From: Streptomyces sp. SAJ15
GTDB lineage: Bacteria; Actinomycetota; Actinomycetes; Streptomycetales; Streptomycetaceae
Reading direction: 5' to 3'
Assembly: GCF_007595705.1 (NCBI RefSeq)
Contig: NZ_NISY01000002.1
Coordinates: forward strand, 186,001 to 250,000
DNA: 64,000 nt
Position 1 is the stretch's first letter; each line of letters starts with the position of its first letter. Below are positions 1 through 64,000 of this stretch, piece after piece. The notes beneath the pieces were generated by a model, which was not told the origin of the DNA, did not search any database, and saw only the letters and a list, made by a program, of their open reading frames with translations. Position numbers and translations under genes: made by a program.

Positions 1-57
1 TCGACGATGGAGACGCGCCAGCCGGCCGGCCCCGTGCGGATCGTACTCATCACCTAA
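1..57 (+). CDS. C-terminal end of an upstream protein (partial)
   Basis: An open frame enters from the left edge and stops at TAA 55-57, giving 18 residues that end in VRIVLIT. The hydrophobic beta-like end and GC-rich third positions fit a real C-terminus. Too little is present to name a family. It could equally be a chance open frame. Confidence 0.3.
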   Translation, partial: STMETRQPAGPVRIVLIT

Positions 58-187
58 GCCCTTTCGGTCCCCCGTGCTATGGCCACACGGAAGCGGGGAG
101 GATATCGGGGGACACGTCTCCCGAGCTCGATGATGTCTGGAAAGCGGTCGGTCATTGGCGTGAAACCGGCTCACGTGCGACGCGGTG

Positions 188-1245
188 TCAGATCGCGAGA
201 AACGGGCTCGGTGCCCCGTGCCAGGAAACCCGCAGTTCTTCCCGGGCACGGGTGCAGGCGACGAAAAGGAGGTTCAGTTCGCCCAGCACGTCGTCTCGGT
301 GCTGTTGTGCATCGACCTCTTTCGGTGCCAGCGCCACAGCCAGCGGGACCACTCCGTCGCTGACGCCCGCCACGGCGACGCAGCGGAACTCCAGCCCCTT
401 CATCCGGTGCACCGTGCCGATGCGGACGCCGTCCCCGCCCTCGCGCGAGGTGCCGAGCACACTCGCCATTCCTGGTCGAGGAAGGCGTCGGTGAACTCGA
501 CGCCGAGGTGGCGGGCGATCCGGTTCCAGCGAGAGTGGATCTCCTTCTGGCCGGTCAGGATGGTGAGCTGACTGCCGTGTTCCTCGCGAACGGTCTGGTT
601 GGCCAGTGCATCGACGTTGACGACGCGGATCTTCGCCGCGAGCGCCTCGTCGGGGATGAGTAGTTCGAGATCGCGTCGCAGGTCGGCTGCCAGATCCCGG
701 GTGTAGGTCGTGAGTAGGATCGCCCCGTCCGGGGCGTCGGTGGGCAGCCGGCGGGCCAGGTGGAGGGCGCGGTGCAGGGCGACCACCGCACCATCGCGGC
801 GGCGAGCTCGTCCTGCTCCCGGCCGTGCGGCTGCTCGGGCTGGCCATGTGGGAGAAGAGGCGTGTGTCCGCTGCGGGTACGGCCCGCCGCACGTGTGCGG
901 TTGCCTGTTCCAGCGCGATGTCGTCGCGCAGTTCGATGCCCTGAGTCGCCGAGTTGACCGTGGCCGGTGACTCAGCGCCCAGTCGATGGCGTCGTCGTGC
1001 GGCATCACCTTGAGGAGCAGGTAGCTGTCACCGGTCTCCGGTGCGAGAACGACTCCCTGCATGAACTTGGTGATGCGGATGGCGCGGATCCTGGGGTCTC
1101 GGGGCCTCTCCAGCTTCTCCAGGTGAAGCCCGGCGTGCCGGTGCTCGCGGAACTTGTCGAAGACCTCGTACATCCGCTTCTGGACGGGTTTCTCCAGCTT
1201 GGCGAACTCCAGAAGGAAGTCCTTGTGGATTCCCAGTGTCGCCAT
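188..1245 (-). pseudogene. UvrD/Rep-type helicase, decayed
   Basis: Reading leftward from ATG 1243-1245, which has a GGAG site before it, the first ~95 codons encode the N-terminal module typical of actinobacterial UvrD-like helicases (start MATLGIHKDF). The homology then jumps between two frames. One piece has the motif Ia-like LLTTYTRDLAADL and a stretch through LTGQKEIHSRW. The other, around 190-460, has a motif V-like IGTVHRMKGLEF and a motif VI-like LLFVACTRAREEL. No Walker A or DExx motif is visible, so a large internal segment is missing in addition to at least two frameshifts. About 350 codons remain where the family usually has around 700. It lies head to head with the restriction gene starting at 1348 and was perhaps once part of the same accessory locus. 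A sequencing error could explain one shift but not the missing motifs. Confidence 0.8.
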
Positions 1246-1347
1246 GAGCGCTCCCAGGACCGGTGACGTGTGCCGACCTTCGGTTGCTCACCGTACGACA
1301 TGGGCGACAATGGCGGGCCTGCTCACCGGGTTTGGGGAGGGTACAGC

Positions 1348-3948
1348 GTGCACGCTCAGGAGACCACGTTCAGCAAACTCGTCCAGGGGGAGAAGCAGTT
1401 CCAAGTCCCCCTCTACCAGCGCACCTACAGCTGGCAGAGGGAGGAACTGCAACAGCTGTGGGACGACGTGCTGGAGCTTGTCGAAGACCGGCTGGAAGGC
1501 CGGGCCGCCACCGGGCACTTCCTGGGGTCGGTGGTCCTGGCCCCCGAGCGGATCGCTGCGGGCGGAATGCAGCGCTGGCTCGTCGTGGACGGCCAGCAGC
1601 GGATGACGACCCTGATGCTCACTTTCACCGCCCTGCGCGACCACCACCGCGAGCGCGGCGCCGACAAGAGGGCCGCTCGGATCAACGACCTCCTCCTGGT
1701 CAACACCTACCAGGACGGACTGGACGGCTATCGCCTGCTCCCGACACAGGCTGACCGCGAGGCGTACATCGCCTGTGTGGACAGCCTTCCAAAGGCCGGT
1801 GGCGCCGGAAACGTGGGAGCCGCCTACCGCTTCTTCGTGGCAGCCATCGCCGACGGCGCGGACAGCGGTGGCGAGGCATGGGCGGACGAGGTCGAGTCCG
1901 TGCTGGGCGACTGCCTCTCCATCGTGGCGATCACGGCGGCCGAGGGGGACAACGTCTACCGGATCTTCGAATCGATCAACAACACGGGTGTCGGGCTCAG
2001 CCAGAGCGACCTGCTGCGCAACTACCTCTTCATGTGCCTGCCCACCCGGGGGGAGGACGTCTACCGCAAGCGGTGGCTGCCCATGCAGGAACTGCTGGGC
2101 CCGGTCAACCTCGAACTGCTCGTCTGGCTCGACCTGGTCGTCGGAGGCAACAGCCGCGCACGTCAGAGCGAGATCTACCGGGATCAGAAGAGGCGCCTCG
2201 AACCGCTGAGCGGCGACGAGGAGGCACTGGAGGCCGAGATCTCCCGCTTCGCGCTGCGCGCGGATCGCCTGATGCGGATCGTGGAGCCCGAGCGGGAGGC
2301 GCATCCGCAGGTACGGACGGCGCTGGAGCGGCTGTCCCGGTGGGGCGGCCAGGTTCACTACCCGCTCGCGCTGCACCTCCTCGACTTGCTGGACGAGGGC
2401 AGCGCGACGGCTGTCGAGGCCGCCACCGCTCTCGCCCACGCCGAGAGCTACATGGTGCGCCGGCTCTTCGCGGGCTTGTCCACAACGGGCAGCAATCGCG
2501 TGTTCATGGAACTCCCCAAGGAGCTCGACAAGGACGGTTCCCCGGCCGAGGCCGTACGGCGCTTCCTGTCCCGCAACCGCACGGGCGCGCGGGTATGGCC
2601 CGGCGACGACGCCGTCCGCGAGGCGATCCGCACCCGTCCGTTTTACAAGACTGGCCGCAGCGGCCAGCGCTTCCAGATCCTGCGCAGGCTGGAGGAGAGC
2701 TACGAGTCGAGCGAGCCGGTCGATTACACCAAGGCGAAGCTGACCGTCGAGCACGTACTTCCGCAGCGCCCAGCCCAGCAGTGGTTCGACCTGCTCGCGG
2801 AGGAGGCCGAGGACGGCGAGAGCCCCGAGGACGTCCACGGCATGCTCGTGCACACCCTCGGCAACCTGACCCTCTCCGGCGAGAACGCGAAGCTCTCCAA
2901 CCACCCGTTCCGTCGCAAGCAGGAACTCCTGGACGCCAGCGCCCTGCGTATGAACCAGTGGATCGCGGCTCAGGAGCGGTGGGGCCGCGCGGAGATCCTC
3001 GCTCGCGGCGAGGAACTGGCCAACCGGGCTGTGCAGTTGTGGCCCGGCCCGCTGGACGGTGTCGTGCACGCCGACGACGAGTGGGCGGGCTGGGGGGAAC
3101 TGCGCGACATCCTGCTCGCTATCCCGGCCGGCACCTGGACCTCGTATGGAGACTTGGCCGTCGTCATCGGCACCAGCGCCATCGCCGTGGGGAGCCATGT
3201 GTCGTCCAAGCCCGGCCTTCACTGTGCCTACCGTGTGCTGACCGCTGACGGCCGGATCGCCGACGGGTTCCGCTGGGCGGACGACCGGCACTCCGGCGCT
3301 CCCCAGCAGATCCTCCAGGCTGAGGGGGTTCCTTTCGACGAGAACGGCCGGGCCCACAAGTCGCACCGGCTGACCGCCTCCGACCTCGCGGTGCTGGTCG
3401 GCAAGGAGGTTCCCGAGGAGTCCCTGCCCGGGAGGGCGGCCGCCGGCAGCGACGACGAGACCACGATGGGGGCGGCCTCCCGATTCGAATCCCTGCTGCG
3501 GGACAATCAGACGCCCGAGGTGGTCGACGGCGTTTTGGCGGTGCTGCGCTTCTGGGAGGAGCAGGGCGGACACCAGGTCTACGGCAAGAGCGACGAGACC
3601 AGCTGCTTCCCGACGGTGGAGGCGGGGCTCCCGAACGCCTCGCGTGCGCTGTGGCCGATCGCGATCTATCCCGTGAGCGGCACGGCCGAGGTGGTCTTCC
3701 AGTACCTCAAGCGGCGACCGCCGTTCGACGATGAGCCGCTGCGCCGGGCGCTGATGGAGCGGTTCAACGCCATCGACGGGATCAATCTGGCGGAGGCCAA
3801 GTTGGACCTCCGCCCCTCGTTCCCGCTGGAGGTCTTCGCGGGCCACGGTGACGACATCCGGGCAGTGCTGGAATGGTTCGTCCACGAGGTGGCGCTGGCG
3901 GAGGCCCGCCGCCCGTTCGACGAGGACGGCGCCCAGGCGGTGTTCTGA
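1348..3948 (+). CDS. GmrSD-type (type IV) restriction endonuclease with inserted alkyltransferase-like module
   Basis: An 866-residue protein predicted to cut modified DNA. Residues 1-210 form a DUF262/GmrS domain, with QVPLYQRTYSW near 17 and the signature VDGQQRMTTLML near 81. Residues 400-560 form a DUF1524/GmrD nuclease domain, with the His motif VEHVLPQ near 465 and LGNLTLSGEN near 503. Residues 575-680 resemble the DNA-binding domain of O6-alkylguanine alkyltransferases (IPAGTWTSYGDLA). There the active-site PCHRV is replaced by CAYRV, so the acceptor Cys aligns with Ala, as in non-enzymatic alkyltransferase-like proteins. The last ~165 residues are an unnamed C-terminal domain. The GTG at 1348 is chosen because GGGGAGGG lies six bases before it and the DUF262 homology begins at once; an in-frame upstream start at 1270 is less likely. 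It is followed by a strong hairpin. The family acts on glucosylated or hydroxymethylated phage DNA; the target here is unknown. Confidence 0.85.
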   Translation: MHAQETTFSKLVQGEKQFQVPLYQRTYSWQREELQQLWDDVLELVEDRLEGRAATGHFLGSVVLAPERIAAGGMQRWLVVDGQQRMTTLMLTFTALRDHHRERGADKRAARINDLLLVNTYQDGLDGYRLLPTQADREAYIACVDSLPKAGGAGNVGAAYRFFVAAIADGADSGGEAWADEVESVLGDCLSIVAITAAEGDNVYRIFESINNTGVGLSQSDLLRNYLFMCLPTRGEDVYRKRWLPMQELLGPVNLELLVWLDLVVGGNSRARQSEIYRDQKRRLEPLSGDEEALEAEISRFALRADRLMRIVEPEREAHPQVRTALERLSRWGGQVHYPLALHLLDLLDEGSATAVEAATALAHAESYMVRRLFAGLSTTGSNRVFMELPKELDKDGSPAEAVRRFLSRNRTGARVWPGDDAVREAIRTRPFYKTGRSGQRFQILRRLEESYESSEPVDYTKAKLTVEHVLPQRPAQQWFDLLAEEAEDGESPEDVHGMLVHTLGNLTLSGENAKLSNHPFRRKQELLDASALRMNQWIAAQERWGRAEILARGEELANRAVQLWPGPLDGVVHADDEWAGWGELRDILLAIPAGTWTSYGDLAVVIGTSAIAVGSHVSSKPGLHCAYRVLTADGRIADGFRWADDRHSGAPQQILQAEGVPFDENGRAHKSHRLTASDLAVLVGKEVPEESLPGRAAAGSDDETTMGAASRFESLLRDNQTPEVVDGVLAVLRFWEEQGGHQVYGKSDETSCFPTVEAGLPNASRALWPIAIYPVSGTAEVVFQYLKRRPPFDDEPLRRALMERFNAIDGINLAEAKLDLRPSFPLEVFAGHGDDIRAVLEWFVHEVALAEARRPFDEDGAQAVF

Positions 3949-4001
3949 CCCGAACGACCGGCTCAATCCCCGATGTATGGCCTGATCACACCCTTTCCCG
4001 A

Positions 4002-4038
4002 CGATCACTGTCCGGGCAGCCTGCCCGGACAGTGATCG
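4002..4038 (+). terminator. 18-bp hairpin after the GmrSD gene
   Basis: The arms CGATCACTGTCCGGGCAG (4002-4019) and its exact reverse complement (4021-4038) form a near-continuous palindrome 53 bases after the stop codon. There is no T-run, which is common for Streptomyces terminators. It may act in both directions. Confidence 0.75.
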
Positions 4039-4129
4039 GTGTCACTCCGGCCATGGACTCGTGGCGAGTGGCCTGCGACCGGAGCACGGGGACGCATGGA
4101 GCTCAACGACCAGCAGGGCTGGTAGGGAG

Positions 4130-4350
4130 AGAGCTTGCTACAAGCGCCTGCGCGGCAGGCGCCAGGTTCCCGCCTACCTGGTGCTGGTCCTCGTCCCCGT
4201 GGATCCGGCGCAGTACATCCGCACGGACGAGGCCTCGTCCTGCGCGGTTGCGCCTACTGGGTTTCGCTGGAGCAGAGCCCCCCGCTGCCCTGCCGCCACG
4301 GGCTGGGGCGACGGCTGCAGAAGGCGCGACCGTGAGGAGGTCTCCCTGGT
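4130..4350 (+). pseudogene. Fragment resembling a DUF4365 protein, frameshifted
   Basis: One frame reads RQVPAYLVLVLVPVDPAQY and continues with IRTDEAS. A second frame then reads LRGCAYWVSLEQSPPLP. Together they resemble the central part of DUF4365 proteins, which pair a VLVVLVP-like strand with a later YWVSL segment. A frameshift near 4240 and the absence of N- and C-terminal parts mark it as a remnant. The rest of 3949-4578 shows no gene: only short open frames without family resemblance. Assignment rests on remembered family pattern and is tentative. Confidence 0.4.
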
Positions 4351-4578
4351 GTGAAGCGGAGACCCTCCTCGCACCGTTGAGGTGCATTTGACCGCGGGTT
4401 CCTTGGTCGTCTCGTAGAGCACCCTATTTCCATGACGCCTCGAGTGGAGTGCGTGGAGCCGGTGAAGCAGGGGCAGCATGTAGGCCCGGCTCAGGGGCCG
4501 CACAGACTTGGGTCGAGAAGCGAGGTTGGCCGGTTTTCCCCTTGTGGTCGACTGATCGAGAGCTCTTTTGCTGCGCGG

Positions 4579-4597
4579 TGAGGTTAGGCTAACCTTT
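4579..4597. promoter_or_regulatory. Iron box (DtxR/IdeR/DmdR-type operator)
   Basis: TGAGGTTAGGCTAACCTTT matches 16 of 19 positions of the actinobacterial iron box TTAGGTTAGGCTAACCTAA. It contains the core palindrome AGGTTAGGCTAACCT. It lies immediately before the GTG start of the siderophore ABC transporter, so iron-loaded repressor would be expected to shut the operon off. Confidence 0.88.
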
Positions 4598-4602
4598 CCG
4601 CC

Positions 4603-5463
4603 GTGCGTGTAGGTGAAGAGGGTGCCGCGGACAGACGTCCCCACGGCCATCAGTTGTCGGCCACGGGAGTCACCGTGGCGTACGAGGGCGTCGACGTCGT
4701 GCACGACGCCGCGTTGACGCTGCGGCCCGGCGATGTGACCGTCCTCGTGGGGCCGAACGGCAGCGGGAAGTCGACTCTCCTGCGTACGATCGCGCGTCTG
4801 CAGCGACCCAGGACCGCCACGCTCGTCATCGACGGCGACACGGACGGCCTCGCCCTGTCGCCTCGTGAGTTCTCGCGCCGCGTGGCCCTGCTGACACAGG
4901 GGCGCCCCACGCCCAGCGGGCTGACCGTGCGGGATGTCGTCGAGTTCGGCCGCTACCCGTACCGGGGCCGCTGGGGCAAGGCGGATCCGGACGGGCGGGT
5001 CGCGGTGGACCGCGCGCTCGCCATGACGGGCGTCGCGGAGCTCGCCGAACGGGGCGCCGAGAACCTCTCCGGGGGACAGCTCCAGCGCGTATGGCTCGCC
5101 GGCTGCCTCGCCCAGGAGACCGGCGTGCTGCTCCTCGACGAGCCGACGACCTACCTCGACCTGCGGTACCAGGTCGAACTGCTCGACCTGATGCGTGATC
5201 TGGCGGACGACCACGGGATCGCCGTCGGCGCCGTGCTGCACGACCTCGACCAGGCCGCGGCCATCGCCGACCGGATCGTGCTGCTCAGCGCGGGACGGGT
5301 CATCGCCGACGGCTCCCCCGAGGACGTGCTGACGGCACAACGGCTGACCGACACGTACGGCATCCGCATCGAAGTCGACACCGATCCCCTGACGGGCCGG
5401 CTGCGCACCCGCGCGATAGGCCGACACCACACGCGAAGCGAAAGGCTCAGCACCCCCTCATGA
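4603..5463 (+). CDS. Siderophore/iron ABC transporter, ATP-binding protein
   Basis: A 286-residue cytoplasmic ATPase of the FecE/FhuC type that drives import of ferric siderophores. Walker A GPNGSGKST lies near 49-57, the ABC signature LSGGQLQR near 154, and Walker B VLLLDEPTTYLDL near 170, followed by the H-loop region VLHDLDQ. The length is normal. It starts with GTG only a few bases after the iron box, leaving no clear ribosome site, so the exact start could be slightly downstream. It overlaps the next gene by four bases (ATGA), which implies translational coupling with the binding protein and permease. Confidence 0.9.
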   Translation: MRVGEEGAADRRPHGHQLSATGVTVAYEGVDVVHDAALTLRPGDVTVLVGPNGSGKSTLLRTIARLQRPRTATLVIDGDTDGLALSPREFSRRVALLTQGRPTPSGLTVRDVVEFGRYPYRGRWGKADPDGRVAVDRALAMTGVAELAERGAENLSGGQLQRVWLAGCLAQETGVLLLDEPTTYLDLRYQVELLDLMRDLADDHGIAVGAVLHDLDQAAAIADRIVLLSAGRVIADGSPEDVLTAQRLTDTYGIRIEVDTDPLTGRLRTRAIGRHHTRSERLSTPS

Positions 5464-6440
5464 GACGCATCCTTCTGACCGCTGCGGTCGCCACCACCGC
5501 GGCGCTCACCCTGACCGCCTGCGGGACGACCGAGCCCGCCGCCGACGACAACGCGAAGAAGAGCGGCGAGCGCATCACGCTCACGGACGCCAACGGCGCC
5601 AAGGTGGAGCTCGACGGGCCGGCCAAGAAGGTCGTCGCGACCGAGTGGAACGTCGTCGAGAACCTCATCTCGCTGGGTGTCGACCCCGCCGGCGTCGCCG
5701 ACGTCAAGGGCTACAAGACCTGGGGCACCGCGGTCCCCCTCAAGAACGAGCCGAAGGACATCGGCACGCGCGGTGAGCCGAGCATGGACACCGTCGCCTC
5801 CCTGAAGCCGGACCTCGTCGTCGTCACCAACGACCTGCCGCCGGCCGCGGTGAAGCAACTCCGCAAGGTCGCCCCGGTCCTGGAGCTGCGCGCCGCCGAC
5901 GCCTCCGACCAGATCGGGCGGATGAACACGAACCTCGATCTCATCGCGAAGGCCACCGGCACCACGGAGCAGGCCGAGAAGGTCAAGAAGCGGTTCGACG
6001 CCAAGGTCGCCGAGGGCAAGAAGGCCCTGGCCGACGCCGATCTCGACGGCGCGAAGTTCGCCTTCGCCGACGGCTACGTCGTCTCCAAGCAGGTCTCGAT
6101 CCGACCGTTCACCAGCGGCTCGCTCATCGGCGCGGTCAACGAGAAGATCGGCCTGAAGAACGCCTGGACGGTCAAGGGCGACAAGAACTACGGGCTCGGC
6201 ACCACCGACGTCGAGGGACTCACCAAGCTCGGCGACGTGCGGTTCGCCTACATCGGCAACGACGGGGACAAGAACAGCACCCCGTTCACCGGCGTCCTGG
6301 CCAAGGACTCCGTGTGGAAGTCGCTGCCGTTCGTGAAGAAGGGCAACGTCCACCGGCTGCCCGACGGCATCTGGATGTTCGGCGGCCCCGAGTCGATGGG
6401 GAAGTACATCGACTCCGTCGTCGAGGCGCTGACGAAGTAA
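5460..6440 (+). CDS. Siderophore-binding lipoprotein of the ABC transporter
   Basis: A 326-residue periplasmic-binding-type protein (FecB/FepB-like, peripla_BP_2). The N-terminus has a signal peptide and a lipobox LTLTAC with Cys near residue 21, so it should be anchored to the outer face of the membrane. Family features include KKVVATEWNVVENLISLGV and a C-terminal segment VHRLPDGIWMFGGPESM. It would capture the ferric siderophore and deliver it to the permease encoded next. The ATG overlaps the stop codon of the ATPase gene. The ligand cannot be read from sequence. Confidence 0.9.
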   Translation: MRRILLTAAVATTAALTLTACGTTEPAADDNAKKSGERITLTDANGAKVELDGPAKKVVATEWNVVENLISLGVDPAGVADVKGYKTWGTAVPLKNEPKDIGTRGEPSMDTVASLKPDLVVVTNDLPPAAVKQLRKVAPVLELRAADASDQIGRMNTNLDLIAKATGTTEQAEKVKKRFDAKVAEGKKALADADLDGAKFAFADGYVVSKQVSIRPFTSGSLIGAVNEKIGLKNAWTVKGDKNYGLGTTDVEGLTKLGDVRFAYIGNDGDKNSTPFTGVLAKDSVWKSLPFVKKGNVHRLPDGIWMFGGPESMGKYIDSVVEALTK

Positions 6441-6444
6441 CAGC

Positions 6445-8511
6445 ATGGCCGTCACCGCATCCGCTCGCACCACCCGTCCGCCGACGGTCACGTCCCGGAC
6501 GGGCGCGGCCGCGGTGACGGCCACGTTGGTCCTGCTGGTCACCGCCCTCGCGATCGTGGACATCACGCAGGGCACGGCCGCCGTCGGCGCCCCGGAGGTC
6601 TGGAAGGCGCTCACCGGCCGGGCCGACCCGGCCGACGCCTCCGTCGTCATCGCCTCCCGGCTGCCGAGGATGACCGCGGGACTGCTCGTCGGGCTCGCGC
6701 TCGGGATGGCCGGCGCCGCCCTCCAGGCGGTCAGCCGCAACGTCCTCGCCTCGCCCGACACCCTCGCCGTGAACGCGGGCTCCTACCTGGCGCTCGGCGT
6801 GGCCGCCGTCACCGGCGTCTCGCTCCCGCTGCTCGCCTCGTCCGGCATCGCGTTCGTCGGGGGCCTCGCGGCGGCGGGCATCGTGCTCGGCCTGTCCAGC
6901 CTGGGCGCGGGCACCGTCCGGCTGGTTCTCGCCGGCAGCGCCCTCACCCTCGGCCTCACCGCCGTCACCGAGGGGCTGCTCCTGCTGTTCCCCCGGGAGA
7001 CGGAGGGCCTCTACCGGTGGAACCAGGGCAGCATCGCCCAGACCGGGTTCGACGGCGTGCTGCAGATGGCACCACTCGGCGCCGTCGGCCTTCTCGGATT
7101 CCTGCTCGTCGCCCGCCGGATCGACGCCCTGGCTCTCGGTGACGACGCCGCCCGCGGCCTCGGCGTCCCCGTCCGCACCACCCGGGTCACCGTGGTCGTG
7201 CTCGCCGCCCTGCTCTCCACGGCCGCCGTCACCCTCGCCGGACCCATCGGCTTCGTCGGCCTGTGCGCCCCCGCCCTGGTCCGCCCCCTCGCCCGCAGGT
7301 TCCGCGCGTTCACCCGGACGCGTGCGAGCATTCCGGTCGCGGGCCTCGTCGGCGCGGCGCTGGTGCTCGGCTCGGACGTACTGCTGCGCGCCCTCGTGCC
7401 GGCGGACGTGGCGGTCGCCGTGCCGACCGGCGTCGTCACCAGCCTCGTCGGCGCCGTCTTCCTGATCGTGATGGCCACGCGGGTCCGGGACGGTGCCGGC
7501 GCCGCCGCCCCCGACCGGCTCCACATCAGGAGCCGGGCCGTCTTCCTGACCACCACGGCCGTCCTGGCGGCGGCGCTCGTCGGCGTGACGATCGCCGCCG
7601 TGCTGATGGGCGACAGCAAGCTGTTGCTGGGCGACGTGGTCAACTGGGCCCAGGGCCGGTCAGGGCGGGCCGTGACCTTCGTCCTCGACACCCGGGTGCC
7701 CCGGGTCCTCGCGGCCCTCCTCGCCGGCGCGGCCCTCGCCCTGGCCGGGACGCTCGTCCAGGCGGTGACCCGCAACCCCCTCGCCGAGCCCGGTGTCCTG
7801 GGCGTCTCCGGCGGCGCCGCGGTCGGCGCCGTGCTCCTCGTGACGACGGTGCCCGTGGCCGGAACCTGGAGCGTGGCCGGTGCGGCGTTCGCGGGGGCCG
7901 CGGCCAGTTCCGTCCTCGTCTTCGGACTCGCCGCGCGGGGCGGCTTCCAGCAGAACCGGCTCGTCCTCGTCGGATTCGGCGTGGCCACCGGGGCGAGCGC
8001 CCTGATCAGCCTGCTCATCATCCTCACCGATCCGTTCAACGCGACGAAGGCGCTCACCTGGCTGTCAGGATCCACCTACGGCCGGACCTTCCCCGACGTG
8101 GTGCCGCTCGCGATCGTCCTCGCCGTGGGTCTCCTCGTCGCGGTCCTGCGGCGCACCGAACTCGACCTGGTCTCGCTCGACGAGGACACCCCCAGGCTTC
8201 TGGGACTCCCACTGGCTCGGGGGCGCCTCGGCTTCCTCGCGCTGAGCGTCCTGCTCAGCGGCACCGCCGTGGCCGCCGCGGGCACGATCGGCTTCGTGGG
8301 GCTCGTGGCCCCGCACGCCGCCCGGGCCCTGGTGGGCCGGCCGCACGCCCGAGTGGTTCCGGTCGCGGTGCTCCTCGGCGCCACCCTCGTCTGCACCGCC
8401 GACCTGGTGGGCCGAACCGTGATCGCCCCGGCCCAGCTCGGCGCCGGCCTGATGACCGCCGTGATCGGCACGCCGTACTTCCTCTACCTGCTGGTGCGCA
8501 GTCGGCGGTAG
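6445..8511 (+). CDS. Fused double FecCD-type siderophore permease
   Basis: A 688-residue, very hydrophobic protein made of two homologous FecCD permease halves, as in FhuB. Half one (about 1-345) has AVSRNVLASPDTLAVNAGS and GPIGFVGLCAPALVRPLAR. Half two (about 350-688) has AVTRNPLAEPGVLGVSGGA and GTIGFVGLVAPHAARALVG. Each half should contribute about ten membrane helices and a coupling loop to the ATPase. It begins four bases after the lipoprotein stop, so the three genes form one iron-controlled operon. Single-half permeases are commoner; the fusion removes the need for a second subunit. Confidence 0.9.
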   Translation: MAVTASARTTRPPTVTSRTGAAAVTATLVLLVTALAIVDITQGTAAVGAPEVWKALTGRADPADASVVIASRLPRMTAGLLVGLALGMAGAALQAVSRNVLASPDTLAVNAGSYLALGVAAVTGVSLPLLASSGIAFVGGLAAAGIVLGLSSLGAGTVRLVLAGSALTLGLTAVTEGLLLLFPRETEGLYRWNQGSIAQTGFDGVLQMAPLGAVGLLGFLLVARRIDALALGDDAARGLGVPVRTTRVTVVVLAALLSTAAVTLAGPIGFVGLCAPALVRPLARRFRAFTRTRASIPVAGLVGAALVLGSDVLLRALVPADVAVAVPTGVVTSLVGAVFLIVMATRVRDGAGAAAPDRLHIRSRAVFLTTTAVLAAALVGVTIAAVLMGDSKLLLGDVVNWAQGRSGRAVTFVLDTRVPRVLAALLAGAALALAGTLVQAVTRNPLAEPGVLGVSGGAAVGAVLLVTTVPVAGTWSVAGAAFAGAAASSVLVFGLAARGGFQQNRLVLVGFGVATGASALISLLIILTDPFNATKALTWLSGSTYGRTFPDVVPLAIVLAVGLLVAVLRRTELDLVSLDEDTPRLLGLPLARGRLGFLALSVLLSGTAVAAAGTIGFVGLVAPHAARALVGRPHARVVPVAVLLGATLVCTADLVGRTVIAPAQLGAGLMTAVIGTPYFLYLLVRSRR

Positions 8512-8554
8512 CGGACGCTCCGGAGCAGCGCGGCAGCGGCTGTGGGGGGGCGCG

Positions 8555-9076
8555 TTACAGGCCCAACAGCCCCGCGAAGTCCTCCCCCCGAGCCAGTCGC
8601 TCCAGCTCGTCCAGTGCCTCGCGGGCCCGTGACGCCGCCTGCGGGTCACGCTCCGTCAGACCGCTCTCCAGGAACTCGTCCTCGTCGAGGCGGAGGATGG
8701 TGGCGCCGTCGGCGGAGCGCCAGAGGTCGAGGTCGAGGTCCTCGACGACGAGCGTGTCGGCGCCCTCCGTCCGAGCCGGGCGGGTGACGTCGCAGTACCA
8801 GCCCTTGAGGGTGCCGTCGGCGGCGCGTACCTCCTTGACGGCGTACCAGCGGTCGCGCCAGTAGTGCTCGGTGAAGACGTCGCCGCTCTCGAAGCGGACG
8901 AAGCCGAAGTCGCGGGTGGCGGCGCCGGCCCAGGGGGCTTGGACGGTGATGCGGGTGCCGTCGTCGGCGGTGACCCGGGCGGGGTAGCGGACGTCGGGAC
9001 GAGGGTGCTTGACGAGCCGCACGGTGATCTCGGCGGCAGGAGTCAGCGGGTGGGAGGTGTGGGTGGCGCTGGACAT
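8555..9076 (-). CDS. DUF402 family protein
   Basis: A 173-residue DUF402 (FomD-like) protein. The core runs through TLKGWYCDVTRPAR and ends with an acidic VVEDLDLDLWRS, the metal-binding face typical of the family, whose studied members hydrolyse nucleoside phosphates or nucleotide adducts. The ATG at 9076 is preferred because GAGG lies seven bases upstream and homology begins soon after; a longer frame to 9358 lacks support. It converges with the permease gene. The substrate is unknown. Confidence 0.75.
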   Translation of the reverse strand: MSSATHTSHPLTPAAEITVRLVKHPRPDVRYPARVTADDGTRITVQAPWAGAATRDFGFVRFESGDVFTEHYWRDRWYAVKEVRAADGTLKGWYCDVTRPARTEGADTLVVEDLDLDLWRSADGATILRLDEDEFLESGLTERDPQAASRAREALDELERLARGEDFAGLLGL

Positions 9077-9237
9077 GGGTAGACCTCGCTCGGTGTTCGA
9101 TGGAAGGGAGCACGCTTGCGAACACCGAGCCTCCGATGAGCGCCCCCCGGACGTCCATCGTTTTTCTTGAGACTTCCTCAGCCGCGGCGCCGTGTCGCTC
9201 CGCGGCCGCGCCGTGCTGTTGTCCCTAGACTTGGGTG

Positions 9238-9642
9238 ATGCACATATCCAATGCGGCCGACGAGCAGTGGGAAGGGCTCGCCCAGGTCGTCCCGTTGCGC
9301 GGCAGGAACGAGTGGCCCTCCTGGCACAACCACCGGGCGCTTCCCGAAGAGGAGCCACCGCACGAGAACGCCGACGCCGACGGGCGGCGGCTGGTCGTGC
9401 TCCGGGTCCAGATCTTCTCGGACGCCCGCGAGGTGGCGGAGTACCTCATCGCGCAGATTCCGGTCCTGCTGGACCTGAACGCGGCCGACACCGACGTGGC
9501 CAAGCGCATCCTGGACTTCTGCAGCGGGGTCGTCTTCGGGCTCGGTAGCGGGATGCACCGCGTCGACACCAACATCTTCCTGCTCGCCCCCGCCGGCACC
9601 GAGGTGGCCCAGGCCCCGCTGAAGCCCGCCCTGCCCCAGTAG
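9238..9642 (+). CDS. SepF-family cell division protein paralogue
   Basis: A 134-residue cytoplasmic protein whose C-terminal half is a SepF domain (LNAADTDVAKRILDFCSGVV, then FGLGSGMHRVDTNIFLLAP). SepF binds FtsZ and the membrane at the division site. This copy lies far from any dcw cluster and lacks a clear N-terminal amphipathic membrane helix, so it is more likely one of the accessory SepF paralogues of Streptomyces. A TAGACT hexamer at 9226-9231 lies six bases before ATG 9238, with no ribosome site, suggesting leaderless translation. A GTG one codon upstream is possible. Confidence 0.75.
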   Translation: MHISNAADEQWEGLAQVVPLRGRNEWPSWHNHRALPEEEPPHENADADGRRLVVLRVQIFSDAREVAEYLIAQIPVLLDLNAADTDVAKRILDFCSGVVFGLGSGMHRVDTNIFLLAPAGTEVAQAPLKPALPQ

Positions 9643-9741
9643 TCGCCCGCTCTGCCCCGGCGTCGCCGCCCGTACCTCAATCGTAGGAAGGGTTTCACGC
9701 CGGAACGGTTCGGCATATTTCCCGTCATATAGCGTCCGCAT

Positions 9742-10860
9742 ATGAGCACACCGACACTGCGGCCCGTGGTGACCGAGCTCAGGCTCTCGGCGTTCAAGAC
9801 CCACTCACGCGCCGCCTTTCCGCTGGGGCCGCTGACCCTGTTCACCGGGCCGAGCGGGAGTGGCAAGAGCGCGGTGTTGGAGGCGTACGCCGCGCTGTCC
9901 CGGCTGGCCGGCGGGGAGCCGCTGGACGAGGTCTTCCGCGACCCGGAAGGGTGCGTGCCGCGCCACGCGCGCCCCGACGCGCAGGGCCGGCGCGGCTTCC
10001 GCATCGGCTGTACGGTCGACGGTCCGGTCGGTCCGGTACGGCTCGACGTCGCCGTTCAGGCCGAGCCCGAGTTGCGGGTGGTGGGCGAGCGGATGACCGG
10101 CGGCGGGGAGACGCTGCTGGAGACGGCGCTGCGCGACCCGCGCCGGCGTACGGTCCAGGCAGCCTGGCACACGGCGGGCTCGGTGGCCGTCACCCGCGCC
10201 CCGCTGCCCGACGACCGGCTGGCCACCGCGCTGCTTCCGCTGCGCGTCGCCGGCAAGACCTCCGGTCAGCTGCTCGCGTTGGCGGCGGCGGAGCAGGTGG
10301 TCATCGCGCTGCGCTCGGTCTTCAGCTGCGATCCGCGACCGGAACTGATGCGGTTACCCGCGCCGCGAGGCGAGGCCCGGCTGCGCGGCGGCTGCGAGAA
10401 CCTCGCGGCGGTCCTGCTGCGGACGCGTGGCGAGTGCGCCCGACGGCATGCCGCCCTGGTCGCGGCGGTACGGGCCGGCTGTGGTGGGCCGGTCGGCGAT
10501 CTCGTGGCCGAGCGGCTCGACGGCGGGGCGGTGCGGGCCGTCCTGGAGCAGGGCGCCCTCGGCGCGATGCCGGTCGAGCGACTCGGCGACGGCGAGCTGC
10601 GCTTCATCGCCCTCGCGCTGGTCCTTCTCACCGGCCCCGACGTCCTGGAGGTGGACACCGTGGCCGACGTGCTCCCGGCCCAGCAGGCGCTGACCGTGCT
10701 CGTCGACGGACTGGATCGCTGCCTGGACCGACGGCAGGCGCGTGAGCTGCTGGACGTGGCCGCCCGGATGTGCGCCCGAGGGCACGTCCGGCTGGTGGGG
10801 GCCGTGGGTGAGGGAACGGACGTGGCCGCTCCCGCGTCGGTGGTACACCTGGGAGGGTGA
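9742..10860 (+). CDS. AAA/ABC-type ATP-binding protein
   Basis: A 372-residue P-loop ATPase of the RecF/OLD-like AAA superfamily. Walker A GPSGSGKSA is near 36, a signature-like LGDGELRFIALALVLL near 277, and LTVLVDGLDRCLDRRQA (Walker B/D-loop region) near 315. No nuclease or coiled-coil part is evident. No ribosome site precedes ATG 9742, but TAGCGT at 9730-9735 sits six bases upstream, so a leaderless transcript is plausible. The stop overlaps the GTG of the MazG-like gene, so the two are probably co-translated. Confidence 0.75.
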   Translation: MSTPTLRPVVTELRLSAFKTHSRAAFPLGPLTLFTGPSGSGKSAVLEAYAALSRLAGGEPLDEVFRDPEGCVPRHARPDAQGRRGFRIGCTVDGPVGPVRLDVAVQAEPELRVVGERMTGGGETLLETALRDPRRRTVQAAWHTAGSVAVTRAPLPDDRLATALLPLRVAGKTSGQLLALAAAEQVVIALRSVFSCDPRPELMRLPAPRGEARLRGGCENLAAVLLRTRGECARRHAALVAAVRAGCGGPVGDLVAERLDGGAVRAVLEQGALGAMPVERLGDGELRFIALALVLLTGPDVLEVDTVADVLPAQQALTVLVDGLDRCLDRRQARELLDVAARMCARGHVRLVGAVGEGTDVAAPASVVHLGG

Positions 10861-10964
10861 ACGACGTGAACGACCCGAACCATGTGAACGACGTGGACGA
10901 CCCGAGCCATGTGGACGACGTGGACGATCCGAACCATGTGAACGACGTGGACGACCCGCGCGAG
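10857..10964 (+). repeat. Four tandem 27-bp coding repeats
   Basis: Four consecutive 27-bp units, each beginning GTGAACGACGTG or GTGGACGACGTG and differing at a few positions, encode a nine-residue acidic repeat at the N-terminus of the MazG-like protein. There are no spacers. Copy number is likely to vary between strains. Confidence 0.85.
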
Positions 10965-11450
10965 GTGGGCGACGACCCCGCGGCCGATTCCGGCGCTTCC
11001 GCTTCCGGGGCTTGCTCTTCCAGGGCTTCCACCTCCGGCGCCTCCACGCCCACGTCGGCGCCCGCGCCCGCCGCCCCCACCGCCCCCACCGCCCCCGAGT
11101 CTGTCCCCGACATCGCCGTCCTCCGTCGCCGCCTCGGCGACTTCGCGGCGGCCCGCGACTGGCAGCCGTACCACACGCCGAAGAACCTGGCCGCGGCGTT
11201 GAGCGTCGAGGCGTCGGAGCTGGTGGAGATCTTCCAGTGGCTCACGCCGGAGGAGTCGGCGCGGGTGATGGCGGACCGGAAGACGGCCGCGCGGGTGGAG
11301 GACGAGGTCGCCGACGTGCTCGCGTATCTGCTGCAGTTCTGCGATGTGTTGGAGATCGATCCGTTGGCCGCGCTGTCCGCGAAGATCGATCGGAACGAGC
11401 AGCGCTTCCCTATCGGCGGGTCCGAACCCTCTCCTCGTCACTCTATGTAG
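10857..11450 (+). CDS. MazG-like nucleotide pyrophosphohydrolase with repetitive N-terminus
   Basis: A 197-residue protein. Residues about 82-185 form an all-alpha MazG/dCTPase-type domain. The motif SVEASELVEIFQW followed by VEDEVADVLAYLLQF gives the paired E-x-x-E and E-x-x-D metal-binding residues. The family hydrolyses (d)NTPs to monophosphate and pyrophosphate, acting in nucleotide-pool cleaning. The first ~36 residues are an acidic repeat (VDDPNHVND-like) encoded by four 27-bp DNA repeats, followed by a Ser/Ala/Pro linker. Every repeat begins with GTG, so the true start is uncertain. The first GTG overlaps the stop of the ATPase gene. Confidence 0.8.
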   Translation: MNDVNDPNHVNDVDDPSHVDDVDDPNHVNDVDDPREVGDDPAADSGASASGACSSRASTSGASTPTSAPAPAAPTAPTAPESVPDIAVLRRRLGDFAAARDWQPYHTPKNLAAALSVEASELVEIFQWLTPEESARVMADRKTAARVEDEVADVLAYLLQFCDVLEIDPLAALSAKIDRNEQRFPIGGSEPSPRHSM

Positions 11451-11474
11451 TGATCACGTTATCCACAGCGCAAC

Positions 11475-11488
11475 ATCTGTCAACAGAT
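11475..11488. promoter_or_regulatory. Inverted repeat ahead of the DUF6099-like gene
   Basis: ATCTGT and ACAGAT flank a two-base CA centre, about 95 bases before the next start codon. A TTGACC hexamer follows at 11517-11522 with a weak TGGATA 18 bases further on. Together they could be a promoter with an upstream operator. No regulator can be named. Confidence 0.3.
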
Positions 11489-11582
11489 TTCTGAATTCCA
11501 CTAGCTTTTCGGGCTGTTGACCATCACGCTGGGTAGTGGATGGATAACGGGTGTGGTCAGTCCGTGGAGAGGGGTTCGGGGC

Positions 11583-12068
11583 ATGGACGCGATGCGGCTG
11601 ATAGGGGCCACTCGGCATGCCCTGGCGCAGGCCGGGAGTGTGCAGGACGTCGTCGCCGAGGCATGGCAGGTTCACGCGTTGGCGGAGGCGATCGGCGGGC
11701 ACCTCGCGGTGAACGGTCCGGCGGCCGCGCGGGCGGAGGCGCGCGGCCTGTGTGAGGCGGGGTGCCGGGCGCGCGGCGCGTTGCACCACCCCGCCCTGCA
11801 TCACCCGGCCGTGCGCAACGGGGGCATGCGGGCCGTTCAGCTGACCGAGGTGAGGGATGTCAGAAGGGTGCTGCTGGCGTTGGGCGAGTTGCTCGGGGAC
11901 GCGGGCATCGCACTGGTCGGCATCGCCTCCAACACGGAGGAGGAGGCGTTGTACTGGCAGTGCGTGGAGTCGATAGACGCCGCCGACGAGTCCAGAGACC
12001 GGGTGCACGGCATACTCCGGCACCTCGAGCGGCCGCTTGAGGTGTGGGAACACGGCGGCGCCGCCTAA
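11583..12068 (+). CDS. DUF6099-like Streptomyces protein
   Basis: A 161-residue soluble protein. It reads MDAMRLIGATRHALAQAG and later GIALVGIASNTEEEALYWQC, matching the pattern I associate with the DUF6099 family, which is restricted to Streptomyces and relatives and has no known function. Mostly helical, with no membrane segment or catalytic motif visible. ATG 11583 is chosen because GGAGAGGGG lies nine bases upstream; an in-frame start at 11517 would add an unconserved leader. Confidence 0.7.
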   Translation: MDAMRLIGATRHALAQAGSVQDVVAEAWQVHALAEAIGGHLAVNGPAAARAEARGLCEAGCRARGALHHPALHHPAVRNGGMRAVQLTEVRDVRRVLLALGELLGDAGIALVGIASNTEEEALYWQCVESIDAADESRDRVHGILRHLERPLEVWEHGGAA

Positions 12069-12195
12069 GCGGCGCGTGTGCCTGCGTGTCTACGCGCCCA
12101 TGTGCCGTTGGATCCGTCAGATCAGTTGCATCTGTCGGACCGAGCAGGTCGGTCGATCAGGTCGTCGGTCAGGTCGGTCGGTGAGGTCGGTTGAA

Positions 12196-12447
12196 TCAGG
12201 CGGAGTGGCCGCCGCCGTCCGCGGGGGAACGGTCCGCGGAGGACTGGAGTTCGGCGTCGAAGCGGGACAGGTCGGCGTTGAGCGCGGCCAGCAACTCCTC
12301 CATCTGCTCGATCAGGCCCTTGGGAGTGAGCGCGGAGCCGGTGGGAGTGAGCGCGGAGCCGGCGGCCGGAGTGGGGGCCGGGCCGGGCACCCGGGCGATG
12401 GGTGCCGGGATGGCGGACTGCGGCTCGGGAGCTGCTTCGTGGGACAT
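12196..12447 (-). CDS. Small hypothetical protein
   Basis: An 83-residue protein with an excellent ribosome site (GGAGG five bases before ATG 12447). The first half is Ala/Pro-rich with a repeated SALTP unit; the second half is an acidic amphipathic helix around LIEQMEELLAALNADLSRF, perhaps a coiled coil. No family is recognised. The flanking 12069-12195 and 12448-12701 hold only GC-rich, imperfectly repetitive sequence (GGTCGGT-type repeats at 12140-12190) with no further gene. Confidence 0.6.
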   Translation of the reverse strand: MSHEAAPEPQSAIPAPIARVPGPAPTPAAGSALTPTGSALTPKGLIEQMEELLAALNADLSRFDAELQSSADRSPADGGGHSA

Positions 12448-12701
12448 GGCGGCCTCCTCGACCCTGGCCCTCTCGTGCGGAGGACGCGGGGGACGGTGCT
12501 GCGGTCGACGCGTCCGGCAGCGGCCGCCGGCGCGCGGGCCGGCGGGTCCGGCTCCGCAGGGGCAACGATCAGTGACATCCCCGGTCACTGGCACGGGACA
12601 CGTCTGCGGTGCGAAAGGAGGAAGATTCACCCGACCGTGACGGCTGGCACGGGTGTGACGGGTGAGAGGTTGACGGACGTCTGAGCGTGCAGGATGGGGG
12701 C

Positions 12702-13625
12702 ATGGATCTGCGCATCTTCACCGAGCCCCAGCAGGGGGCGAGCTACGACACCCTGCTCTCCGTCGCCAAGGCCACCGAGGATCTCGGCTTCGACGCCTTC
12801 TTCCGCTCCGATCACTACCTGCACATGGGTGACGTGGACGGGCTGCCCGGGCCGACGGACGCCTGGATCACCCTGGCCGGCCTGGCGCGGGAGACCCGTC
12901 GGATCCGGCTGGGCACCCTGATGACCGCGGGGACCTTCCGGCTGCCCGGCGTGCTGGCCATCCAGGTGGCGCAGGTCGACCAGATGTCCGGCGGCCGGGT
13001 GGAGTTCGGGCTGGGCGCGGGCTGGTTCGAGGCGGAGCACACGGCGTACGGCATCCCGTTCCCGAAGGAGAAGCTCGCGCGACTGGAGGAGCAGCTCGCG
13101 ATCGTCACCGGGCTGTGGCAGACCCCGGTGGGCGAGAAGTTCAGCTACGCCGGGGACTTCTACCAGCTCACCGACTCGCCCGCGCTGCCCAAGCCGGCGC
13201 AGTCCAAGGTCCCGGTGCTCGTGGGCGGGATGGGCGCCACCCGCACCCCGCGGATCGCCGCCGCCTACGCCGACGAGTTCAACATGCCCTTCGGCAACCT
13301 GGAGGACAGCCGACGGCAGTTCGACCGGGTGCGTGAGGCGGCCGTGGCCGCCGGTCGCGCGGCGAGCGACCTGGTGTACTCCAACGCCCTCGTCGCCTGC
13401 GTCGGCAAGGACGACGCCGAGGTCGCCCGGCGGGCGGCGGCGATCGGTCGGGAGGTCGACGAGCTGAAGACCAACGGGCTGGCCGGCTCCCCGGCCGAGG
13501 TGGTCGACAAGATCGGCCGCTACGCCGAGATCGGCTCCTCCAGGATCTACCTCCAGATCCTGGATCTGCACGACCTCGACCACCTGGAGCTCATCTCCTC
13601 CCAGGTGCAGGCCCAGTTGGGCTAG
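12702..13625 (+). CDS. LLM-class F420-type oxidoreductase
   Basis: A 307-residue luciferase-like monooxygenase-fold TIM-barrel enzyme. Landmarks are the N-terminal strand MDLRIFTEPQ, the bulge region AFFRSDHYL, RIRLGTLMTAGTFRLPGVLA near 70, SGGRVEFGLGAGWFEAEH near 95 and VPVLVGGMGA near 172. These are typical of the actinobacterial F420-dependent subgroup. The substrate is unknown. ATG 12702 follows AGGATGGGGG; a GTG five codons upstream is less likely. It stands alone between unrelated genes, with mmuM following in the same direction. Confidence 0.85.
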   Translation: MDLRIFTEPQQGASYDTLLSVAKATEDLGFDAFFRSDHYLHMGDVDGLPGPTDAWITLAGLARETRRIRLGTLMTAGTFRLPGVLAIQVAQVDQMSGGRVEFGLGAGWFEAEHTAYGIPFPKEKLARLEEQLAIVTGLWQTPVGEKFSYAGDFYQLTDSPALPKPAQSKVPVLVGGMGATRTPRIAAAYADEFNMPFGNLEDSRRQFDRVREAAVAAGRAASDLVYSNALVACVGKDDAEVARRAAAIGREVDELKTNGLAGSPAEVVDKIGRYAEIGSSRIYLQILDLHDLDHLELISSQVQAQLG

Positions 13626-13776
13626 CCCTGGGCCGGCCCGCACCGGTCGGGCGCGCACCAGCCGGGAGCACGTACGAGAGGAAGGAGTACCGACGGGCCC
13701 GGAGCACGTACGAGCCGGGAGCAGTGACGAAGCAAGGAGTTGGAGTGATGAAGCAAGGAGCAAGGAGCACGCCGCG

Positions 13777-14691
13777 ATGTCCGCTTCCGTCCCCACCACG
13801 CCCCTCTCGCTCGCGCTGGAGCGCGGGCCGCTGGTCCTCGACGGCGGTCTGTCCAACCAGTTGGAGGCCCAGGGCTGCGACCTGTCCGACGCGCTCTGGT
13901 CGGCCCGGCTGCTCGCCGACGAGCCGGAGCAGATCGAGACGGCGCACGCCGCGTATGTACGCGCGGGCGCACGGGTGCTCATCACCTCCAGCTACCAGGC
14001 CACCTTCGAGGGCTTCGCCCGTCGGGGGCTGGACCGCCGGGCGGCGGCGGGCCTGCTGCGGCGCAGCGTGGAGCTGGCGCGACGAGCGGCGGCGGGGGCG
14101 GACCGCGAGGTCTGGGTGGCCGCCTCGGTCGGCCCGTACGGGGCGATGCTGGCCGACGGCAGCGAGTACCGGGGCCGGTACGGGCTGAGCGTGGCGGAGC
14201 TGGAGCGGTTCCACCGGCCGCGGATCGAGACGCTGGCCGCGAGCGGCCCGGACGTGCTGGCCCTGGAGACGGTGCCGGACGTCGACGAGGCCGAGGCGCT
14301 GCTGCGGGCGGTGGCCGGCTGCGGGGTGCCGGTGTGGCTCTCGTACAGCATCACGGGGGAGACCACCCGGGCCGGGCAGCCGCTGGCCGAAGCCTTCGCC
14401 CTGGCGGCCGGCGACGACCAGGTGATCGCCGTCGGGGTCAACTGCTGCGATCCGGGCGACGCGGACCGCGCGGTGGCGATCGCCTCCCGGACCACCGGCA
14501 AGCCGGTGGTCGTCTATCCGAACAGCGGTGAGGAGTGGGACGCGACGGCGCGCCGCTGGTGCGGGCGGGCCACGTTCGGGACGCAGCGGGTCGCGGCCTG
14601 GCGTGCGGCGGGGGCCCGGCTCATCGGCGGCTGCTGCCGGGTCGGGCCGGACCGCATCGCGGAGCTCGCCGCCGCCTTGGAGGACGCGTAG
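13777..14691 (+). CDS. mmuM: Homocysteine S-methyltransferase
   Basis: A 304-residue cytoplasmic zinc enzyme that makes methionine from homocysteine using S-methylmethionine or S-adenosylmethionine. The family zinc ligands are visible as VNCC near 229 and GGCC near 285. The N-terminal LVLDGGLSNQLEAQG and YQATFEGF further match MmuM. It uses ATG 13777 after a run of purine-rich repeats at 13660-13770 (AGCAAGGAG-type). No transporter partner lies next to it. Confidence 0.88.
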   Translation: MSASVPTTPLSLALERGPLVLDGGLSNQLEAQGCDLSDALWSARLLADEPEQIETAHAAYVRAGARVLITSSYQATFEGFARRGLDRRAAAGLLRRSVELARRAAAGADREVWVAASVGPYGAMLADGSEYRGRYGLSVAELERFHRPRIETLAASGPDVLALETVPDVDEAEALLRAVAGCGVPVWLSYSITGETTRAGQPLAEAFALAAGDDQVIAVGVNCCDPGDADRAVAIASRTTGKPVVVYPNSGEEWDATARRWCGRATFGTQRVAAWRAAGARLIGGCCRVGPDRIAELAAALEDA

Positions 14692-14897
14692 GAGCTCGCC
14701 GCCTTGGAGACCGGACAGGTCGACGTCTTCCGCGGGCGACGCCATCGAGGGCGCAGCGCGCCGCCGCCCTGGGAGCCGCCCTGCGAGATCGAGGAGGACT
14801 GAGCGCGTAAGGGGGAGGGGCCGGGGGCCCGGCGCTTCGGAACGACGGGAGGAAAACCACTGGGAGCGATACCGGCCCGACGGCGATACTCGGGCGT

Positions 14898-16523
14898 GTG
14901 TTCCTGACGATAACCACCACCGGCGACGCCGGGCGCCCGGCTACCGACCTGGGCTTCCTGCTGCACAAGCACCCCGACAAGGCACAGCGGTTCTCCACCT
15001 CGCACGGCACGGCCCATGTGTTCTACCCCGAGGCGACCGAGGCGCGGTGCACGGCAGCGCTGCTGCTGGAGGTCGACCCCGTGGCGCTGGTGCGCCGGGG
15101 GCGGGGGAAGGCGGCGGGCGCCGCTCACCAGGCGCTGGCGGGTTACGTCAACGACCGGCCGTACGCGGCCTCGTCGCTGCTGGCGGTGGCGTTGAGCGCG
15201 GTGTTCTCCAGCGCGCTCAAGGGGCGGTGCGCGGCGCGGCCGGAGCTGCCCGGGCGGGCGCTGCCGCTGCGGGTGGAGGTGCCGGCGCTGCCCGCGCGGG
15301 GCGGGGCGGAGCTGGTCGTGCGGCTCTTCGAACCGCTGGGCTGGAGCGTGACGGCCGAGCCGGTGCCGCTGGACGAGCGGTTCCCGGAGTGGGGCGACTC
15401 GCGGTACGTGCGGCTGGTGCTCGACGGCGAGCAGCGGGTGGCCGACGCGCTGCGTCACCTCTATGTGCTGCTGCCGGTGCTGGACGACGCCAAGCACTAC
15501 TGGGTGGCGCCCGACGAGGTCGACAAGCTGCTGCGGACCGGGGAGGGTTGGCTGGAGCGCCACCCCGAGCAGCGGCTGATCACCAGCCGCTATCTGGCCC
15601 GTCGTGCCGCGCTGACCCGCGACGCGCTGGACCGGCTGGAGCTCGCCCGACTCGCCGAGGCCGACGGCATCGAGGCCGAGGAGCTGGACAACGCGGTCGA
15701 CGAGAGCTCGGACACCGAGGAGCGGCCGGTGCCGCTGGCGGTGCGGCGCCGCGAGGCGATCCTCGACGCGTTGCGCGCGGCCGGGGCGGCGCGGGTGCTC
15801 GACCTGGGCTGCGGCCAGGGCCAGCTGGTGGCCGAGCTGCTCAAGGACGTGCGGTTCACCGAGGTGGTCGGCGTCGATGTGTCGATGCGCGCCCTGCACA
15901 TCGCCGCCCGGCGGCTGCGCCTGGACCGGATGCCCGAGCGACAGGCGGCACGGGTCCGGCTGTTGCAGGGCTCGCTGGCGTACACCGACACCCGCCTCGC
16001 CGGATATGACGCCGCCGTGCTCAGCGAGGTCGTGGAGCACGTCGACCTGGAGCGGCTGAACGCCCTGGAGTACGCGGTGTTCGGCGCGGCGCGGCCCACC
16101 ACGGTCGTCGTGACCACGCCCAACGTCGAGTACAACGTGCGCTGGGAGACGCTGCCCGCGGGCCACGTCCGCCACGCCGACCACCGCTTCGAGTGGACCA
16201 GACAGGAGTTCCGCGCCTGGGCCGGCACCGTCGCGGAGCGGTACGGATACCGGGTGGAGTTCCGGCCGGTCGGACCGGACGACCCCGAGGTGGGGCCGCC
16301 GACCCAGTTGGCTCTGTTCAGCAGGCACGACGGCAGTGGGACCGCGAACGACGGCAGTGGGACCGCGAACGACGGCAGTGGGACCGCGTACGACGGCAGT
16401 ACCGCGTACGACGGCAGTGGGACCGCGGCCCCCGGCAGTTCCGCGTGCGACGGCAGCGGGACCGCGCACGACAGCCACGAGACCCCGCACGACAGCAGTG
16501 AGACCACGAAGGACGTGGCATGA
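14898..16523 (+). CDS. hen1: 3'-terminal RNA ribose 2'-O-methyltransferase Hen1
   Basis: A 541-residue RNA-repair methyltransferase that marks the 3' end of a cleaved RNA before ligation, protecting the repaired site from being cut again. Residues 1-240 are the bacterial Hen1 N-terminal domain (LLHKHPDKAQRF, later LDDAKHYWVAPDEV). Residues 265-475 are the SAM-dependent catalytic domain, with VLDLGCGQGQL near 300, the metal-binding SEVVEHVD near 374 and HADHRFEWTRQEF near 427. Beyond 475 is a low-complexity GSGTA(N/Y)D tail from a 21-bp DNA repeat, not part of the known fold. The GTG start has no ribosome site; GATACT at 14885-14890 could be a -10 element of a leaderless transcript. It overlaps pnkp by four bases, the classic bacterial pairing. 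Confidence 0.92.
   Translation: MFLTITTTGDAGRPATDLGFLLHKHPDKAQRFSTSHGTAHVFYPEATEARCTAALLLEVDPVALVRRGRGKAAGAAHQALAGYVNDRPYAASSLLAVALSAVFSSALKGRCAARPELPGRALPLRVEVPALPARGGAELVVRLFEPLGWSVTAEPVPLDERFPEWGDSRYVRLVLDGEQRVADALRHLYVLLPVLDDAKHYWVAPDEVDKLLRTGEGWLERHPEQRLITSRYLARRAALTRDALDRLELARLAEADGIEAEELDNAVDESSDTEERPVPLAVRRREAILDALRAAGAARVLDLGCGQGQLVAELLKDVRFTEVVGVDVSMRALHIAARRLRLDRMPERQAARVRLLQGSLAYTDTRLAGYDAAVLSEVVEHVDLERLNALEYAVFGAARPTTVVVTTPNVEYNVRWETLPAGHVRHADHRFEWTRQEFRAWAGTVAERYGYRVEFRPVGPDDPEVGPPTQLALFSRHDGSGTANDGSGTANDGSGTAYDGSTAYDGSGTAAPGSSACDGSGTAHDSHETPHDSSETTKDVA
16329..16469 (+). repeat. 21-bp tandem repeats at the 3' end of hen1
   Basis: About seven units, mostly 21 bp with two shortened to 18 bp, share the core GACGGCAGTGGGACCGCG. 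The first units are identical or nearly so and later ones drift. They encode the DGSGTAN-type tail of Hen1. Recent slippage expansion is likely. Confidence 0.85.
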
Positions 16524-19084
16524 CCACCGAACCCACCCGGCGCACGCTCGCCGTCACCGACCTGTCCCTGGTGGTCCTGATCGGCTCCACCGGATCCGGC
16601 AAGTCGACCTTCGCCCGCCGGCACTTCAAGCCCACCGAGGTGATCTCCTCGGACTTCTGCCGCGGTCTGGTCGCCGACGACGAGAACGACCAGAGCGCCA
16701 GCGGCGACGCCTTCGACGTGCTGCACTACATCGCCGGCAAGCGGCTGGCCGCCGGCCGGCTGACCGTAGTCGACGCGACCAACGTGCAGGCGGAGTCCCG
16801 CAGACAGCTGGTCCGGCTGGCCCGGGAGCACGACGTGCTGCCCATCGCCATCGTCCTCGACGTGCCCGAGGCGGTCTGCGCCGACCGCAACGCCGGGCGC
16901 GCCGACCGCGCCGGGCTGCCCCGCCGGGTCATCCAGCGCCACCAGCGGGAACTGCGCCGTTCGCTGCGCCACCTGGAGCGCGAGGGGTTCCGCAAGGTGC
17001 ACCACCTGCGCGGCGTGGCGGAGATCGAGGGCGCCGAGATATCGCTGGAGCGGCGCTTCAACGACCTGCGGCACCTCACCGGACCGTTCGACATCATCGG
17101 CGACATCCACGGCTGCCGCGCGGAGCTGGACGCGCTGCTGGCCAAGCTCGGCTATGTCGACGGGGCACACCCCGAGGGCCGTACCGCCGTCTTCGTCGGC
17201 GACCTGGTGGACCGCGGTCCGGACAGCCCCGGCGTGCTGCGCCGCGTCATGGACATGGTGGCCGCCGGTACCGCCCTGTGCGTGCCCGGCAACCACGAGA
17301 ACAAGCTGGGCCGCTGGCTGGCCGGGCGCAAGGTGCGGATCGCCCACGGCCTCGCCGAGACCGTCGAGCAGTTGGAGCGGGAGGGCGAGCGGGACCCGGA
17401 GTTCCGGGACCGGGTGCGCACCTTCGTGGACGGCCTCGTCAGCCACTACGTGCTGGACGGCGGCGCGCTGGTGGTCAGCCACGCCGGGCTGCCGGAGAAG
17501 TACCACGGCCGCACCTCCGGCCGGGTCCGGGCGCACGCCCTGTACGGCGACACCACCGGCGAGACCGACGAGTTCGGGCTGCCGGTGCGCTACCCGTGGG
17601 CCGAGGACTACCGCGGCCGCGCCGCCGTCGTCTACGGACACACCCCGACACCCACCGCCTCCTGGCTGAACAACACCATCTGCCTGGACACCGGTTGCGT
17701 CTTCGGCGGCCGGCTGACCGCACTGCGCTGGCCCGAGCGCGAGCTGGTGGACGTGCCCGCGGAGCGGGTCTGGTACGAGCCGGTCAAGCCGCTGCGTCCG
17801 GAGGCGCCCGGAGGAGCCGACGGTCGGCCGCTGGACCTGGCCGACGTCGCCGGACGGCGCGGCGTGGAGACCCGCCACCTGGGGCGGATCGCGGTCAAGG
17901 AGGAGAGCGCCGCGGCCGCGCTGGAGGTGATGAGCCGCTTCGCCGTCGACCCACGGCTGCTGGCCTACCTACCGCCGACCATGGCGCCCTGCGCGACCTC
18001 GCGCGAGGAGGGCTATCTGGAGCACCCGACCGAAGCCTTCGCCGCCTACCGCGCGGACGGCGTGCGCCAGGTGGTGTGCGAGGAGAAGCACATGGGGTCG
18101 CGGGCGGTGGCCCTGGTCTGCCGCGACGCGGCGGCCGCGCGGGAGCGCTTCGGCGTCTCGACGGAGGTGACCGGCGCCCTGTACACCCGCACCGGTCGCC
18201 CCTTCTTCGACGACCCCGCCGTCACCGAGCGGCTGCTGGCCCGGGTCCGCGACGCGATCACCGCCGCGGGGCTGTGGCAGGAGCTGGACACCGACTGGCT
18301 GCTACTCGACGCCGAGCTGCTGCCCTGGTCGCTGAAGTCGGCCGGGCTGCTGCGCAGGCAGTACGCGGCGGTCGGCGCCGCCTCCGGCGCCGTCTTCCCC
18401 GGTGCCCTGGCCGCGCTGGAGGCGACGGCCGCCCGCGGGGTGGCGGGTGTCGGCGGGGACGACGGGCTGCTGGCCCGGCAGCGCGAGCGGGCGATCGACG
18501 CGGCCGCGTTCACCGAGGCGTACCGCCGCTACTGCTGGCCGGTCGACGGCCTGGAAGGAGTGCGGCTCGCCCCCTTCCAACTGCTCGCCGCGCGCGGCCG
18601 CCCCCTCGCCACCGTCGGCCACGACACCCAACTCGGCTGGCTGGACCGGCTGGTGGAGCAGGACGCCAGCGGTCTGCTGCGGCGCACCGGTCGGCTGTAC
18701 GTGGACACCGAGGACGAGGCGTCGGTGGCGGCCGGCGTGCGCTGGTGGCTGGAGCTGACCGAGGCCGGCGGCGAGGGCATGGTCGTCAAGCCGCTGGAGG
18801 GCTTCGTCCGCAGGCCCGACGGCGGGCTCGTGCAGCCGGGCGTCAAGTGCCGCGGCCGTGAGTACCTGCGGATCATCTACGGCCCGGAGTACACCCGCCC
18901 CGACAACCTGGAACGGCTGCGCGTGCGCCACCTCGGCCACAAGCGGTCCCTGGCGCTGCGCGAGTACGCGCTGGGCCTGGAGGCGCTCGACCGGCTGGCG
19001 GACGGTGAGCCGCTGTGGCGCGTGCACGAGGCGGTGTTCGCGGTGCTCGCGCTGGAGTCGGAGCCGGTCGACCCGCGGCTGTAG
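16520..19084 (+). CDS. pnkp: Polynucleotide kinase-phosphatase/ligase (RNA end healing and sealing)
   Basis: An 854-residue three-domain RNA-repair enzyme. The N-terminal 5'-kinase has the P-loop GSTGSGKST near 22. A calcineurin-type phosphatase follows, with FDIIGDIHG near 190, GDLVDRG near 226 and GNHENK near 256; it removes 2',3'-cyclic phosphate and 3'-phosphate. The C-terminal adenylyltransferase has motif I EEKHMGS near 521 (Lys to be adenylylated) and motif V GEGMVVKP near 751. All key residues appear intact. It acts with Hen1, to which it is coupled by ATGA overlap, to repair RNAs cut by ribotoxins. The length agrees with the family (~850-870). A strong terminator follows. Confidence 0.95.
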   Translation: MTTEPTRRTLAVTDLSLVVLIGSTGSGKSTFARRHFKPTEVISSDFCRGLVADDENDQSASGDAFDVLHYIAGKRLAAGRLTVVDATNVQAESRRQLVRLAREHDVLPIAIVLDVPEAVCADRNAGRADRAGLPRRVIQRHQRELRRSLRHLEREGFRKVHHLRGVAEIEGAEISLERRFNDLRHLTGPFDIIGDIHGCRAELDALLAKLGYVDGAHPEGRTAVFVGDLVDRGPDSPGVLRRVMDMVAAGTALCVPGNHENKLGRWLAGRKVRIAHGLAETVEQLEREGERDPEFRDRVRTFVDGLVSHYVLDGGALVVSHAGLPEKYHGRTSGRVRAHALYGDTTGETDEFGLPVRYPWAEDYRGRAAVVYGHTPTPTASWLNNTICLDTGCVFGGRLTALRWPERELVDVPAERVWYEPVKPLRPEAPGGADGRPLDLADVAGRRGVETRHLGRIAVKEESAAAALEVMSRFAVDPRLLAYLPPTMAPCATSREEGYLEHPTEAFAAYRADGVRQVVCEEKHMGSRAVALVCRDAAAARERFGVSTEVTGALYTRTGRPFFDDPAVTERLLARVRDAITAAGLWQELDTDWLLLDAELLPWSLKSAGLLRRQYAAVGAASGAVFPGALAALEATAARGVAGVGGDDGLLARQRERAIDAAAFTEAYRRYCWPVDGLEGVRLAPFQLLAARGRPLATVGHDTQLGWLDRLVEQDASGLLRRTGRLYVDTEDEASVAAGVRWWLELTEAGGEGMVVKPLEGFVRRPDGGLVQPGVKCRGREYLRIIYGPEYTRPDNLERLRVRHLGHKRSLALREYALGLEALDRLADGEPLWRVHEAVFAVLALESEPVDPRL

Positions 19085-19124
19085 CGGGCGGGCGGCCGTG
19101 GCGGTCCCTGTCGTGCCGTCGTGT

Positions 19125-19157
19125 GCCGTCGCCCGGGGGCGCTCCCCGGGCGACGGC
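19125..19157 (+). terminator. Terminator after pnkp
   Basis: Perfect 14-bp stem: GCCGTCGCCCGGGG at 19125-19138 and its complement at 19144-19157, with a five-base loop, 40 bases after the pnkp stop. Confidence 0.8.
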
Positions 19158-19270
19158 TTCGGCGTGGCGCGATGCACAAGCGCGGTTCAGGTCGTCACTG
19201 ACCGTCAGGTCATCACCTAAGGCCGGGGGCGGTACCCGCGGTCGGCTCCGGGGTAATCGTCCCAAGAGCA

Positions 19271-19299
19271 TTGACGGGGTTGGACCATCTCTCTAGCGT
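19271..19299 (+). promoter_or_regulatory. Promoter of the Crp/Fnr-family gene
   Basis: TTGACG (-35, 19271-19276) and TAGCGT (-10, 19294-19299) are 17 bases apart, close to the vegetative HrdB consensus of Streptomyces. They lie about 135 bases before the regulator start. The rest of 19158-19434 shows no gene. Confidence 0.5.
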
Positions 19300-19434
19300 T
19301 CTGTCACTCAATCGGGTCGCAACGCTTTCAGAAGGCACAGCGTCTGTATCTCTACTGGATGTGACCGAAAACGACCCGAAGCGAGGGCTTCTCTCCGTGC
19401 TCAGGACAGCCGGAGGCCCGAGCGGGGAGGGCGA

Positions 19435-20142
19435 ATGAGTCTGTTCGAGGACGGCAGGCCCTTCCTGTCCGCACTCTCCACCGACGATCGCCGTGCGCTG
19501 CTGGCACTCGGCGGGCCCAAGACCTATCGGCGCGGTGCCGTGGTGCTGCGCGAGAACGACGCCACCTCCTTCGTGGTGGCGATCATCTCCGGCTGGGCCA
19601 AGGTATCGGTCGGCACCGAGCGCGGCATCCGGCTGATACTCGCCCTGCGTGGCGCCGGCGAGGTGGTCGGCGACCAGGCGGCCATCGACCACCGCCCGCG
19701 CAGCGCCACCGTCGCCGCGCTCGGCGACGTCCACGCGGTGGTCGTCTCCGGCGACAAGTTCCGCAAGTACCTGGCGGACCGGCCCATCGCCACCATGCTG
19801 ATCATGCGCCAGTTCAGTTCCCGGCTGCGGAGTTCGGACGGCGAGCGGCGATCGCTCGCCTCCGAGCGGGTGATCCAGCGCCTCGCCGCCCGGCTGATCG
19901 AGATAGCCGAGCGCACCGGTCGTCCCGTCGGCGACGCCATCCGGGTCGACCTGCCACTGCCCCAGCACGAACTGGCCGCCGCGGTGGGCACCGGCCGGGA
20001 GGCGGTGGCCAAGGCGCTGAAGCTGCTGCGCAGCCAGGGCGTCGTACGGACCGGACCTCGCCGGTTCGAGGTGCTGGACCTGGGTCTGCTGCGACTGCTC
20101 GCCGAGGGGCGCGGCGCGGGTGAGGACGGCGGCCTCGGGTGA
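19435..20142 (+). CDS. Crp/Fnr-family transcriptional regulator
   Basis: A 235-residue cytoplasmic regulator. Residues about 10-125 form a cyclic-nucleotide-binding beta-roll (RRGAVVLREND, then GAGEVVGDQAAID). A dimerisation helix follows (ATMLIMRQFSSRLR), then a C-terminal winged helix with recognition helix VGTGREAVAKALKLLRSQG. No Fnr-type N-terminal Cys cluster is present, so it is not an oxygen-sensing Fnr; the ligand is unknown. It has its own promoter and sits between the RNA-repair pair and the ten-gene operon, 191 bases ahead of the latter, so it is a candidate regulator of either. Confidence 0.85.
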   Translation: MSLFEDGRPFLSALSTDDRRALLALGGPKTYRRGAVVLRENDATSFVVAIISGWAKVSVGTERGIRLILALRGAGEVVGDQAAIDHRPRSATVAALGDVHAVVVSGDKFRKYLADRPIATMLIMRQFSSRLRSSDGERRSLASERVIQRLAARLIEIAERTGRPVGDAIRVDLPLPQHELAAAVGTGREAVAKALKLLRSQGVVRTGPRRFEVLDLGLLRLLAEGRGAGEDGGLG

Positions 20143-20333
20143 CCGCACCCGCCGCCCCGACACGTACCGCCCCTCCCCTCCCGTACGACGGATGCCGCAC
20201 CGCCCTGCGTGCACGCCCCCGCGCGCAGGGCAGACGAATCCGCCCCACTGTGTAAACGGCTACAGCCCGTCCCGCCCGTCACGGCAATCCTGGTGGAGTC
20301 CGAGGGGAGTGCCGCGGTGGACGGGAGGCGCGC

Positions 20334-21632
20334 GTGGGCGACACGGAGACCCAACTCCGGCTCGTGGTGAGCGCCGGTGTGTGCGGGCCGCGCACCGCGG
20401 GCGCCCGGGCCGAGCTGCGCGCGCACGAGACGGTGTGCGACGTCGTGGACGGCGCGTTCGCCCGGATCGGGGTGCGCGGGAGCGGCCTCCTGCTGATGGA
20501 CCGCCCGGGCGGTCTGGTGGCGTCGCCGCCTGCCGGGCTGCCGGCCGCGCTGCTGGCGGGGGAGTGGTTGGAGGAGGTCCACCAGCGGCTGCGCCAGGAC
20601 AACGCGGATCGCGCGGTGCCGCTGCGGCTGCGGATCGCGCTGCACCGGGGGCCGGTGGCGCGGTGCGGCGACCGGCTCGCCGGAAGCGCGGTGGAGCTCG
20701 CCTGTCGGCTGTGCGACGGCGAGGTGGCCGAGCGCACCCTGTCGCACGCGCCGGAGGCGCCGTTGCTGTGTGTGGTCTCTGCGGAGTTCTTCCGCGAGGT
20801 GGTGGTGGAGGGCGGGCGCTTCATCGAGCCCGAGCACTACCGCGAGGCGCGGGGCGCCTGGTACTACGTGCCCCGCCTGGCGGTGCCGCCGCTGCCGGAC
20901 GAGGCAGCGGAGCCGCCGGACGCCTCGGCGTCCGCCGAGCCCGGCGCCGTCGAGGGGGTTCCGCCGTGGGTCGCGGGGGTGCCCACGGCCGGAGGCCCGG
21001 CACCGGGGCGGGGCGGCGGGATGCGACAGGGGGGGTGCCCGCCGCCCGCCTCCGAGTCCGATCGTCCGTCGAGTTCCGCCTCCGACTCCGGCGGGCCGTC
21101 TGGCTCCGAGCCCGACTCCGGCGGGCCGTCTGGCTCCGCCTCCGACTCCGGCGGGTCGCCCGTCTCCGAGTCCGGTCGGCCGTCGAGCTCCGACGCCGAC
21201 TCCGCCTCTGGACAACCGGCCGCGGCGGCAAGCGGGCCACCGTCCGAACGCACCTCCGGACAGCCTGCTTCCGACTGCGGGCAGCGGCCCGGTTCCGCCC
21301 CGGCGCGACCGACCGCCGCGGGCTCCGGCCGACCGCCCGGCTCCGACGCCGGGCAGGCGCCCGGCTCCGACGCTCCGCAGGCGCCCGGTTCCGACGCCGG
21401 GCAAGCGTCCGGTTCCGGGCAGGCGTCCGGTTCCGGTTCCGGGGAGCCCGTGGTGGAGGCCGAGTCGGAGCGGGCCACGTACCGCTTCGAGTACATCGGC
21501 GGCGACAGCCAGATCTTCCACGGCAACACCATCCACGGCGATTTCACCGGCATCCGCAAGGGCGGCCGGGGGGACAAGCGCCGCCGGGGCTTCCGGGGGC
21601 GACGGGGCGGCGAAGGGGACGGCGGGCGATGA
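20334..21632 (+). CDS. Degenerate nucleotide-cyclase-like protein (operon gene 1)
   Basis: A 432-residue protein opening the ten-gene operon. Residues 1-180 resemble a class III cyclase homology domain as found in many Streptomyces signalling proteins: LLLMDRPGGLVASPP, RLRIALHRGPVARCGDRLAG and LCVVSAEFFREVV follow the cyclase order. The metal-binding Asp pair of a working cyclase is not evident, so it is probably a binding or sensor domain. Residues 185-370 are a Ser/Gly/Asp/Pro linker with short repeats (SDSGGPSG, APGSDAGQ). The end carries GDSQIFHGNTIHGDFTG and a basic tail. The next protein has a related motif. GTG 20334 has GGGAGG five bases upstream. It overlaps gene 2 by ATGA. Confidence 0.65.
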   Translation: MGDTETQLRLVVSAGVCGPRTAGARAELRAHETVCDVVDGAFARIGVRGSGLLLMDRPGGLVASPPAGLPAALLAGEWLEEVHQRLRQDNADRAVPLRLRIALHRGPVARCGDRLAGSAVELACRLCDGEVAERTLSHAPEAPLLCVVSAEFFREVVVEGGRFIEPEHYREARGAWYYVPRLAVPPLPDEAAEPPDASASAEPGAVEGVPPWVAGVPTAGGPAPGRGGGMRQGGCPPPASESDRPSSSASDSGGPSGSEPDSGGPSGSASDSGGSPVSESGRPSSSDADSASGQPAAAASGPPSERTSGQPASDCGQRPGSAPARPTAAGSGRPPGSDAGQAPGSDAPQAPGSDAGQASGSGQASGSGSGEPVVEAESERATYRFEYIGGDSQIFHGNTIHGDFTGIRKGGRGDKRRRGFRGRRGGEGDGGR

Positions 21633-24172
21633 GCTCAGTGGACGACGACACCGCCGGGTCGGCCGGGGAGCCGGGCGGTCCGGCCGCGGACGGCGCCCAG
21701 TCCGAGGGCCGGGGCGCCGACGGCGGCAGGGGCGAGGACCGGCAGGCCGACGGCCGGCGGCAGGACGGCGAGGGCCGGGACCGCGACGGCCGGCAGCGCG
21801 AGGCGAAGCCGGACGGCGAGGAGCGGGAACGGGAGCAGCCGCGGCGGCTCGGCGCCCCCAAGGGCAGCCCGCTGGGCGGTGCGGGCGCGGACGGTGGCGC
21901 CCGCACCGCCCGCGAGGCGCGCGCCAACTTCCACGTCGAGGGCGACAACCAGATCTACGAGGGCAACACCTTCTTCCACACCCAGGTGCTGCCCGGCCCC
22001 GAGGAGGTGTTCGTCGACGGACCGGTCCCGCGTGAGCGGCTGGACCACGTGCGGCGTGTCTACTGCCCGGTGCCCGGCTACGAGCGGATGCGACGCCGCC
22101 TCGAGCTCACCCATCTGCTGGCGCTCTGCGGCGAACACGGCACCGGTCGCGGCTCCACCTCCCTCGCGCTGCTCGCCCAGGTGACCGGCGGCGAGGTCTC
22201 GCGGCTGGACCCGTACACCGCACTCGGCAGGGTCGACACGAGCAGGTTCGAAGAGGGGCGCGGCTACCTCCTGGAACTCCCCGACGGCGACACCTACGAC
22301 GGCGGCTACGGGGGCGAGCCGCCCGAGGAGCGCGGTCACCGGGACCGCGACCGGGGGTCGGGCGCCGCGCCCGGGCCCCGCCGGCTCACCGAGCTGCACC
22401 TGGACCGGCTGAGCGCCGCGCTGGCCGAGCGCGGGGCGTACGGCGTCATCCTGGTCGGTGCCGGCGACCTCGCCGATGTGCTGGTGCGCGGTCGCTACGG
22501 CCTGGTGTGCGCCCCGCCGCCCGCCGACGAGGTCCTCAACCGCCATCTGACCTCGCTGCTCGCCGAGGCCCCCGGCCAGACGCTGCTGTTGGCCCGAGCC
22601 AACGCCGCCCGCGCGGATGTGCGGGAGGCGCTCGGCCTGGACGAGCTGCGGCCCGGTGAGGCGGCCCGGCTCGCCGGCCACCTCGCGGCACACGCCACCG
22701 GCGGCCTCTCCGACGCGGAACTGCTGCGGGAGTGCCGGTGGTTCGCCCCACGCCAGGCCCAGGAGTGGTTCGCCGGCGCGGACCGCCCCGGCACCCTGCC
22801 GGGCGCGCTGCCCGCGCTGCGCGGCGCCGCCCTGCGCATCGCGCTGGCCGTCTTCAACGGCTCCGCGGACAGCCTGGCCGCCGAGGCCGGCGAGCTGCTG
22901 AGCTGGGAGCTGGCGGTCACGCTCGACCCGCAGTACGCGCCGGGGCGCTCGCTGTTCACCGCGCACACCGGGGCCAGGCTGGCCGCCGCCCGCGCGGTGC
23001 CCGGCAGGGGCGAGGAGGATCTGGGCGAGGCCACCATCCCGGTCCGTGTGGTCCGCTTCCAGGGGCAGCGGTTGGCCACGGCGGTGCTGTACGAGGCGTG
23101 GGACGGCTACCACAACGTGCGCGGCCCGATGTCCCGCTGGCTGCGCACGCTGTGCGACGACCCGCGCCCCCAGGTGTGGGTGCGCGCCGCCATCGCCGCC
23201 GGCGTGCTGTGCTCCTGGGACTACCTCTACGGCTTCTCCGAGCTGCTGCTGCCGCTCGCCCGCGCGGACAGCCCGGTCCAACGGATGGCCGCCGCCACCG
23301 CCCTCGCCGAAGCCGCACGCGACGAGGCCGTGCGCCCCGCCGTCCGCGGGCTGCTGCGCGACTGGGCCCGCGGCGACGACGAGGAGGCGCGTGAGACGGC
23401 CGCGCTGGCCCACGGCTACGGCCTGGCGGCGGGCTCGGTCTCCGCCTCCCTGGACCAGCTCGGCCGGATCGGCTGCCGGGACGGCGGGGAGTCGGCGGAG
23501 ATCGCCTCCTACAGCGTGGTGCGGCTGCTGGCGGGCCCGGAGCCGGAGGACGTCCTGCAGCGGCTGGCCAGCTGGTACCGCGACCGGCGGCAGGACCGGC
23601 AGAACCTCGCGCTGCTGACGGTGCTGCGCGCGGTCACCACCCGCACCTCGCACCTGTGGGGCCTGCGGGACACCCCGGAGCTGGAGCCGTACGCCTCCTG
23701 GCCGCTGGTCGCCGCGCTGGTCGAGGCCCGCCCGGAGCACACCCGCTGGCTCTCGGACCTGGTGTGGTGCGCGCTGACCACGGCGCGCTCGGGCGCGGCC
23801 GCGCTCGAGGCGATGGCCGGCTGGATGCGCCGCGCGGCCCGCGACGAGCGACAACTGACGTCGCTGTGCGACTTCCTGCCACGGCTGGTCAGCCAGGAGC
23901 GCGATCGGGAGCGCCTGCTGCTGCTCATCGCCCGGCTGGCCGGCGACATCGACGAGCCGCTGAACGCGCGGGCCGCGGAGCGGATGCGACAGGCGCTGCT
24001 GCCGGACGGACCGGAGAGCGGGCCCGACCTGGCCGTGGCGTACCGTCCGGGCAGCGCGCCCCGACACGGCCCGGCGCGCGACTCCGGTCCGCGCGGTCCC
24101 GTGCGCGGCCCCGCGCCCGACCCGGCCGAGACGCCCCACGAGGGGTGGCACGAGAGGGAAGGGCACAGATGA
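21629..24172 (+). CDS. STAND-like helical protein with altered P-loop (operon gene 2)
   Basis: An 847-residue protein. Residues 1-95 are charged and disordered. GDNQIYEGNT near 103 echoes the C-terminus of gene 1. A P-loop-like GEHGTGRGSTSLALL occurs near 168, where the usual Lys of GKS/T is replaced by Arg-Gly; a clear Walker B is not seen. Two blocks resemble an NTPase core followed by a winged-helix-like region (LDELRPGEAARLAGHLAAH, near 340). Residues 420-800 look like all-alpha HEAT-type repeats (QVWVRAAIAAGVLCSW, VQRMAAATALAEAARDEA). The tail is disordered. I infer a STAND-like scaffold that may bind nucleotide weakly. The start overlaps the stop of gene 1, and the stop overlaps gene 3. 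The family is not certain. Confidence 0.6.
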   Translation: MSSVDDDTAGSAGEPGGPAADGAQSEGRGADGGRGEDRQADGRRQDGEGRDRDGRQREAKPDGEEREREQPRRLGAPKGSPLGGAGADGGARTAREARANFHVEGDNQIYEGNTFFHTQVLPGPEEVFVDGPVPRERLDHVRRVYCPVPGYERMRRRLELTHLLALCGEHGTGRGSTSLALLAQVTGGEVSRLDPYTALGRVDTSRFEEGRGYLLELPDGDTYDGGYGGEPPEERGHRDRDRGSGAAPGPRRLTELHLDRLSAALAERGAYGVILVGAGDLADVLVRGRYGLVCAPPPADEVLNRHLTSLLAEAPGQTLLLARANAARADVREALGLDELRPGEAARLAGHLAAHATGGLSDAELLRECRWFAPRQAQEWFAGADRPGTLPGALPALRGAALRIALAVFNGSADSLAAEAGELLSWELAVTLDPQYAPGRSLFTAHTGARLAAARAVPGRGEEDLGEATIPVRVVRFQGQRLATAVLYEAWDGYHNVRGPMSRWLRTLCDDPRPQVWVRAAIAAGVLCSWDYLYGFSELLLPLARADSPVQRMAAATALAEAARDEAVRPAVRGLLRDWARGDDEEARETAALAHGYGLAAGSVSASLDQLGRIGCRDGGESAEIASYSVVRLLAGPEPEDVLQRLASWYRDRRQDRQNLALLTVLRAVTTRTSHLWGLRDTPELEPYASWPLVAALVEARPEHTRWLSDLVWCALTTARSGAAALEAMAGWMRRAARDERQLTSLCDFLPRLVSQERDRERLLLLIARLAGDIDEPLNARAAERMRQALLPDGPESGPDLAVAYRPGSAPRHGPARDSGPRGPVRGPAPDPAETPHEGWHEREGHR

Positions 24173-25926
24173 ACGACCAGAAGCCGGCCGAGCCGTGGAC
24201 ATCGGCCCGGCCGTGGGAGCGGCCGGAGCGCCTGGACCGCCCCGGAGGGCCGTCACCGGCGGGCCCCGGCGCCTCCGGCGAGCGGGCTCCGGTCCTCGGA
24301 CCGCTGGTGCGCGAGTACGTCCCCGTGGGCCGCTACCGACGGCCCAGCGGCCAGGTCGCGGCGGTGCTCATGTACGAGAACGGCGGCTACAGCGTGGTGT
24401 GGCCCGACCGTCGCGAGGACGTCGACAAGCCGCTCATCAAAGGGCCGTACACGGTCATCGAGGTGCACACCGGCTGGCACCTCACCCAGTTCCGCACCGA
24501 GCTGCCGGCCGCCGGCGACGCCGAGTTCTTCCGCGCCGAGGTCGAGGTGCGATGGCGGGTGGTGGACGCGCGCGCCGCCGCCGTCGCCGGGGTGTGGAAC
24601 CTGGCCGAGCACCTCTCCCCGGTGCTGCTGCGCGCCCTACGCGGCATCACCCGGCGCTACCGCATCAGCGAGGCCGAACGGGCCGACGTGGCGGTGGAGT
24701 CGGAGCTGCTGCAGCGCGGCGCGCTCGTGCTCGGCGACGATCTCGGCCTGGAGACCCAGGTGTTCGTACGGATCGACCTCAGCAGCCGCGGCATCAGCGC
24801 CCAGCGCGAACGCACCGACGTCGAGCACGTCCGCGAGGTGGAGCGCGCCCAGCACGAGCTGGAGCGCGAGCGCGAGGCTCGCGAGCAGGAGCTCAACCGG
24901 ATGCGGGCCGCCGAGCTCCAGGAGGTGCTCCGCGGCGGCGACGACGACCGGATCGCCTGGTTCATGGCCCGTGACAAGGCCCGGGCGTGGGACATCCACC
25001 AGGCGATCCTCCGGGAGCGGCGGGAGGAGCGCGAGCTCTCCATCGAGACCGTGTTCCGCTTCGTCGACGGCGGGCTCATCGAGCGCCAGGACCTCAACGA
25101 CCAGACCCTCGCCGCCATCGACTTCCTGCGCTCCACCACCCGCGGCACCATGGGCCGCGCCGCCGAGACCGTCTTCGGTCTGCCGCGACACCCCGCGGCC
25201 TCCGGCGAGGACCGGGCCCGGGCCCGACGCCAGCTGGACTGGAGCCACGCCGAGCGGCCGCCGGAGCCCGACGCCCCGCGGGACTCGGCGCCCGGCCGGG
25301 ACGAGGCGCGGGACGTCGGGCACGGCGCGGAGCGCCCGTACGACGCCGGGCGAGGACCCTCCGCGGACCGATCAGACCGATCAGACCGATCAGACCGATC
25401 AGACCGACGAGATCGACCAGGTCGACCAGAGCGCCGTGGCCCGTCGGATCGGGGGGACGGGGCGTACGGGTCGGACCGGTCGAGCCGGGAGTGGGAGCGT
25501 GAGGGGGATTACGGCCACGGACCGGGCCGGGACGGGGAGTACGCCGGCCACCGCGCGGCCGGGGACCACGGGGACCACGGGGACGACCGGTATCTCCGGG
25601 CCGAGCGAGGCGGCGGGGACCGGCCCGACGGGTGGGGCGGCGGGGACCGGGTCTACGAGCCCACCCGCGTCCAGCGGGCGGCGGAGCGCGACGACTACCG
25701 CCGCCGCCCGCCCCGCTCCACCCGCGACGACGCCCCGGAGGACCGGGTGCGCGACCGCTGGGACGACGACCGCCGGGACGACGACCGCCGGGACGACGAC
25801 CGCCGGGGCGGGGGTCGTGGCGAGGAGCGCCGCTGGGACGGGGACCGTTGGGACGAGTCTCCGCCTCCCGAGCGCGACCGGTCGCCGCGCCGCTGGAGCG
25901 ACAAGCTCGACTGGGGCGACGAATGA
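24169..25926 (+). CDS. SPFH/band-7-like protein with coiled coil and repetitive tail (operon gene 3)
   Basis: A 585-residue protein. Residues about 46-205 look like an SPFH (stomatin/band-7) fold: REYVPVGRYRRPSGQVAAV, then FFRAEVEVRWRVVDARAAAV. A coiled coil follows near 212-250 (EREREAREQELNRM) and a helical segment to about 340. SPFH proteins form large membrane-associated rings; no membrane helix is seen here, so recruitment through a partner is likely. Residues 340-585 are a disordered Asp/Arg/Gly tail, including an RSD run from a 9-bp repeat and a DDRRD run from a 15-bp repeat. It overlaps genes 2 and 4 by ATGA. Confidence 0.6.
   Translation: MNDQKPAEPWTSARPWERPERLDRPGGPSPAGPGASGERAPVLGPLVREYVPVGRYRRPSGQVAAVLMYENGGYSVVWPDRREDVDKPLIKGPYTVIEVHTGWHLTQFRTELPAAGDAEFFRAEVEVRWRVVDARAAAVAGVWNLAEHLSPVLLRALRGITRRYRISEAERADVAVESELLQRGALVLGDDLGLETQVFVRIDLSSRGISAQRERTDVEHVREVERAQHELEREREAREQELNRMRAAELQEVLRGGDDDRIAWFMARDKARAWDIHQAILRERREERELSIETVFRFVDGGLIERQDLNDQTLAAIDFLRSTTRGTMGRAAETVFGLPRHPAASGEDRARARRQLDWSHAERPPEPDAPRDSAPGRDEARDVGHGAERPYDAGRGPSADRSDRSDRSDRSDRRDRPGRPERRGPSDRGDGAYGSDRSSREWEREGDYGHGPGRDGEYAGHRAAGDHGDHGDDRYLRAERGGGDRPDGWGGGDRVYEPTRVQRAAERDDYRRRPPRSTRDDAPEDRVRDRWDDDRRDDDRRDDDRRGGGRGEERRWDGDRWDESPPPERDRSPRRWSDKLDWGDE
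25366..25401 (+). repeat. Four 9-bp tandem repeats (GACCGATCA)
   Basis: Exact units at 25366, 25375, 25384 and 25393, followed by a degenerate copy. They encode the RSDRSD run in the tail of the SPFH-like protein. A second short array of 15-bp units lies at about 25765-25810 in the same gene. Confidence 0.85.
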
Positions 25927-26246
25927 CCGGGTCCGGGTCGCCGCCGCGGCGGGGCCCGTTCGACGCCGTGCCGCCGCGCACCACCAGCGGCGGCGGCGCC
26001 GAGCCGCCGCCCGAGCCCATGCGCCTCGCCGACCCCGGCTCCGAGCCTGGCACGAGCCCCGGCGCCGACTCGACCTCCGGCACGCCTCCCACCGTCACGC
26101 CGCCCTTCGTCACGCCGCCCCTTTCGCTCCGCGAACCCCCGCGCGGCCCGCACCAGCGCACGCGTCCCCGGACCCTCGGCAGACCCGCCCGCCGCGGGCG
26201 TCGGTCCGGCCGGGGCATCCGGGACCACATCGCAAGGAGAACCGCA

Positions 26247-28787
26247 GTGATATGCCCTGACATCCGGCCCTCGGGGCGGCGTTCGCGCCCGCGTCGACGG
26301 CCGGCCCGGCGCGCGCTGGCCGCGACCGCGGCGGTGTGCGCGCTGGCCGTAGGCCTGGCGCCGGCGCCGCCCGCCGCCGCCCGCGAAACCGCGTCCGACG
26401 GCGCGGTGAAGCCCATCGACTTCGCCGTCCTCGTGGACGTCTCCGACAGCCTCAGCGACGCGGACCTGGCCCGGGAGACGGACGCGGCCGCGCTGATCGC
26501 CCAGGCGGAGATCTCCGACCGCTCACGCGCCACCGTCATCGGCTTCGGCAGCGCGGAGAAGCCCGGTCAGCAGCCCGTGCGGGAGGTGTGCTCGCCGACC
26601 GTCACCGACGAGGCGGGGCGGCAGCGGCTGAGCCGGTGCGCGCAGCAGTTGAAGGACCGCGCGGGGAACCGGGTCGGGCCGGGGACGGACTTCCCCGCCG
26701 CGCTCACCCAGGCCGTCGACCGGCTCGGGGAGCACGGCTCCGACACCACCCCCAAGGTCGTCTTCCTGCTGACCGACGGCAAGCTGGACGTGGCGGACAG
26801 CCCCGCGTACGGCACCGATCCCGCGAGCCGCCGGGCCAACGCCGCCAAGAAGCTGCGCGAGACGCTCGACCGGGCCCGCCGCGAGCAGGTGCAGATCTGG
26901 CCGCTGGGCTTCGGCGACGGCATCGACCGAGACGCGCTGCGCGCCATGGCCGCCGGCGGCTATCGCAACGACTGCCCCGACCGGCCCGGAAGCACCCCGC
27001 GGATGCGGGTCGCCGACAGCGCCACCGAGGTGGACCGGGCGCTGCACGTCACCTTCGCGGCCGCCCGCTGCGGTGACGTCGAGGAGGGCACCAGCGCCAG
27101 GCCGCCGGGCGAGCTGAAGGTCACCATCCCGCCGATCGCCACCGACGGCTCGATCACCGTCACCAAGCACGACCCGCGCGTCACGGTCACCTACTACGAC
27201 CCGGAGGACAACCGGGTGCCGGCGCACGGCACCGCCCACGGCTCCCGCTTCGACGTCAGCGGCCAGGACGGGCCGGTCGAGGCGCTGCGGGTCCGGGACC
27301 CCCTGCCCGGCACCTGGCGGGTGAAGCTGTCCGCCCCCGAGGGCCACCGCGACCATCCCGCGACGGTACGGGCCATCTGGCAGGGCGTGCTCCACTCGGC
27401 GATCTCGCTGGAGCCCGTCACGCCGCGCCCCGGCGAACGCAGCGTGGTGCGGGTGCGGATGCAGACCCGGCGCGGTGTGGCCATCACCGACCCCGAGCAG
27501 TTGGCCGGGGTGAAGGTCACCGCCCGGCTGACCGGCGACGGCTTCGCGGAACCGGTGGACATGACGCTGCGGGACGACGGCGAGGGCCCGGACGAGCGAG
27601 CGGACGACGCCCTCTACGCCGCCGAGTTCACCGTGCCCGAGACGGCCTCGGGCGTGCTGCGGATCATCGGGGAGATGGCGGCCCCCGGCGTCACCAGCGA
27701 CCACCGCCCCTACGACACGCACACCGCCCCGCCCGACGGCCCGCGGGTCGTGGCCGACGTCGCCCTCGACAAGCAGTCGGTGTATCCGGGCGGCGAGGTC
27801 GGCGGCCGGATGACCGTGCACAACGACGACACCCGGCCGCACACCCTGCGGCTCGCCCTGAAGGACCTGCCGGAGAAGTCATCCCTGCGGATCGCCCCGA
27901 CCACGGTCACCGTGGAGGCGGGCGCGCAGCGGCGGGTTCCGTTCACCGTCGCCTTCGGGGCGGACACGGCGCTCGGCGACATCGGAGGGCAGATCAGCGT
28001 CGTCGACACCACCGACAACGGCCAAGAGGTCGGCCATGCGTTCCTGACCGTCGCGGTGGAGCCCGAACCGAGCCGCTGGGAGCGGTGGTGGGACCGCTGG
28101 TGGTGGGCCGCGGTCAGCGGCGGCGCGCTGGCGCTGGCCGCCGGGGCGCTGGTCGCCGCCCGCGTCCACTCCGCGCGGTCGCGGAAGTCACTCCAGGGGC
28201 TGGTCATCGAGGTGCGCCGGGAGGGCTCCGGCGCCGCCCCCGCCCAACTGCCCGTCCGCGGCGCCGGCGTACGGACCTTCTACTTCACCGTCGACGGCGG
28301 CTCCGGCTCCGGCACCCCCACGCTGCGCCGGCGCGACTCCGGCGGCGGTCAGACGTACCGGCTGTGGCGCGCCGGCGACGGCAGCCTGCGGCTCCGCGCG
28401 CCCCGAGGCCGTGAACAACTGCTCCCGCGCGGGGGCCCGCTGGCGCTCGACGACGGTCTGGAGCTGTGCGTACGCGACGAGCGCGGCGCGACCCGCGGCA
28501 CCGCGCGGGGTGGCGGAGGCGGCGGAGGCGGCGGCCGCACGGCCGGCGGCCGTGGCTCCAGGCTCGACGCCCGGCCCGGGGGGCGCCGCCCCTTCGGCGG
28601 CCGCTCGCGCGGCCGCTCCGGCTCCGGCACCGGCGATGGCGCCGGAGGCGGGACCGGGGGCCCGGACGGCTCCGCGACGAACGGCAGGTCGGACGGCGGT
28701 CGCGTCCGCGGCGGCCGCCCCCGGGGCGGCACCGGCGGCGCCGCCTCACCCAGCGGCGGAACGGGCGGCTATGACGCGGCGTTCTGA
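26247..28787 (+). CDS. Secreted, membrane-anchored von Willebrand factor A protein (operon gene 4)
   Basis: An 846-residue protein. A basic, RR-containing signal peptide occupies residues 1-46. The vWA domain spans about 55-250 with an intact metal-ion site: DVSDS (DxSxS), GTDF (Thr) and LLTDGK (Asp). Two Ig-like beta regions follow, then a membrane helix near 620-642 (AAVSGGALALAAGALVAARV), a small cytoplasmic beta domain and a Gly/Arg-rich tail. It should display the vWA domain outside the cell and link it to cytoplasmic partners. GTG 26247 is preferred because AAGGAG lies seven bases upstream and the signal peptide begins at once. An ATG at 25923, overlapping the stop of gene 3 and in frame, would add 108 Pro-rich residues; which start is used is unresolved. 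Confidence 0.8.
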   Translation: MICPDIRPSGRRSRPRRRPARRALAATAAVCALAVGLAPAPPAAARETASDGAVKPIDFAVLVDVSDSLSDADLARETDAAALIAQAEISDRSRATVIGFGSAEKPGQQPVREVCSPTVTDEAGRQRLSRCAQQLKDRAGNRVGPGTDFPAALTQAVDRLGEHGSDTTPKVVFLLTDGKLDVADSPAYGTDPASRRANAAKKLRETLDRARREQVQIWPLGFGDGIDRDALRAMAAGGYRNDCPDRPGSTPRMRVADSATEVDRALHVTFAAARCGDVEEGTSARPPGELKVTIPPIATDGSITVTKHDPRVTVTYYDPEDNRVPAHGTAHGSRFDVSGQDGPVEALRVRDPLPGTWRVKLSAPEGHRDHPATVRAIWQGVLHSAISLEPVTPRPGERSVVRVRMQTRRGVAITDPEQLAGVKVTARLTGDGFAEPVDMTLRDDGEGPDERADDALYAAEFTVPETASGVLRIIGEMAAPGVTSDHRPYDTHTAPPDGPRVVADVALDKQSVYPGGEVGGRMTVHNDDTRPHTLRLALKDLPEKSSLRIAPTTVTVEAGAQRRVPFTVAFGADTALGDIGGQISVVDTTDNGQEVGHAFLTVAVEPEPSRWERWWDRWWWAAVSGGALALAAGALVAARVHSARSRKSLQGLVIEVRREGSGAAPAQLPVRGAGVRTFYFTVDGGSGSGTPTLRRRDSGGGQTYRLWRAGDGSLRLRAPRGREQLLPRGGPLALDDGLELCVRDERGATRGTARGGGGGGGGGRTAGGRGSRLDARPGGRRPFGGRSRGRSGSGTGDGAGGGTGGPDGSATNGRSDGGRVRGGRPRGGTGGAASPSGGTGGYDAAF

Positions 28788-29268
28788 CCCGTGCGTCGGA
28801 CGGCGCTCGGCGGGCGGCACACCACCCCGCCGGGCACCGGGCGGCACGCAACCCCGGCGGGCACCAGGTGGCACGCCACTCCGCCGGGCACCGGGTGACC
28901 GTACGGTGCCGGGCTCGGCGTCCGGCCCGCCGCGCGGCCTGGCGGGACGTCCGGCGTTCGGCCCGGCGCCCGGCCTGGCGGGACGTCCGGCGTTCGGCCC
29001 GGCGCCCGGCCTCGCGGGACGTCCGGCGTTCGGCCCGGCGCCCGGCCTCGCGGGGCGCCCGATGCCCGACCCGGGGTCGGCGCCATCGGCGCCCGAGCCG
29101 GTAGCCGGGGGCGCGCCGCTCCGACCGGCCCGGACGACATTCCGGCCGCCGCTCCGCCGGGCGGGGTGGAGCGGTCCGCGTACCCCCCATGTGCCACCGC
29201 CGCCCGGCAGGACAACCACCCACGCACGTTCGGCCCGGGCGGGTCGGGCGAGGGGAGCGATGACATGA
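28771..29268 (+). CDS. Small low-complexity Pro/Arg/Gly protein (operon gene 5)
   Basis: A 165-residue frame that starts inside the end of the vWA gene and ends in an ATGA overlap with the tubulin-like gene, the same junction used throughout the operon. It is basic and disordered, with three copies of GLAGRPAFGPAP from a 36-bp repeat. No family is recognised. Evidence that it is translated is its fit between neighbours; the low complexity leaves open that it is only a spacer. An Arg/Pro-rich peptide could bind RNA or acidic tails of the other operon proteins, but that is speculation. Confidence 0.4.
   Translation: MTRRSDPCVGRRSAGGTPPRRAPGGTQPRRAPGGTPLRRAPGDRTVPGSASGPPRGLAGRPAFGPAPGLAGRPAFGPAPGLAGRPAFGPAPGLAGRPMPDPGSAPSAPEPVAGGAPLRPARTTFRPPLRRAGWSGPRTPHVPPPPGRTTTHARSARAGRARGAMT
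28936..29061 (+). repeat. Three-and-a-half 36-bp tandem repeats
   Basis: Units at 28936, 28972 and 29008 are identical except for one or two bases, and a half unit follows at 29044. They have no spacers and stay in frame with operon gene 5, encoding a 12-residue repeat. Confidence 0.9.
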
Positions 29269-32200
29269 AGATCTACCAGCCCATGCTCTTCGTGGGCCTG
29301 GGCGGCACCGGCGCCCGCATCGGGGCCGAGTTGGAGCGGAACCTGCGCCGGGAGCTGTGCGGCCCGGACGGCACCGCGCTGGTCGACGGCGGTAAACGGG
29401 CGGCGTTCCAACTGCCCGACTGTCTGCAGTTCGTGTACGCGGACTTCAGCGAGTCCGAGCTGGACCGGCTGCCGCACCTGAGCGCGCGCGGGCCGGAGGC
29501 GGCCGCCTTCTCCCGCACCTCCCGAGCGGTGCACAACCTGCTGCCCGCCTACGACAACTCCCCCGAGGTGACCCGCATGCTGCGGATCGCCCTGCACGAG
29601 GAGGTGGCCGGCTGGCTGCCGCCCCGCGAGGGGGAGCCGCGGGTCTCGCCGTTGCACACCGGGGCCGGGCAGCTGCCGACGGTGGGCCGGGCCGCGCTGT
29701 TCGCGACCATGCGCAGCGGCGCGGAGCAGGTGCTGGGCCCGCTGCGGGCGGCGATCGACGCGCTGAGCAAGTCGGGCGGCGACCTGGAGCGGCTGGGCGG
29801 GCGGCAGATCCGCGGCTACGACGTGTTCGTGGCATTCTCCGTCGCCGGCGGCACCGGAGCGGGCATCTTCTACGACTTCCTGCATCTGATCGGGCACGCC
29901 TTCAACGCCGTCAATCTGAACGGCGCGAAGATCTACCCTCTCGTGGTCATGCCGTCCGCGTTCCCGGCGGAGTCCGGCGGCGGCCGGGAGGCCGAACTCA
30001 ACGCCGCCCGCGCCCTGGTGGACCTCTCCCACCTGGTCGACGACCAGAACGCGGCGGACGCGGCGCCCGATCTCGGCGATGTGGAACAGCTCGGCCGGAT
30101 CGGGGTGAAGTACCCGCACCTGGCCCCGGTGCGGCTGCGCACCTCCACCGTGCAGACGGCGTTCCTGTTCAGCCGGACCGCGGGCATGCGCCCGGAGGAC
30201 CTGCGGCGCTCCATCACCGCGATGGTGACCTCGCTGATCGGCACCGACCTGGGCGAGGAGAGCGTGCGCGGTCGGAGCCGGGCGGACGACGACGCGCAGT
30301 CCTTCGCGGCCAGCTTCGTCAACCGCGGCACGATCCGCTCCGCCCCGGCGGCCACCGGCATCGGCCTCCAGGGGATGTCCACCAGCCTCGCCGCCTCCAT
30401 GACCGTGCCGGTGGACGAGCTGGCCGAGATCGTGGCCTCCCGGATGCTGGCCTGCGCGGTGCGCGGCCTGGTGGAACAGGCGCGGCAGGGCGGCGAGACC
30501 CACCGCGCGCTGGTGGTGAAGGTGTTCAAGGAGTCGGGCCTGGAGGAGATCTGGACCCGGGAGGCGCTGGAGGTCGCGCTGCCCGACCCGCTGCCCCGCG
30601 GCGTCAAGGCGATCGGGCAGGCGCTGCGTGACCGCGTCGGTGACATGGAGGACCAACTGGCCCAGCTGGACCGCCGGCTGGACCGGCGGGTGGGGGAGAT
30701 CGCGGAGCGGTTCACCCCGCGCCGGGCCGTCCAGGCGCTGCTGCAGGAGCACGACCCGTTCCGCCTGGAACGGGTGTTGGCCGGCAATCCGGGCGACCGG
30801 GACCAGGTGGCGGCGGCCGGGTTCGCCGGGATGCTGGACAACCGCCGCAACCGCCCGCACGCCCCCGAGGGCGTGCAGCCCACACCGCCCCCGGTGCCCC
30901 GGATCAGCCGTGGGATGGCCGGGCTGGTGCCCGCCCGCTGGGGCGACCCGGACGTGGAGGCGGCGCTGGGCGAACAGGACACCTGGTACCGGTGGTCGGC
31001 GTGCCGGGTCTGGCACGACCAGTGGAAGGAGCAGGAGTCCCGCTGGCGGCCGCCCGCCGACCGCGTGATCAAGGACGTCTCGGCGCTGGTGCGGGCCTTC
31101 CGCGACCACGAGGAGGAGGAGAGCGGGCTGTTCCTGGAGCGGAAGAAGGAGCTGTACCGCGAGGACCGCACCGGCGTGTCCTACCTGCTGCCGCCCCAGC
31201 ACACCCTCGGCGCCTTCTACGACGACGTGATGGCGCGGCTGCTCCAGCGCGAGGGCCTGGCCGATCACCAGGACGAGGCGGCGCTGCTGGCCCGGATCGT
31301 CGAACCCGGCCACTGGCTGCGCGCGTTGAGCGCCGTGCAGCTCTCGCCGCGCGCCGCCGTCAAGGAGGTCAAGGCGGTCCTGGAGCAGCGCATCAAGAGG
31401 CTGTTCGTGGAGACGGGCGTCCACCAGGAGCGGCCGCTCCTGCCCTCACTGGGCGACCTGCTGGCGGCGGCGGCCGGCGACGCGGAGGCGGCGGCCACGG
31501 TCGACGAGAAGTGGCAGGAGCAGTTCCGGTCCCAGCTGGCCGGGATGCTGCCGGCCGGCTTCACCCCGGACGGCACCGGCAAGCTGAAGGTCCTGATCGT
31601 ACGACCGCAGACCAAGGCGACCGGCAGCGTCGACCGCTTCCTGGAGCAGACGCTGCTGCTGCCGCGCGACGAGAACCGGATGTCGCCGGAGTTCCGCGCG
31701 GTGCCCACCGAGTCCATCACCGTGGTGCTCTTCCGCAGCGAGATGAGCCTGACCGAGGTCTCCGAGGTACGGCAGGTGCTGCGGCTGTGGGGTCGGGCGC
31801 GGGACAAGGAGGGGCGTGAGGACTACCTGGCCTGGCGCCAGCGCACCGGCTACCGGGAGGCGTGGCTGGCCAGCACCGAGTCCGACCGGCAGCGCATCCT
31901 CCAGCGGATGCTGTGCGCGATGTGGAACGGGCAGGTCGAGGTCGTCGGCGATCCGCTCTCCCCGGACCGGGTCCGCTTCCGGTTGCGGCGCGGTGACGAC
32001 GCGCGGGACGCGGTGACCATGACGCTCGCCCTGGAGCCGTACGACCGCTCCGTCACCAGCTGGTCCGACCTGCTGCGCGCCTACGAGCGGTGGGCGCTGC
32101 TGGACGCCGGCACGGCCACCAAGGACTTCTGTGGGGTGCTGATGGAGACGCTCCCCGAGGGGTTGAGCACCTCCCCGAGCGAGCCGCACCCGCTGCTGCG

Positions 32201-33527
32201 GACCTTCCTGGACCGCGTCGCGCCCGACGCCGCCGGCCAGCTCGACGTCCTCGCCCGCCGGCTCGACGAGGACGGCCGCGAGTGGATCCCCCCACTCCGC
32301 GACTTCTGGACCGTCACCCTCGACGGCGCCCTCGACCTCCGCTTCCCCCGCGGCCTCCGCGCCAACCGCGCCACCCTCCGCTCCCTGGTGGAGGCGGTGA
32401 GCGCCCGCGACCACGAAGACGAGCACGAGGGCGGACCCGGCGGCCCGGGAACCGGCTCCGGAGGCGGAGGCGGCGGCCGACCCGACGGTCGGCTCAACGG
32501 CCACCGCGCGGGGACGGGTTCGCGTGCGGGCGGGGGCGGGGGCTGGGGCGCCGCCGATGCCGACGCGGATGCCGACGACGCCGACGGCTCGTGGGGCTCC
32601 CCGGCGTACGGCGCCCGCGGTTCGGCGGGCCCCTCCGGCCGGCCGATCCGCTCCGACCGCTCCGCCGCGGACGGCGGCCGACGGGCCGACCACGCGGCCG
32701 GCCGATGGGCCGGCGACCGGGGGGCCGGCGACCGGGCCGCGGATGACCGGGACATCGCCGGACGGCGTCCCGGCGGCCGGGCGGACGGCGCCCGACCGCC
32801 ACGGCACGGGAGCACCCGGGGCCGGCCGTCCCACGACCGTGAGGTCGGCGACCGGTACGGCGAGGGCAGGCGCGCGGGCGACGGCGCCGCCGGTGGCCGC
32901 CTTCGTACGTCCGGCGACCGCGCGAGGGGCGGCCGTCCGGCGGACGACCGTGTCACCGATGACCGCTATGACGACGGGTTCGCCGACGACGGGTTCGCCG
33001 ACGACGGGTTCGCCGACGACGGGTTCGCCGACGACCGGGCGCCCGGCGACCGGCGGACCGGCGACGGCCTCGGGGCCGTGGCCGACGGCGCGGCGGCGGA
33101 CGGTCGGGGGCCCGATGGCCGGGTGGCCGAGGACGCGCCGCTCGACGGGCGTGGGGAACGGGGGTGGGCCGAGGCGTCCTCCCACCGCGCGACGGGCGAG
33201 GGCGGGGGCAGGGGTGGGGGCTGGGACTTCGGCGACGGGTCGTCCGACGACCGCCTGAGCGACGATCCGTACGCCGAGGATCCGTATGCCGAGGAACCGT
33301 ACGCCGAGCGCCGGCACGCCCAGGACCGAAGCCCCCAGGACCGAAGCCCCCAGGACCGGTACGCCAACGACCATGGCGTCGGTGACCGGGTTGTCGGTGA
33401 TCGGGCCGTCCGCGACCGGGCCGTTTCCGACCGTGCCGCCGGCGATGCGGACGTCCGGCCGGGGGCGGACGACGGGGCGTGGGACGACCCGTGGGACGAC
33501 GAGACACGGCGGGAGGGCCGGCGGTGA
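29265..33527 (+). CDS. Giant tubulin-like protein (operon gene 6)
   Basis: A 1,420-residue protein of the bacterial tubulin-like family (Tubulin_2 type). The N-terminus MLFVGLGGTGARIGAELE near 7 matches the first nucleotide-binding loop. VAGGTGAGIFYDFLHLIG near 192 contains GGTGAG, equivalent to the GGGTGTG tubulin/FtsZ signature. The core runs to about 1,045 and is far larger than FtsZ, with long helical stretches between. GTP binding is therefore likely; filament formation cannot be judged. Residues 1,045-1,420 are a disordered Asp/Arg/Gly tail containing DDGFADDGFADD repeats. It overlaps genes 5 and 7 by ATGA and GTGA. Family members are typically encoded beside vWA and membrane proteins, as here. 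Confidence 0.85.
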   Translation: MKIYQPMLFVGLGGTGARIGAELERNLRRELCGPDGTALVDGGKRAAFQLPDCLQFVYADFSESELDRLPHLSARGPEAAAFSRTSRAVHNLLPAYDNSPEVTRMLRIALHEEVAGWLPPREGEPRVSPLHTGAGQLPTVGRAALFATMRSGAEQVLGPLRAAIDALSKSGGDLERLGGRQIRGYDVFVAFSVAGGTGAGIFYDFLHLIGHAFNAVNLNGAKIYPLVVMPSAFPAESGGGREAELNAARALVDLSHLVDDQNAADAAPDLGDVEQLGRIGVKYPHLAPVRLRTSTVQTAFLFSRTAGMRPEDLRRSITAMVTSLIGTDLGEESVRGRSRADDDAQSFAASFVNRGTIRSAPAATGIGLQGMSTSLAASMTVPVDELAEIVASRMLACAVRGLVEQARQGGETHRALVVKVFKESGLEEIWTREALEVALPDPLPRGVKAIGQALRDRVGDMEDQLAQLDRRLDRRVGEIAERFTPRRAVQALLQEHDPFRLERVLAGNPGDRDQVAAAGFAGMLDNRRNRPHAPEGVQPTPPPVPRISRGMAGLVPARWGDPDVEAALGEQDTWYRWSACRVWHDQWKEQESRWRPPADRVIKDVSALVRAFRDHEEEESGLFLERKKELYREDRTGVSYLLPPQHTLGAFYDDVMARLLQREGLADHQDEAALLARIVEPGHWLRALSAVQLSPRAAVKEVKAVLEQRIKRLFVETGVHQERPLLPSLGDLLAAAAGDAEAAATVDEKWQEQFRSQLAGMLPAGFTPDGTGKLKVLIVRPQTKATGSVDRFLEQTLLLPRDENRMSPEFRAVPTESITVVLFRSEMSLTEVSEVRQVLRLWGRARDKEGREDYLAWRQRTGYREAWLASTESDRQRILQRMLCAMWNGQVEVVGDPLSPDRVRFRLRRGDDARDAVTMTLALEPYDRSVTSWSDLLRAYERWALLDAGTATKDFCGVLMETLPEGLSTSPSEPHPLLRTFLDRVAPDAAGQLDVLARRLDEDGREWIPPLRDFWTVTLDGALDLRFPRGLRANRATLRSLVEAVSARDHEDEHEGGPGGPGTGSGGGGGGRPDGRLNGHRAGTGSRAGGGGGWGAADADADADDADGSWGSPAYGARGSAGPSGRPIRSDRSAADGGRRADHAAGRWAGDRGAGDRAADDRDIAGRRPGGRADGARPPRHGSTRGRPSHDREVGDRYGEGRRAGDGAAGGRLRTSGDRARGGRPADDRVTDDRYDDGFADDGFADDGFADDGFADDRAPGDRRTGDGLGAVADGAAADGRGPDGRVAEDAPLDGRGERGWAEASSHRATGEGGGRGGGWDFGDGSSDDRLSDDPYAEDPYAEEPYAERRHAQDRSPQDRSPQDRYANDHGVGDRVVGDRAVRDRAVSDRAAGDADVRPGADDGAWDDPWDDETRREGRR
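32970..33029 (+). repeat. Four identical 15-bp tandem repeats
   Basis: The unit GACGACGGGTTCGCC repeats exactly at 32970, 32985, 33000 and 33015, encoding DDGFA four times in the tail of the tubulin-like protein. Perfect identity suggests recent expansion. Confidence 0.92.
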
Positions 33528-36409
33528 ACACGTTTGCGCCCACCGCTCCGGCGGCCGCCTCCGGGGCGCCCGTGGTGACGCTGGACCTCCGTTCCGCGGG
33601 GGCGCGGTTCAGCGACCCCGCGGAACTCCACCGCGCCGTGCGCGAGTCGCTCGGCGGCACGCCCGTGACGACGGCCGGCCGCTTCCTGCTGCTGGACACG
33701 GCCGAGGGGCTGGCCGGCCACCAGCACGTCTACGAGCAGGTGCTCTCGTACGGCAACGGGCACGCGCTGTGCCTGGCGATCGGCGCCCCCCACGCCGGAT
33801 CCACCGAGGACGACCTACGGGCGGCCGCGTCGCCTACCCAGTGGGCCCTGGACCGGCCCTCGACGCTGCGGCCGCCGGCGGTCGGGGTGCTGTGGGTCCT
33901 CGACCCGTACGCGGGGACGGCCGACCCGGAGGAGGACCCCAGGACGGTGGAGGAGGTGCTGCATCCGCTGGTCGAACTTCTCGCGGGCGCCTCCGTCTTC
34001 GACGCCGTGCTGCACGCGATCGGGGAGCTGCCGGAGGGGGTGGCCGTGCCCGCGCTGCGCGTGCTGGAACACGACCTGGCGGCGGCGGACCGCGAGCGCG
34101 CCTGGCGGCAGGCGCTCGCCGACCTGGTCGGCGAGGAGGTGCCCGGCCCGACCGCCTCGTTCGCCCCGGCCATGGACGAACTGCCGGCCGCGCTGGCGCC
34201 GTTGGTCGGCCCTTCGGTGCCCAAGAGCGTCGAGGAGGCGGTGTGGCGCCGGGCGGGCGGCGAGGCCGCGATCCGGTTGCGCGCGGCGGAGTACGCGCTG
34301 GACGAGGCGGAGCGGGAGTACCAGCGACTGCGCGGCGCGGCCGGGTTGTTCGGCCGAACCGGCCGCGACAGCGACCTCGCCGGCTGCCTGGAACAGGTGG
34401 CGGCCGACCTCGTCGCCTACCGCGACACCGTGGAGGACGCGCTGCGCGACGGCGACCGAGTGGGGTTGCCGCCCGAGCAGCGCCGCCGGCTGCACGAGCA
34501 CGGCATCGACCTGCCCCGCGTCCCGGAGACCTCGCGTGAACGGGTCGGCCCGGCGCTGCGCGGCTACGCCCAGGAGCTGCTGGCCAAGCGGCTTCCGCTG
34601 CGCTCGGCGGCGGCCCGGCTCGGCGCGCTGTCGGATCTGGCGACGCCCACCAGCAGCGCCGCCCGGCTGCCCGGGCTGGCCGACGCCTGCCCGCCGGGAC
34701 TGCCGGACCGCCTCATCGGCGCGCACCCGTTCACGGTCCGCGGTGCGCGCCGCGGCGAACTGGCCGCCACCTGCGCGCTGACGGCCGCGGCCGGACTGTG
34801 GCCGGGCCCGGGCTGGGCGCTGGGGCCGCTGACCGCGGTGGCCGCCGCCGGGCTGACCGACCGGGCCTTCGCGCGGCGGCCACGTGCCGACAGCGGCGGC
34901 ACCTCCGGGGCCCTCGCGCAGCTCGCCGCGGGCCTGCTGGGCGCGGCGGTCGGCGCCGTCGCCGGCAAGCTGCTCGGGGCCCCGGCGTGGCTGGGCCTCG
35001 GCGGCCTGCTGCTCGCCCTGCTCATACTGCCGGTGCTGGCCGTGCGCCGCTGGACGGCCGCGGTCGACGCCTGGTGGGAGACGGCCGGTGTCCCCGAGGC
35101 CCGGACCGCGCTGCACACCGTGGACGACATCCTCACCGACGCCGTCGTGCACGACTGGCTGCTCGCCGACGCCCGGCTGTACTGCGCCGACGGCGCCCGC
35201 GCCATCGCCACGATGATCCGCCGCGCGGCGGCCGCGGCGGCGCCCGCGCGGGGCCCCGGCACCGTCCCCCACGGTGCCGGCGACCATGACGGCCGGGAGA
35301 AGGGCGGCGAGTACGGCCCGTACGACCAGCCGTACGCCCACCCGGAGGGCTGGGACCGCGGCGACGGCTGGACGGACGAATGGCACGGCGGCTGGGACGA
35401 GTGGAGCGGCGGCCCCGACCCCTGGGGTGAGGCGGTGGGCGAGCCGTACCCCGAGGCCGGTACGGCCGGGTACGCCGAGACCCCCACGGCGGGAGACGAG
35501 AGCGGGAACCCAGTCGACCGCGAGCCAAGCGGGCACGAGGGCCGCCGGTACGACAACGGGTACCAGGCCGACGGATTTCATGACGACGGACTTCGTGACG
35601 ACGGACTTGGCGGCGGCGTCCACGACGGCGGCGTCCACGGCGGCGGTTTCCACGACGAGGGGGCGCGCGACGACGGGCCGCCGGACAACGGCTTCCACGA
35701 CGGCGGCTTCCGCGACAACGGGCCGCCGGACAACGGGCCGCGTGACAGCGGGGAGTACGGCCGGTACGACACCTCGTACGCGGCGGCGGGGCAGACCGCC
35801 GACGGCGTCGGGGAGCCGTATCCGCGCGAGCGCCGCGCCGCGCCCTGGCTCGAGCGGGAGGCCGGCGACGGCGGCCCCGAACTGACCGAGACGCTGGCGG
35901 CCGACATCGCCGAGGGCATCGCCCAGTTGCTGGCCCCGTACTGGGGAACCATTGAGCGCGACCCGGGCACCGCCGCAGGCTTTCCGCTCGACCAGCGGGT
36001 GCGCGAGCTGCTGGCCGCCGAGAGCGCCCGGCTGGCGCGCGACGGGGTGGCGGCCCCTCCGCCGCACGCCCGCCCCGAGCGGGAGCGCCCCGAACCGGCG
36101 GTGCTGCTCGGTATCGCGCCCGATCGGGTGGTCAGGACGCTGGAGACGGAGGAGCACGGCCTCGCACCGCTGGCCCTGTGCGCCGCGGAGCACCGTCGGT
36201 TGCTCTCCCGCGACCGCCACGCCAGCCGCCGGGTGCGCTTCGCCCCGGAGGCCGTGCGCCGCTCCAGCGCGGTCGTGGCCGACGACATCGTCTGGACCCC
36301 CGCCGGCCGCTACGCGGGCGTCCTTCGGCTGTTGCCGCCGCGCACCGGCTCCATACGGACGGTCAGATTCCGCGACGGCGGGCACGGTTCAGGGAACGGG
36401 TACGGATGA
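33524..36409 (+). CDS. Membrane protein of unknown family with repetitive tail (operon gene 7)
   Basis: A 961-residue protein. Residues 1-400 look soluble, mixed alpha/beta then helical (ALDEAEREYQRLRGAAGLFG). Two hydrophobic blocks follow, about 411-450 and 463-507 (LLGAAVGAVAGKLLGAP, GGLLLALLILPVLAV), each able to form one or two membrane helices. A helical segment to ~570 precedes a Gly/Asp/Tyr-rich disordered region with DDGLRDDG and DNGPPDNG repeats. A conserved-looking C-terminal domain lies at about 785-961. No catalytic motif is recognised. By position it is a candidate membrane anchor for the tubulin-like protein. GTG 33524 overlaps the previous stop, and the next ATG overlaps its own stop. 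Confidence 0.6.
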   Translation: MNTFAPTAPAAASGAPVVTLDLRSAGARFSDPAELHRAVRESLGGTPVTTAGRFLLLDTAEGLAGHQHVYEQVLSYGNGHALCLAIGAPHAGSTEDDLRAAASPTQWALDRPSTLRPPAVGVLWVLDPYAGTADPEEDPRTVEEVLHPLVELLAGASVFDAVLHAIGELPEGVAVPALRVLEHDLAAADRERAWRQALADLVGEEVPGPTASFAPAMDELPAALAPLVGPSVPKSVEEAVWRRAGGEAAIRLRAAEYALDEAEREYQRLRGAAGLFGRTGRDSDLAGCLEQVAADLVAYRDTVEDALRDGDRVGLPPEQRRRLHEHGIDLPRVPETSRERVGPALRGYAQELLAKRLPLRSAAARLGALSDLATPTSSAARLPGLADACPPGLPDRLIGAHPFTVRGARRGELAATCALTAAAGLWPGPGWALGPLTAVAAAGLTDRAFARRPRADSGGTSGALAQLAAGLLGAAVGAVAGKLLGAPAWLGLGGLLLALLILPVLAVRRWTAAVDAWWETAGVPEARTALHTVDDILTDAVVHDWLLADARLYCADGARAIATMIRRAAAAAAPARGPGTVPHGAGDHDGREKGGEYGPYDQPYAHPEGWDRGDGWTDEWHGGWDEWSGGPDPWGEAVGEPYPEAGTAGYAETPTAGDESGNPVDREPSGHEGRRYDNGYQADGFHDDGLRDDGLGGGVHDGGVHGGGFHDEGARDDGPPDNGFHDGGFRDNGPPDNGPRDSGEYGRYDTSYAAAGQTADGVGEPYPRERRAAPWLEREAGDGGPELTETLAADIAEGIAQLLAPYWGTIERDPGTAAGFPLDQRVRELLAAESARLARDGVAAPPPHARPERERPEPAVLLGIAPDRVVRTLETEEHGLAPLALCAAEHRRLLSRDRHASRRVRFAPEAVRRSSAVVADDIVWTPAGRYAGVLRLLPPRTGSIRTVRFRDGGHGSGNGYG

Positions 36410-38304
36410 GGGAGCGGTACGTGATGGACAACGGGGCCCGTTGGGGAGCGTCCGACGCCCCTGCCGGACACGACACTCCTTGCCCTCGCCCGTCGGCCGG
36501 CACGCCCGGCGACGCCCCGCCGGGCGGTGGCCGGCCCCAGGCGCGCGAGCCCGACGCGCGCCGGGCCCAGGCGACGACCGAGCCGCTCCGGCTCGCCGCT
36601 GGCGCTTCGCGCGGTGGTGAGCCGCCGGTCGGGGCAGCGGCCCCGGCGGGCACGGGCACGAGCCCCGGGCGGCCGCCGAGGGGGCCGGGGGCCGCCGCCG
36701 CGACGGTCCGGCCGGACGCGACCTCGGCCGCGCCGCGCGACGGCGGCCCGCCACGGAGCGGGGCCCCGAGACGGCCGGCCGCCCCGCCGCTCGGCCTGCC
36801 TGCGGCGGTCCCGTGCGGAGTCGGTGTGTGGTGCGGGTCGGGTCAGCTCCCCGTGGCGACCGGGGCCGCGGTGCGCGTGACGACGCGGCGCGGCGAGCCG
36901 GCCGGGGTCGCCGTCGGTGCCCCTGGTGATTCCGGGCTGTGGCCGTCGGGTCGCGGTGCGCCGGGCGGGGCGGCCGCGAGAGCGGTCGCCTTTCGGGCGC
37001 GGCGTCGGTCGGGGTCGGGCTCCGTGTCGGCGGGTGCGGTCTGGGCCGGGCGGGTCGCTCTGGGCGGGGGCGCCGCGGGCGTACCGCCGGGTGGCGGCCC
37101 GCCGGGGAGTGGGGCCGTGGAGCGTACGGAGGCCCGCGCGCGGCGGGTGTCAGGAAAGGCCGGCGAGTCAGTGGAACAGGCGGGTGTGAGTGTGGGGGCG
37201 TCGGCGGACGAGAGTGTCTCCCGAGACGGTTCCTCGGGCGGTGGTGACGGCGTGGCGCGCCCGGGAGACGGGCGGGAACCGGAGGAGTTGGTGTTCTGCA
37301 CCGACGAGGGGACGGCGGTCCGGATGGCCGCCTGGCCGCGAGGCGAGGAGCCCGCGCCGGGACGGGAGCCGCTGCGCGGCCGGCGGCTGACGCTCGGTAC
37401 CGGGTGGGACGTGGTGCAGTACCGGCTGTCGGCCTCCGCACGCACCGACCACCGGGCGCGGGACCGGCTGGAGGCGGAGATCGCGGTCGGCCTCGCGGTG
37501 CGGCGCGCCTATGGCGACGCCCCGTACCGGCGGCTGTTCGCCCGGCTGGAGGGCTACCACCTGGACGTGGCCGAGCCGTTCGTCTTCTATCGCCACCACG
37601 GCGCGCGCCGTGGCACCCCGCTGGCCACGCTCTGCGGCCGGCTTCCGGTCCGCGCGCACCAGCAGATCGCCCGCGAACTGGTGCTCGCGGTGCGGCTGCT
37701 GGCCGCCCTCGGCGTGGTCCACCGCGGTCTGACCCCGCATGCCGTGCTGTGGGACGGCCACCATGTGCGGCTGCCCGAGCCGTACGCGGCGACGCGCACC
37801 GGACGCCCGCGCGAGGGGCTGCCCCAGACGGCGCCCTGGGTCTGCCCGGAGCAGCGGGCGGGGCGCGGCGAGGCGGAGCCGCGCGACGACGTGTGGAGCG
37901 TGGCGCAGGTCATGTACCACCTGTTGACCGGGGCGTCGGGGGACCCGGACGGCCCGCCGCGCGATCTGGCCCGGCTGCCCGCGCTGGAGGTGCTGGCCGA
38001 CGCCTTCGCGCCGCGCGCGGTCGACCGGCCGCACCCCGAGGACCTGCTGCGGTCGTTGGGCCAGCGGGACCCGCTGCGGGACCGTCCGCTGCCGCCCGAT
38101 CCGCTGGACGCCGGCCGGCAGATGTTCGACGCCGAACTCGCCCGCAAGCGGGCGGAGCTGGGAATCCACGGCGCGGGGAGCGGCATCGGCACCGGCGTCG
38201 AGGACCTGTCGGCGCCGCCGCCGCGCGGCCCGCGCCGCTGGTTCGGCGGCGCCTCGCGCCCGGGGCGCGAGGCGCGTCCGGGCCGGACGGGGGGCGAGCG
38301 ATGA
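36406..38304 (+). CDS. Pseudokinase with disordered N-terminus (operon gene 8)
   Basis: A 632-residue protein. Residues 1-300 are Gly/Ala/Pro/Arg-rich and disordered. Residues about 328-555 follow the layout of a Ser/Thr protein kinase: LGTGWDVVQYRLSA, a central helix LVLAVRLLAALGVVHRGLTP near 427 and PWVCPEQRAGRGEAEPRDDV followed by WSVAQVMYHLLTG. The catalytic HRDLKPxN reads HRGLTPHA, replacing the Asp, Lys and Asn. No DFG is present (RLPEP at that place), and no convincing beta3 Lys is seen. It should be catalytically dead, acting as an adaptor or nucleotide sensor. It overlaps genes 7 and 9 by ATGA. Confidence 0.75.
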   Translation: MRERYVMDNGARWGASDAPAGHDTPCPRPSAGTPGDAPPGGGRPQAREPDARRAQATTEPLRLAAGASRGGEPPVGAAAPAGTGTSPGRPPRGPGAAAATVRPDATSAAPRDGGPPRSGAPRRPAAPPLGLPAAVPCGVGVWCGSGQLPVATGAAVRVTTRRGEPAGVAVGAPGDSGLWPSGRGAPGGAAARAVAFRARRRSGSGSVSAGAVWAGRVALGGGAAGVPPGGGPPGSGAVERTEARARRVSGKAGESVEQAGVSVGASADESVSRDGSSGGGDGVARPGDGREPEELVFCTDEGTAVRMAAWPRGEEPAPGREPLRGRRLTLGTGWDVVQYRLSASARTDHRARDRLEAEIAVGLAVRRAYGDAPYRRLFARLEGYHLDVAEPFVFYRHHGARRGTPLATLCGRLPVRAHQQIARELVLAVRLLAALGVVHRGLTPHAVLWDGHHVRLPEPYAATRTGRPREGLPQTAPWVCPEQRAGRGEAEPRDDVWSVAQVMYHLLTGASGDPDGPPRDLARLPALEVLADAFAPRAVDRPHPEDLLRSLGQRDPLRDRPLPPDPLDAGRQMFDAELARKRAELGIHGAGSGIGTGVEDLSAPPPRGPRRWFGGASRPGREARPGRTGGER

Positions 38305-39386
38305 GCACCCCGACGCCGGCCATCGTGTGCCCGTACTGCCTGGACCCGATCGCCTTCGACCCGGAACAGCTCTACGCCCGCAACGAGTTCGAGCAGTACA
38401 CCCGGGTCGACCTGTCCGCCGAGTGGCACCCGGTGCGCCGCCAGGACGCGCTGCGCGCCACCTTCCAGCGGTGCACCGGCTCGCCCGACATGGACGAGCA
38501 CTATCTGCCCACGCCCTATCTGACCCACGGCGACCCGCTGACCATCGCCATGGTCGGCGGCTCGGCGGCGGGCAAGACCCATCTGCTCGCGTCGATGATC
38601 GGCGAGGTGGAGCGCGGCGGCCTGGAGCCGTACGGGCTCTCCTGCACCCCGCTGCACGCCGACAGCCACCGCGCCTTCCTCAAGGACCGGGTCCGTCCGC
38701 TGCGTGAGGGATCCGTGCTGGCGCACACCGAGGACGTCGACTTCGCCGAGTTCGCCGACGGGCTGCTGATCAGCGGCGGCGGGGTGACCCGGCCGGTGAT
38801 GTTCTTCGACCTGTCGGGGGAGGACCTGGAGCGCACCGACCGGGTCACCCGGTTCCTGGCCGCCGTCCACGCCCTGGTCTTCGTCGTCGACCCGCTGCGC
38901 GCGCTGCCGCTGCGGTACCTCGATCCGGTGCGCTCGCGCACCGACATGCGCCAGGACGACCTGGGCGACCAGGCGTTCGCCGCCGTGCTCGACCGGATGC
39001 CGCGGCGCGGCTCGTATATCGACGCCGCCGCCACGGTCGTCATCGGCAAGAGCGACCTGATCCGCTTCGAGGAGCCGGTGGCGCGCTGGCTCGGCGCCCC
39101 GGAGCTCCCGGCCGCCCTCACCGCCGCCGCGCTGCGCGCCGAGAGTCGCGACGCCTACGCCTTCCTGCGCCACCACGGCGGTCCGGGCTGGCTGCGGCCG
39201 TTCCACGACAGCGCGCGCTGCACCCTGCACTTCGCCTCCGCCACCGGCGGCCAGGACGCGGCGGGCGGCTTCCCCCAGGGGGTGCGGCCCCGGCGCGTGC
39301 TGACGCCGCTGCTGTCGCTCTTCGCGATGTGCGGGCTGCTGCGCTCCACGGTGTCCTGGCGGGAACGCGCGGAGGTGGGGCTGTGA
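38301..39386 (+). CDS. P-loop GTPase-like protein with zinc-ribbon start (operon gene 9)
   Basis: A 361-residue protein. It opens with CPYC near residue 11, and a further Cys near 57 suggests a small zinc ribbon. The P-loop GGSAAGKTH lies near 86, a switch-II-like FFDLSGED near 169 (DxxG), the strand ALVFVVDPL near 192, and VVIGKSDLI near 247, corresponding to NKxD with the first position changed. This resembles the double-GTPase type associated with bacterial conflict operons, though that assignment is from memory. It probably binds GTP and switches the partner encoded next. It overlaps gene 8 by ATGA and gene 10 by GTGA. Confidence 0.7.
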   Translation: MSTPTPAIVCPYCLDPIAFDPEQLYARNEFEQYTRVDLSAEWHPVRRQDALRATFQRCTGSPDMDEHYLPTPYLTHGDPLTIAMVGGSAAGKTHLLASMIGEVERGGLEPYGLSCTPLHADSHRAFLKDRVRPLREGSVLAHTEDVDFAEFADGLLISGGGVTRPVMFFDLSGEDLERTDRVTRFLAAVHALVFVVDPLRALPLRYLDPVRSRTDMRQDDLGDQAFAAVLDRMPRRGSYIDAAATVVIGKSDLIRFEEPVARWLGAPELPAALTAAALRAESRDAYAFLRHHGGPGWLRPFHDSARCTLHFASATGGQDAAGGFPQGVRPRRVLTPLLSLFAMCGLLRSTVSWRERAEVGL

Positions 39387-42058
39387 CCACACCGACCTCG
39401 GCATCGACGGCGGGGGACGACGCCGTGGTGCACCAGATCGTCTTCCGCTGGGACGCCCGCGGGCGCGCCGGAGCCGCCGGCATCGGCCCGGTCGCCTGGT
39501 CCGCCGGCGGCGGGACGGCGCTGGAGCCCGCGTTGGAGTCGATCCACCGCTACCTGGCCCCGGTGCTGCGGGTCCCCGGCGCGTCCGGCGCCTCCGCGCG
39601 GGAGAGCATCGTCCGGCTGGAGCCGCCCCGTGAGGTGGACCCCGGCCTGCCCGCGCTGCTGATGCGTCGGGTGCCCGCGCCGGACCGCGGTGGCCGGCCC
39701 AGCACCTACTGCCACGTCCTGCACGGCGACCGGAGGCTGCTCTCCGCGCCCACCTGCCTGCTGCTGCACCGCTGGAACTGGACCGGCAGCGACATCCCGC
39801 TGCGGGAGGTGACGGGCGCCGTGCTGGACCCGCTGCCGGCGCGCCGGCTGTCGGCGGCCCGGGCCGGGATGGAACGCGAACTCGGCAGGGATGTGGCGCG
39901 GTTCGCCGACGCGCTCACCGCGCTGGTCGCCGCCGCGCTGCGCGACCCCGACCACCGGATGTCCGTGCTCGACCACAGCGAGGGCCGGGCGCCGGTGCCA
40001 CTGCTGTGGGGCATGGGCAGCATGTTGGGCAAGGTGCTGCCGGGGCCCTGGACCTTCGCCACCCATGACACCCGGGACGCCGGCCAGCTCCGCTTCGTCT
40101 TCGTGCCCCAGTGGCCGAAGTCGGCCACGCAGGACCCACGGCTGACCCGGATCGACCCGCGCCAGGGGGCGCGCGACGACCGGGCGTACGCGACGGCGCG
40201 CAACCTGGTCGAGCATTTTCTGGCCGCTCTCCACGATCCCGCCGAAGTGAGGCGTATCAGCGACGAACTGGGGCAGGCGGTACCGCGTTGCGAGCGGCTG
40301 CCACTGCCCGCACGGCTGATGCGACTCGACGAACGGCTGGAGCAGCTACGGCGCGAGGCCGCCCTCCGCGCCGCCCGGCACCCCGATCCGGCGGACGGCG
40401 ACGGCCCCGGAGCGGAGCGCCGGGCGGCGCACGGCGAGGACGGTCGGGCCCGGGACGGGGTCCGCCCGGCGCGCCGGGTGCGGCTCGACCGCGCGGAGCG
40501 GGGGTCCGACCGGTCCGCACGGGCCGACCACGTCGCGCCGCGGAAGCCGTCTGGGCGGAGCGAGCGCACCGCGCGCACGGTGCGACCCGACGGGTCCGTG
40601 CGGCCTGAGGGGACCGGGCGACCCGATGGGTCCCTGCGACCTGACGGTTCCGTGCGACCTGACGGTTCCGTGCGGCCTGTCGGGTCGGTGCGACCCGACG
40701 GCGGGCGGGCCGGGCCGGAAGGGCCCGGGTCGCCGCACCGGGAGCCCGAGCGACGCGAGCCCGGCGGGCCAGGTGAACGACGCGAACCATCCGAACCATC
40801 CGAACCGTGCGAACGACCCGAGCAGAAGGAGTGGACCATGGCGCATGACACGCACCCACCCGGCTACCCGGCCCCGGCACCGTTCGCCACGACCGGCTTC
40901 GACGATCCGCCGCTGCGCACCGGCACCCGACCGCACCCCCACCCCACGACGGACGACCTGATCGAGGCGCTGCGTCGACACCAGACCGACGCCGTCGTCG
41001 CCCGGCTGCCGGAGATCGACGATGGGGCGCTGCTCAGCGTGCTGGCGGCCGGGGTGCCCGCGACGGCGGCCACCCGCGTCGTCACCGAGCTCGTCCGCCG
41101 TGCCCCGCACCGCGATCCGGAGCTGGCCGACGCGGTGTGCGAACAGGTGCTGCGCGCCGACCTCTACCTGGACTGCCACCCGCCGGGCGACGCGGAGGCG
41201 CGCACCGACCCCGGCGGCGGCGTCCGGGTGCGCAACGCGGTCGAGCTGTACGCCGGCCTGGTGCGCCCGCACACGGGGCGGGAGCGGACCCAGGGGCTGA
41301 TCACCGAGCTGCTGCCCCGACTGTGGAACGACCCCGGAGGCGCGGGCCGCGAGGTGGTGTCCCGCATCGTCGGGCGCCACGAGCCGGCGGGCTTCGGCGA
41401 GAGCGGCTGGGCGGCGCTGTTCCACCAGGCGCTGGGGGCGGCGCCCGGTCCGGAGACGACGCCGCGGCCCGCCCCGGCCGATCCGCCCCGACGGTTCTAC
41501 CGCCGGTTCCTGCCGAACCGCGCGGACCGCGGCGACGTGCGGCGGAGCCGGGACGACCGGCAGGGGAGCCGCCTCGGCCGGCAGCGCGGTGACGGCGACC
41601 GACCACGCGGCGGCGACCGACCACGCGGCGACGAGTGTGCGATCCGGGGCCACGACGGCCCGGGCGGGTATCACGACGGTTCCCTCGGGAATCAGGACGG
41701 CCCGGGCGGGTACGACGGCCCGGTCGGGAACCACGACGGTTCCCTCGGGAACCACCACGGCCCGGTCGGGTACCACGGGAACCACGACGGTCCGCCCCGG
41801 AGCCGGGACGCCGACTCCCGACGCGAGGACGAGCGCGCCCACGACCGGTCGCCGACCCCGACCCCGTCCCGGCACCACCCGTACCCCGGGGCACAGCGCG
41901 GGCATCAGCCGCCGCCCCCGCCACCCCCCGGCTGGTCCGCCGGGACCGTGCACGGCGGCGCGGCCACGGGCCCGCGACAGGGCCAGCTCTTCGTCTCCAC
42001 CCTGCTCGGTGTCATCGTCGTGGCGTTGGTGCTCATCATCGTCTTCGCGCTGGCCTGA
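39383..42058 (+). CDS. GTPase partner protein, tail-anchored (operon gene 10)
   Basis: An 891-residue protein ending the operon. Residues 1-330 form an alpha/beta domain ([20 protein letters not shown], later [19 protein letters not shown]) resembling GTPase-associated N-terminal domains, a tentative assignment. A charged linker with RPDGSV repeats follows. Residues 510-690 are helical ([20 protein letters not shown]). A second disordered region is rich in Gly/His/Asp. The last 23 residues are one membrane helix ([17 protein letters not shown]) with nothing after it, so it should be tail-anchored with its bulk in the cytoplasm. An in-frame ATG at 40838 with GAAGGAG seven bases upstream could start a second product of 406 residues. 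Confidence 0.6.
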
Positions 42059-42064
42059 CCCGGC

Positions 42065-42093
42065 CGTGCGGCACCGGCGGAACCGGCCGCACG
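42065..42093 (+). terminator. Hairpin after the ten-gene operon
   Basis: An 8-bp stem, CGTGCGGC at 42065-42072 with its complement at 42086-42093, lies just after the stop codon. It is modest in strength. No other hairpin separates the operon from arcA. Confidence 0.45.
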
Positions 42094-42159
42094 ACACCGG
42101 ACACCCCCGCTTCGCGCGACACCGTCCGTTCGGCACCCCCGAAGAGCCAAGATAGGCGC

Positions 42160-43398
42160 ATGGGATTCCATGTCGACTCCGAGGCCGGGCGGCTGCGCCG
42201 CGTCATCCTGCACCGCCCCGACCTGGAGCTCAAGCGGCTCACCCCCTCCAACAAGGACACGCTGCTCTTCGACGACGTGCTGTGGGTCCGACGCGCCCGC
42301 CAGGAGCACGACGGCTTCGCGGACGTGCTTCGCGACCGCGGCGTGGAGGTGCACCTCTTCGGCGACCTGCTGGCGCAGAGCCTGACGGTGCCGGCCGCCC
42401 GGACGCTGGTGCTGGACCGCGTCTTCGACGAGAAGGAGTACGGCCCGCTGGCCACCGACCACCTGCGCGCCGCCTTCGCCGAGCTGAGTGCCGCGGAGCT
42501 GACGCAGGCGCTGGTCGGCGGCATGACCAAGCGGGAGTTCCTGGAGCGCCACCCCGAGCCCGTGTCGGTGCGCTTCCACGCGATGGACCCGGACGACTTC
42601 CTGCTCAACCCGCTGCCGAACCACCTCTTCACCCGCGACGCCTCCGCCTGGGTCTACGACGGGGTGTGCATCAACGCGATGCGCTGGCCGGCCCGGTGGC
42701 ACGAGACGGTGCACTACGAGGCGGTCTACCGGCACCACCCGCTCTTCGCCACGCAGTACTCCACCGGCGGCTTCCACGTCTGGTCGGAGGGGCAGGCCGC
42801 CTACCCCTCGACCATAGAAGGCGGCGACGTGCTGGTCATCGGCAACGGCGCGGTCCTGATCGGGATGAGCGAGCGGACCACCCCGCAGGCGGTGGAGATG
42901 CTCGCGCGCGGCCTGTTCGCGGCCGGCTCCGCCCGCACCATCGTGGCCCTGGACATGCCCAAGCGGCGCGCCTTCATGCACCTGGACACGGTCATGACGA
43001 TGGTCGACGGGGACACCTTCACCCAGTACGCGGGGTTGGGCATGCTGCGCTCGTACACCATCGAGCCGGGTGCCGAGGAGACCGAGCTCAAGGTCACCGA
43101 CCATCCGCCGGAGCACATGCACCGGGCCATAGCGGCCGCGCTCGGCCTCAGCGACATCCGGGTGCTCACCGCCACCCAGGACGTCCACTCGGCCGAGCGC
43201 GAGCAGTGGGACGACGGCTGCAACGTGCTCGCCGTCGAGCCCGGCGTGGTCGTCGCCTACGAGCGGAACGCCACCACCAACACCCACCTGCGCAAGCGCG
43301 GCATCGAGGTGATCACCATCCCGGGCAGTGAGCTGGGGCGCGGTCGGGGCGGGCCACGCTGCATGAGCTGCCCCGTCGAGCGGGATCCCGTCGGCTAG
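42160..43398 (+). CDS. arcA: Arginine deiminase
   Basis: A 412-residue cytoplasmic enzyme that hydrolyses arginine to citrulline and ammonia, the first step of the arginine deiminase pathway. Family signatures are [18 protein letters not shown], the substrate-binding FTRDAS near 160, EGGD near 223, [13 protein letters not shown] near 277 and the C-terminal catalytic Cys in CMSCP near 403. The length is normal. It starts at ATG 42160, 101 bases after the operon. The ornithine carbamoyltransferase follows, so the two form the core of the pathway. Carbamate kinase and an arginine/ornithine antiporter are not in the window. Confidence 0.95.
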
Positions 43399-43567
43399 CG
43401 CGGCGTACCGTGCAGGGGCCGCCTGTGGCGCCGCACCTGCCGTCCGATGACGCTTCGGCGAGGGTGCCGTCATAGGTATGCGACACCTCGTATAGACTTC
43501 CACGGGTCCTTGGCCGTGTCCGGCCGCGGACGCCGCGAACGACGCCGCTGTGACCTAGGAGCCCGCC

Positions 43568-44566
43568 ATGGCGAATGACCTGACCGGCCGCCACTTCCTC
43601 AAGGAGCTGGACTTCACCGCCGAGGAGTTCCGCAACCTGATCGACCTGGCCGCCGAGCTGAAGGCCGCCAAGCGCGCGGGCGAGGAGGTGCAACGGCTGC
43701 GCGGTAAGAACATCGCGCTGATCTTCGAGAAGACCTCCACCCGCACCCGCTGCGCCTTCGAGATCGCCGCCGCCGATCAGGGCGCGGCCACCACCTACCT
43801 CGATCCGGCCGGCTCGCAGATCGGGCACAAGGAGTCGGTGAAGGACACCGCGCGGGTGCTCGGCCGGATGTTCGACGGCATCGAGTACCGCGGCCACGGC
43901 CAGGGCGTCATCGAGGAGCTGGCCGCCTACGCGGGCGTCCCCGTCTACAACGGCCTCACCGACGAGTGGCACCCCACCCAGATGCTCGCGGACGTGCTCA
44001 CCATGACCGAGCACTGCGAGAAGCCGCTGCCCGAGATCGCCTACGCCTACCTCGGTGACGCCCGCTACAACATGGGCAACTCCTACCTGGTCACCGGCGC
44101 GCTGCTCGGCATGGACGTGCGCATCGTGGCCCCGCGGCTGCTCTGGCCCGACGAGACGATCGTGGCCGTGGCGCAGGAGCTGGCCGCGGCCTCCGGCGCC
44201 CGGATCACGCTCACCGAGGACGTCGCCGAAGGCGTGCGCGGCGTGGACTTCATCGCCACCGACGTGTGGGTGTCGATGGGCGAGCCGAAGGAGGTCTGGG
44301 ACGAGCGGATAGCGCTGCTCGGCCCGTACGCGGTGACCATGGACGTGCTGCGCGCCAGCGGCAACGACCAGGTCCGGTTCCTGCACTGCCTGCCCGCCTT
44401 CCACGACCTGGGCACCGATGTCGGCCGGGAGATCTACGAGCGGCACGGGCTGACCGAGCTGGAGGTGACCGACGAGGTCTTCGAGTCGAAGCACTCGGTG
44501 GTCTTCGACGAGGCGGAGAACCGCATGCACACGATCAAGGCGGTTCTCGTCGCCACGCTCTCCTAG
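43568..44566 (+). CDS. arcB: Ornithine carbamoyltransferase (catabolic type by context)
   Basis: A 332-residue enzyme interconverting citrulline plus phosphate with ornithine plus carbamoyl phosphate. The carbamoyl-phosphate site STRTRCAFE is near 58, HPTQMLAD near 138 and the ornithine loop HCLPAFHD near 274. The pairing with arcA and the C-terminal [15 protein letters not shown] favour the catabolic ArcB role, though sequence alone cannot exclude ArgF. ATG 43568 follows AGGAG. The 169-base gap after arcA holds a TAGACT hexamer at 43493 that could be a separate -10 element. Confidence 0.93.
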
Positions 44567-44572
44567 GTACGC

Positions 44573-44604
44573 GACCGCGCGGTCGTGGGCTCGGCCGCGC
44601 GGTC
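44573..44604. terminator. Bidirectional terminator between arcB and the ATPase gene
   Basis: A 10-bp stem, GACCGCGCGG at 44573-44582 with its complement at 44595-44604, sits between two converging genes. A self-complementary CGACCGCGCGGTCG overlaps the left arm, allowing alternative folding. Confidence 0.65.
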
Positions 44605-44610
44605 TTCGAC

Positions 44611-45081
44611 TCACTCCTCGGACGGCGGCAGGACGAACCAGACCGCCTTTCCGTGCGGGGTGGGGCGGTAGCCGGAGTCCATGCTCAGCGTGCGGATGAG
44701 CAGCAGGCCGCGGCCGCGCTCGTCCAGGGGATGCGGTTCGGGGTGCGGCTCCGGCTGCCCGAGCCTGCCGGGCGGGGCGGGGTCGCGGTCGTGCACCTCG
44801 ACCTGGAAGCCGTCCGGCATCAGCTCCACCGCCAGCTCGATCGGCTCGTCGCCCGTGGTGTGCTCGACCGCGTTCGCCACCAGCTCGCAGGTGAGCAGCT
44901 CCGCCGTGTCGTAGTCGGTGCGTACTCCCAGGTCCGCCAGCACGCTGCGGATCATCGCCCGGGCCATCGGCACCGCCTCCGCGGAGTGGGGGAGCGCGAT
45001 GCGCCAGACGGCGCCGGCGGCGGCGGGCGAATCGGCTTCGGGGCGCGGGGCGGAGTCGGGGTCGGGCAAGGTCTCGTCCAG
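44611..45081 (-). CDS. RsbW-type ATP-binding (anti-sigma-like) protein
   Basis: About 156 residues with a GHKL/HATPase_c_2 fold as in anti-sigma-factor kinases and the many small Streptomyces regulators of this type. ELLTCELVANAVEH near 75 is the N-box with Glu and Asn; ERGRGLLLI near 127 is the G-box. It may bind an anti-sigma antagonist or simply ATP; the partner is not in the window. The start is unclear: no ATG or GTG lies close upstream in frame. CTG 45081 is given provisionally, with AGAAGGGGG 12 bases before it. The open frame extends to 45441. The rest of 45082-45322 shows no other gene. Confidence 0.7.
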   Translation of the reverse strand: MDETLPDPDSAPRPEADSPAAAGAVWRIALPHSAEAVPMARAMIRSVLADLGVRTDYDTAELLTCELVANAVEHTTGDEPIELAVELMPDGFQVEVHDRDPAPPGRLGQPEPHPEPHPLDERGRGLLLIRTLSMDSGYRPTPHGKAVWFVLPPSEE

Positions 45082-45322
45082 GTGCGTGTCGGTCCCCCTT
45101 CTCCCACAGTACGGAGGTTGCGCACGGGGTGGCAGGGGCGGGAGTGCCGTGCTGCGGGAACGTATGCCGTTCCTTTGCCACTTCGAGGGCCGCAAAGCTA
45201 TCGCGCACTCCTGACGACAGTCACGCTTCGGTGATAACTTCACGGGGCCAGGACCCGCCACCGCAACCAGCCGGCCGCCGCCCCGCCCGGGCCGACGCCC
45301 GGCGGCAGGGAGGCCGCGCGTC

Positions 45323-46150
45323 ATGAGTCCCTTCACCGGATCGGCGTCCCGGACGGAGCGCTGGCGGCATCTGCGGGTCTCCCATGAGGCCGGGGTCGCC
45401 ACCGTCACCCTCGACCGCCCCGCCAGGCTCAACGCGCTCACCTTCGGCGCCTACGCCGATCTGCGCGACCTGGTCGCCGAACTGGCCCGGGAGCGCTCCG
45501 TGCGCGCCCTGGTCCTCGGCGGCGCCGGCCGTGGCTTCTGCTCCGGCGGCGATGTCGAGGAGATCATCGGCGCAACCCTGGCCCTGGACGCCGGGGCGCT
45601 GCTGGACTTCAACCGGATGACCGGGCAGGTGGTCCGCGCGCTGCGGGAGTGCCCCTTCCCGGTGATCGCGGCGGTGCACGGGGTGGCCGCAGGTGCCGGC
45701 GCGGTGCTCGCCCTGGCCGCCGACTTCCGGGTGGCCGACCCCACCGCCCGCTTCGCCTTCCTCTTCACCTCCGTCGGCCTCTCCGGCGGCGACATGGGCG
45801 CCGCCTACCTGCTGCCGCGGGTGGTCGGGCTCGGCCACGCCACCCGGCTGCTGATACTCGGCGAACCGGTCCCCGCCGCCGAGGCCGAGCGCATCGGACT
45901 GATCAGCCGGCTGACGGCCGAGGGTGAGGCCGACCGCGAGGCCGCCGCCCTGGCCGCCCGGCTCGCCGCCGGCCCCACGCTCGCCTACGCCCAGACCAAG
46001 GCGCTGCTGACCGCCGAGCTCGACATGCCGCTGGCAGCGGCGGTCGAGCTCGACGCCGCCACCCAGGCCCTGCTCATGAACAGCGAGGACTACGCGGAGT
46101 TCCACGCCGCCTTCACCGCGAAGCGGGCCCCCGTATGGCGGGGCAGGTAG
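45323..46150 (+). CDS. Enoyl-CoA hydratase/isomerase family protein
   Basis: A 275-residue crotonase-fold enzyme. The oxyanion-hole segments are [13 protein letters not shown] near 72 and [18 protein letters not shown] near 117, with [18 protein letters not shown] near 153. Both oxyanion regions look intact. Position 153-158 has Gly/Asp rather than the classical hydratase Glu, so isomerase or ring-opening chemistry is possible. CAGGGAGG lies nine bases before ATG 45323. It overlaps or abuts the fused monooxygenase/reductase gene and should act on its CoA product. Confidence 0.85.
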
Positions 46151-46152
46151 CG

Positions 46153-48516
46153 ATGGGCATCCCCGTCGCGCCGTCCCCGAACCTCCCGGCCGCCCCGCCC
46201 CCCGCCGCGCCCGTGGCCGGGCGGGTCGCCGTCATCGGCGGCGGACCCGGTGGGTTGTACGCGGCGGCGCTGCTCAAGCGGCTCGACCCGCGCCGCGAGA
46301 TCACCGTCTGGGAGCGGAACGCGCCGGGGGACACCTTCGGCTTCGGGGTGGTGCTCTCCGACGAGACGTTGGGCGGCATCGAGCACGCGGACCCGGTGGT
46401 CTACCGCGAGCTGTGCCGGGAGTTCGTCCGCTGGGACGCCATCGACGTGGTGCACCGGGGGCGCACGCTCCGCTCGGGCGGCCACGGCTTCGCCGCGCTG
46501 GGCCGGCGCCGGCTGCTGGCCGTGCTGCACCGGCGCTGTCGCTCGCTCGGCGTCCGGCTGCGCTTCGGCTCCCCGGCCCCGCCGGCGGCCGAGCTCGCCG
46601 CCGCCCACGACCTGGTGATCGCCGCCGACGGGGTGCACAGCGCCACCCGCGACGCCCACGCCGGCGCCTTCCGCCCCCGGCTGACCGGCCATCGCTGCCG
46701 CTACATCTGGCTGGCCGTCGACGCCGCCTTCGACGCCTTCCGCTTCGAGATCGCCGAGACCGCCCACGGCGTGGTGCAGCTGCACGGCTATCCGTACGCC
46801 CGCCCGTCGCCCGGCCGCGGGGCCAGCACCGTCATCGTCGAGATGCGCGAGGAGGTGTGGCGTCGCGCCGGGCTGGACCGGTGCACCGACGCCGAGTCCG
46901 TCGAGCGGTGCGCGGCGCTGTTCGCCCACACCCTGGCGGGCCGTCCGCTGCGCTCCAACCGCTCGCGGTGGACCGCCTTCCGCACCGTCGGCAACGAGCG
47001 CTGGTCGCACGGGAACACCGTGCTGCTGGGGGACGCCGCGCACACCGCGCACTTCTCCATCGGGTCGGGCACCAAGCTGGCCATGGAGGACGCGCTGGCG
47101 CTCGCCGCCGCCTTGAGCGAGCGGCCGACGGTCGAGGAGGCGCTGGCGGCGTACGAGGCGGAGCGGCGGCCGGTGGTGGAGTCCGTCCAGCGGGCGGCCC
47201 GGGCCAGTCTGGAGTGGTTCGAGGAACTGCCCCACTACCTCGACCAGCCGCCCCGCCAGTTCGCCTTCAACCTGCTCACCCGCAGCCGCCGGGTCACCCA
47301 CGACAACCTGCGGCTGCGGGACGCAGGCTTCGTCGCGGCGGTCGAGCGGGAGGCGCGCGTGCCCCGGGGCACCCCGCCGATGTTCACCCCCTTCCGGCTG
47401 CGCGGTCTCGAGCTGCGCAACCGGGTGGTGGTCTCCCCGATGGACATGTACTCCGCCGTCGACGGCACGCCCGGCGAGTTCCACCTGGTCCACCTCGGCG
47501 CCCGAGCGCTGGGCGGCGCGGGCCTGGTGATGACGGAGATGGTCTGCGTGAGCCCCGAGGGCCGCATCACCCCGGGCTGTACGGGGCTGTACGCTCCCGA
47601 GCACGAGGCCGCCTGGCGCCGCGTCACCGACTTCGTGCACGCGTGCTCCCCGGGGGCGGCGATCGGGGTGCAGCTCGGCCACAGCGGCCGCAAGGGCTCC
47701 ACCCGGCTGATGTGGGAGGGGATCGACGAGCCGCTGCCGGCGGGGAACTGGCCCCTGGTGGCCCCGTCCGCGCTGCCCTACCGGCCCGGCCGGAGCCAGA
47801 TGCCGCGCGCCCTGGACGCCGCCGGGCTCGCGACGATCCGCGGGCAGTTCACCCGGGCGGCCCGGCGCGCCGCCCGCGCCGGGTTCGACCTGCTGGAGCT
47901 GCACTGCGCCCATGGATACCTGCTGTCCGGCTTCCTGTCCCCGCTGACCAACCGGCGCACCGACGGCTACGGCGGCAGCCCCGCCGCCCGACTGCGCTAT
48001 CCGCTGGAGGTCTTCGACGCGGTGCGCGCGGTGTGGCCGCCCGACCGCCCGATGACGGTCCGCATCTCGGCGACCGACTGGGCGCCGGGCGGGGTGACCG
48101 TCGAGGACGCGGTCGGCATCGCGGCCGCGTTCGCCGCCCACGGCGCCGACGCCGTCGACGTCTCCACCGGGCAGGTGGTGGCCGACGAGCGCCCCCGCTT
48201 CGGCCGTTCCTACCAGACCCCCTACGCCGACCGGATCCGCAACGAGCTGGGCGTGCCGGTGATCGCGGTCGGCGCCATCTCCTCCTGGGACGACGTCAAC
48301 TCCCTCGTCCTGGCCGGACGGACCGACCTGTGCGCCCTCGGCCGGCCGCACCTGTACGACCCGCACTGGACCCTGCACGCCGCGGCCGAGCAGGGGTACG
48401 AGGGGCCCGGAGCGCCCTGGCCGGTGCAGTACCGGGCGGGCAGTCGCAAGCCGCCCGGGGGGCGTACGGACGCGCCCAGGCCGCGCCTCGCGCTGGATGC
48501 GCGCCCCGGCCGCTAG
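46153..48516 (+). CDS. Fused aromatic acyl-CoA monooxygenase/reductase (2-aminobenzoyl-CoA or salicylyl-CoA type)
   Basis: A ~787-residue two-domain flavoenzyme. The N-terminal ~400 residues form a class A FAD monooxygenase: [19 protein letters not shown] near 24 and the GD motif [19 protein letters not shown] near 292. From about 408 on it is an old-yellow-enzyme barrel: [36 protein letters not shown] and [10 protein letters not shown]. This arrangement is that of bifunctional salicylyl-CoA 5-hydroxylase/oxidoreductases and of 2-aminobenzoyl-CoA monooxygenase/reductase, which hydroxylates and dearomatises the ring. The neighbouring RidA and CoA ligase favour the amino-substituted substrate. 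ATG 46153 has GGGCAGG five bases before it; ATG 46135 is in frame upstream. Confidence 0.85.
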
Positions 48517-48641
48517 GGTGTCGGCGGGGAGCGGGGCACGTCCCCGGTGGCGGCTCCAGGGTCCTCTGGCCGTCGCCCGGGTCCTCGCCCCGCCCCCTGC
48601 CGGTCTCCCCGCCGCCGTGCGCCGCCGCAGCAGACGGCGGG

Positions 48642-49835
<1,194 letters not shown>

Positions 49836-49863
49836 TGCTTCGTCTCCTGTCCGTCCAGGCAGC

Positions 49864-49885
49864 GGGGTCGGCGGGCGCCGACCCC
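49864..49885 (-). terminator. Hairpin between paaX and tuf
   Basis: A 9-bp stem, GGGGTCGGC at 49864-49872 and its complement at 49877-49885, with a four-base loop. It lies 29 bases before the tuf start and about 100 bases after the paaX stop, so it may end the paaX transcript or form part of a tuf leader. Confidence 0.45.
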
Positions 49886-49985
49886 CAGTGCTGCGCGGAG
49901 TAACCTCCGGGTAACCGTACGTCGTCACGGGTCGCCAGGCGGCGAGGCGTGCCACGCGGGCGGCCGATCGATCGGGTCGCTCGGG

Positions 49986-50813
49986 TCAGTGCAGATGCGC
50001 CTCCGCGTAGCGGGCGCCCGCGTCCCGCAGCCGGGCGTGCAGCGCGGCGAAGACCCGCGCAGCCCTGAGCCCCGGCCAGTCGGCGGGCAGCAGCGCGGAC
50101 GGCAGCCCGGGGTCCGCGTACGGCAGCCGACGCCAGGAGTCCAGCGCCAGCAGATAGTCGCGGTACGCCTGCTGCGGATCCGCGCTGCGCCGTCGTGACC
50201 AGTGGCGCAGCACCGGCTCGTGGACGTCCAGGAAGGAGTGGTGCAGGGCGGCCAGCCGGCCCAGGTCCCACCAGCGGCTCACCGCGTGCGCGGTCGGCTC
50301 GAAGCCGGCGTGCGCGCCGCGGAAGAGGTCGACGTAGGAGGAGAGTTGCAGCCGCTCCAGGGTGTGCCGGGTCTCGTCGTAGAGGTGGGCGGGGGCGATC
50401 CACACGCCCGGCGCGGCGGTGCCGAAACCGAGCCGGGAGAGCCGGGAGCGGAGCAGATGGCGCTTGTGCCGCTCCTCCTCGGGGACCGAGAAGACGGCCA
50501 GCAGCCACCCGCCGCGGGAGCGGGCGGAGGGCCGGCCGTAGATGCGCCGGTCGCCGTCGTCCAGTAACTGGCGGGCGGCGTCCGACAGCCCGTAGGCGGC
50601 GGCGCCGGAGGCCGTGCGGTCCGGGAGCAGCAGGCCGCGCCGCTTGAGCCGGGAGACGGCCGAACGCACCGAGGGCGGGTCGACGCCGACCGAGCCCAGC
50701 AGCCGGATCAGGGCGGCCACCGGCACGGGACCGGCCGGTCGGCCGGCTGTCCCGCGCCCGTACGCGCCGTAGAAGGTGACGATCAGCGAGCGGGGGGCGT
50801 GGTGGTCACTCAC
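49986..50813 (-). CDS. paaX: PaaX-family transcriptional repressor
   Basis: A 275-residue regulator of the PaaX type, which binds aryl-CoA and controls aromatic catabolism. The N-terminal winged helix contains [20 protein letters not shown] then RLKRRGLL. The central and C-terminal parts carry [20 protein letters not shown] and [16 protein letters not shown], typical of the family. GTG 50813 overlaps the stop of the CoA ligase gene by eight bases, so ligase and repressor are co-translated. The inducer is probably the CoA thioester made by that ligase. Confidence 0.88.
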
Positions 50814-52437
50814 GCGGTAACTGTAAAGCGCCGTCGCGGAGTCGGAAGCGCTGCACCTTCCCGGTGGGCGTGCGAGGGAGCGCTTCCACGAAGACGATGT
50901 CGCGCGGGCACTTGTAGCCGGCCAGCTCCGATCTGATGAACTCCTTCAGGGCCGCCACGGTGTCATCCCTGCGTGGGACGCCGGGCCGGAGCACCACATG
51001 GGCGACCACGATCGCGCCGCGCCGCTCGTCCGGGCGGCCGGTGACGGCGGCCTCCAGCACGTCGGGGTGGCGCAGCAGCGCCTCCTCCACCTCGGGCCCG
51101 GCGATGTTGTGCCCGGCCGAGATGATCATGTCGTCGGCGCGGGCGACGAAGCGGAAGTAGCCGTCCTGGTCGCGGACGTAGGTGTCCCCGGTGAGGTTCC
51201 AGCCCTCGCGTACGTACGCGCGCTGGCGGGCGTCGGCCAGGTAGCGGCAGCCGGTCGGCCCGCGCACCGCCAGCAGCCCCGGAGTGCCGTCCGGCACCGG
51301 CCGGCCCTCGGTGTCCACCACCCGCGCCTGGTAGCCGGGGACCGGGACGCCGGTGGTGCCCGGTCGTATCGCCTCGTCGGCGGCGGAGATGAAGATGTGC
51401 AGCAGCTCGGTCGCCCCGATGCCGTTGATGATCCGCAGCCCGGTGGCCGCGTGCCAGGCGTGCCAGGTGGCTGCCGGCAGGTTCTCCCCGGCGGACACGC
51501 AGCGGCGCAGGCTGGAGACGTCGTACGAGCCCAGCCGGTCGAGCATCGCGCGGTAGGCGGTGGGCGCGGTGAACAGCACGGAGACGCGGTGGCGCGCGAT
51601 GTCGTCCAGCAGCCGCGCCGGCCCGTGCCACTCGGTCAGCAGCGCCGAGGCGCCGGCGCGCAGCGGGAAGACCACCAGACCGCCCAGGCCGAAGGTGAAC
51701 CCCAAGGGCGGACTGCCGGCGAACACATCGTCGGGACGGGGCCGGAGCACCTGTGCCGAGAAGGTGTCGGCGATGGCGAGCACGTCACGGTGGAAGTGGA
51801 CACAGCCCTTGGGCTTGCCGGTGGTGCCCGAGGTGAAGGCGATCAGCGCCACGTCATCGGCGGAGGTCGCCACCGCCGGGTACCCGGTGGGCTTGGCCGC
51901 CGCCAGCCGCAACAGGTCGTCGGCGCGGCGCCCGCCGAACTCGGCGGTGCGCAGCCCCGGCACGGCGGCGCGCGCCAGTTCGTCCGCGCAGCCCGCCGCG
52001 CACAGCGCGTGCCGCACTCGCGCCAGCGCGCAGACGGTGGCCAGCTCCGGCGCGCGGTGCGCGGCCAGCACGGTCACCGCTATCGCGCCCGCCTTCATGA
52101 CGGCCAGCCAGCAGGCGGCCAACCAGGGCGAGCCGGGGCCGCGCAGCAGCACCCGGTTGCCGGGAACCACGCCCAGGTCCTCGGTGAGGACATGGGCGAT
52201 CCGATCCACGTGCGCCCGCAGTTCTCCGTAGGACCACACCTGACCGGCGGCGTCCCGCAGCGCGGGGCGGTGCGGGCCGAACTCCAAGGCGGTGCGGTCC
52301 AGCAGCTCGGACCCGCAGTTGAGCCGGTCGGGGTAGCGGTGGCCCGGGGCGATCGGCAGCAGCCGCGGCCACTCGGCGGCGGGCGGCAGCCGGTCCCGGG
52401 CGAAGGTGTCGATGTGCGCGGACGGCATGAGCTCCAT
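50806..52437 (-). CDS. Benzoate/2-aminobenzoate-CoA ligase family enzyme
   Basis: A 543-residue AMP-forming acyl-CoA synthetase. The adenylation motifs are TSGTTGKPKG near 211, NGIGATELLHIFIS near 342 and LTGDTYVRDQDGYF near 425. The final catalytic Lys lies in PRTPTGKVQR near 528. The NGIGATE form and overall sequence fit the benzoate-CoA ligase family. It would activate the aromatic acid that enters the pathway. ATG 52437 has AGGAGG ten bases upstream. It is divergent from the acyl-CoA dehydrogenase gene, with a shared promoter region at 52438-52574. Confidence 0.87.
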   Translation of the reverse strand: MELMPSAHIDTFARDRLPPAAEWPRLLPIAPGHRYPDRLNCGSELLDRTALEFGPHRPALRDAAGQVWSYGELRAHVDRIAHVLTEDLGVVPGNRVLLRGPGSPWLAACWLAVMKAGAIAVTVLAAHRAPELATVCALARVRHALCAAGCADELARAAVPGLRTAEFGGRRADDLLRLAAAKPTGYPAVATSADDVALIAFTSGTTGKPKGCVHFHRDVLAIADTFSAQVLRPRPDDVFAGSPPLGFTFGLGGLVVFPLRAGASALLTEWHGPARLLDDIARHRVSVLFTAPTAYRAMLDRLGSYDVSSLRRCVSAGENLPAATWHAWHAATGLRIINGIGATELLHIFISAADEAIRPGTTGVPVPGYQARVVDTEGRPVPDGTPGLLAVRGPTGCRYLADARQRAYVREGWNLTGDTYVRDQDGYFRFVARADDMIISAGHNIAGPEVEEALLRHPDVLEAAVTGRPDERRGAIVVAHVVLRPGVPRRDDTVAALKEFIRSELAGYKCPRDIVFVEALPRTPTGKVQRFRLRDGALQLPRE

Positions 52438-52512
52438 CGCTGACGCGCCTCCTCTGCCGGGCCGTTCACCGAGCCGTGCATCTGCCGCGAAGCCGCTCCC
52501 TCAGCGTAACGT

Positions 52513-52531
52513 GTTGATGACGGCAGTCAAC
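52513..52531. promoter_or_regulatory. Inverted repeat in the ligase/dehydrogenase divergent promoter
   Basis: GTTGA at 52513-52517 and TCAAC at 52527-52531 flank nine bases (TGACGGCAG), inside the only gap between the two divergent catabolic transcripts. It is a plausible PaaX operator by position. The match to published PaaX sites is not close. Confidence 0.35.
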
Positions 52532-52574
52532 GGTCCGCGATACTCGCCGCGGACGGATGACAGGGAGGGCGCCC

Positions 52575-53906
52575 GTGTCGGACCCCGCGGTCTTCGCTCT
52601 GGACCCCGCACAGCGCCGCTGGTGCGGCGAACTGCGCGCACTGGCCGCCGAGCGGCTCCGCCCCCTCGCGGAGCGGTCGGAACCCGGTCGCGTCAACCGC
52701 CCGTTGGTCGAGGCGCTCGGCGAACTCGGGCTCCTGGCCCGACTGTTGCCCGCGGACGGCCCGGTGCGCGCCCTCACCCTGTGCCTGCTGCGGGAGTCCC
52801 TGGCCCGGGAGTGCACCGAGGCCGAGACCGCCCTCGCCCTCCAGGGACTCGGCGCCTACCCCCTCGTGCTCGCCGGCACCCCCGCCCAACGGGCCCGCTG
52901 GCTCCCCGCGGTCCGCGCCGGCCGCGCCGTCGCCGCCTTCGCGCTCAGCGAGCCGGAGGCGGGCAGCGACGCGGCGGCCCTGGCGCTGCGCGCCGAGGCC
53001 GTACGGGCGGCCGACGGTGCCGACGGTGGGGAGTCGGGCGACGCGGCGGCCCGAGCAGGCGGCGGCCCCCGGCCCGGCCGGGGCACCACCGGCGAAGGCG
53101 GTACGGCCGGCCGGGTCGCGGGCGGGGCGGCGGCCACGCCCACCGCGGGTGAGGCCGCGGCCCCGGCGGGCACCCCGGCGGTCTGCCCCGCCGCCGCGCG
53201 CGGGCGCGGCGGCTGGCGACTGACCGGCGAGAAGTGCTGGATCTCCAACGCCCCCGACGCGGACGTCTACACCGTCTTCGCGCGGACCGGCGAGGGCGCC
53301 CGCTCCCGCGGCGTCACCGCCTTCCTGGTCCCCGCCGACCGCCCCGGGCTGACGGGGGAGCGGCTGGAGATGCTCAGCCCGCACCCGATCGGCACGCTCA
53401 CCTTCGACGGGGTGCCGGTCGGCGCCGACGACGTCCTGGGCGCCCCCGGCGAGGGCTTCCGCCTCGCCATGCGCACCCTCAACTTGCTGCGCCCCAGCGT
53501 CGGCGCGTTCGCCGTCGGCATGGCCCAGGCCGCGCTGGACGCCGCGCTCGACCACGCCGCGCAACGCACCGCCTTCGGCGGCCCGCTGAAGGACCTCCAG
53601 TCGGTGGCGCACCGGCTCGCCGAGATGGCCACCCGCACCGAGGCCGCCCGGCTGCTGGTCTACGCGGCGGCCGCCGGCTACGACGCCGGAGCGCCCGACG
53701 TCGCCCTGCGCTCGGCCATGGCCAAGCTGCTGGCCACCGAGACGGCCCAGTACGTGGTCGACGCCGCCGTGCAGATCCACGGCGCCCGCGCGCTGCGCCG
53801 CGGCCATCCGCTCGAACACCTCTACCGCGAGGTCCGCGCCCCGCGCATCTACGAGGGGGCCACCGAGGTGCAGCGCACCCTCATCGCCAAGGAGCTCTAC
53901 CGATGA
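52575..53906 (+). CDS. Acyl-CoA dehydrogenase with low-complexity insertion
   Basis: A 443-residue FAD acyl-CoA dehydrogenase. Landmarks are EPEAGSDAAALAL near 130, WRLTGEKCWISNAP near 214, ARTGEGARSRGVTAFLVP in the middle domain, RTAFGGPLKDLQSVAHRLAE near 331 and IYEGATEVQRTL near 427, whose Glu is the usual catalytic base region. Between GSDAA and WRLTGEK there are about 70 Gly/Ala/Arg-rich residues where the family normally has 5-15, explaining the excess length. GTG 52575 is preferred, with GGGAGG six bases upstream; ATG 52557 is in frame. It overlaps the RidA gene by ATGA. It probably oxidises an alicyclic CoA intermediate of the pathway. Confidence 0.88.
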   Translation: MSDPAVFALDPAQRRWCGELRALAAERLRPLAERSEPGRVNRPLVEALGELGLLARLLPADGPVRALTLCLLRESLARECTEAETALALQGLGAYPLVLAGTPAQRARWLPAVRAGRAVAAFALSEPEAGSDAAALALRAEAVRAADGADGGESGDAAARAGGGPRPGRGTTGEGGTAGRVAGGAAATPTAGEAAAPAGTPAVCPAAARGRGGWRLTGEKCWISNAPDADVYTVFARTGEGARSRGVTAFLVPADRPGLTGERLEMLSPHPIGTLTFDGVPVGADDVLGAPGEGFRLAMRTLNLLRPSVGAFAVGMAQAALDAALDHAAQRTAFGGPLKDLQSVAHRLAEMATRTEAARLLVYAAAAGYDAGAPDVALRSAMAKLLATETAQYVVDAAVQIHGARALRRGHPLEHLYREVRAPRIYEGATEVQRTLIAKELYR

Positions 53907-54301
53907 CCCTCCACCGGCTCAACCCCCCGGAGCTCTCCCCGCCCACCGGCTTCAGCCACGCGGTCACGGCCACCGGCGGCCGCCTGGTCTTCCTGGCCGG
54001 TCAGACCGCGCTCGACCGGGAGGGAACGGTCGTCGAGGGCGATCTGACGGCCCAGTTCCGGCAGGCCCTGGCCAACCTGCTGACCGCCCTCGCCGCCGCC
54101 GGCGGCACCCCGGCCCATCTGGCCCGCCTCACCGTCCACACCACCGACGCGGCCGGCTACCGCGCGCGGAGCCGGGAGTTGGGCCGGATCTGGCGCGAAC
54201 TGGCCGGCCGCGACTACCCGGCGATGGCGGTCATCGGCGTCGTACGCCTGTGGGACCGGGCGGCCCTGGTCGAACTGGACGGCATCGCCGTACTGCCCTG
54301 A
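53903..54301 (+). CDS. RidA-family (YjgF/YER057c) protein
   Basis: A 132-residue RidA-like protein: GGRLVFLAGQTALDREGTVV near 26 and VIGVVRLWDRAALVELDGIA at the end. Members hydrolyse enamine/imine intermediates to ketone and ammonia when the conserved Arg is present; an Arg is seen in VVRLWDR. In this cluster it could release ammonia from an amino-substituted CoA intermediate, supporting 2-aminobenzoate as substrate. It is coupled to the dehydrogenase by ATGA overlap and followed by a terminator. Confidence 0.87.
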   Translation: MTLHRLNPPELSPPTGFSHAVTATGGRLVFLAGQTALDREGTVVEGDLTAQFRQALANLLTALAAAGGTPAHLARLTVHTTDAAGYRARSRELGRIWRELAGRDYPAMAVIGVVRLWDRAALVELDGIAVLP

Positions 54302-54339
54302 CCGACCGCCGGTAAGCCGACGGGCCGCCGGTAAGCCGA

Positions 54340-54371
54340 CGGGCCGCCGGTTCCGTTCCGCCGGCGGCCCG
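54340..54371. terminator. Bidirectional terminator between the RidA gene and murA
   Basis: An 11-bp stem, CGGGCCGCCGG at 54340-54350 with its complement at 54361-54371 and a 10-base loop, lies between converging genes. A direct repeat of the left arm with GTAAGCCGA precedes it. Confidence 0.75.
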
Positions 54372-54387
54372 TCCACTCCCCCGGGAC

Positions 54388-55917
54388 TCAGATGTCGCGG
54401 AAGGTCTCGATCTGCGCGCCGATCGAGTTCAGCCGCTCCGCCAGGTCCTCGTAGCCGCGGTTGATGACGTACACGTTGCGCAGCACCGAGGTGCCCTCGG
54501 CCGCCATCATCGCCAGCAGCACCACCACCGCGGGGCGCAGGGCGGGCGGGCACATCATCTCGGCGGAGCGCCAGCGGGTGGGGCCCTCGACGAGGACGCG
54601 GTGCGGGTCGAGCAGCTTGACGCGGGCGCCGAGGCGGTTGAGGTCGGTGAGGTAGATGGCCCGGTTGTCGTAGACCCAGTCGTGGATCAGCGTCGACCCC
54701 TGGGCGGCCGCGGCTATCGCGGCGAAGAACGGCACGTTGTCGATGTTGATGCCCGGGAACGGCATCGGGTGGATCTTGTCCAGCGGGGCGGTGAGCTTGG
54801 ACGGGCGGACCGTCAGGTCGATCAGCCGGGTGCGGCCGTTGTCCGCCGCGTACTCCGCGCCGCGCTCGTGGTCCAGGCCCATCTCCTCCAGCACGGCCAG
54901 CTCGATCTCCAGGAACTCGATCGGCACCCGGCGGATCGTCAGCTCCGACTCGGTCACCACGGCCGCGGCCAGCAGGCTCATCGCCTCGACCGGGTCCTCC
55001 GACGGCGCGTAGTCGACGTCCCGGTCGATGTGGGCGACGCCGTGCACGGTCAGCGTGGTGGTGCCCACGCCCTCGACCTTCACGCCCAGCTGCTCCAGGA
55101 AGAAACACAGGTCCTGGACCATGTAGTTGGAGGAGGCGTTGCGGATGACGGAGACTCCGTCGTGCCGGGCGGCGGCCAGCAGCGCGTTCTCGGTCACCGT
55201 GTCGCCGCGCTCGGTCAGCACGATGGCGCGGGTCGGGGAGACCGAGCGGTCGACCTCGCAGTGGTAGGTGCCGGCGGTCGGGGTGACCTCCAGGCCGAAG
55301 TGCCGAAGGGCCGTCATATGCGGCTGCACGGTACGGGTGCCCAGGTCGCAGCCGCCCGCGTAGGGAATCTTGAAGCGGTCCATCCGGTGCAGCAGCGGAC
55401 CCAGGAACATGATGACGCTGCGGGTGCGGCGCGCCGCCTCGGTGTCCATCGCGTCGAGGTTCAGCTCGGCCGGCGGGGTGATCTCCAGGTCGGCCCCGTC
55501 GTTGATCCAGCGGGCGCGGACGCCGATGCTGCCCAGCACCTCCAGGATGCGGTAGACCTCTTCGATCCGGGCCACCCGGCGCAGCGTCGTACGGCCGGAG
55601 TTGAGCAGCGAGGCGCACAGCAGCGCCACGCAGGCGTTCTTGCTCGTCTTGACGTCGATGGAGCCGGACAGCCGGCGGCCGCCCACGACTCGCAGATGCA
55701 TCGGGCCGGCGTAGCCGAGAGACACGATCTCGCTGTCGAGCGCCTCGCCTATGCGGGCGATCATCTCAAGGCTGATGTTCTGGTTGCCTCGCTCGATGCG
55801 GTTCACCGCGCTCTGGCTGGTACCCAGCGCCTCCGCAAGCTGGGACTGGGTCCAACCGCGGTGCTGCCGGGCGTCGCGGATGAGCTTGCCGATGCGTGCG
55901 AGGTAGTCATCTGTCAT
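54388..55917 (-). CDS. murA: MurA-like enolpyruvyl transferase fused to an N-terminal HTH domain
   Basis: A 509-residue fusion. Residues 1-65 are a Cro/C1-type helix-turn-helix (WTQSQLAEALGTSQSAVNRI, followed by ERGNQNIS). Residues 75-509 are an EPSP-synthase-fold UDP-N-acetylglucosamine 1-carboxyvinyltransferase: the substrate Lys-Asn in TSKNACVALL near 91, the catalytic Cys in AGGCDLGTRTVQPH near 188 and NRGYEDLAERL near the end. Key residues look intact, so it may be active in early peptidoglycan synthesis; regulatory use of the fold is also possible. The fusion is known in Streptomyces as a second MurA-like protein. A palindrome lies 13 bases before the start and is a natural binding site for the HTH. 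Confidence 0.9.
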   Translation of the reverse strand: MTDDYLARIGKLIRDARQHRGWTQSQLAEALGTSQSAVNRIERGNQNISLEMIARIGEALDSEIVSLGYAGPMHLRVVGGRRLSGSIDVKTSKNACVALLCASLLNSGRTTLRRVARIEEVYRILEVLGSIGVRARWINDGADLEITPPAELNLDAMDTEAARRTRSVIMFLGPLLHRMDRFKIPYAGGCDLGTRTVQPHMTALRHFGLEVTPTAGTYHCEVDRSVSPTRAIVLTERGDTVTENALLAAARHDGVSVIRNASSNYMVQDLCFFLEQLGVKVEGVGTTTLTVHGVAHIDRDVDYAPSEDPVEAMSLLAAAVVTESELTIRRVPIEFLEIELAVLEEMGLDHERGAEYAADNGRTRLIDLTVRPSKLTAPLDKIHPMPFPGINIDNVPFFAAIAAAAQGSTLIHDWVYDNRAIYLTDLNRLGARVKLLDPHRVLVEGPTRWRSAEMMCPPALRPAVVVLLAMMAAEGTSVLRNVYVINRGYEDLAERLNSIGAQIETFRDI

Positions 55918-55929
55918 ACCAAAGAGGCT

Positions 55930-55945
55930 ATCTCACATATGAGAT
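55930..55945. promoter_or_regulatory. Palindromic operator at the HTH-MurA start
   Basis: ATCTCA and TGAGAT (55930-55935 and 55940-55945) flank CATA, ending 13 bases upstream of the ATG. This AT-rich palindrome in GC-rich DNA, next to a gene whose product carries an HTH, suggests autoregulation. Confidence 0.55.
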
Positions 55946-55996
55946 GCGCGTGGGGCGGGGGGTGTGGAGGAGAGGGGGCTAGGGGCGATCCGGCCG

Positions 55997-56890
55997 TCAT
56001 CGCCGTACGGCGAGCGCCACCAGCGTGTGCGCGGGTCCCTCCAGGGTCGCGCGGCAGACGAGTTCCACGCGGTGCACCAGTCGCGGGGCGGTGAGCGGCA
56101 CGGAGACCACGCCGGGGACGGACTCGGCGACCGCGTGCGGCAGCAGGGTCAGCCCCTGGCTCGCCACGGCCAGGGCGACCAGCGCCCGGACGTCGGTCCC
56201 GGTGTACGTCAGCGCGGCCCGGAAGCCGCGCGGGGCGTCGGCGGCCGCGCGCAACTGCCCGAGCGACACGCCCGAGTCGGGGGCCTCCACCCAGCGCGCC
56301 CCGGCCAGGTCGGCCAGCCGCAGTCCGAGCCGCCGGGCCAGCGGGTGCCCCTGTGCCAGCGGCACCGCCAGCGGCGTCTCGGCGAGGACCACCACGGCCA
56401 GCGGGGCGGCGTCGGGCAGGGGCAGCGGCAGCGGATCGCCGGGCGTGGCGATGCCGTCGGTCAGCCCGATGTCCAGGTCCCCGGCCGCCACCGCGGCCGG
56501 GATCCGGGCCCGGCCCAGCACTCGCACCCCGATGGGGGTGTCGGGGTGTCGGCGGCCGGCCTCGGCGAGCGCCTCCGCCAGCGTGGGGGTCAGGGCGAGC
56601 GGGGAGGCCCCGACGGTGAGCCGGGGCGCGCGGGGCGCGGTCGACCGGGTGATGTCGGCCCGCGCCGCCTCAAGCCGCGACAGCAGCGGCCCGGCGTGCT
56701 CCAGCAGCCGGCTGCCCGCCGCGGTCGGGGCCACCGGCTGCCGGGTCAGCAGTGGGGCCCGCAGCTCGGCCTCGAGCGAGGCGATGTGCTGCGACACCGC
56801 CGAGCGGGTGACCCCCAGCTCGCGCGCGGCGTCGGTGAAGGACCCGCAGCGGGCCACGGCCTCGAAGGTGCGGAGCAGGCGAGGGTCCAT
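55997..56890 (-). CDS. LysR-family transcriptional regulator
   Basis: A 297-residue LysR-type regulator. The N-terminal winged helix reads LLRTFEAVARCGSFTDAARE, then LGVTRSAVSQHIASLEAELR. The effector-binding domain from about 90 on contains LTVGASPLALTPTLAEALAE and ALVALAVASQGLTLLPHAVA. The target and ligand are unknown. It lies between the VOC gene and HTH-MurA on the same strand, with gaps of about 78 bases on each side, so it could control either or be independent. Confidence 0.88.
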   Translation of the reverse strand: MDPRLLRTFEAVARCGSFTDAARELGVTRSAVSQHIASLEAELRAPLLTRQPVAPTAAGSRLLEHAGPLLSRLEAARADITRSTAPRAPRLTVGASPLALTPTLAEALAEAGRRHPDTPIGVRVLGRARIPAAVAAGDLDIGLTDGIATPGDPLPLPLPDAAPLAVVVLAETPLAVPLAQGHPLARRLGLRLADLAGARWVEAPDSGVSLGQLRAAADAPRGFRAALTYTGTDVRALVALAVASQGLTLLPHAVAESVPGVVSVPLTAPRLVHRVELVCRATLEGPAHTLVALAVRR

Positions 56891-56967
56891 GCGACCAGTT
56901 TCGTGGAAACGGGCCGGCCGGGCGGCGCATGCTCATAAGTGTCGGATTTCCGACGCGTCCAGCCCGA

Positions 56968-57339
56968 TCACTTCTCCTGGAGCACCGACAGCACATTGCC
57001 GGCCGGGTCGGTGAACCAGGCGATGTCCGGCCCCTGGCCCCGGGTGATGCCCTTCTCGTCCTGCTCGAAGCCGTCGTACCGCTCGAAGCTCACCCCGCGC
57101 TCGGTCAGCCCGGTCACGGCGCCGTCGATGTCGTCGACGGGAAAGTTGAGGATGGTGAAGGTCGCCGGGGTGTGGTTGTCCTTGGGGTAGACGAGGACGT
57201 CCGTGCCGCCGGCGAGGTGCAGGGTGAGCAGCCCGTACCGTTCCGTCACCCGCAGGCCCAGCGTCTCGCCGTAGAAGTCCTTCGCCCGCTGGAGGTCGTC
57301 CACGGCGAAGCCGCTGAACGCCTTGCTGTTCTGCAACAT
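56968..57339 (-). CDS. VOC-family (glyoxalase/bleomycin-resistance fold) protein
   Basis: A 123-residue vicinal-oxygen-chelate fold protein with paired beta-alpha-beta-beta-beta modules: [20 protein letters not shown] near 9 and [18 protein letters not shown] near 60, ending [14 protein letters not shown]. Metal ligands are not convincingly complete, so it may be a binding or resistance protein rather than an enzyme. ATG 57339 has only a weak purine-rich site upstream. It is divergent from acnA. Confidence 0.85.
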
Positions 57340-57500
57340 GACCCGTCCGTCCCTTCCTGCCGGTGATGCTCTCCTTCGTCCCTTCCGTAACTCCAGTCTG
57401 CTGCGGTGCGGGGGTGGTCCGTCGGGGCGTGCGGGCCGGGCGCGGCGGCGGGGTGCGGCCGGCAGGGGGTTTCAGGGGGGCGGGCGGGGTGTGCCCGGGC

Positions 57501-57529
57501 ATGACCGAGCGGCGGCGATGTACTAGAGT
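57501..57529 (+). promoter_or_regulatory. acnA promoter
   Basis: ATGACC (57501-57506) and TAGAGT (57524-57529) are 17 bases apart. TAGAGT is an excellent Streptomyces -10 element. Transcription would begin near 57536, inside the adjacent palindrome. Confidence 0.5.
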
Positions 57530-57547
57530 TATCTCGACATCGAGATA
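57530..57547. promoter_or_regulatory. Palindromic operator at the acnA transcription start
   Basis: TATCTCG (57530-57536) and CGAGATA (57541-57547) flank ACAT. The palindrome begins right after the -10 hexamer, where a bound repressor would block polymerase. The regulator is not identified in the window. Confidence 0.6.
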
Positions 57548-57589
57548 TCTAGCGAGAGACGTACCGCGCCGCATTCGAGTAAGGGCAGC

Positions 57590-60394
<2,805 letters not shown>

Positions 60395-60419
60395 GCGGCG
60401 GCGTACGCCCCACGCGCCA

Positions 60420-60458
60420 CGGCGGGCCGCACCCCCTTCCCGGGGGTGCGGCCCGCCG
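60420..60458 (+). terminator. Terminator after acnA
   Basis: Perfect 17-bp stem (CGGCGGGCCGCACCCCC at 60420-60436, complement at 60442-60458) with a five-base loop, 26 bases after the stop. It also lies just beyond the 3' end of the converging FG-GAP gene and can serve both. Confidence 0.9.
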
Positions 60459-60482
60459 CGCGTTCACCGTCGTCCGGCGCCG

Positions 60483-61442
60483 TCACGAGAACAGCTGGGT
60501 GTACTGGTTCCAGCCGGAGTTGCCGATCCTGACCCGGGCCGCGAACGGGGCGGACGCCCTGCCCGTGCCCTTGTAGAGCCACAGGGCGCCCGTCGTGTCG
60601 CGGGCGAGCAGGTCGGCCCGGCCGTCGGCGTCGAGGTCCACGTCACCCGAGGCCACCAGGCGGTTGTAGGTGTTCCAGCCCGAGCCGATCCGGGTGCGCG
60701 TGGCGAACGGCCTGGTGTAGTCGCCGGTGCCCTTGTAGAGCCAGAGCACGCCGGCCTTGTCGCGGGCGACGAGGTCGGCCCTGCCGTCGCCGGTCAGGTC
60801 GTGCCGGCCGGCGATCTGGGTGTACCGACCCCAGCCGGTGCCGACCTTCTTACGGGCGGTCAGCGTGGCGTCCGGGCGGGCCAGACAGAGCCAGAGGGTG
60901 CCGGAGCCGTCCCGGGCGAGGAGGTCCGGCTCCCGGGCGCCGCCGAGGTCGCCCGGGGACAGCAGCACGTCGTACCGGTTCCAGCCGGGGCCGATCTCCT
61001 TGTCGGAGGTGTCGTCCGTGAAGGCGAGGGTGCCGTCGGTGCCGCGCGCGTACATCCCGTCGAACACGCCGTCCCCGTCGCGGTCGACGTGCGTCGCGGC
61101 GCTGACGTACCTCCAGTCGCCCCGCACGACCAGCTGACGGGGCAGCAGCCCGCCCCTCCCGTTCGGCATGTAGTAGTACAGATCGCCCGTGGCGGTGGCG
61201 CCGGCCAGCGGGAGGATGGGGGCGTAGCCGCCCGCGCCGACCGACGTCGGCGCCTCGGCGCGGCGCGCCGCGTTCAACTCGGCGCTCTGCGCCTGTGCGC
61301 GCTTCACCGGCGCCGGGAGGGGCGTCGGCTTGTCGTCGGCCACGGCGGTGCCGGTGGTGGTGCCGACGAGGACGGCGGCGATCGCCGCGGTCGTCAGCCG
61401 CGCCAGGGCGCGGCCGTGGTGACGGCCGGAGGATGGGGCCAC
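60483..61442 (-). CDS. Secreted FG-GAP/VCBS-repeat protein, paralogue 1
   Basis: A 319-residue secreted protein. A signal peptide ends at GTAVA-DD near residue 36. The rest consists of FG-GAP/VCBS blades, each with an Asp-rich loop such as DLTGDGRADLVARDKAGVLW followed by LYKGTGDYTRPFATR. These loops bind calcium in related folds and the repeats can build a propeller; no catalytic domain is present. The GTG at 61442 is chosen by comparison with the two paralogues: each has GGAG, six bases, then GTG. An upstream TTG at 61454 is less likely. Function may be extracellular adhesion or ligand binding. Confidence 0.82.
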   Translation of the reverse strand: MAPSSGRHHGRALARLTTAAIAAVLVGTTTGTAVADDKPTPLPAPVKRAQAQSAELNAARRAEAPTSVGAGGYAPILPLAGATATGDLYYYMPNGRGGLLPRQLVVRGDWRYVSAATHVDRDGDGVFDGMYARGTDGTLAFTDDTSDKEIGPGWNRYDVLLSPGDLGGAREPDLLARDGSGTLWLCLARPDATLTARKKVGTGWGRYTQIAGRHDLTGDGRADLVARDKAGVLWLYKGTGDYTRPFATRTRIGSGWNTYNRLVASGDVDLDADGRADLLARDTTGALWLYKGTGRASAPFAARVRIGNSGWNQYTQLFS

Positions 61443-61555
61443 GTATGTCTCCAAGATGACGTGCGTACGGCGCGATGTGCGGAGTGGGGGGCATCGCGGG
61501 CAGGATCCTGGACAGGATCTTCACAGGTCACGGCGGCGGGTGCCGCCGCGCACGA

Positions 61556-61587
61556 GGGCCGCACCCCTCGGGAGAGCGGTGCGGCCC
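61556..61587 (-). terminator. Terminator of FG-GAP paralogue 2
   Basis: A 10-bp stem, GGGCCGCACC at 61556-61565 with its complement at 61578-61587, lies 16 bases beyond the 3' end of the gene ending at 61603. Its arms resemble those of the acnA terminator. Confidence 0.7.
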
Positions 61588-61602
61588 GGGCGGCTCGGGG
61601 CC

Positions 61603-62571
61603 CTACGAGAACAGTCGGTACGCGTTCCAGCCGGAGTCGCCGATCTTGACCTTGGCCGTGAAGGGTGCCGAGGCGTTGCCGGTGCCCTTGTAGAGCCACA
61701 GCGCCCCGGCCTTGTCGCGGGCGACGAGGTCGGCGCGGCCCTTCTCGTCGATGTCCAGGTCGCCGGTGGAGAGGATCCGGTCGAACTGGTTCCAGCCGCC
61801 GCCGATCTTCGTACGCGCGGTGAACGGCCTCTTGTAGTCGCCGGTGCCCTTGTAGAGCCACAGCACGCCGGCCTTGTCGCGGGCGACGATGTCGGCCCTG
61901 CCGTCGCCGGAGAGGTCGTGCTGGCCGGCGATCTGGGTGAACTGGCCCCAGCCGGTGCCGACCTTCTTACGGGCGCTCAGCGAGCCGTCGCCCTTGGCCA
62001 GGAAGAGCCAGAGGGTGCCGGAGCCGTCCCGGGCGAGGACGTCGGCCTCCTTGGCCCCGCCGAGGTCGCCCGGGGACAGCAGCACGTCGTACGTGTCCCA
62101 GCCGCGGCCGAGGTCCGTGTCGGCGTTGTATCCCGTGTAGCGCAGGGCGCCGTCGCTGGTCCGGGTGTACGTCCCGTCGAGGTTCTCGTCCCGGTCGAAG
62201 TCGACCTGCATGATGGCGTCGACGTCCTTCCAGCCGCCCTTCGGCTTCACCGGGAAGGGCTTGCGCAGGCCGCCGTCGCCGTTCGGCGTGTACAGGAGCA
62301 GGTCACCGGTCTCGGTGATGGCGTTGAGCGGGAGGTACGGAGCGAAGGTGCCCGGGGCCGCCGACTTCGGGCCGTGCGCCCGGAGTCCGTCGAGCGCGGT
62401 GCCTCGCTCCGCGACCTGCTTCATCGCCGTGCGCAGGGCGGTCGGGTCGGAGGCCGGGCCGTCGTCGGCGACAGCGGTGCCGGCGGTGGTGCCGACCAGG
62501 GCGGCGGCTATCGCGGCGGTGGTCAGCCGGGCGAGCGCGCGGCCGCGCTGACGGCCGGAGAGAAGGGTCAC
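61603..62571 (-). CDS. Secreted FG-GAP/VCBS-repeat protein, paralogue 2
   Basis: A 322-residue secreted protein closely related to its two neighbours. The signal peptide ends at GTAVA-DD. Blades include DLSGDGRADIVARDKAGVLW and DIDEKGRADLVARDKAGALW, each followed by LYKGTG. It differs from paralogue 1 mainly in the N-terminal linker (residues 36-90), where the three copies are unlike. GTG 62571 has GGAG six bases upstream. The adjoining gap 62572-62747 holds only AT-richer promoter-like sequence. Confidence 0.82.
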   Translation of the reverse strand: MTLLSGRQRGRALARLTTAAIAAALVGTTAGTAVADDGPASDPTALRTAMKQVAERGTALDGLRAHGPKSAAPGTFAPYLPLNAITETGDLLLYTPNGDGGLRKPFPVKPKGGWKDVDAIMQVDFDRDENLDGTYTRTSDGALRYTGYNADTDLGRGWDTYDVLLSPGDLGGAKEADVLARDGSGTLWLFLAKGDGSLSARKKVGTGWGQFTQIAGQHDLSGDGRADIVARDKAGVLWLYKGTGDYKRPFTARTKIGGGWNQFDRILSTGDLDIDEKGRADLVARDKAGALWLYKGTGNASAPFTAKVKIGDSGWNAYRLFS

Positions 62572-62747
62572 GTATTACTCCAGAGTGATGTACAGGGACG
62601 CGAGGTACCTGATGGGGCATAACGCGATATCACCCTGATCGTCGCACGTAGACCTTCACCTTGATCATTATTGCGCTTCATCGGATTGTCACCGTTCTGT
62701 CACAGTCGGATGGTTCCTCCCCACGGCGGTCCCAGCGGAAAAGCGGA

Positions 62748-62779
62748 ACGGGCCGTACCCCCAAGGGGGTACGGCCCGT
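62748..62779 (-). terminator. Terminator of FG-GAP paralogue 3
   Basis: Perfect 15-bp stem (ACGGGCCGTACCCCC at 62748-62762, complement at 62765-62779), 19 bases beyond the 3' end of the gene ending at 62798. Confidence 0.85.
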
Positions 62780-62797
62780 CCGCCGGCCTGCCGGACC

Positions 62798-63703
62798 TTA
62801 CGAGAAGATCAGGGTGTACTTGCCCCAGCCCGAACCGACCTTCTTCTTCGCCTTGAAGGGCGCGGACGCCTTGCCGGTGCCCTTGAAGAGCCAGGCGTTG
62901 CCGGACTTGTCGCGGGCGACCAGGTCGCTGCGGCCGTCGAGGTCCACGTCACCGGAGGACAGGATGCGGTTGTAGCCGTTCCAACCGCCGCCGACCTTCA
63001 GCCGCTTGGCGAACGGCTTGTCGGCGTCGCCGGTGCCCTTGTAGAGCCACAGCACACCGGCCTTGTCGCGGGCGACGATGTCGGCCCTGCCGTCGCCGGA
63101 CAGGTCGCCCTGGCCGGCGATCTGGGTGTACTGACCCCAGCCCGAGCCGACCTTCTTCTTGGCGTTCAGCGTGCCGTTGGACTTGGCGACGTACAGGTAG
63201 AGCACGCCGGACTTGTTGCGGGCGAGGATGTCGCTCTGCTTCGTGCCGGCGAGGTTGCCCGGGGCCAGCAGCAGGTTGAACTGGTTCCAGCCGCCCCCGA
63301 TCTTCCGCTCGCCCTTCGCGAAGTCGGCGAACGTCAGGGTGCCGTTGGTGTGGCGGCCGTACATTCCGTCGGCGACGCCGTCCTTGTTGTTGTCGACGTA
63401 GAACGCCGTGTTGATGCGCTCCGCCCAGAAGTCGCCGCCGATCTTCTTGCTCTCCAGGCCGCCGCGGCCGTTCGGGGAGTAGGCGTAGAAGTCGCCGGCC
63501 TTGGTCACGGCGAGAAGCGGGAAGACGGGCGCGGAGGCGCGCGCCGCCGCCGACTTCGGGGCCGCCTTGACGCCCGCGAGCGGCGCCGGGTTCTCGTCGG
63601 CCATCGCGGTGCCGGCGGTGGTGCCGACCAGAGCGGCGGCTATCGCCGCGGTCGTCAGCCGCGCCAGGGCGCGGCCGCGGTTACGGCCGGAGGAAAGGGC
63701 CAC
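62798..63703 (-). CDS. Secreted FG-GAP/VCBS-repeat protein, paralogue 3
   Basis: A 301-residue secreted protein, third of the tandem set. The signal peptide ends at GTAMA-DE. Blades include DLSGDGRADIVARDKAGVLW and LDGRSDLVARDKSGNAWLFK. It is Lys-richer than the others (KKVGSGWGKYTLIFS at the C-terminus). GTG 63703 has GGAG six bases upstream; the in-frame TTG at 63715 is less likely. Each copy has its own terminator, so they are separate transcripts and not an operon. Confidence 0.82.
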   Translation of the reverse strand: MALSSGRNRGRALARLTTAAIAAALVGTTAGTAMADENPAPLAGVKAAPKSAAARASAPVFPLLAVTKAGDFYAYSPNGRGGLESKKIGGDFWAERINTAFYVDNNKDGVADGMYGRHTNGTLTFADFAKGERKIGGGWNQFNLLLAPGNLAGTKQSDILARNKSGVLYLYVAKSNGTLNAKKKVGSGWGQYTQIAGQGDLSGDGRADIVARDKAGVLWLYKGTGDADKPFAKRLKVGGGWNGYNRILSSGDVDLDGRSDLVARDKSGNAWLFKGTGKASAPFKAKKKVGSGWGKYTLIFS

Positions 63704-63732
63704 GTGGTGCTCCAAAGTGAAGGACAGAGAGA

Positions 63733-63762
63733 CGCGGCGCGCCGCTCGTGGGGCGCGCCGCG
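63733..63762 (-). terminator. Terminator between the right-edge gene and FG-GAP paralogue 3
   Basis: An 11-bp stem, CGCGGCGCGCC at 63733-63743 with its complement at 63752-63762. It lies 73 bases beyond the stop of the leftward gene that enters from the right edge, and about 30 bases upstream of the next start. Confidence 0.7.
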
Positions 63763-63834
63763 ATTTCTCCTGGATCGTTGCACACGATCTTCACGAGTCA
63801 ACGGGTTCGCCGACCCCGCCTTGTCACCATTTCG

Positions 63835-63999
63835 TCACCGTTTTCGAGCTTGCCCCAGAAGTTCGATCTCTGTGAGCGTCGCCCTGCTGTCTGTTACCAG
63901 CCGGTAGTGCGCGTAGGCGCCCGGGTGGGCCACGGCGAAGACCCGCGTCTGCCGGTCCCAGGTGAAGGACTCGCCCTCGCGCCGGTCCAGGTCCCGCCA
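63835..63999 (-). CDS. C-terminal end of a secreted-glycosidase-like or discoidin-type protein (partial)
   Basis: Fifty-four codons of a leftward gene running in from the right edge, ending at TGA 63835-63837. The residues SFTWDRQTRVFAVAHPGAYA, then HYRLVTD and LTEIELLG, match the end of a discoidin/F5-8-type or lectin-like beta-sandwich (PG.Y.HYRL...L.EIELLG). This is often seen at the C-terminus of Streptomyces secreted mannosidases (GH92-like). The catalytic part is outside the window, so the enzyme type is a guess. Confidence 0.6.
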   Translation of the reverse strand, partial: WRDLDRREGESFTWDRQTRVFAVAHPGAYAHYRLVTDSRATLTEIELLGQARKR

Positions 64000-64000
64000 T

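Follow-up and report, generated by a model that had tools for sequence, protein, structure and literature searches.

The window, i.e. the whole 64,000-nucleotide stretch of Streptomyces sp. SAJ15 DNA analysed here, contains a block of ten co-directional genes spanning ~22 kb, which consists of a crp regulator gene and nine operon genes (g1–g9). On balance, we lean towards reading this block as a chromosomal conflict (immunity or regulated-response) cassette that belongs to the tubulin/DO-GTPase systems and has gained a STAND sensor module in this order (Streptomycetales), and its function would be anti-phage. The g1 and g2 module is a new part, found only in this order among the tubulin-gene loci compared. 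The features of the block and its flanks are listed below.

14898..16523, + strand: hen1, RNA repair methyltransferase (PF12623); conserved left flank outside the cassette, also the flank in tubulin-negative genomes
16520..19084, + strand: pnkp, RNA 5'-kinase/3'-phosphatase/ligase (PF16542); left boundary of the insertion site
19271..19300, + strand: promoter-like TTGACG-17-TAGCGT upstream of crp, Streptomyces-type, recognised by eye
19435..20142, + strand: crp, Crp/Fnr regulator with cNMP-binding domain; travels with the cassette and is missing from tubulin-negative loci
20334..21632, + strand: g1, degenerate class III nucleotide-cyclase-like domain and disordered tail
21480..21557, + strand: g1 C-terminal motif YRFEYIGGDSQIFHGNTIHGDFTGIR
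21629..24172, + strand: g2, disordered N-terminus, nSTAND3/AAA+-like domain with GxGR for the GK Walker A, HEAT-type solenoid
21920..21997, + strand: g2 N-terminal motif RANFHVEGDNQIYEGNTFFHTQVLPG, partner of the g1 motif
24169..25926, + strand: g3, conserved protein, SPFH/Band-7-like with coiled coil by eye only
25923..28787, + strand: g4, signal peptide, extracellular vWA, Ig/FN-like beta region, one TM segment
28771..29268, + strand: non-gene ORF, repeat-rich spacer between g4 and g5 (judged by homologue search, composition and repeats)
29265..33527, + strand: g5, Tubulin_2/FtsZl1-type, long C-terminal part and disordered tail
33524..36409, + strand: g6, conserved protein with two TM-like segments; core member in other families too
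36406..38304, + strand: g7, pseudokinase (HRD to HRG, no DFG)
38301..39386, + strand: g8, zinc ribbon and DO-GTPase2-like GTPase; fused to g7 in most Streptomyces
39383..42058, + strand: g9, GAP1-position protein with longin/DENN-like N-domain, helical domain and C-terminal TM segment
42160..43398, + strand: arginine deiminase-type gene (adi); right boundary of the insertion site

The genes at 20334–42058 are tightly packed on the same strand with a strong coding signal and constitute a genuine operon. A preliminary description of this DNA had taken them for a single system, an idea said to fail if homologues were not co-located elsewhere; in ~30 Streptomyces loci from about as many species every homologue-bearing gene keeps its order and strand, far above chance, and the idea stands. 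The co-directional packed series, read then as a ten-gene operon, is likewise real, but the operon count is nine: the ORF at 28771–29268 (g4b), counted as the tenth gene, was rejected, having no homologue in 51 loci and a GC content by codon position (0.81/0.85/0.79) of non-coding composition, and lying inside a 27/36-bp tandem-repeat array. Spacing between the vWA and tubulin genes in relatives is mostly 15–111 bp. All eight 4-bp overlaps claimed for the operon are present in the window sequence, and relatives conserve those of g1/g2 (29/32), g2/g3 (29/30), g5/g6 (38/40), g6/g7 (32/36) and g8/g9 (26/36); conservation does not support, however, the overlap created by an upstream start of the vWA gene (3/31 relatives only) or that of g4b with the tubulin gene (0/38). 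The conserved part of g4 begins near residue 130, so that its true start is probably located downstream of 25923, and g7 and g8 form a single fused ORF in most relatives. It should be added that PADLOC recognised no system on the locus, with weak kinase resemblances on g7, that an Rfam search gave no match and that an ARAGORN tRNA call at 21361–21451 is an artefact within g1.

The block is one ~22-kb presence/absence cassette, because its flanks nearly adjoin in tubulin-negative Streptomyces, where hen1-pnkp and the arginine deiminase gene lie 68–160 bp apart in the tightest cases. It was present in 21/121 Streptomyces and in 16/247 class members, and a plasmid search with the tubulin gene as query gave no match. 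In other genomes the pnkp-arginine deiminase site holds alternative cargo, namely VMAP-MoxR-NB-ARC-caspase, ThsA-macro, CAP12-TIR and integrases, and in another Streptomyces (L151) it is occupied by a VMAP-MoxR-vWA ternary system; such ternary systems (Kaur et al. 2020) have this site in common with the block and no homologous core genes. That the block is exchanged at a single site for VMAP, CAP12-TIR and ThsA-macro cargo speaks for conflict or defence rather than development, so that of the defence, death or development suggested earlier the last is less favoured. According to Kaur et al. 2020 (PMC7159879), VMAP and tubulin kinds are mutually exclusive in actinobacteria, and their exchange at one site supports the functional equivalence proposed for them.

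A vWA protein, a Tubulin_2 protein, a pseudokinase, a DO-GTPase and a GAP1-like membrane protein form the core of the block, a set that agrees both with the actinobacterial tubulin theme published for DO-GTPase systems (Kaur et al. 2020) and with the FtsZl1 operons of Makarova & Koonin 2010; the system idea therefore holds, and its kind is already known. The tubulin-like g5 matched PF13809 with E 4.4e-73 and has intact GTP loops GGTGA and AGGTGAG, and g4 matched vWA with E 2e-7 and has an intact MIDAS (DVSDS), as their earlier labels had it. The catalytic Asp and DFG of g7 are absent in 13/13 aligned copies, which bears out a dead kinase; its low-complexity N-terminal extension of ~290 residues was not found in relatives. 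What had been called a small GTPase, g8, is DO-GTPase2-like with a zinc ribbon, C10/C13/C58 of the latter and E174 (the Walker B glutamate) of FDLSGED being invariant in five aligned sequences; the window copy scored 23.7 bits against PF19993, below the 27-bit cut-off, and the operon GTPases of G028 and G029 scored above it. In g9, Pfam GAP1-N2 was not detected, and the hhalign comparison with GAP1-N2, collinear over 282 columns with a score of 30.0 (P 0.003, controls 12.8–25), is suggestive only.

The DO-GTPase tubulin theme of Kaur et al. 2020 (PMC7159879) shares with the block a single tubulin-domain protein with a C-terminal part, a zinc-ribbon DO-GTPase, a membrane-bound vWA protein with a beta region and a downstream TM protein in the GAP1 position. 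Relative to that theme, the crp gene, the cyclase-like g1, the nSTAND3-HEAT g2 and g3 are extra here, and the pseudokinase is joined to the GTPase, whereas their kinase theme is separate and its kinases active. The tubulin systems described there also include FNIII-repeat proteins, one fused to HRDC; in the block, by contrast, an HRDC-FNIII protein was not seen and g9 is without a GAP1-N2 model match. HRDC had no match in any operon protein, and the Ig/FN-like beta region of g4 gave no FNIII model match. The FtsZl1 operons (Makarova & Koonin 2010, PMC2875224) have in common with the block FtsZl1/Tubulin_2, a vWA protein with intact MIDAS, a protein kinase and a diverged GTPase, and differ from it in being without the STAND/cyclase module and without insertion-site evidence.

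The role proposed for FtsZl1 operons, with their vWA, kinase and GTPase genes, is membrane remodelling (PMC2875224), which, along with the membrane-facing parts g4, g6 and g9 and the Crp regulator, would suit a housekeeping or developmental membrane-remodelling or cytoskeletal machine, whose tubulin-like polymer and vWA protein shape membranes in hyphal growth or sporulation, with no invader involved. We consider such a machine unlikely, since only the minority of Streptomyces and class members counted above carry the block, the whole of it is cleanly absent at its site in some genomes, the same site also holds other conflict systems, and an architecture that includes a STAND protein and a paired motif is of the immune type. 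Little credence is likewise given to two independent neighbouring systems, a STAND/cyclase module (possibly with g3) and a tubulin/DO-GTPase module, having the transcript alone in common. Outside this order only g4–g9-type genes co-occur, so that g1–g3 are an addition, in agreement with two systems; yet in ~30 Streptomyces, and also in G028 from a second family of the order, g1–g3 stay joined to the rest, even at two loci (L036 and L042) where the right-hand flank differs and has no arginine deiminase.

Within the module that extends the conflict cassette, the cyclase-like domain of g1 is borne out by PDB profile matches (E 1e-6); both metal-binding Asp are lost in the window copy and retained in relatives, and the transition-state Asn is replaced by Asp in the family. 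The non-catalytic cyclase-like label thus holds, as does that of g2 as STAND-like with a changed P-loop: PF20720 (nSTAND3) was matched by 16/17 homologues (best 4.3e-7; the window copy itself had no match), and Walker A has GR instead of GK[ST] (Arg for Lys) in 29/29 aligned copies. The predicted structure of g2 is AAA+ plus HEAT, with a low pTM of 0.41. The SPFH-like label of g3 was not confirmed by profile searches, as nothing for SPFH/Band_7 came from Pfam, from PDB profiles or from an hhalign comparison with a Band_7 protein, and a weak FloA match (E 0.26) appeared in one homologue only.

Judging from their sequences, the short motif common to the g1 C-terminus and the g2 N-terminus makes a matched pair evolving together. 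The g2 motif was top after self among 109,493 six-frame 16-mers in the window (42 vs 26), the first 26 ranks of a profile scan over 265,149 positions were all g2, and in a search of the 8.1-Mb genome the two motifs were reciprocal second-best (E 2.2e-4 and 4.6e-4). A third occurrence of the tail motif in the genome (C62, E 0.095) was rejected, as it lies antisense to other genes. With related genomes being non-independent, the motifs covaried more strongly than tubulin phylogeny accounts for (partial Mantel r 0.63, p 0.0005), and genome-specific matching was found within clades (permutation, p 0.0004 and 0.009). In the second clade both motifs switch together to a '..HIG' form; motifs of divergent loci were anchored manually for the comparison.

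Amyloid "handshake" signalling is a feature of animal and fungal immune receptors. The g1/g2 motifs are placed as in bacterial amyloid signalling pairs, and by analogy the two tails may form amyloid. According to a review (PMC7889193), BASS (Dyrka et al. 2020) resemble the pair in having adjacent overlapping genes in filamentous actinobacteria, with one short motif found C-terminally in the effector and N-terminally in the neighbouring NLR-type protein; here, in contrast, the effector is a cyclase-like domain and not Bell, CHAT or TIR, and its NLR-type partner, whose Walker A is degenerate, sits inside a tubulin/GTPase operon. No description of a matched tail-motif pair was found in the excerpts of Kaur et al. 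2020 (PMC7159879).

It is possible, if doubtful, that the motif is not amyloid-like but a plain short docking peptide or a site for a shared ligand, both tails binding, for example, one beta-sheet domain (g3 or g4) and being alike because they bind one partner. The motif is indeed short, with mostly GD/GN-type polar residues, and its conserved flanks differ (IHGGFTGIRK in g1, FEGNxFxxxF in g2). Docking is argued against by the effector/NLR layout in overlapping neighbours, by the Q-[IV]-x-x-G-N spacing, which VQVGDGN, a tested BASS3 peptide, also shows (PMC8086366), although this is a spacing resemblance only, and by the clade-B forms VQMG/VHIG, which resemble the RHIM tetrad.

Tentatively, we propose that the conflict cassette encodes an immune supercomplex. 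Its degenerate STAND receptor would signal to a cyclase-like adaptor by amyloid templating of a RHIM-like kind, and this assembly would drive a tubulin-family polymer that is gated by the DO-GTPase and coupled to the vWA protein outside the cell. The nSTAND-HEAT protein g2 would sense an invader signal and expose its N-terminal motif instead of ordinary ATP switching; this motif would template the matching one in the g1 tail (a RHIM/BASS-like beta assembly) and thereby bring cyclase-like domains together at the membrane complex. Assembly of the tubulin-like polymer would be gated by the pseudokinase-DO-GTPase, itself set by its GAP1-like longin partner; coupled to the vWA protein, the polymer may remodel the membrane or arrest the compartment. 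Anatomy and published DO-GTPase conflict systems are consistent with the membrane-tethered GTPase/tubulin switch suggested previously. The locus joins three formerly separate lines, tubulin/DO-GTPase conflict systems, bacterial amyloid signalling pairs and a Streptomyces conflict-system insertion hotspot. For the predicted tubulin/DO-GTPase conflict systems no experimental function was found in the literature, and the empty sites and tail motifs are direct, cheap handles on bacterial Tubulin_2/FtsZl1 function. Were the supercomplex reading true, amyloid signalling and a cytoskeletal effector would be present within one operon.

The crp gene belongs to the block, which is therefore longer upstream than had been described. 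Its product would control expression of the cassette and may read a cyclic nucleotide. The promoter-like element upstream of crp was not detected by a generic promoter scan, and no conserved Crp palindrome was found upstream of crp or g1. Besides crp, the preliminary description had missed the cassette boundaries, the g1/g2 tail-motif pair and the literature match.

The region 20334-42058 on the plus strand comprises nine genes, as delineated by coding composition, start and stop geometry and homology, with a Crp-family gene (crp) upstream:

19435-20142: crp, Crp-family gene preceding g1-g9
20334-21632, plus strand: g1, class III cyclase-like
21629-24172, plus strand: g2, disordered head, AAA+/STAND-type domain, HEAT-type solenoid
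24169-25926, plus strand: g3, conserved protein
25923-28787, plus strand: g4, vWA protein
29265-33527, plus strand: g5, Tubulin_2
33524-36409, plus strand: g6
36406-38304, plus strand: g7, pseudokinase
38301-39386, plus strand: g8, zinc ribbon and DO-GTPase features
39383-42058, plus strand: g9, transmembrane protein in GAP1 position

The preliminary description was sound as to the operon, but it counted ten genes. Its additional ORF (28771-29268) is ruled out as a gene by the absence of homologues from every fetched locus, flat GC across codon positions and tandem-repeat make-up; since the g4-g5 gap in relatives is mostly 15-111 bp, we regard it as an expanded spacer. The block is of a kind predicted before, as tubulin/DO-GTPase conflict systems by Kaur et al. 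2020 (PMC7159879) and as FtsZl1 operons by Makarova & Koonin 2010 (PMC2875224).

A tubulin-seeded search yielded 44 named loci. The anticipated co-location in other genomes was borne out: some 30 Streptomyces have crp and g1-g9 in the same arrangement and direction, with 4-bp overlaps kept among relatives at g1/g2, g2/g3, g5/g6, g6/g7 and g8/g9. The genes g7 and g8, separate and overlapping in the window, form one fused protein in most of these genomes, which argues from sequence that pseudokinase and GTPase work jointly. Outside the order Streptomycetales, Pseudonocardiaceae-like genomes (a family name deduced from the same layout in Amycolatopsis and Saccharothrix loci) keep g4-g8 and a g9-like transmembrane protein and lack g1-g3; the core is therefore taken to be vWA, tubulin, g6, pseudokinase, GTPase and g9, with g1-g3 as this order's addition. 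The family occurs sporadically, in 21 of 121 Streptomyces and in 16 of 247 members of the class. One genome (G325, contig C1) carries two Tubulin_2 genes at separate positions on one chromosome, the second of which showed no g1/g2 homologue on its upstream side.

Among the core proteins, g5 matched Tubulin_2 (E 4.4e-73) and retains both GTP loops, and g7 has a kinase fold with catalytic residues missing. The vWA domain of g4 has an intact MIDAS and should be extracellular, as predicted from a signal peptide and a single transmembrane helix. A zinc ribbon and DO-GTPase features were recognised in g8, and operon GTPases of other genomes score above the Pfam cut-off. GAP1-N2 was not called in g9 by Pfam; an end-to-end alignment of the g9 profile to GAP1-N2 proteins scored 30.0, against 12.8-25 for controls, and the g9 model has structural similarity to TagF (Z 9.5), to an archaeal longin domain (Z 8.7) and to the DENN protein DENND10 (Z 7.3). 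Longin and DENN folds are classic partners of small GTPases, so that g9 is a plausible membrane-bound partner of the GTPase.

Within the g1-g3 module, two earlier assignments held. The non-catalytic cyclase-like domain of g1 gave class III profile matches to Ma1120 structures (E about 1e-6), and both metal-binding Asp, kept in relatives, are lost in the window copy; relatives have Asp where the transition-state Asn is expected. The STAND-like protein with changed P-loop is g2, for which a disordered head, AAA+/STAND-type domain and HEAT-type solenoid are predicted in succession; 16 of 17 homologues matched nSTAND3, and Arg replaces the Walker A Lys in 29/29 aligned copies. The SPFH-like label of g3, a conserved protein, could not be confirmed.

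The disordered g1 tail and disordered g2 head contain similar stretches, YIGGDSQIFHGNTIHG and HVEGDNQIYEGNTFFH. When 109,493 stop-free six-frame 16-mers of the window were compared with the g1 stretch, that of g2 scored highest after self (42, next 26), and a g1-motif profile run over 265,149 operon-protein positions placed g2 at all ranks 1-26. In profile searches of the whole 8.1-Mb genome each motif had its partner as second match (E 2.2e-4 and 4.6e-4), with no further credible protein carrying either. The two motifs vary together to a degree that tubulin distance does not account for (partial Mantel r 0.63, p 0.0005), both have changed jointly in a second Streptomyces clade (e.g., g1 RYTVHGDMSQHRDNTYWQPVHIG, g2 LFESGRDLHSFDRSYIGSAHIG), and within each clade a motif fits its own partner better than a swapped one (p 0.0004 and 0.009). 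The VQMG/VHIG of the second clade recall the RHIM tetrad. In bacterial amyloid signalling, adjacent overlapping genes of filamentous actinobacteria encode a motif at the effector C-terminus and NLR N-terminus (PMC7889193); g1/g2 have the same geometry and host type, and their motif equals the tested BASS3 peptide VQVGDGN (PMC8086366) in its spacing, Q-[IV]-x-x-G-N. By this analogy g1/g2 are a putative amyloid signalling pair. In the portions of the literature searched, no such operon was found described as having a STAND/cyclase module whose tail and head motifs co-evolve. In another family of the order (L181, G028), g1 tail TEVYNKIGRIDRVAVLG and g2 head SESYTEIGHAVIEEAYFGG have yet another shared-looking form, too short to test alone.

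Beyond the motif pair and the conserved complex, we infer every step of the following scheme. The sensor would be g2, whose head motif, given the degenerate P-loop, may be freed when a ligand or partner binds instead of through ATP cycling; the freed motif would template g1, and the cyclase-like domains would cluster. Pseudokinase-GTPase and the g9 partner would gate a membrane-located tubulin-like polymer that is coupled to the extracellular vWA protein, and Crp would set expression.

Location speaks most strongly for a conflict role. The cassette lies between the RNA-repair pair hen1 and pnkp (left of crp) and arginine deiminase (adi) with ornithine carbamoyltransferase (right). In tubulin-negative Streptomyces hen1-pnkp and adi adjoin and crp is missing; where they are closest, pnkp and adi are 68, 88, 106 and ~160 bp apart. 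The interval is a variable site, and other genomes without the tubulin cassette have different cargo there. One locus (L151, 6313-18015, G009) holds VMAP-C/VMAP-M0/EAD2 with MoxR-like AAA, an NB-ARC-TPR protein and a caspase-EAD2 protein, in agreement with the mutual exclusion of tubulin and VMAP systems in actinobacteria stated by Kaur et al. 2020 (PMC7159879). Others carry a SARP-ThsA-macro protein and CAP12-TIR (L147, G020; assigned by matching gene order in L156, G016), a Band_7 gene (L144) or a phage-integrase gene between hen1 and pnkp (L157, G006). No description of this swap site was found in the portions of the literature searched. The Asn/Gly-rich head GGNSSDYGSRNDFGRNNSFVTGNNNTTNSGTQN of CAP12-TIR in L147 (4396-5133) is possibly another candidate amyloid-signalling segment. 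In a Pseudonocardiaceae-like genome (G284, L095, 80-4743) pnkp and hen1 also adjoin the tubulin operon, in opposite orientation. The link between RNA repair and the tubulin system may therefore go beyond a common site.

Elsewhere in the window, a type IV restriction gene of the GmrSD type that has an additional C-terminal alkyltransferase-like DNA-binding domain (1348-3948) lies 15 kb upstream of the operon, and an EF-Tu gene near the cassette (48642-49835, minus strand) is probably a second, tuf3-like copy. Three similar tandem genes (60483-63703, minus strand) are related in their N-terminal signal-like sequences; a scan of one of them (60483-61442) showed FG-GAP and tachylectin-like repeats.
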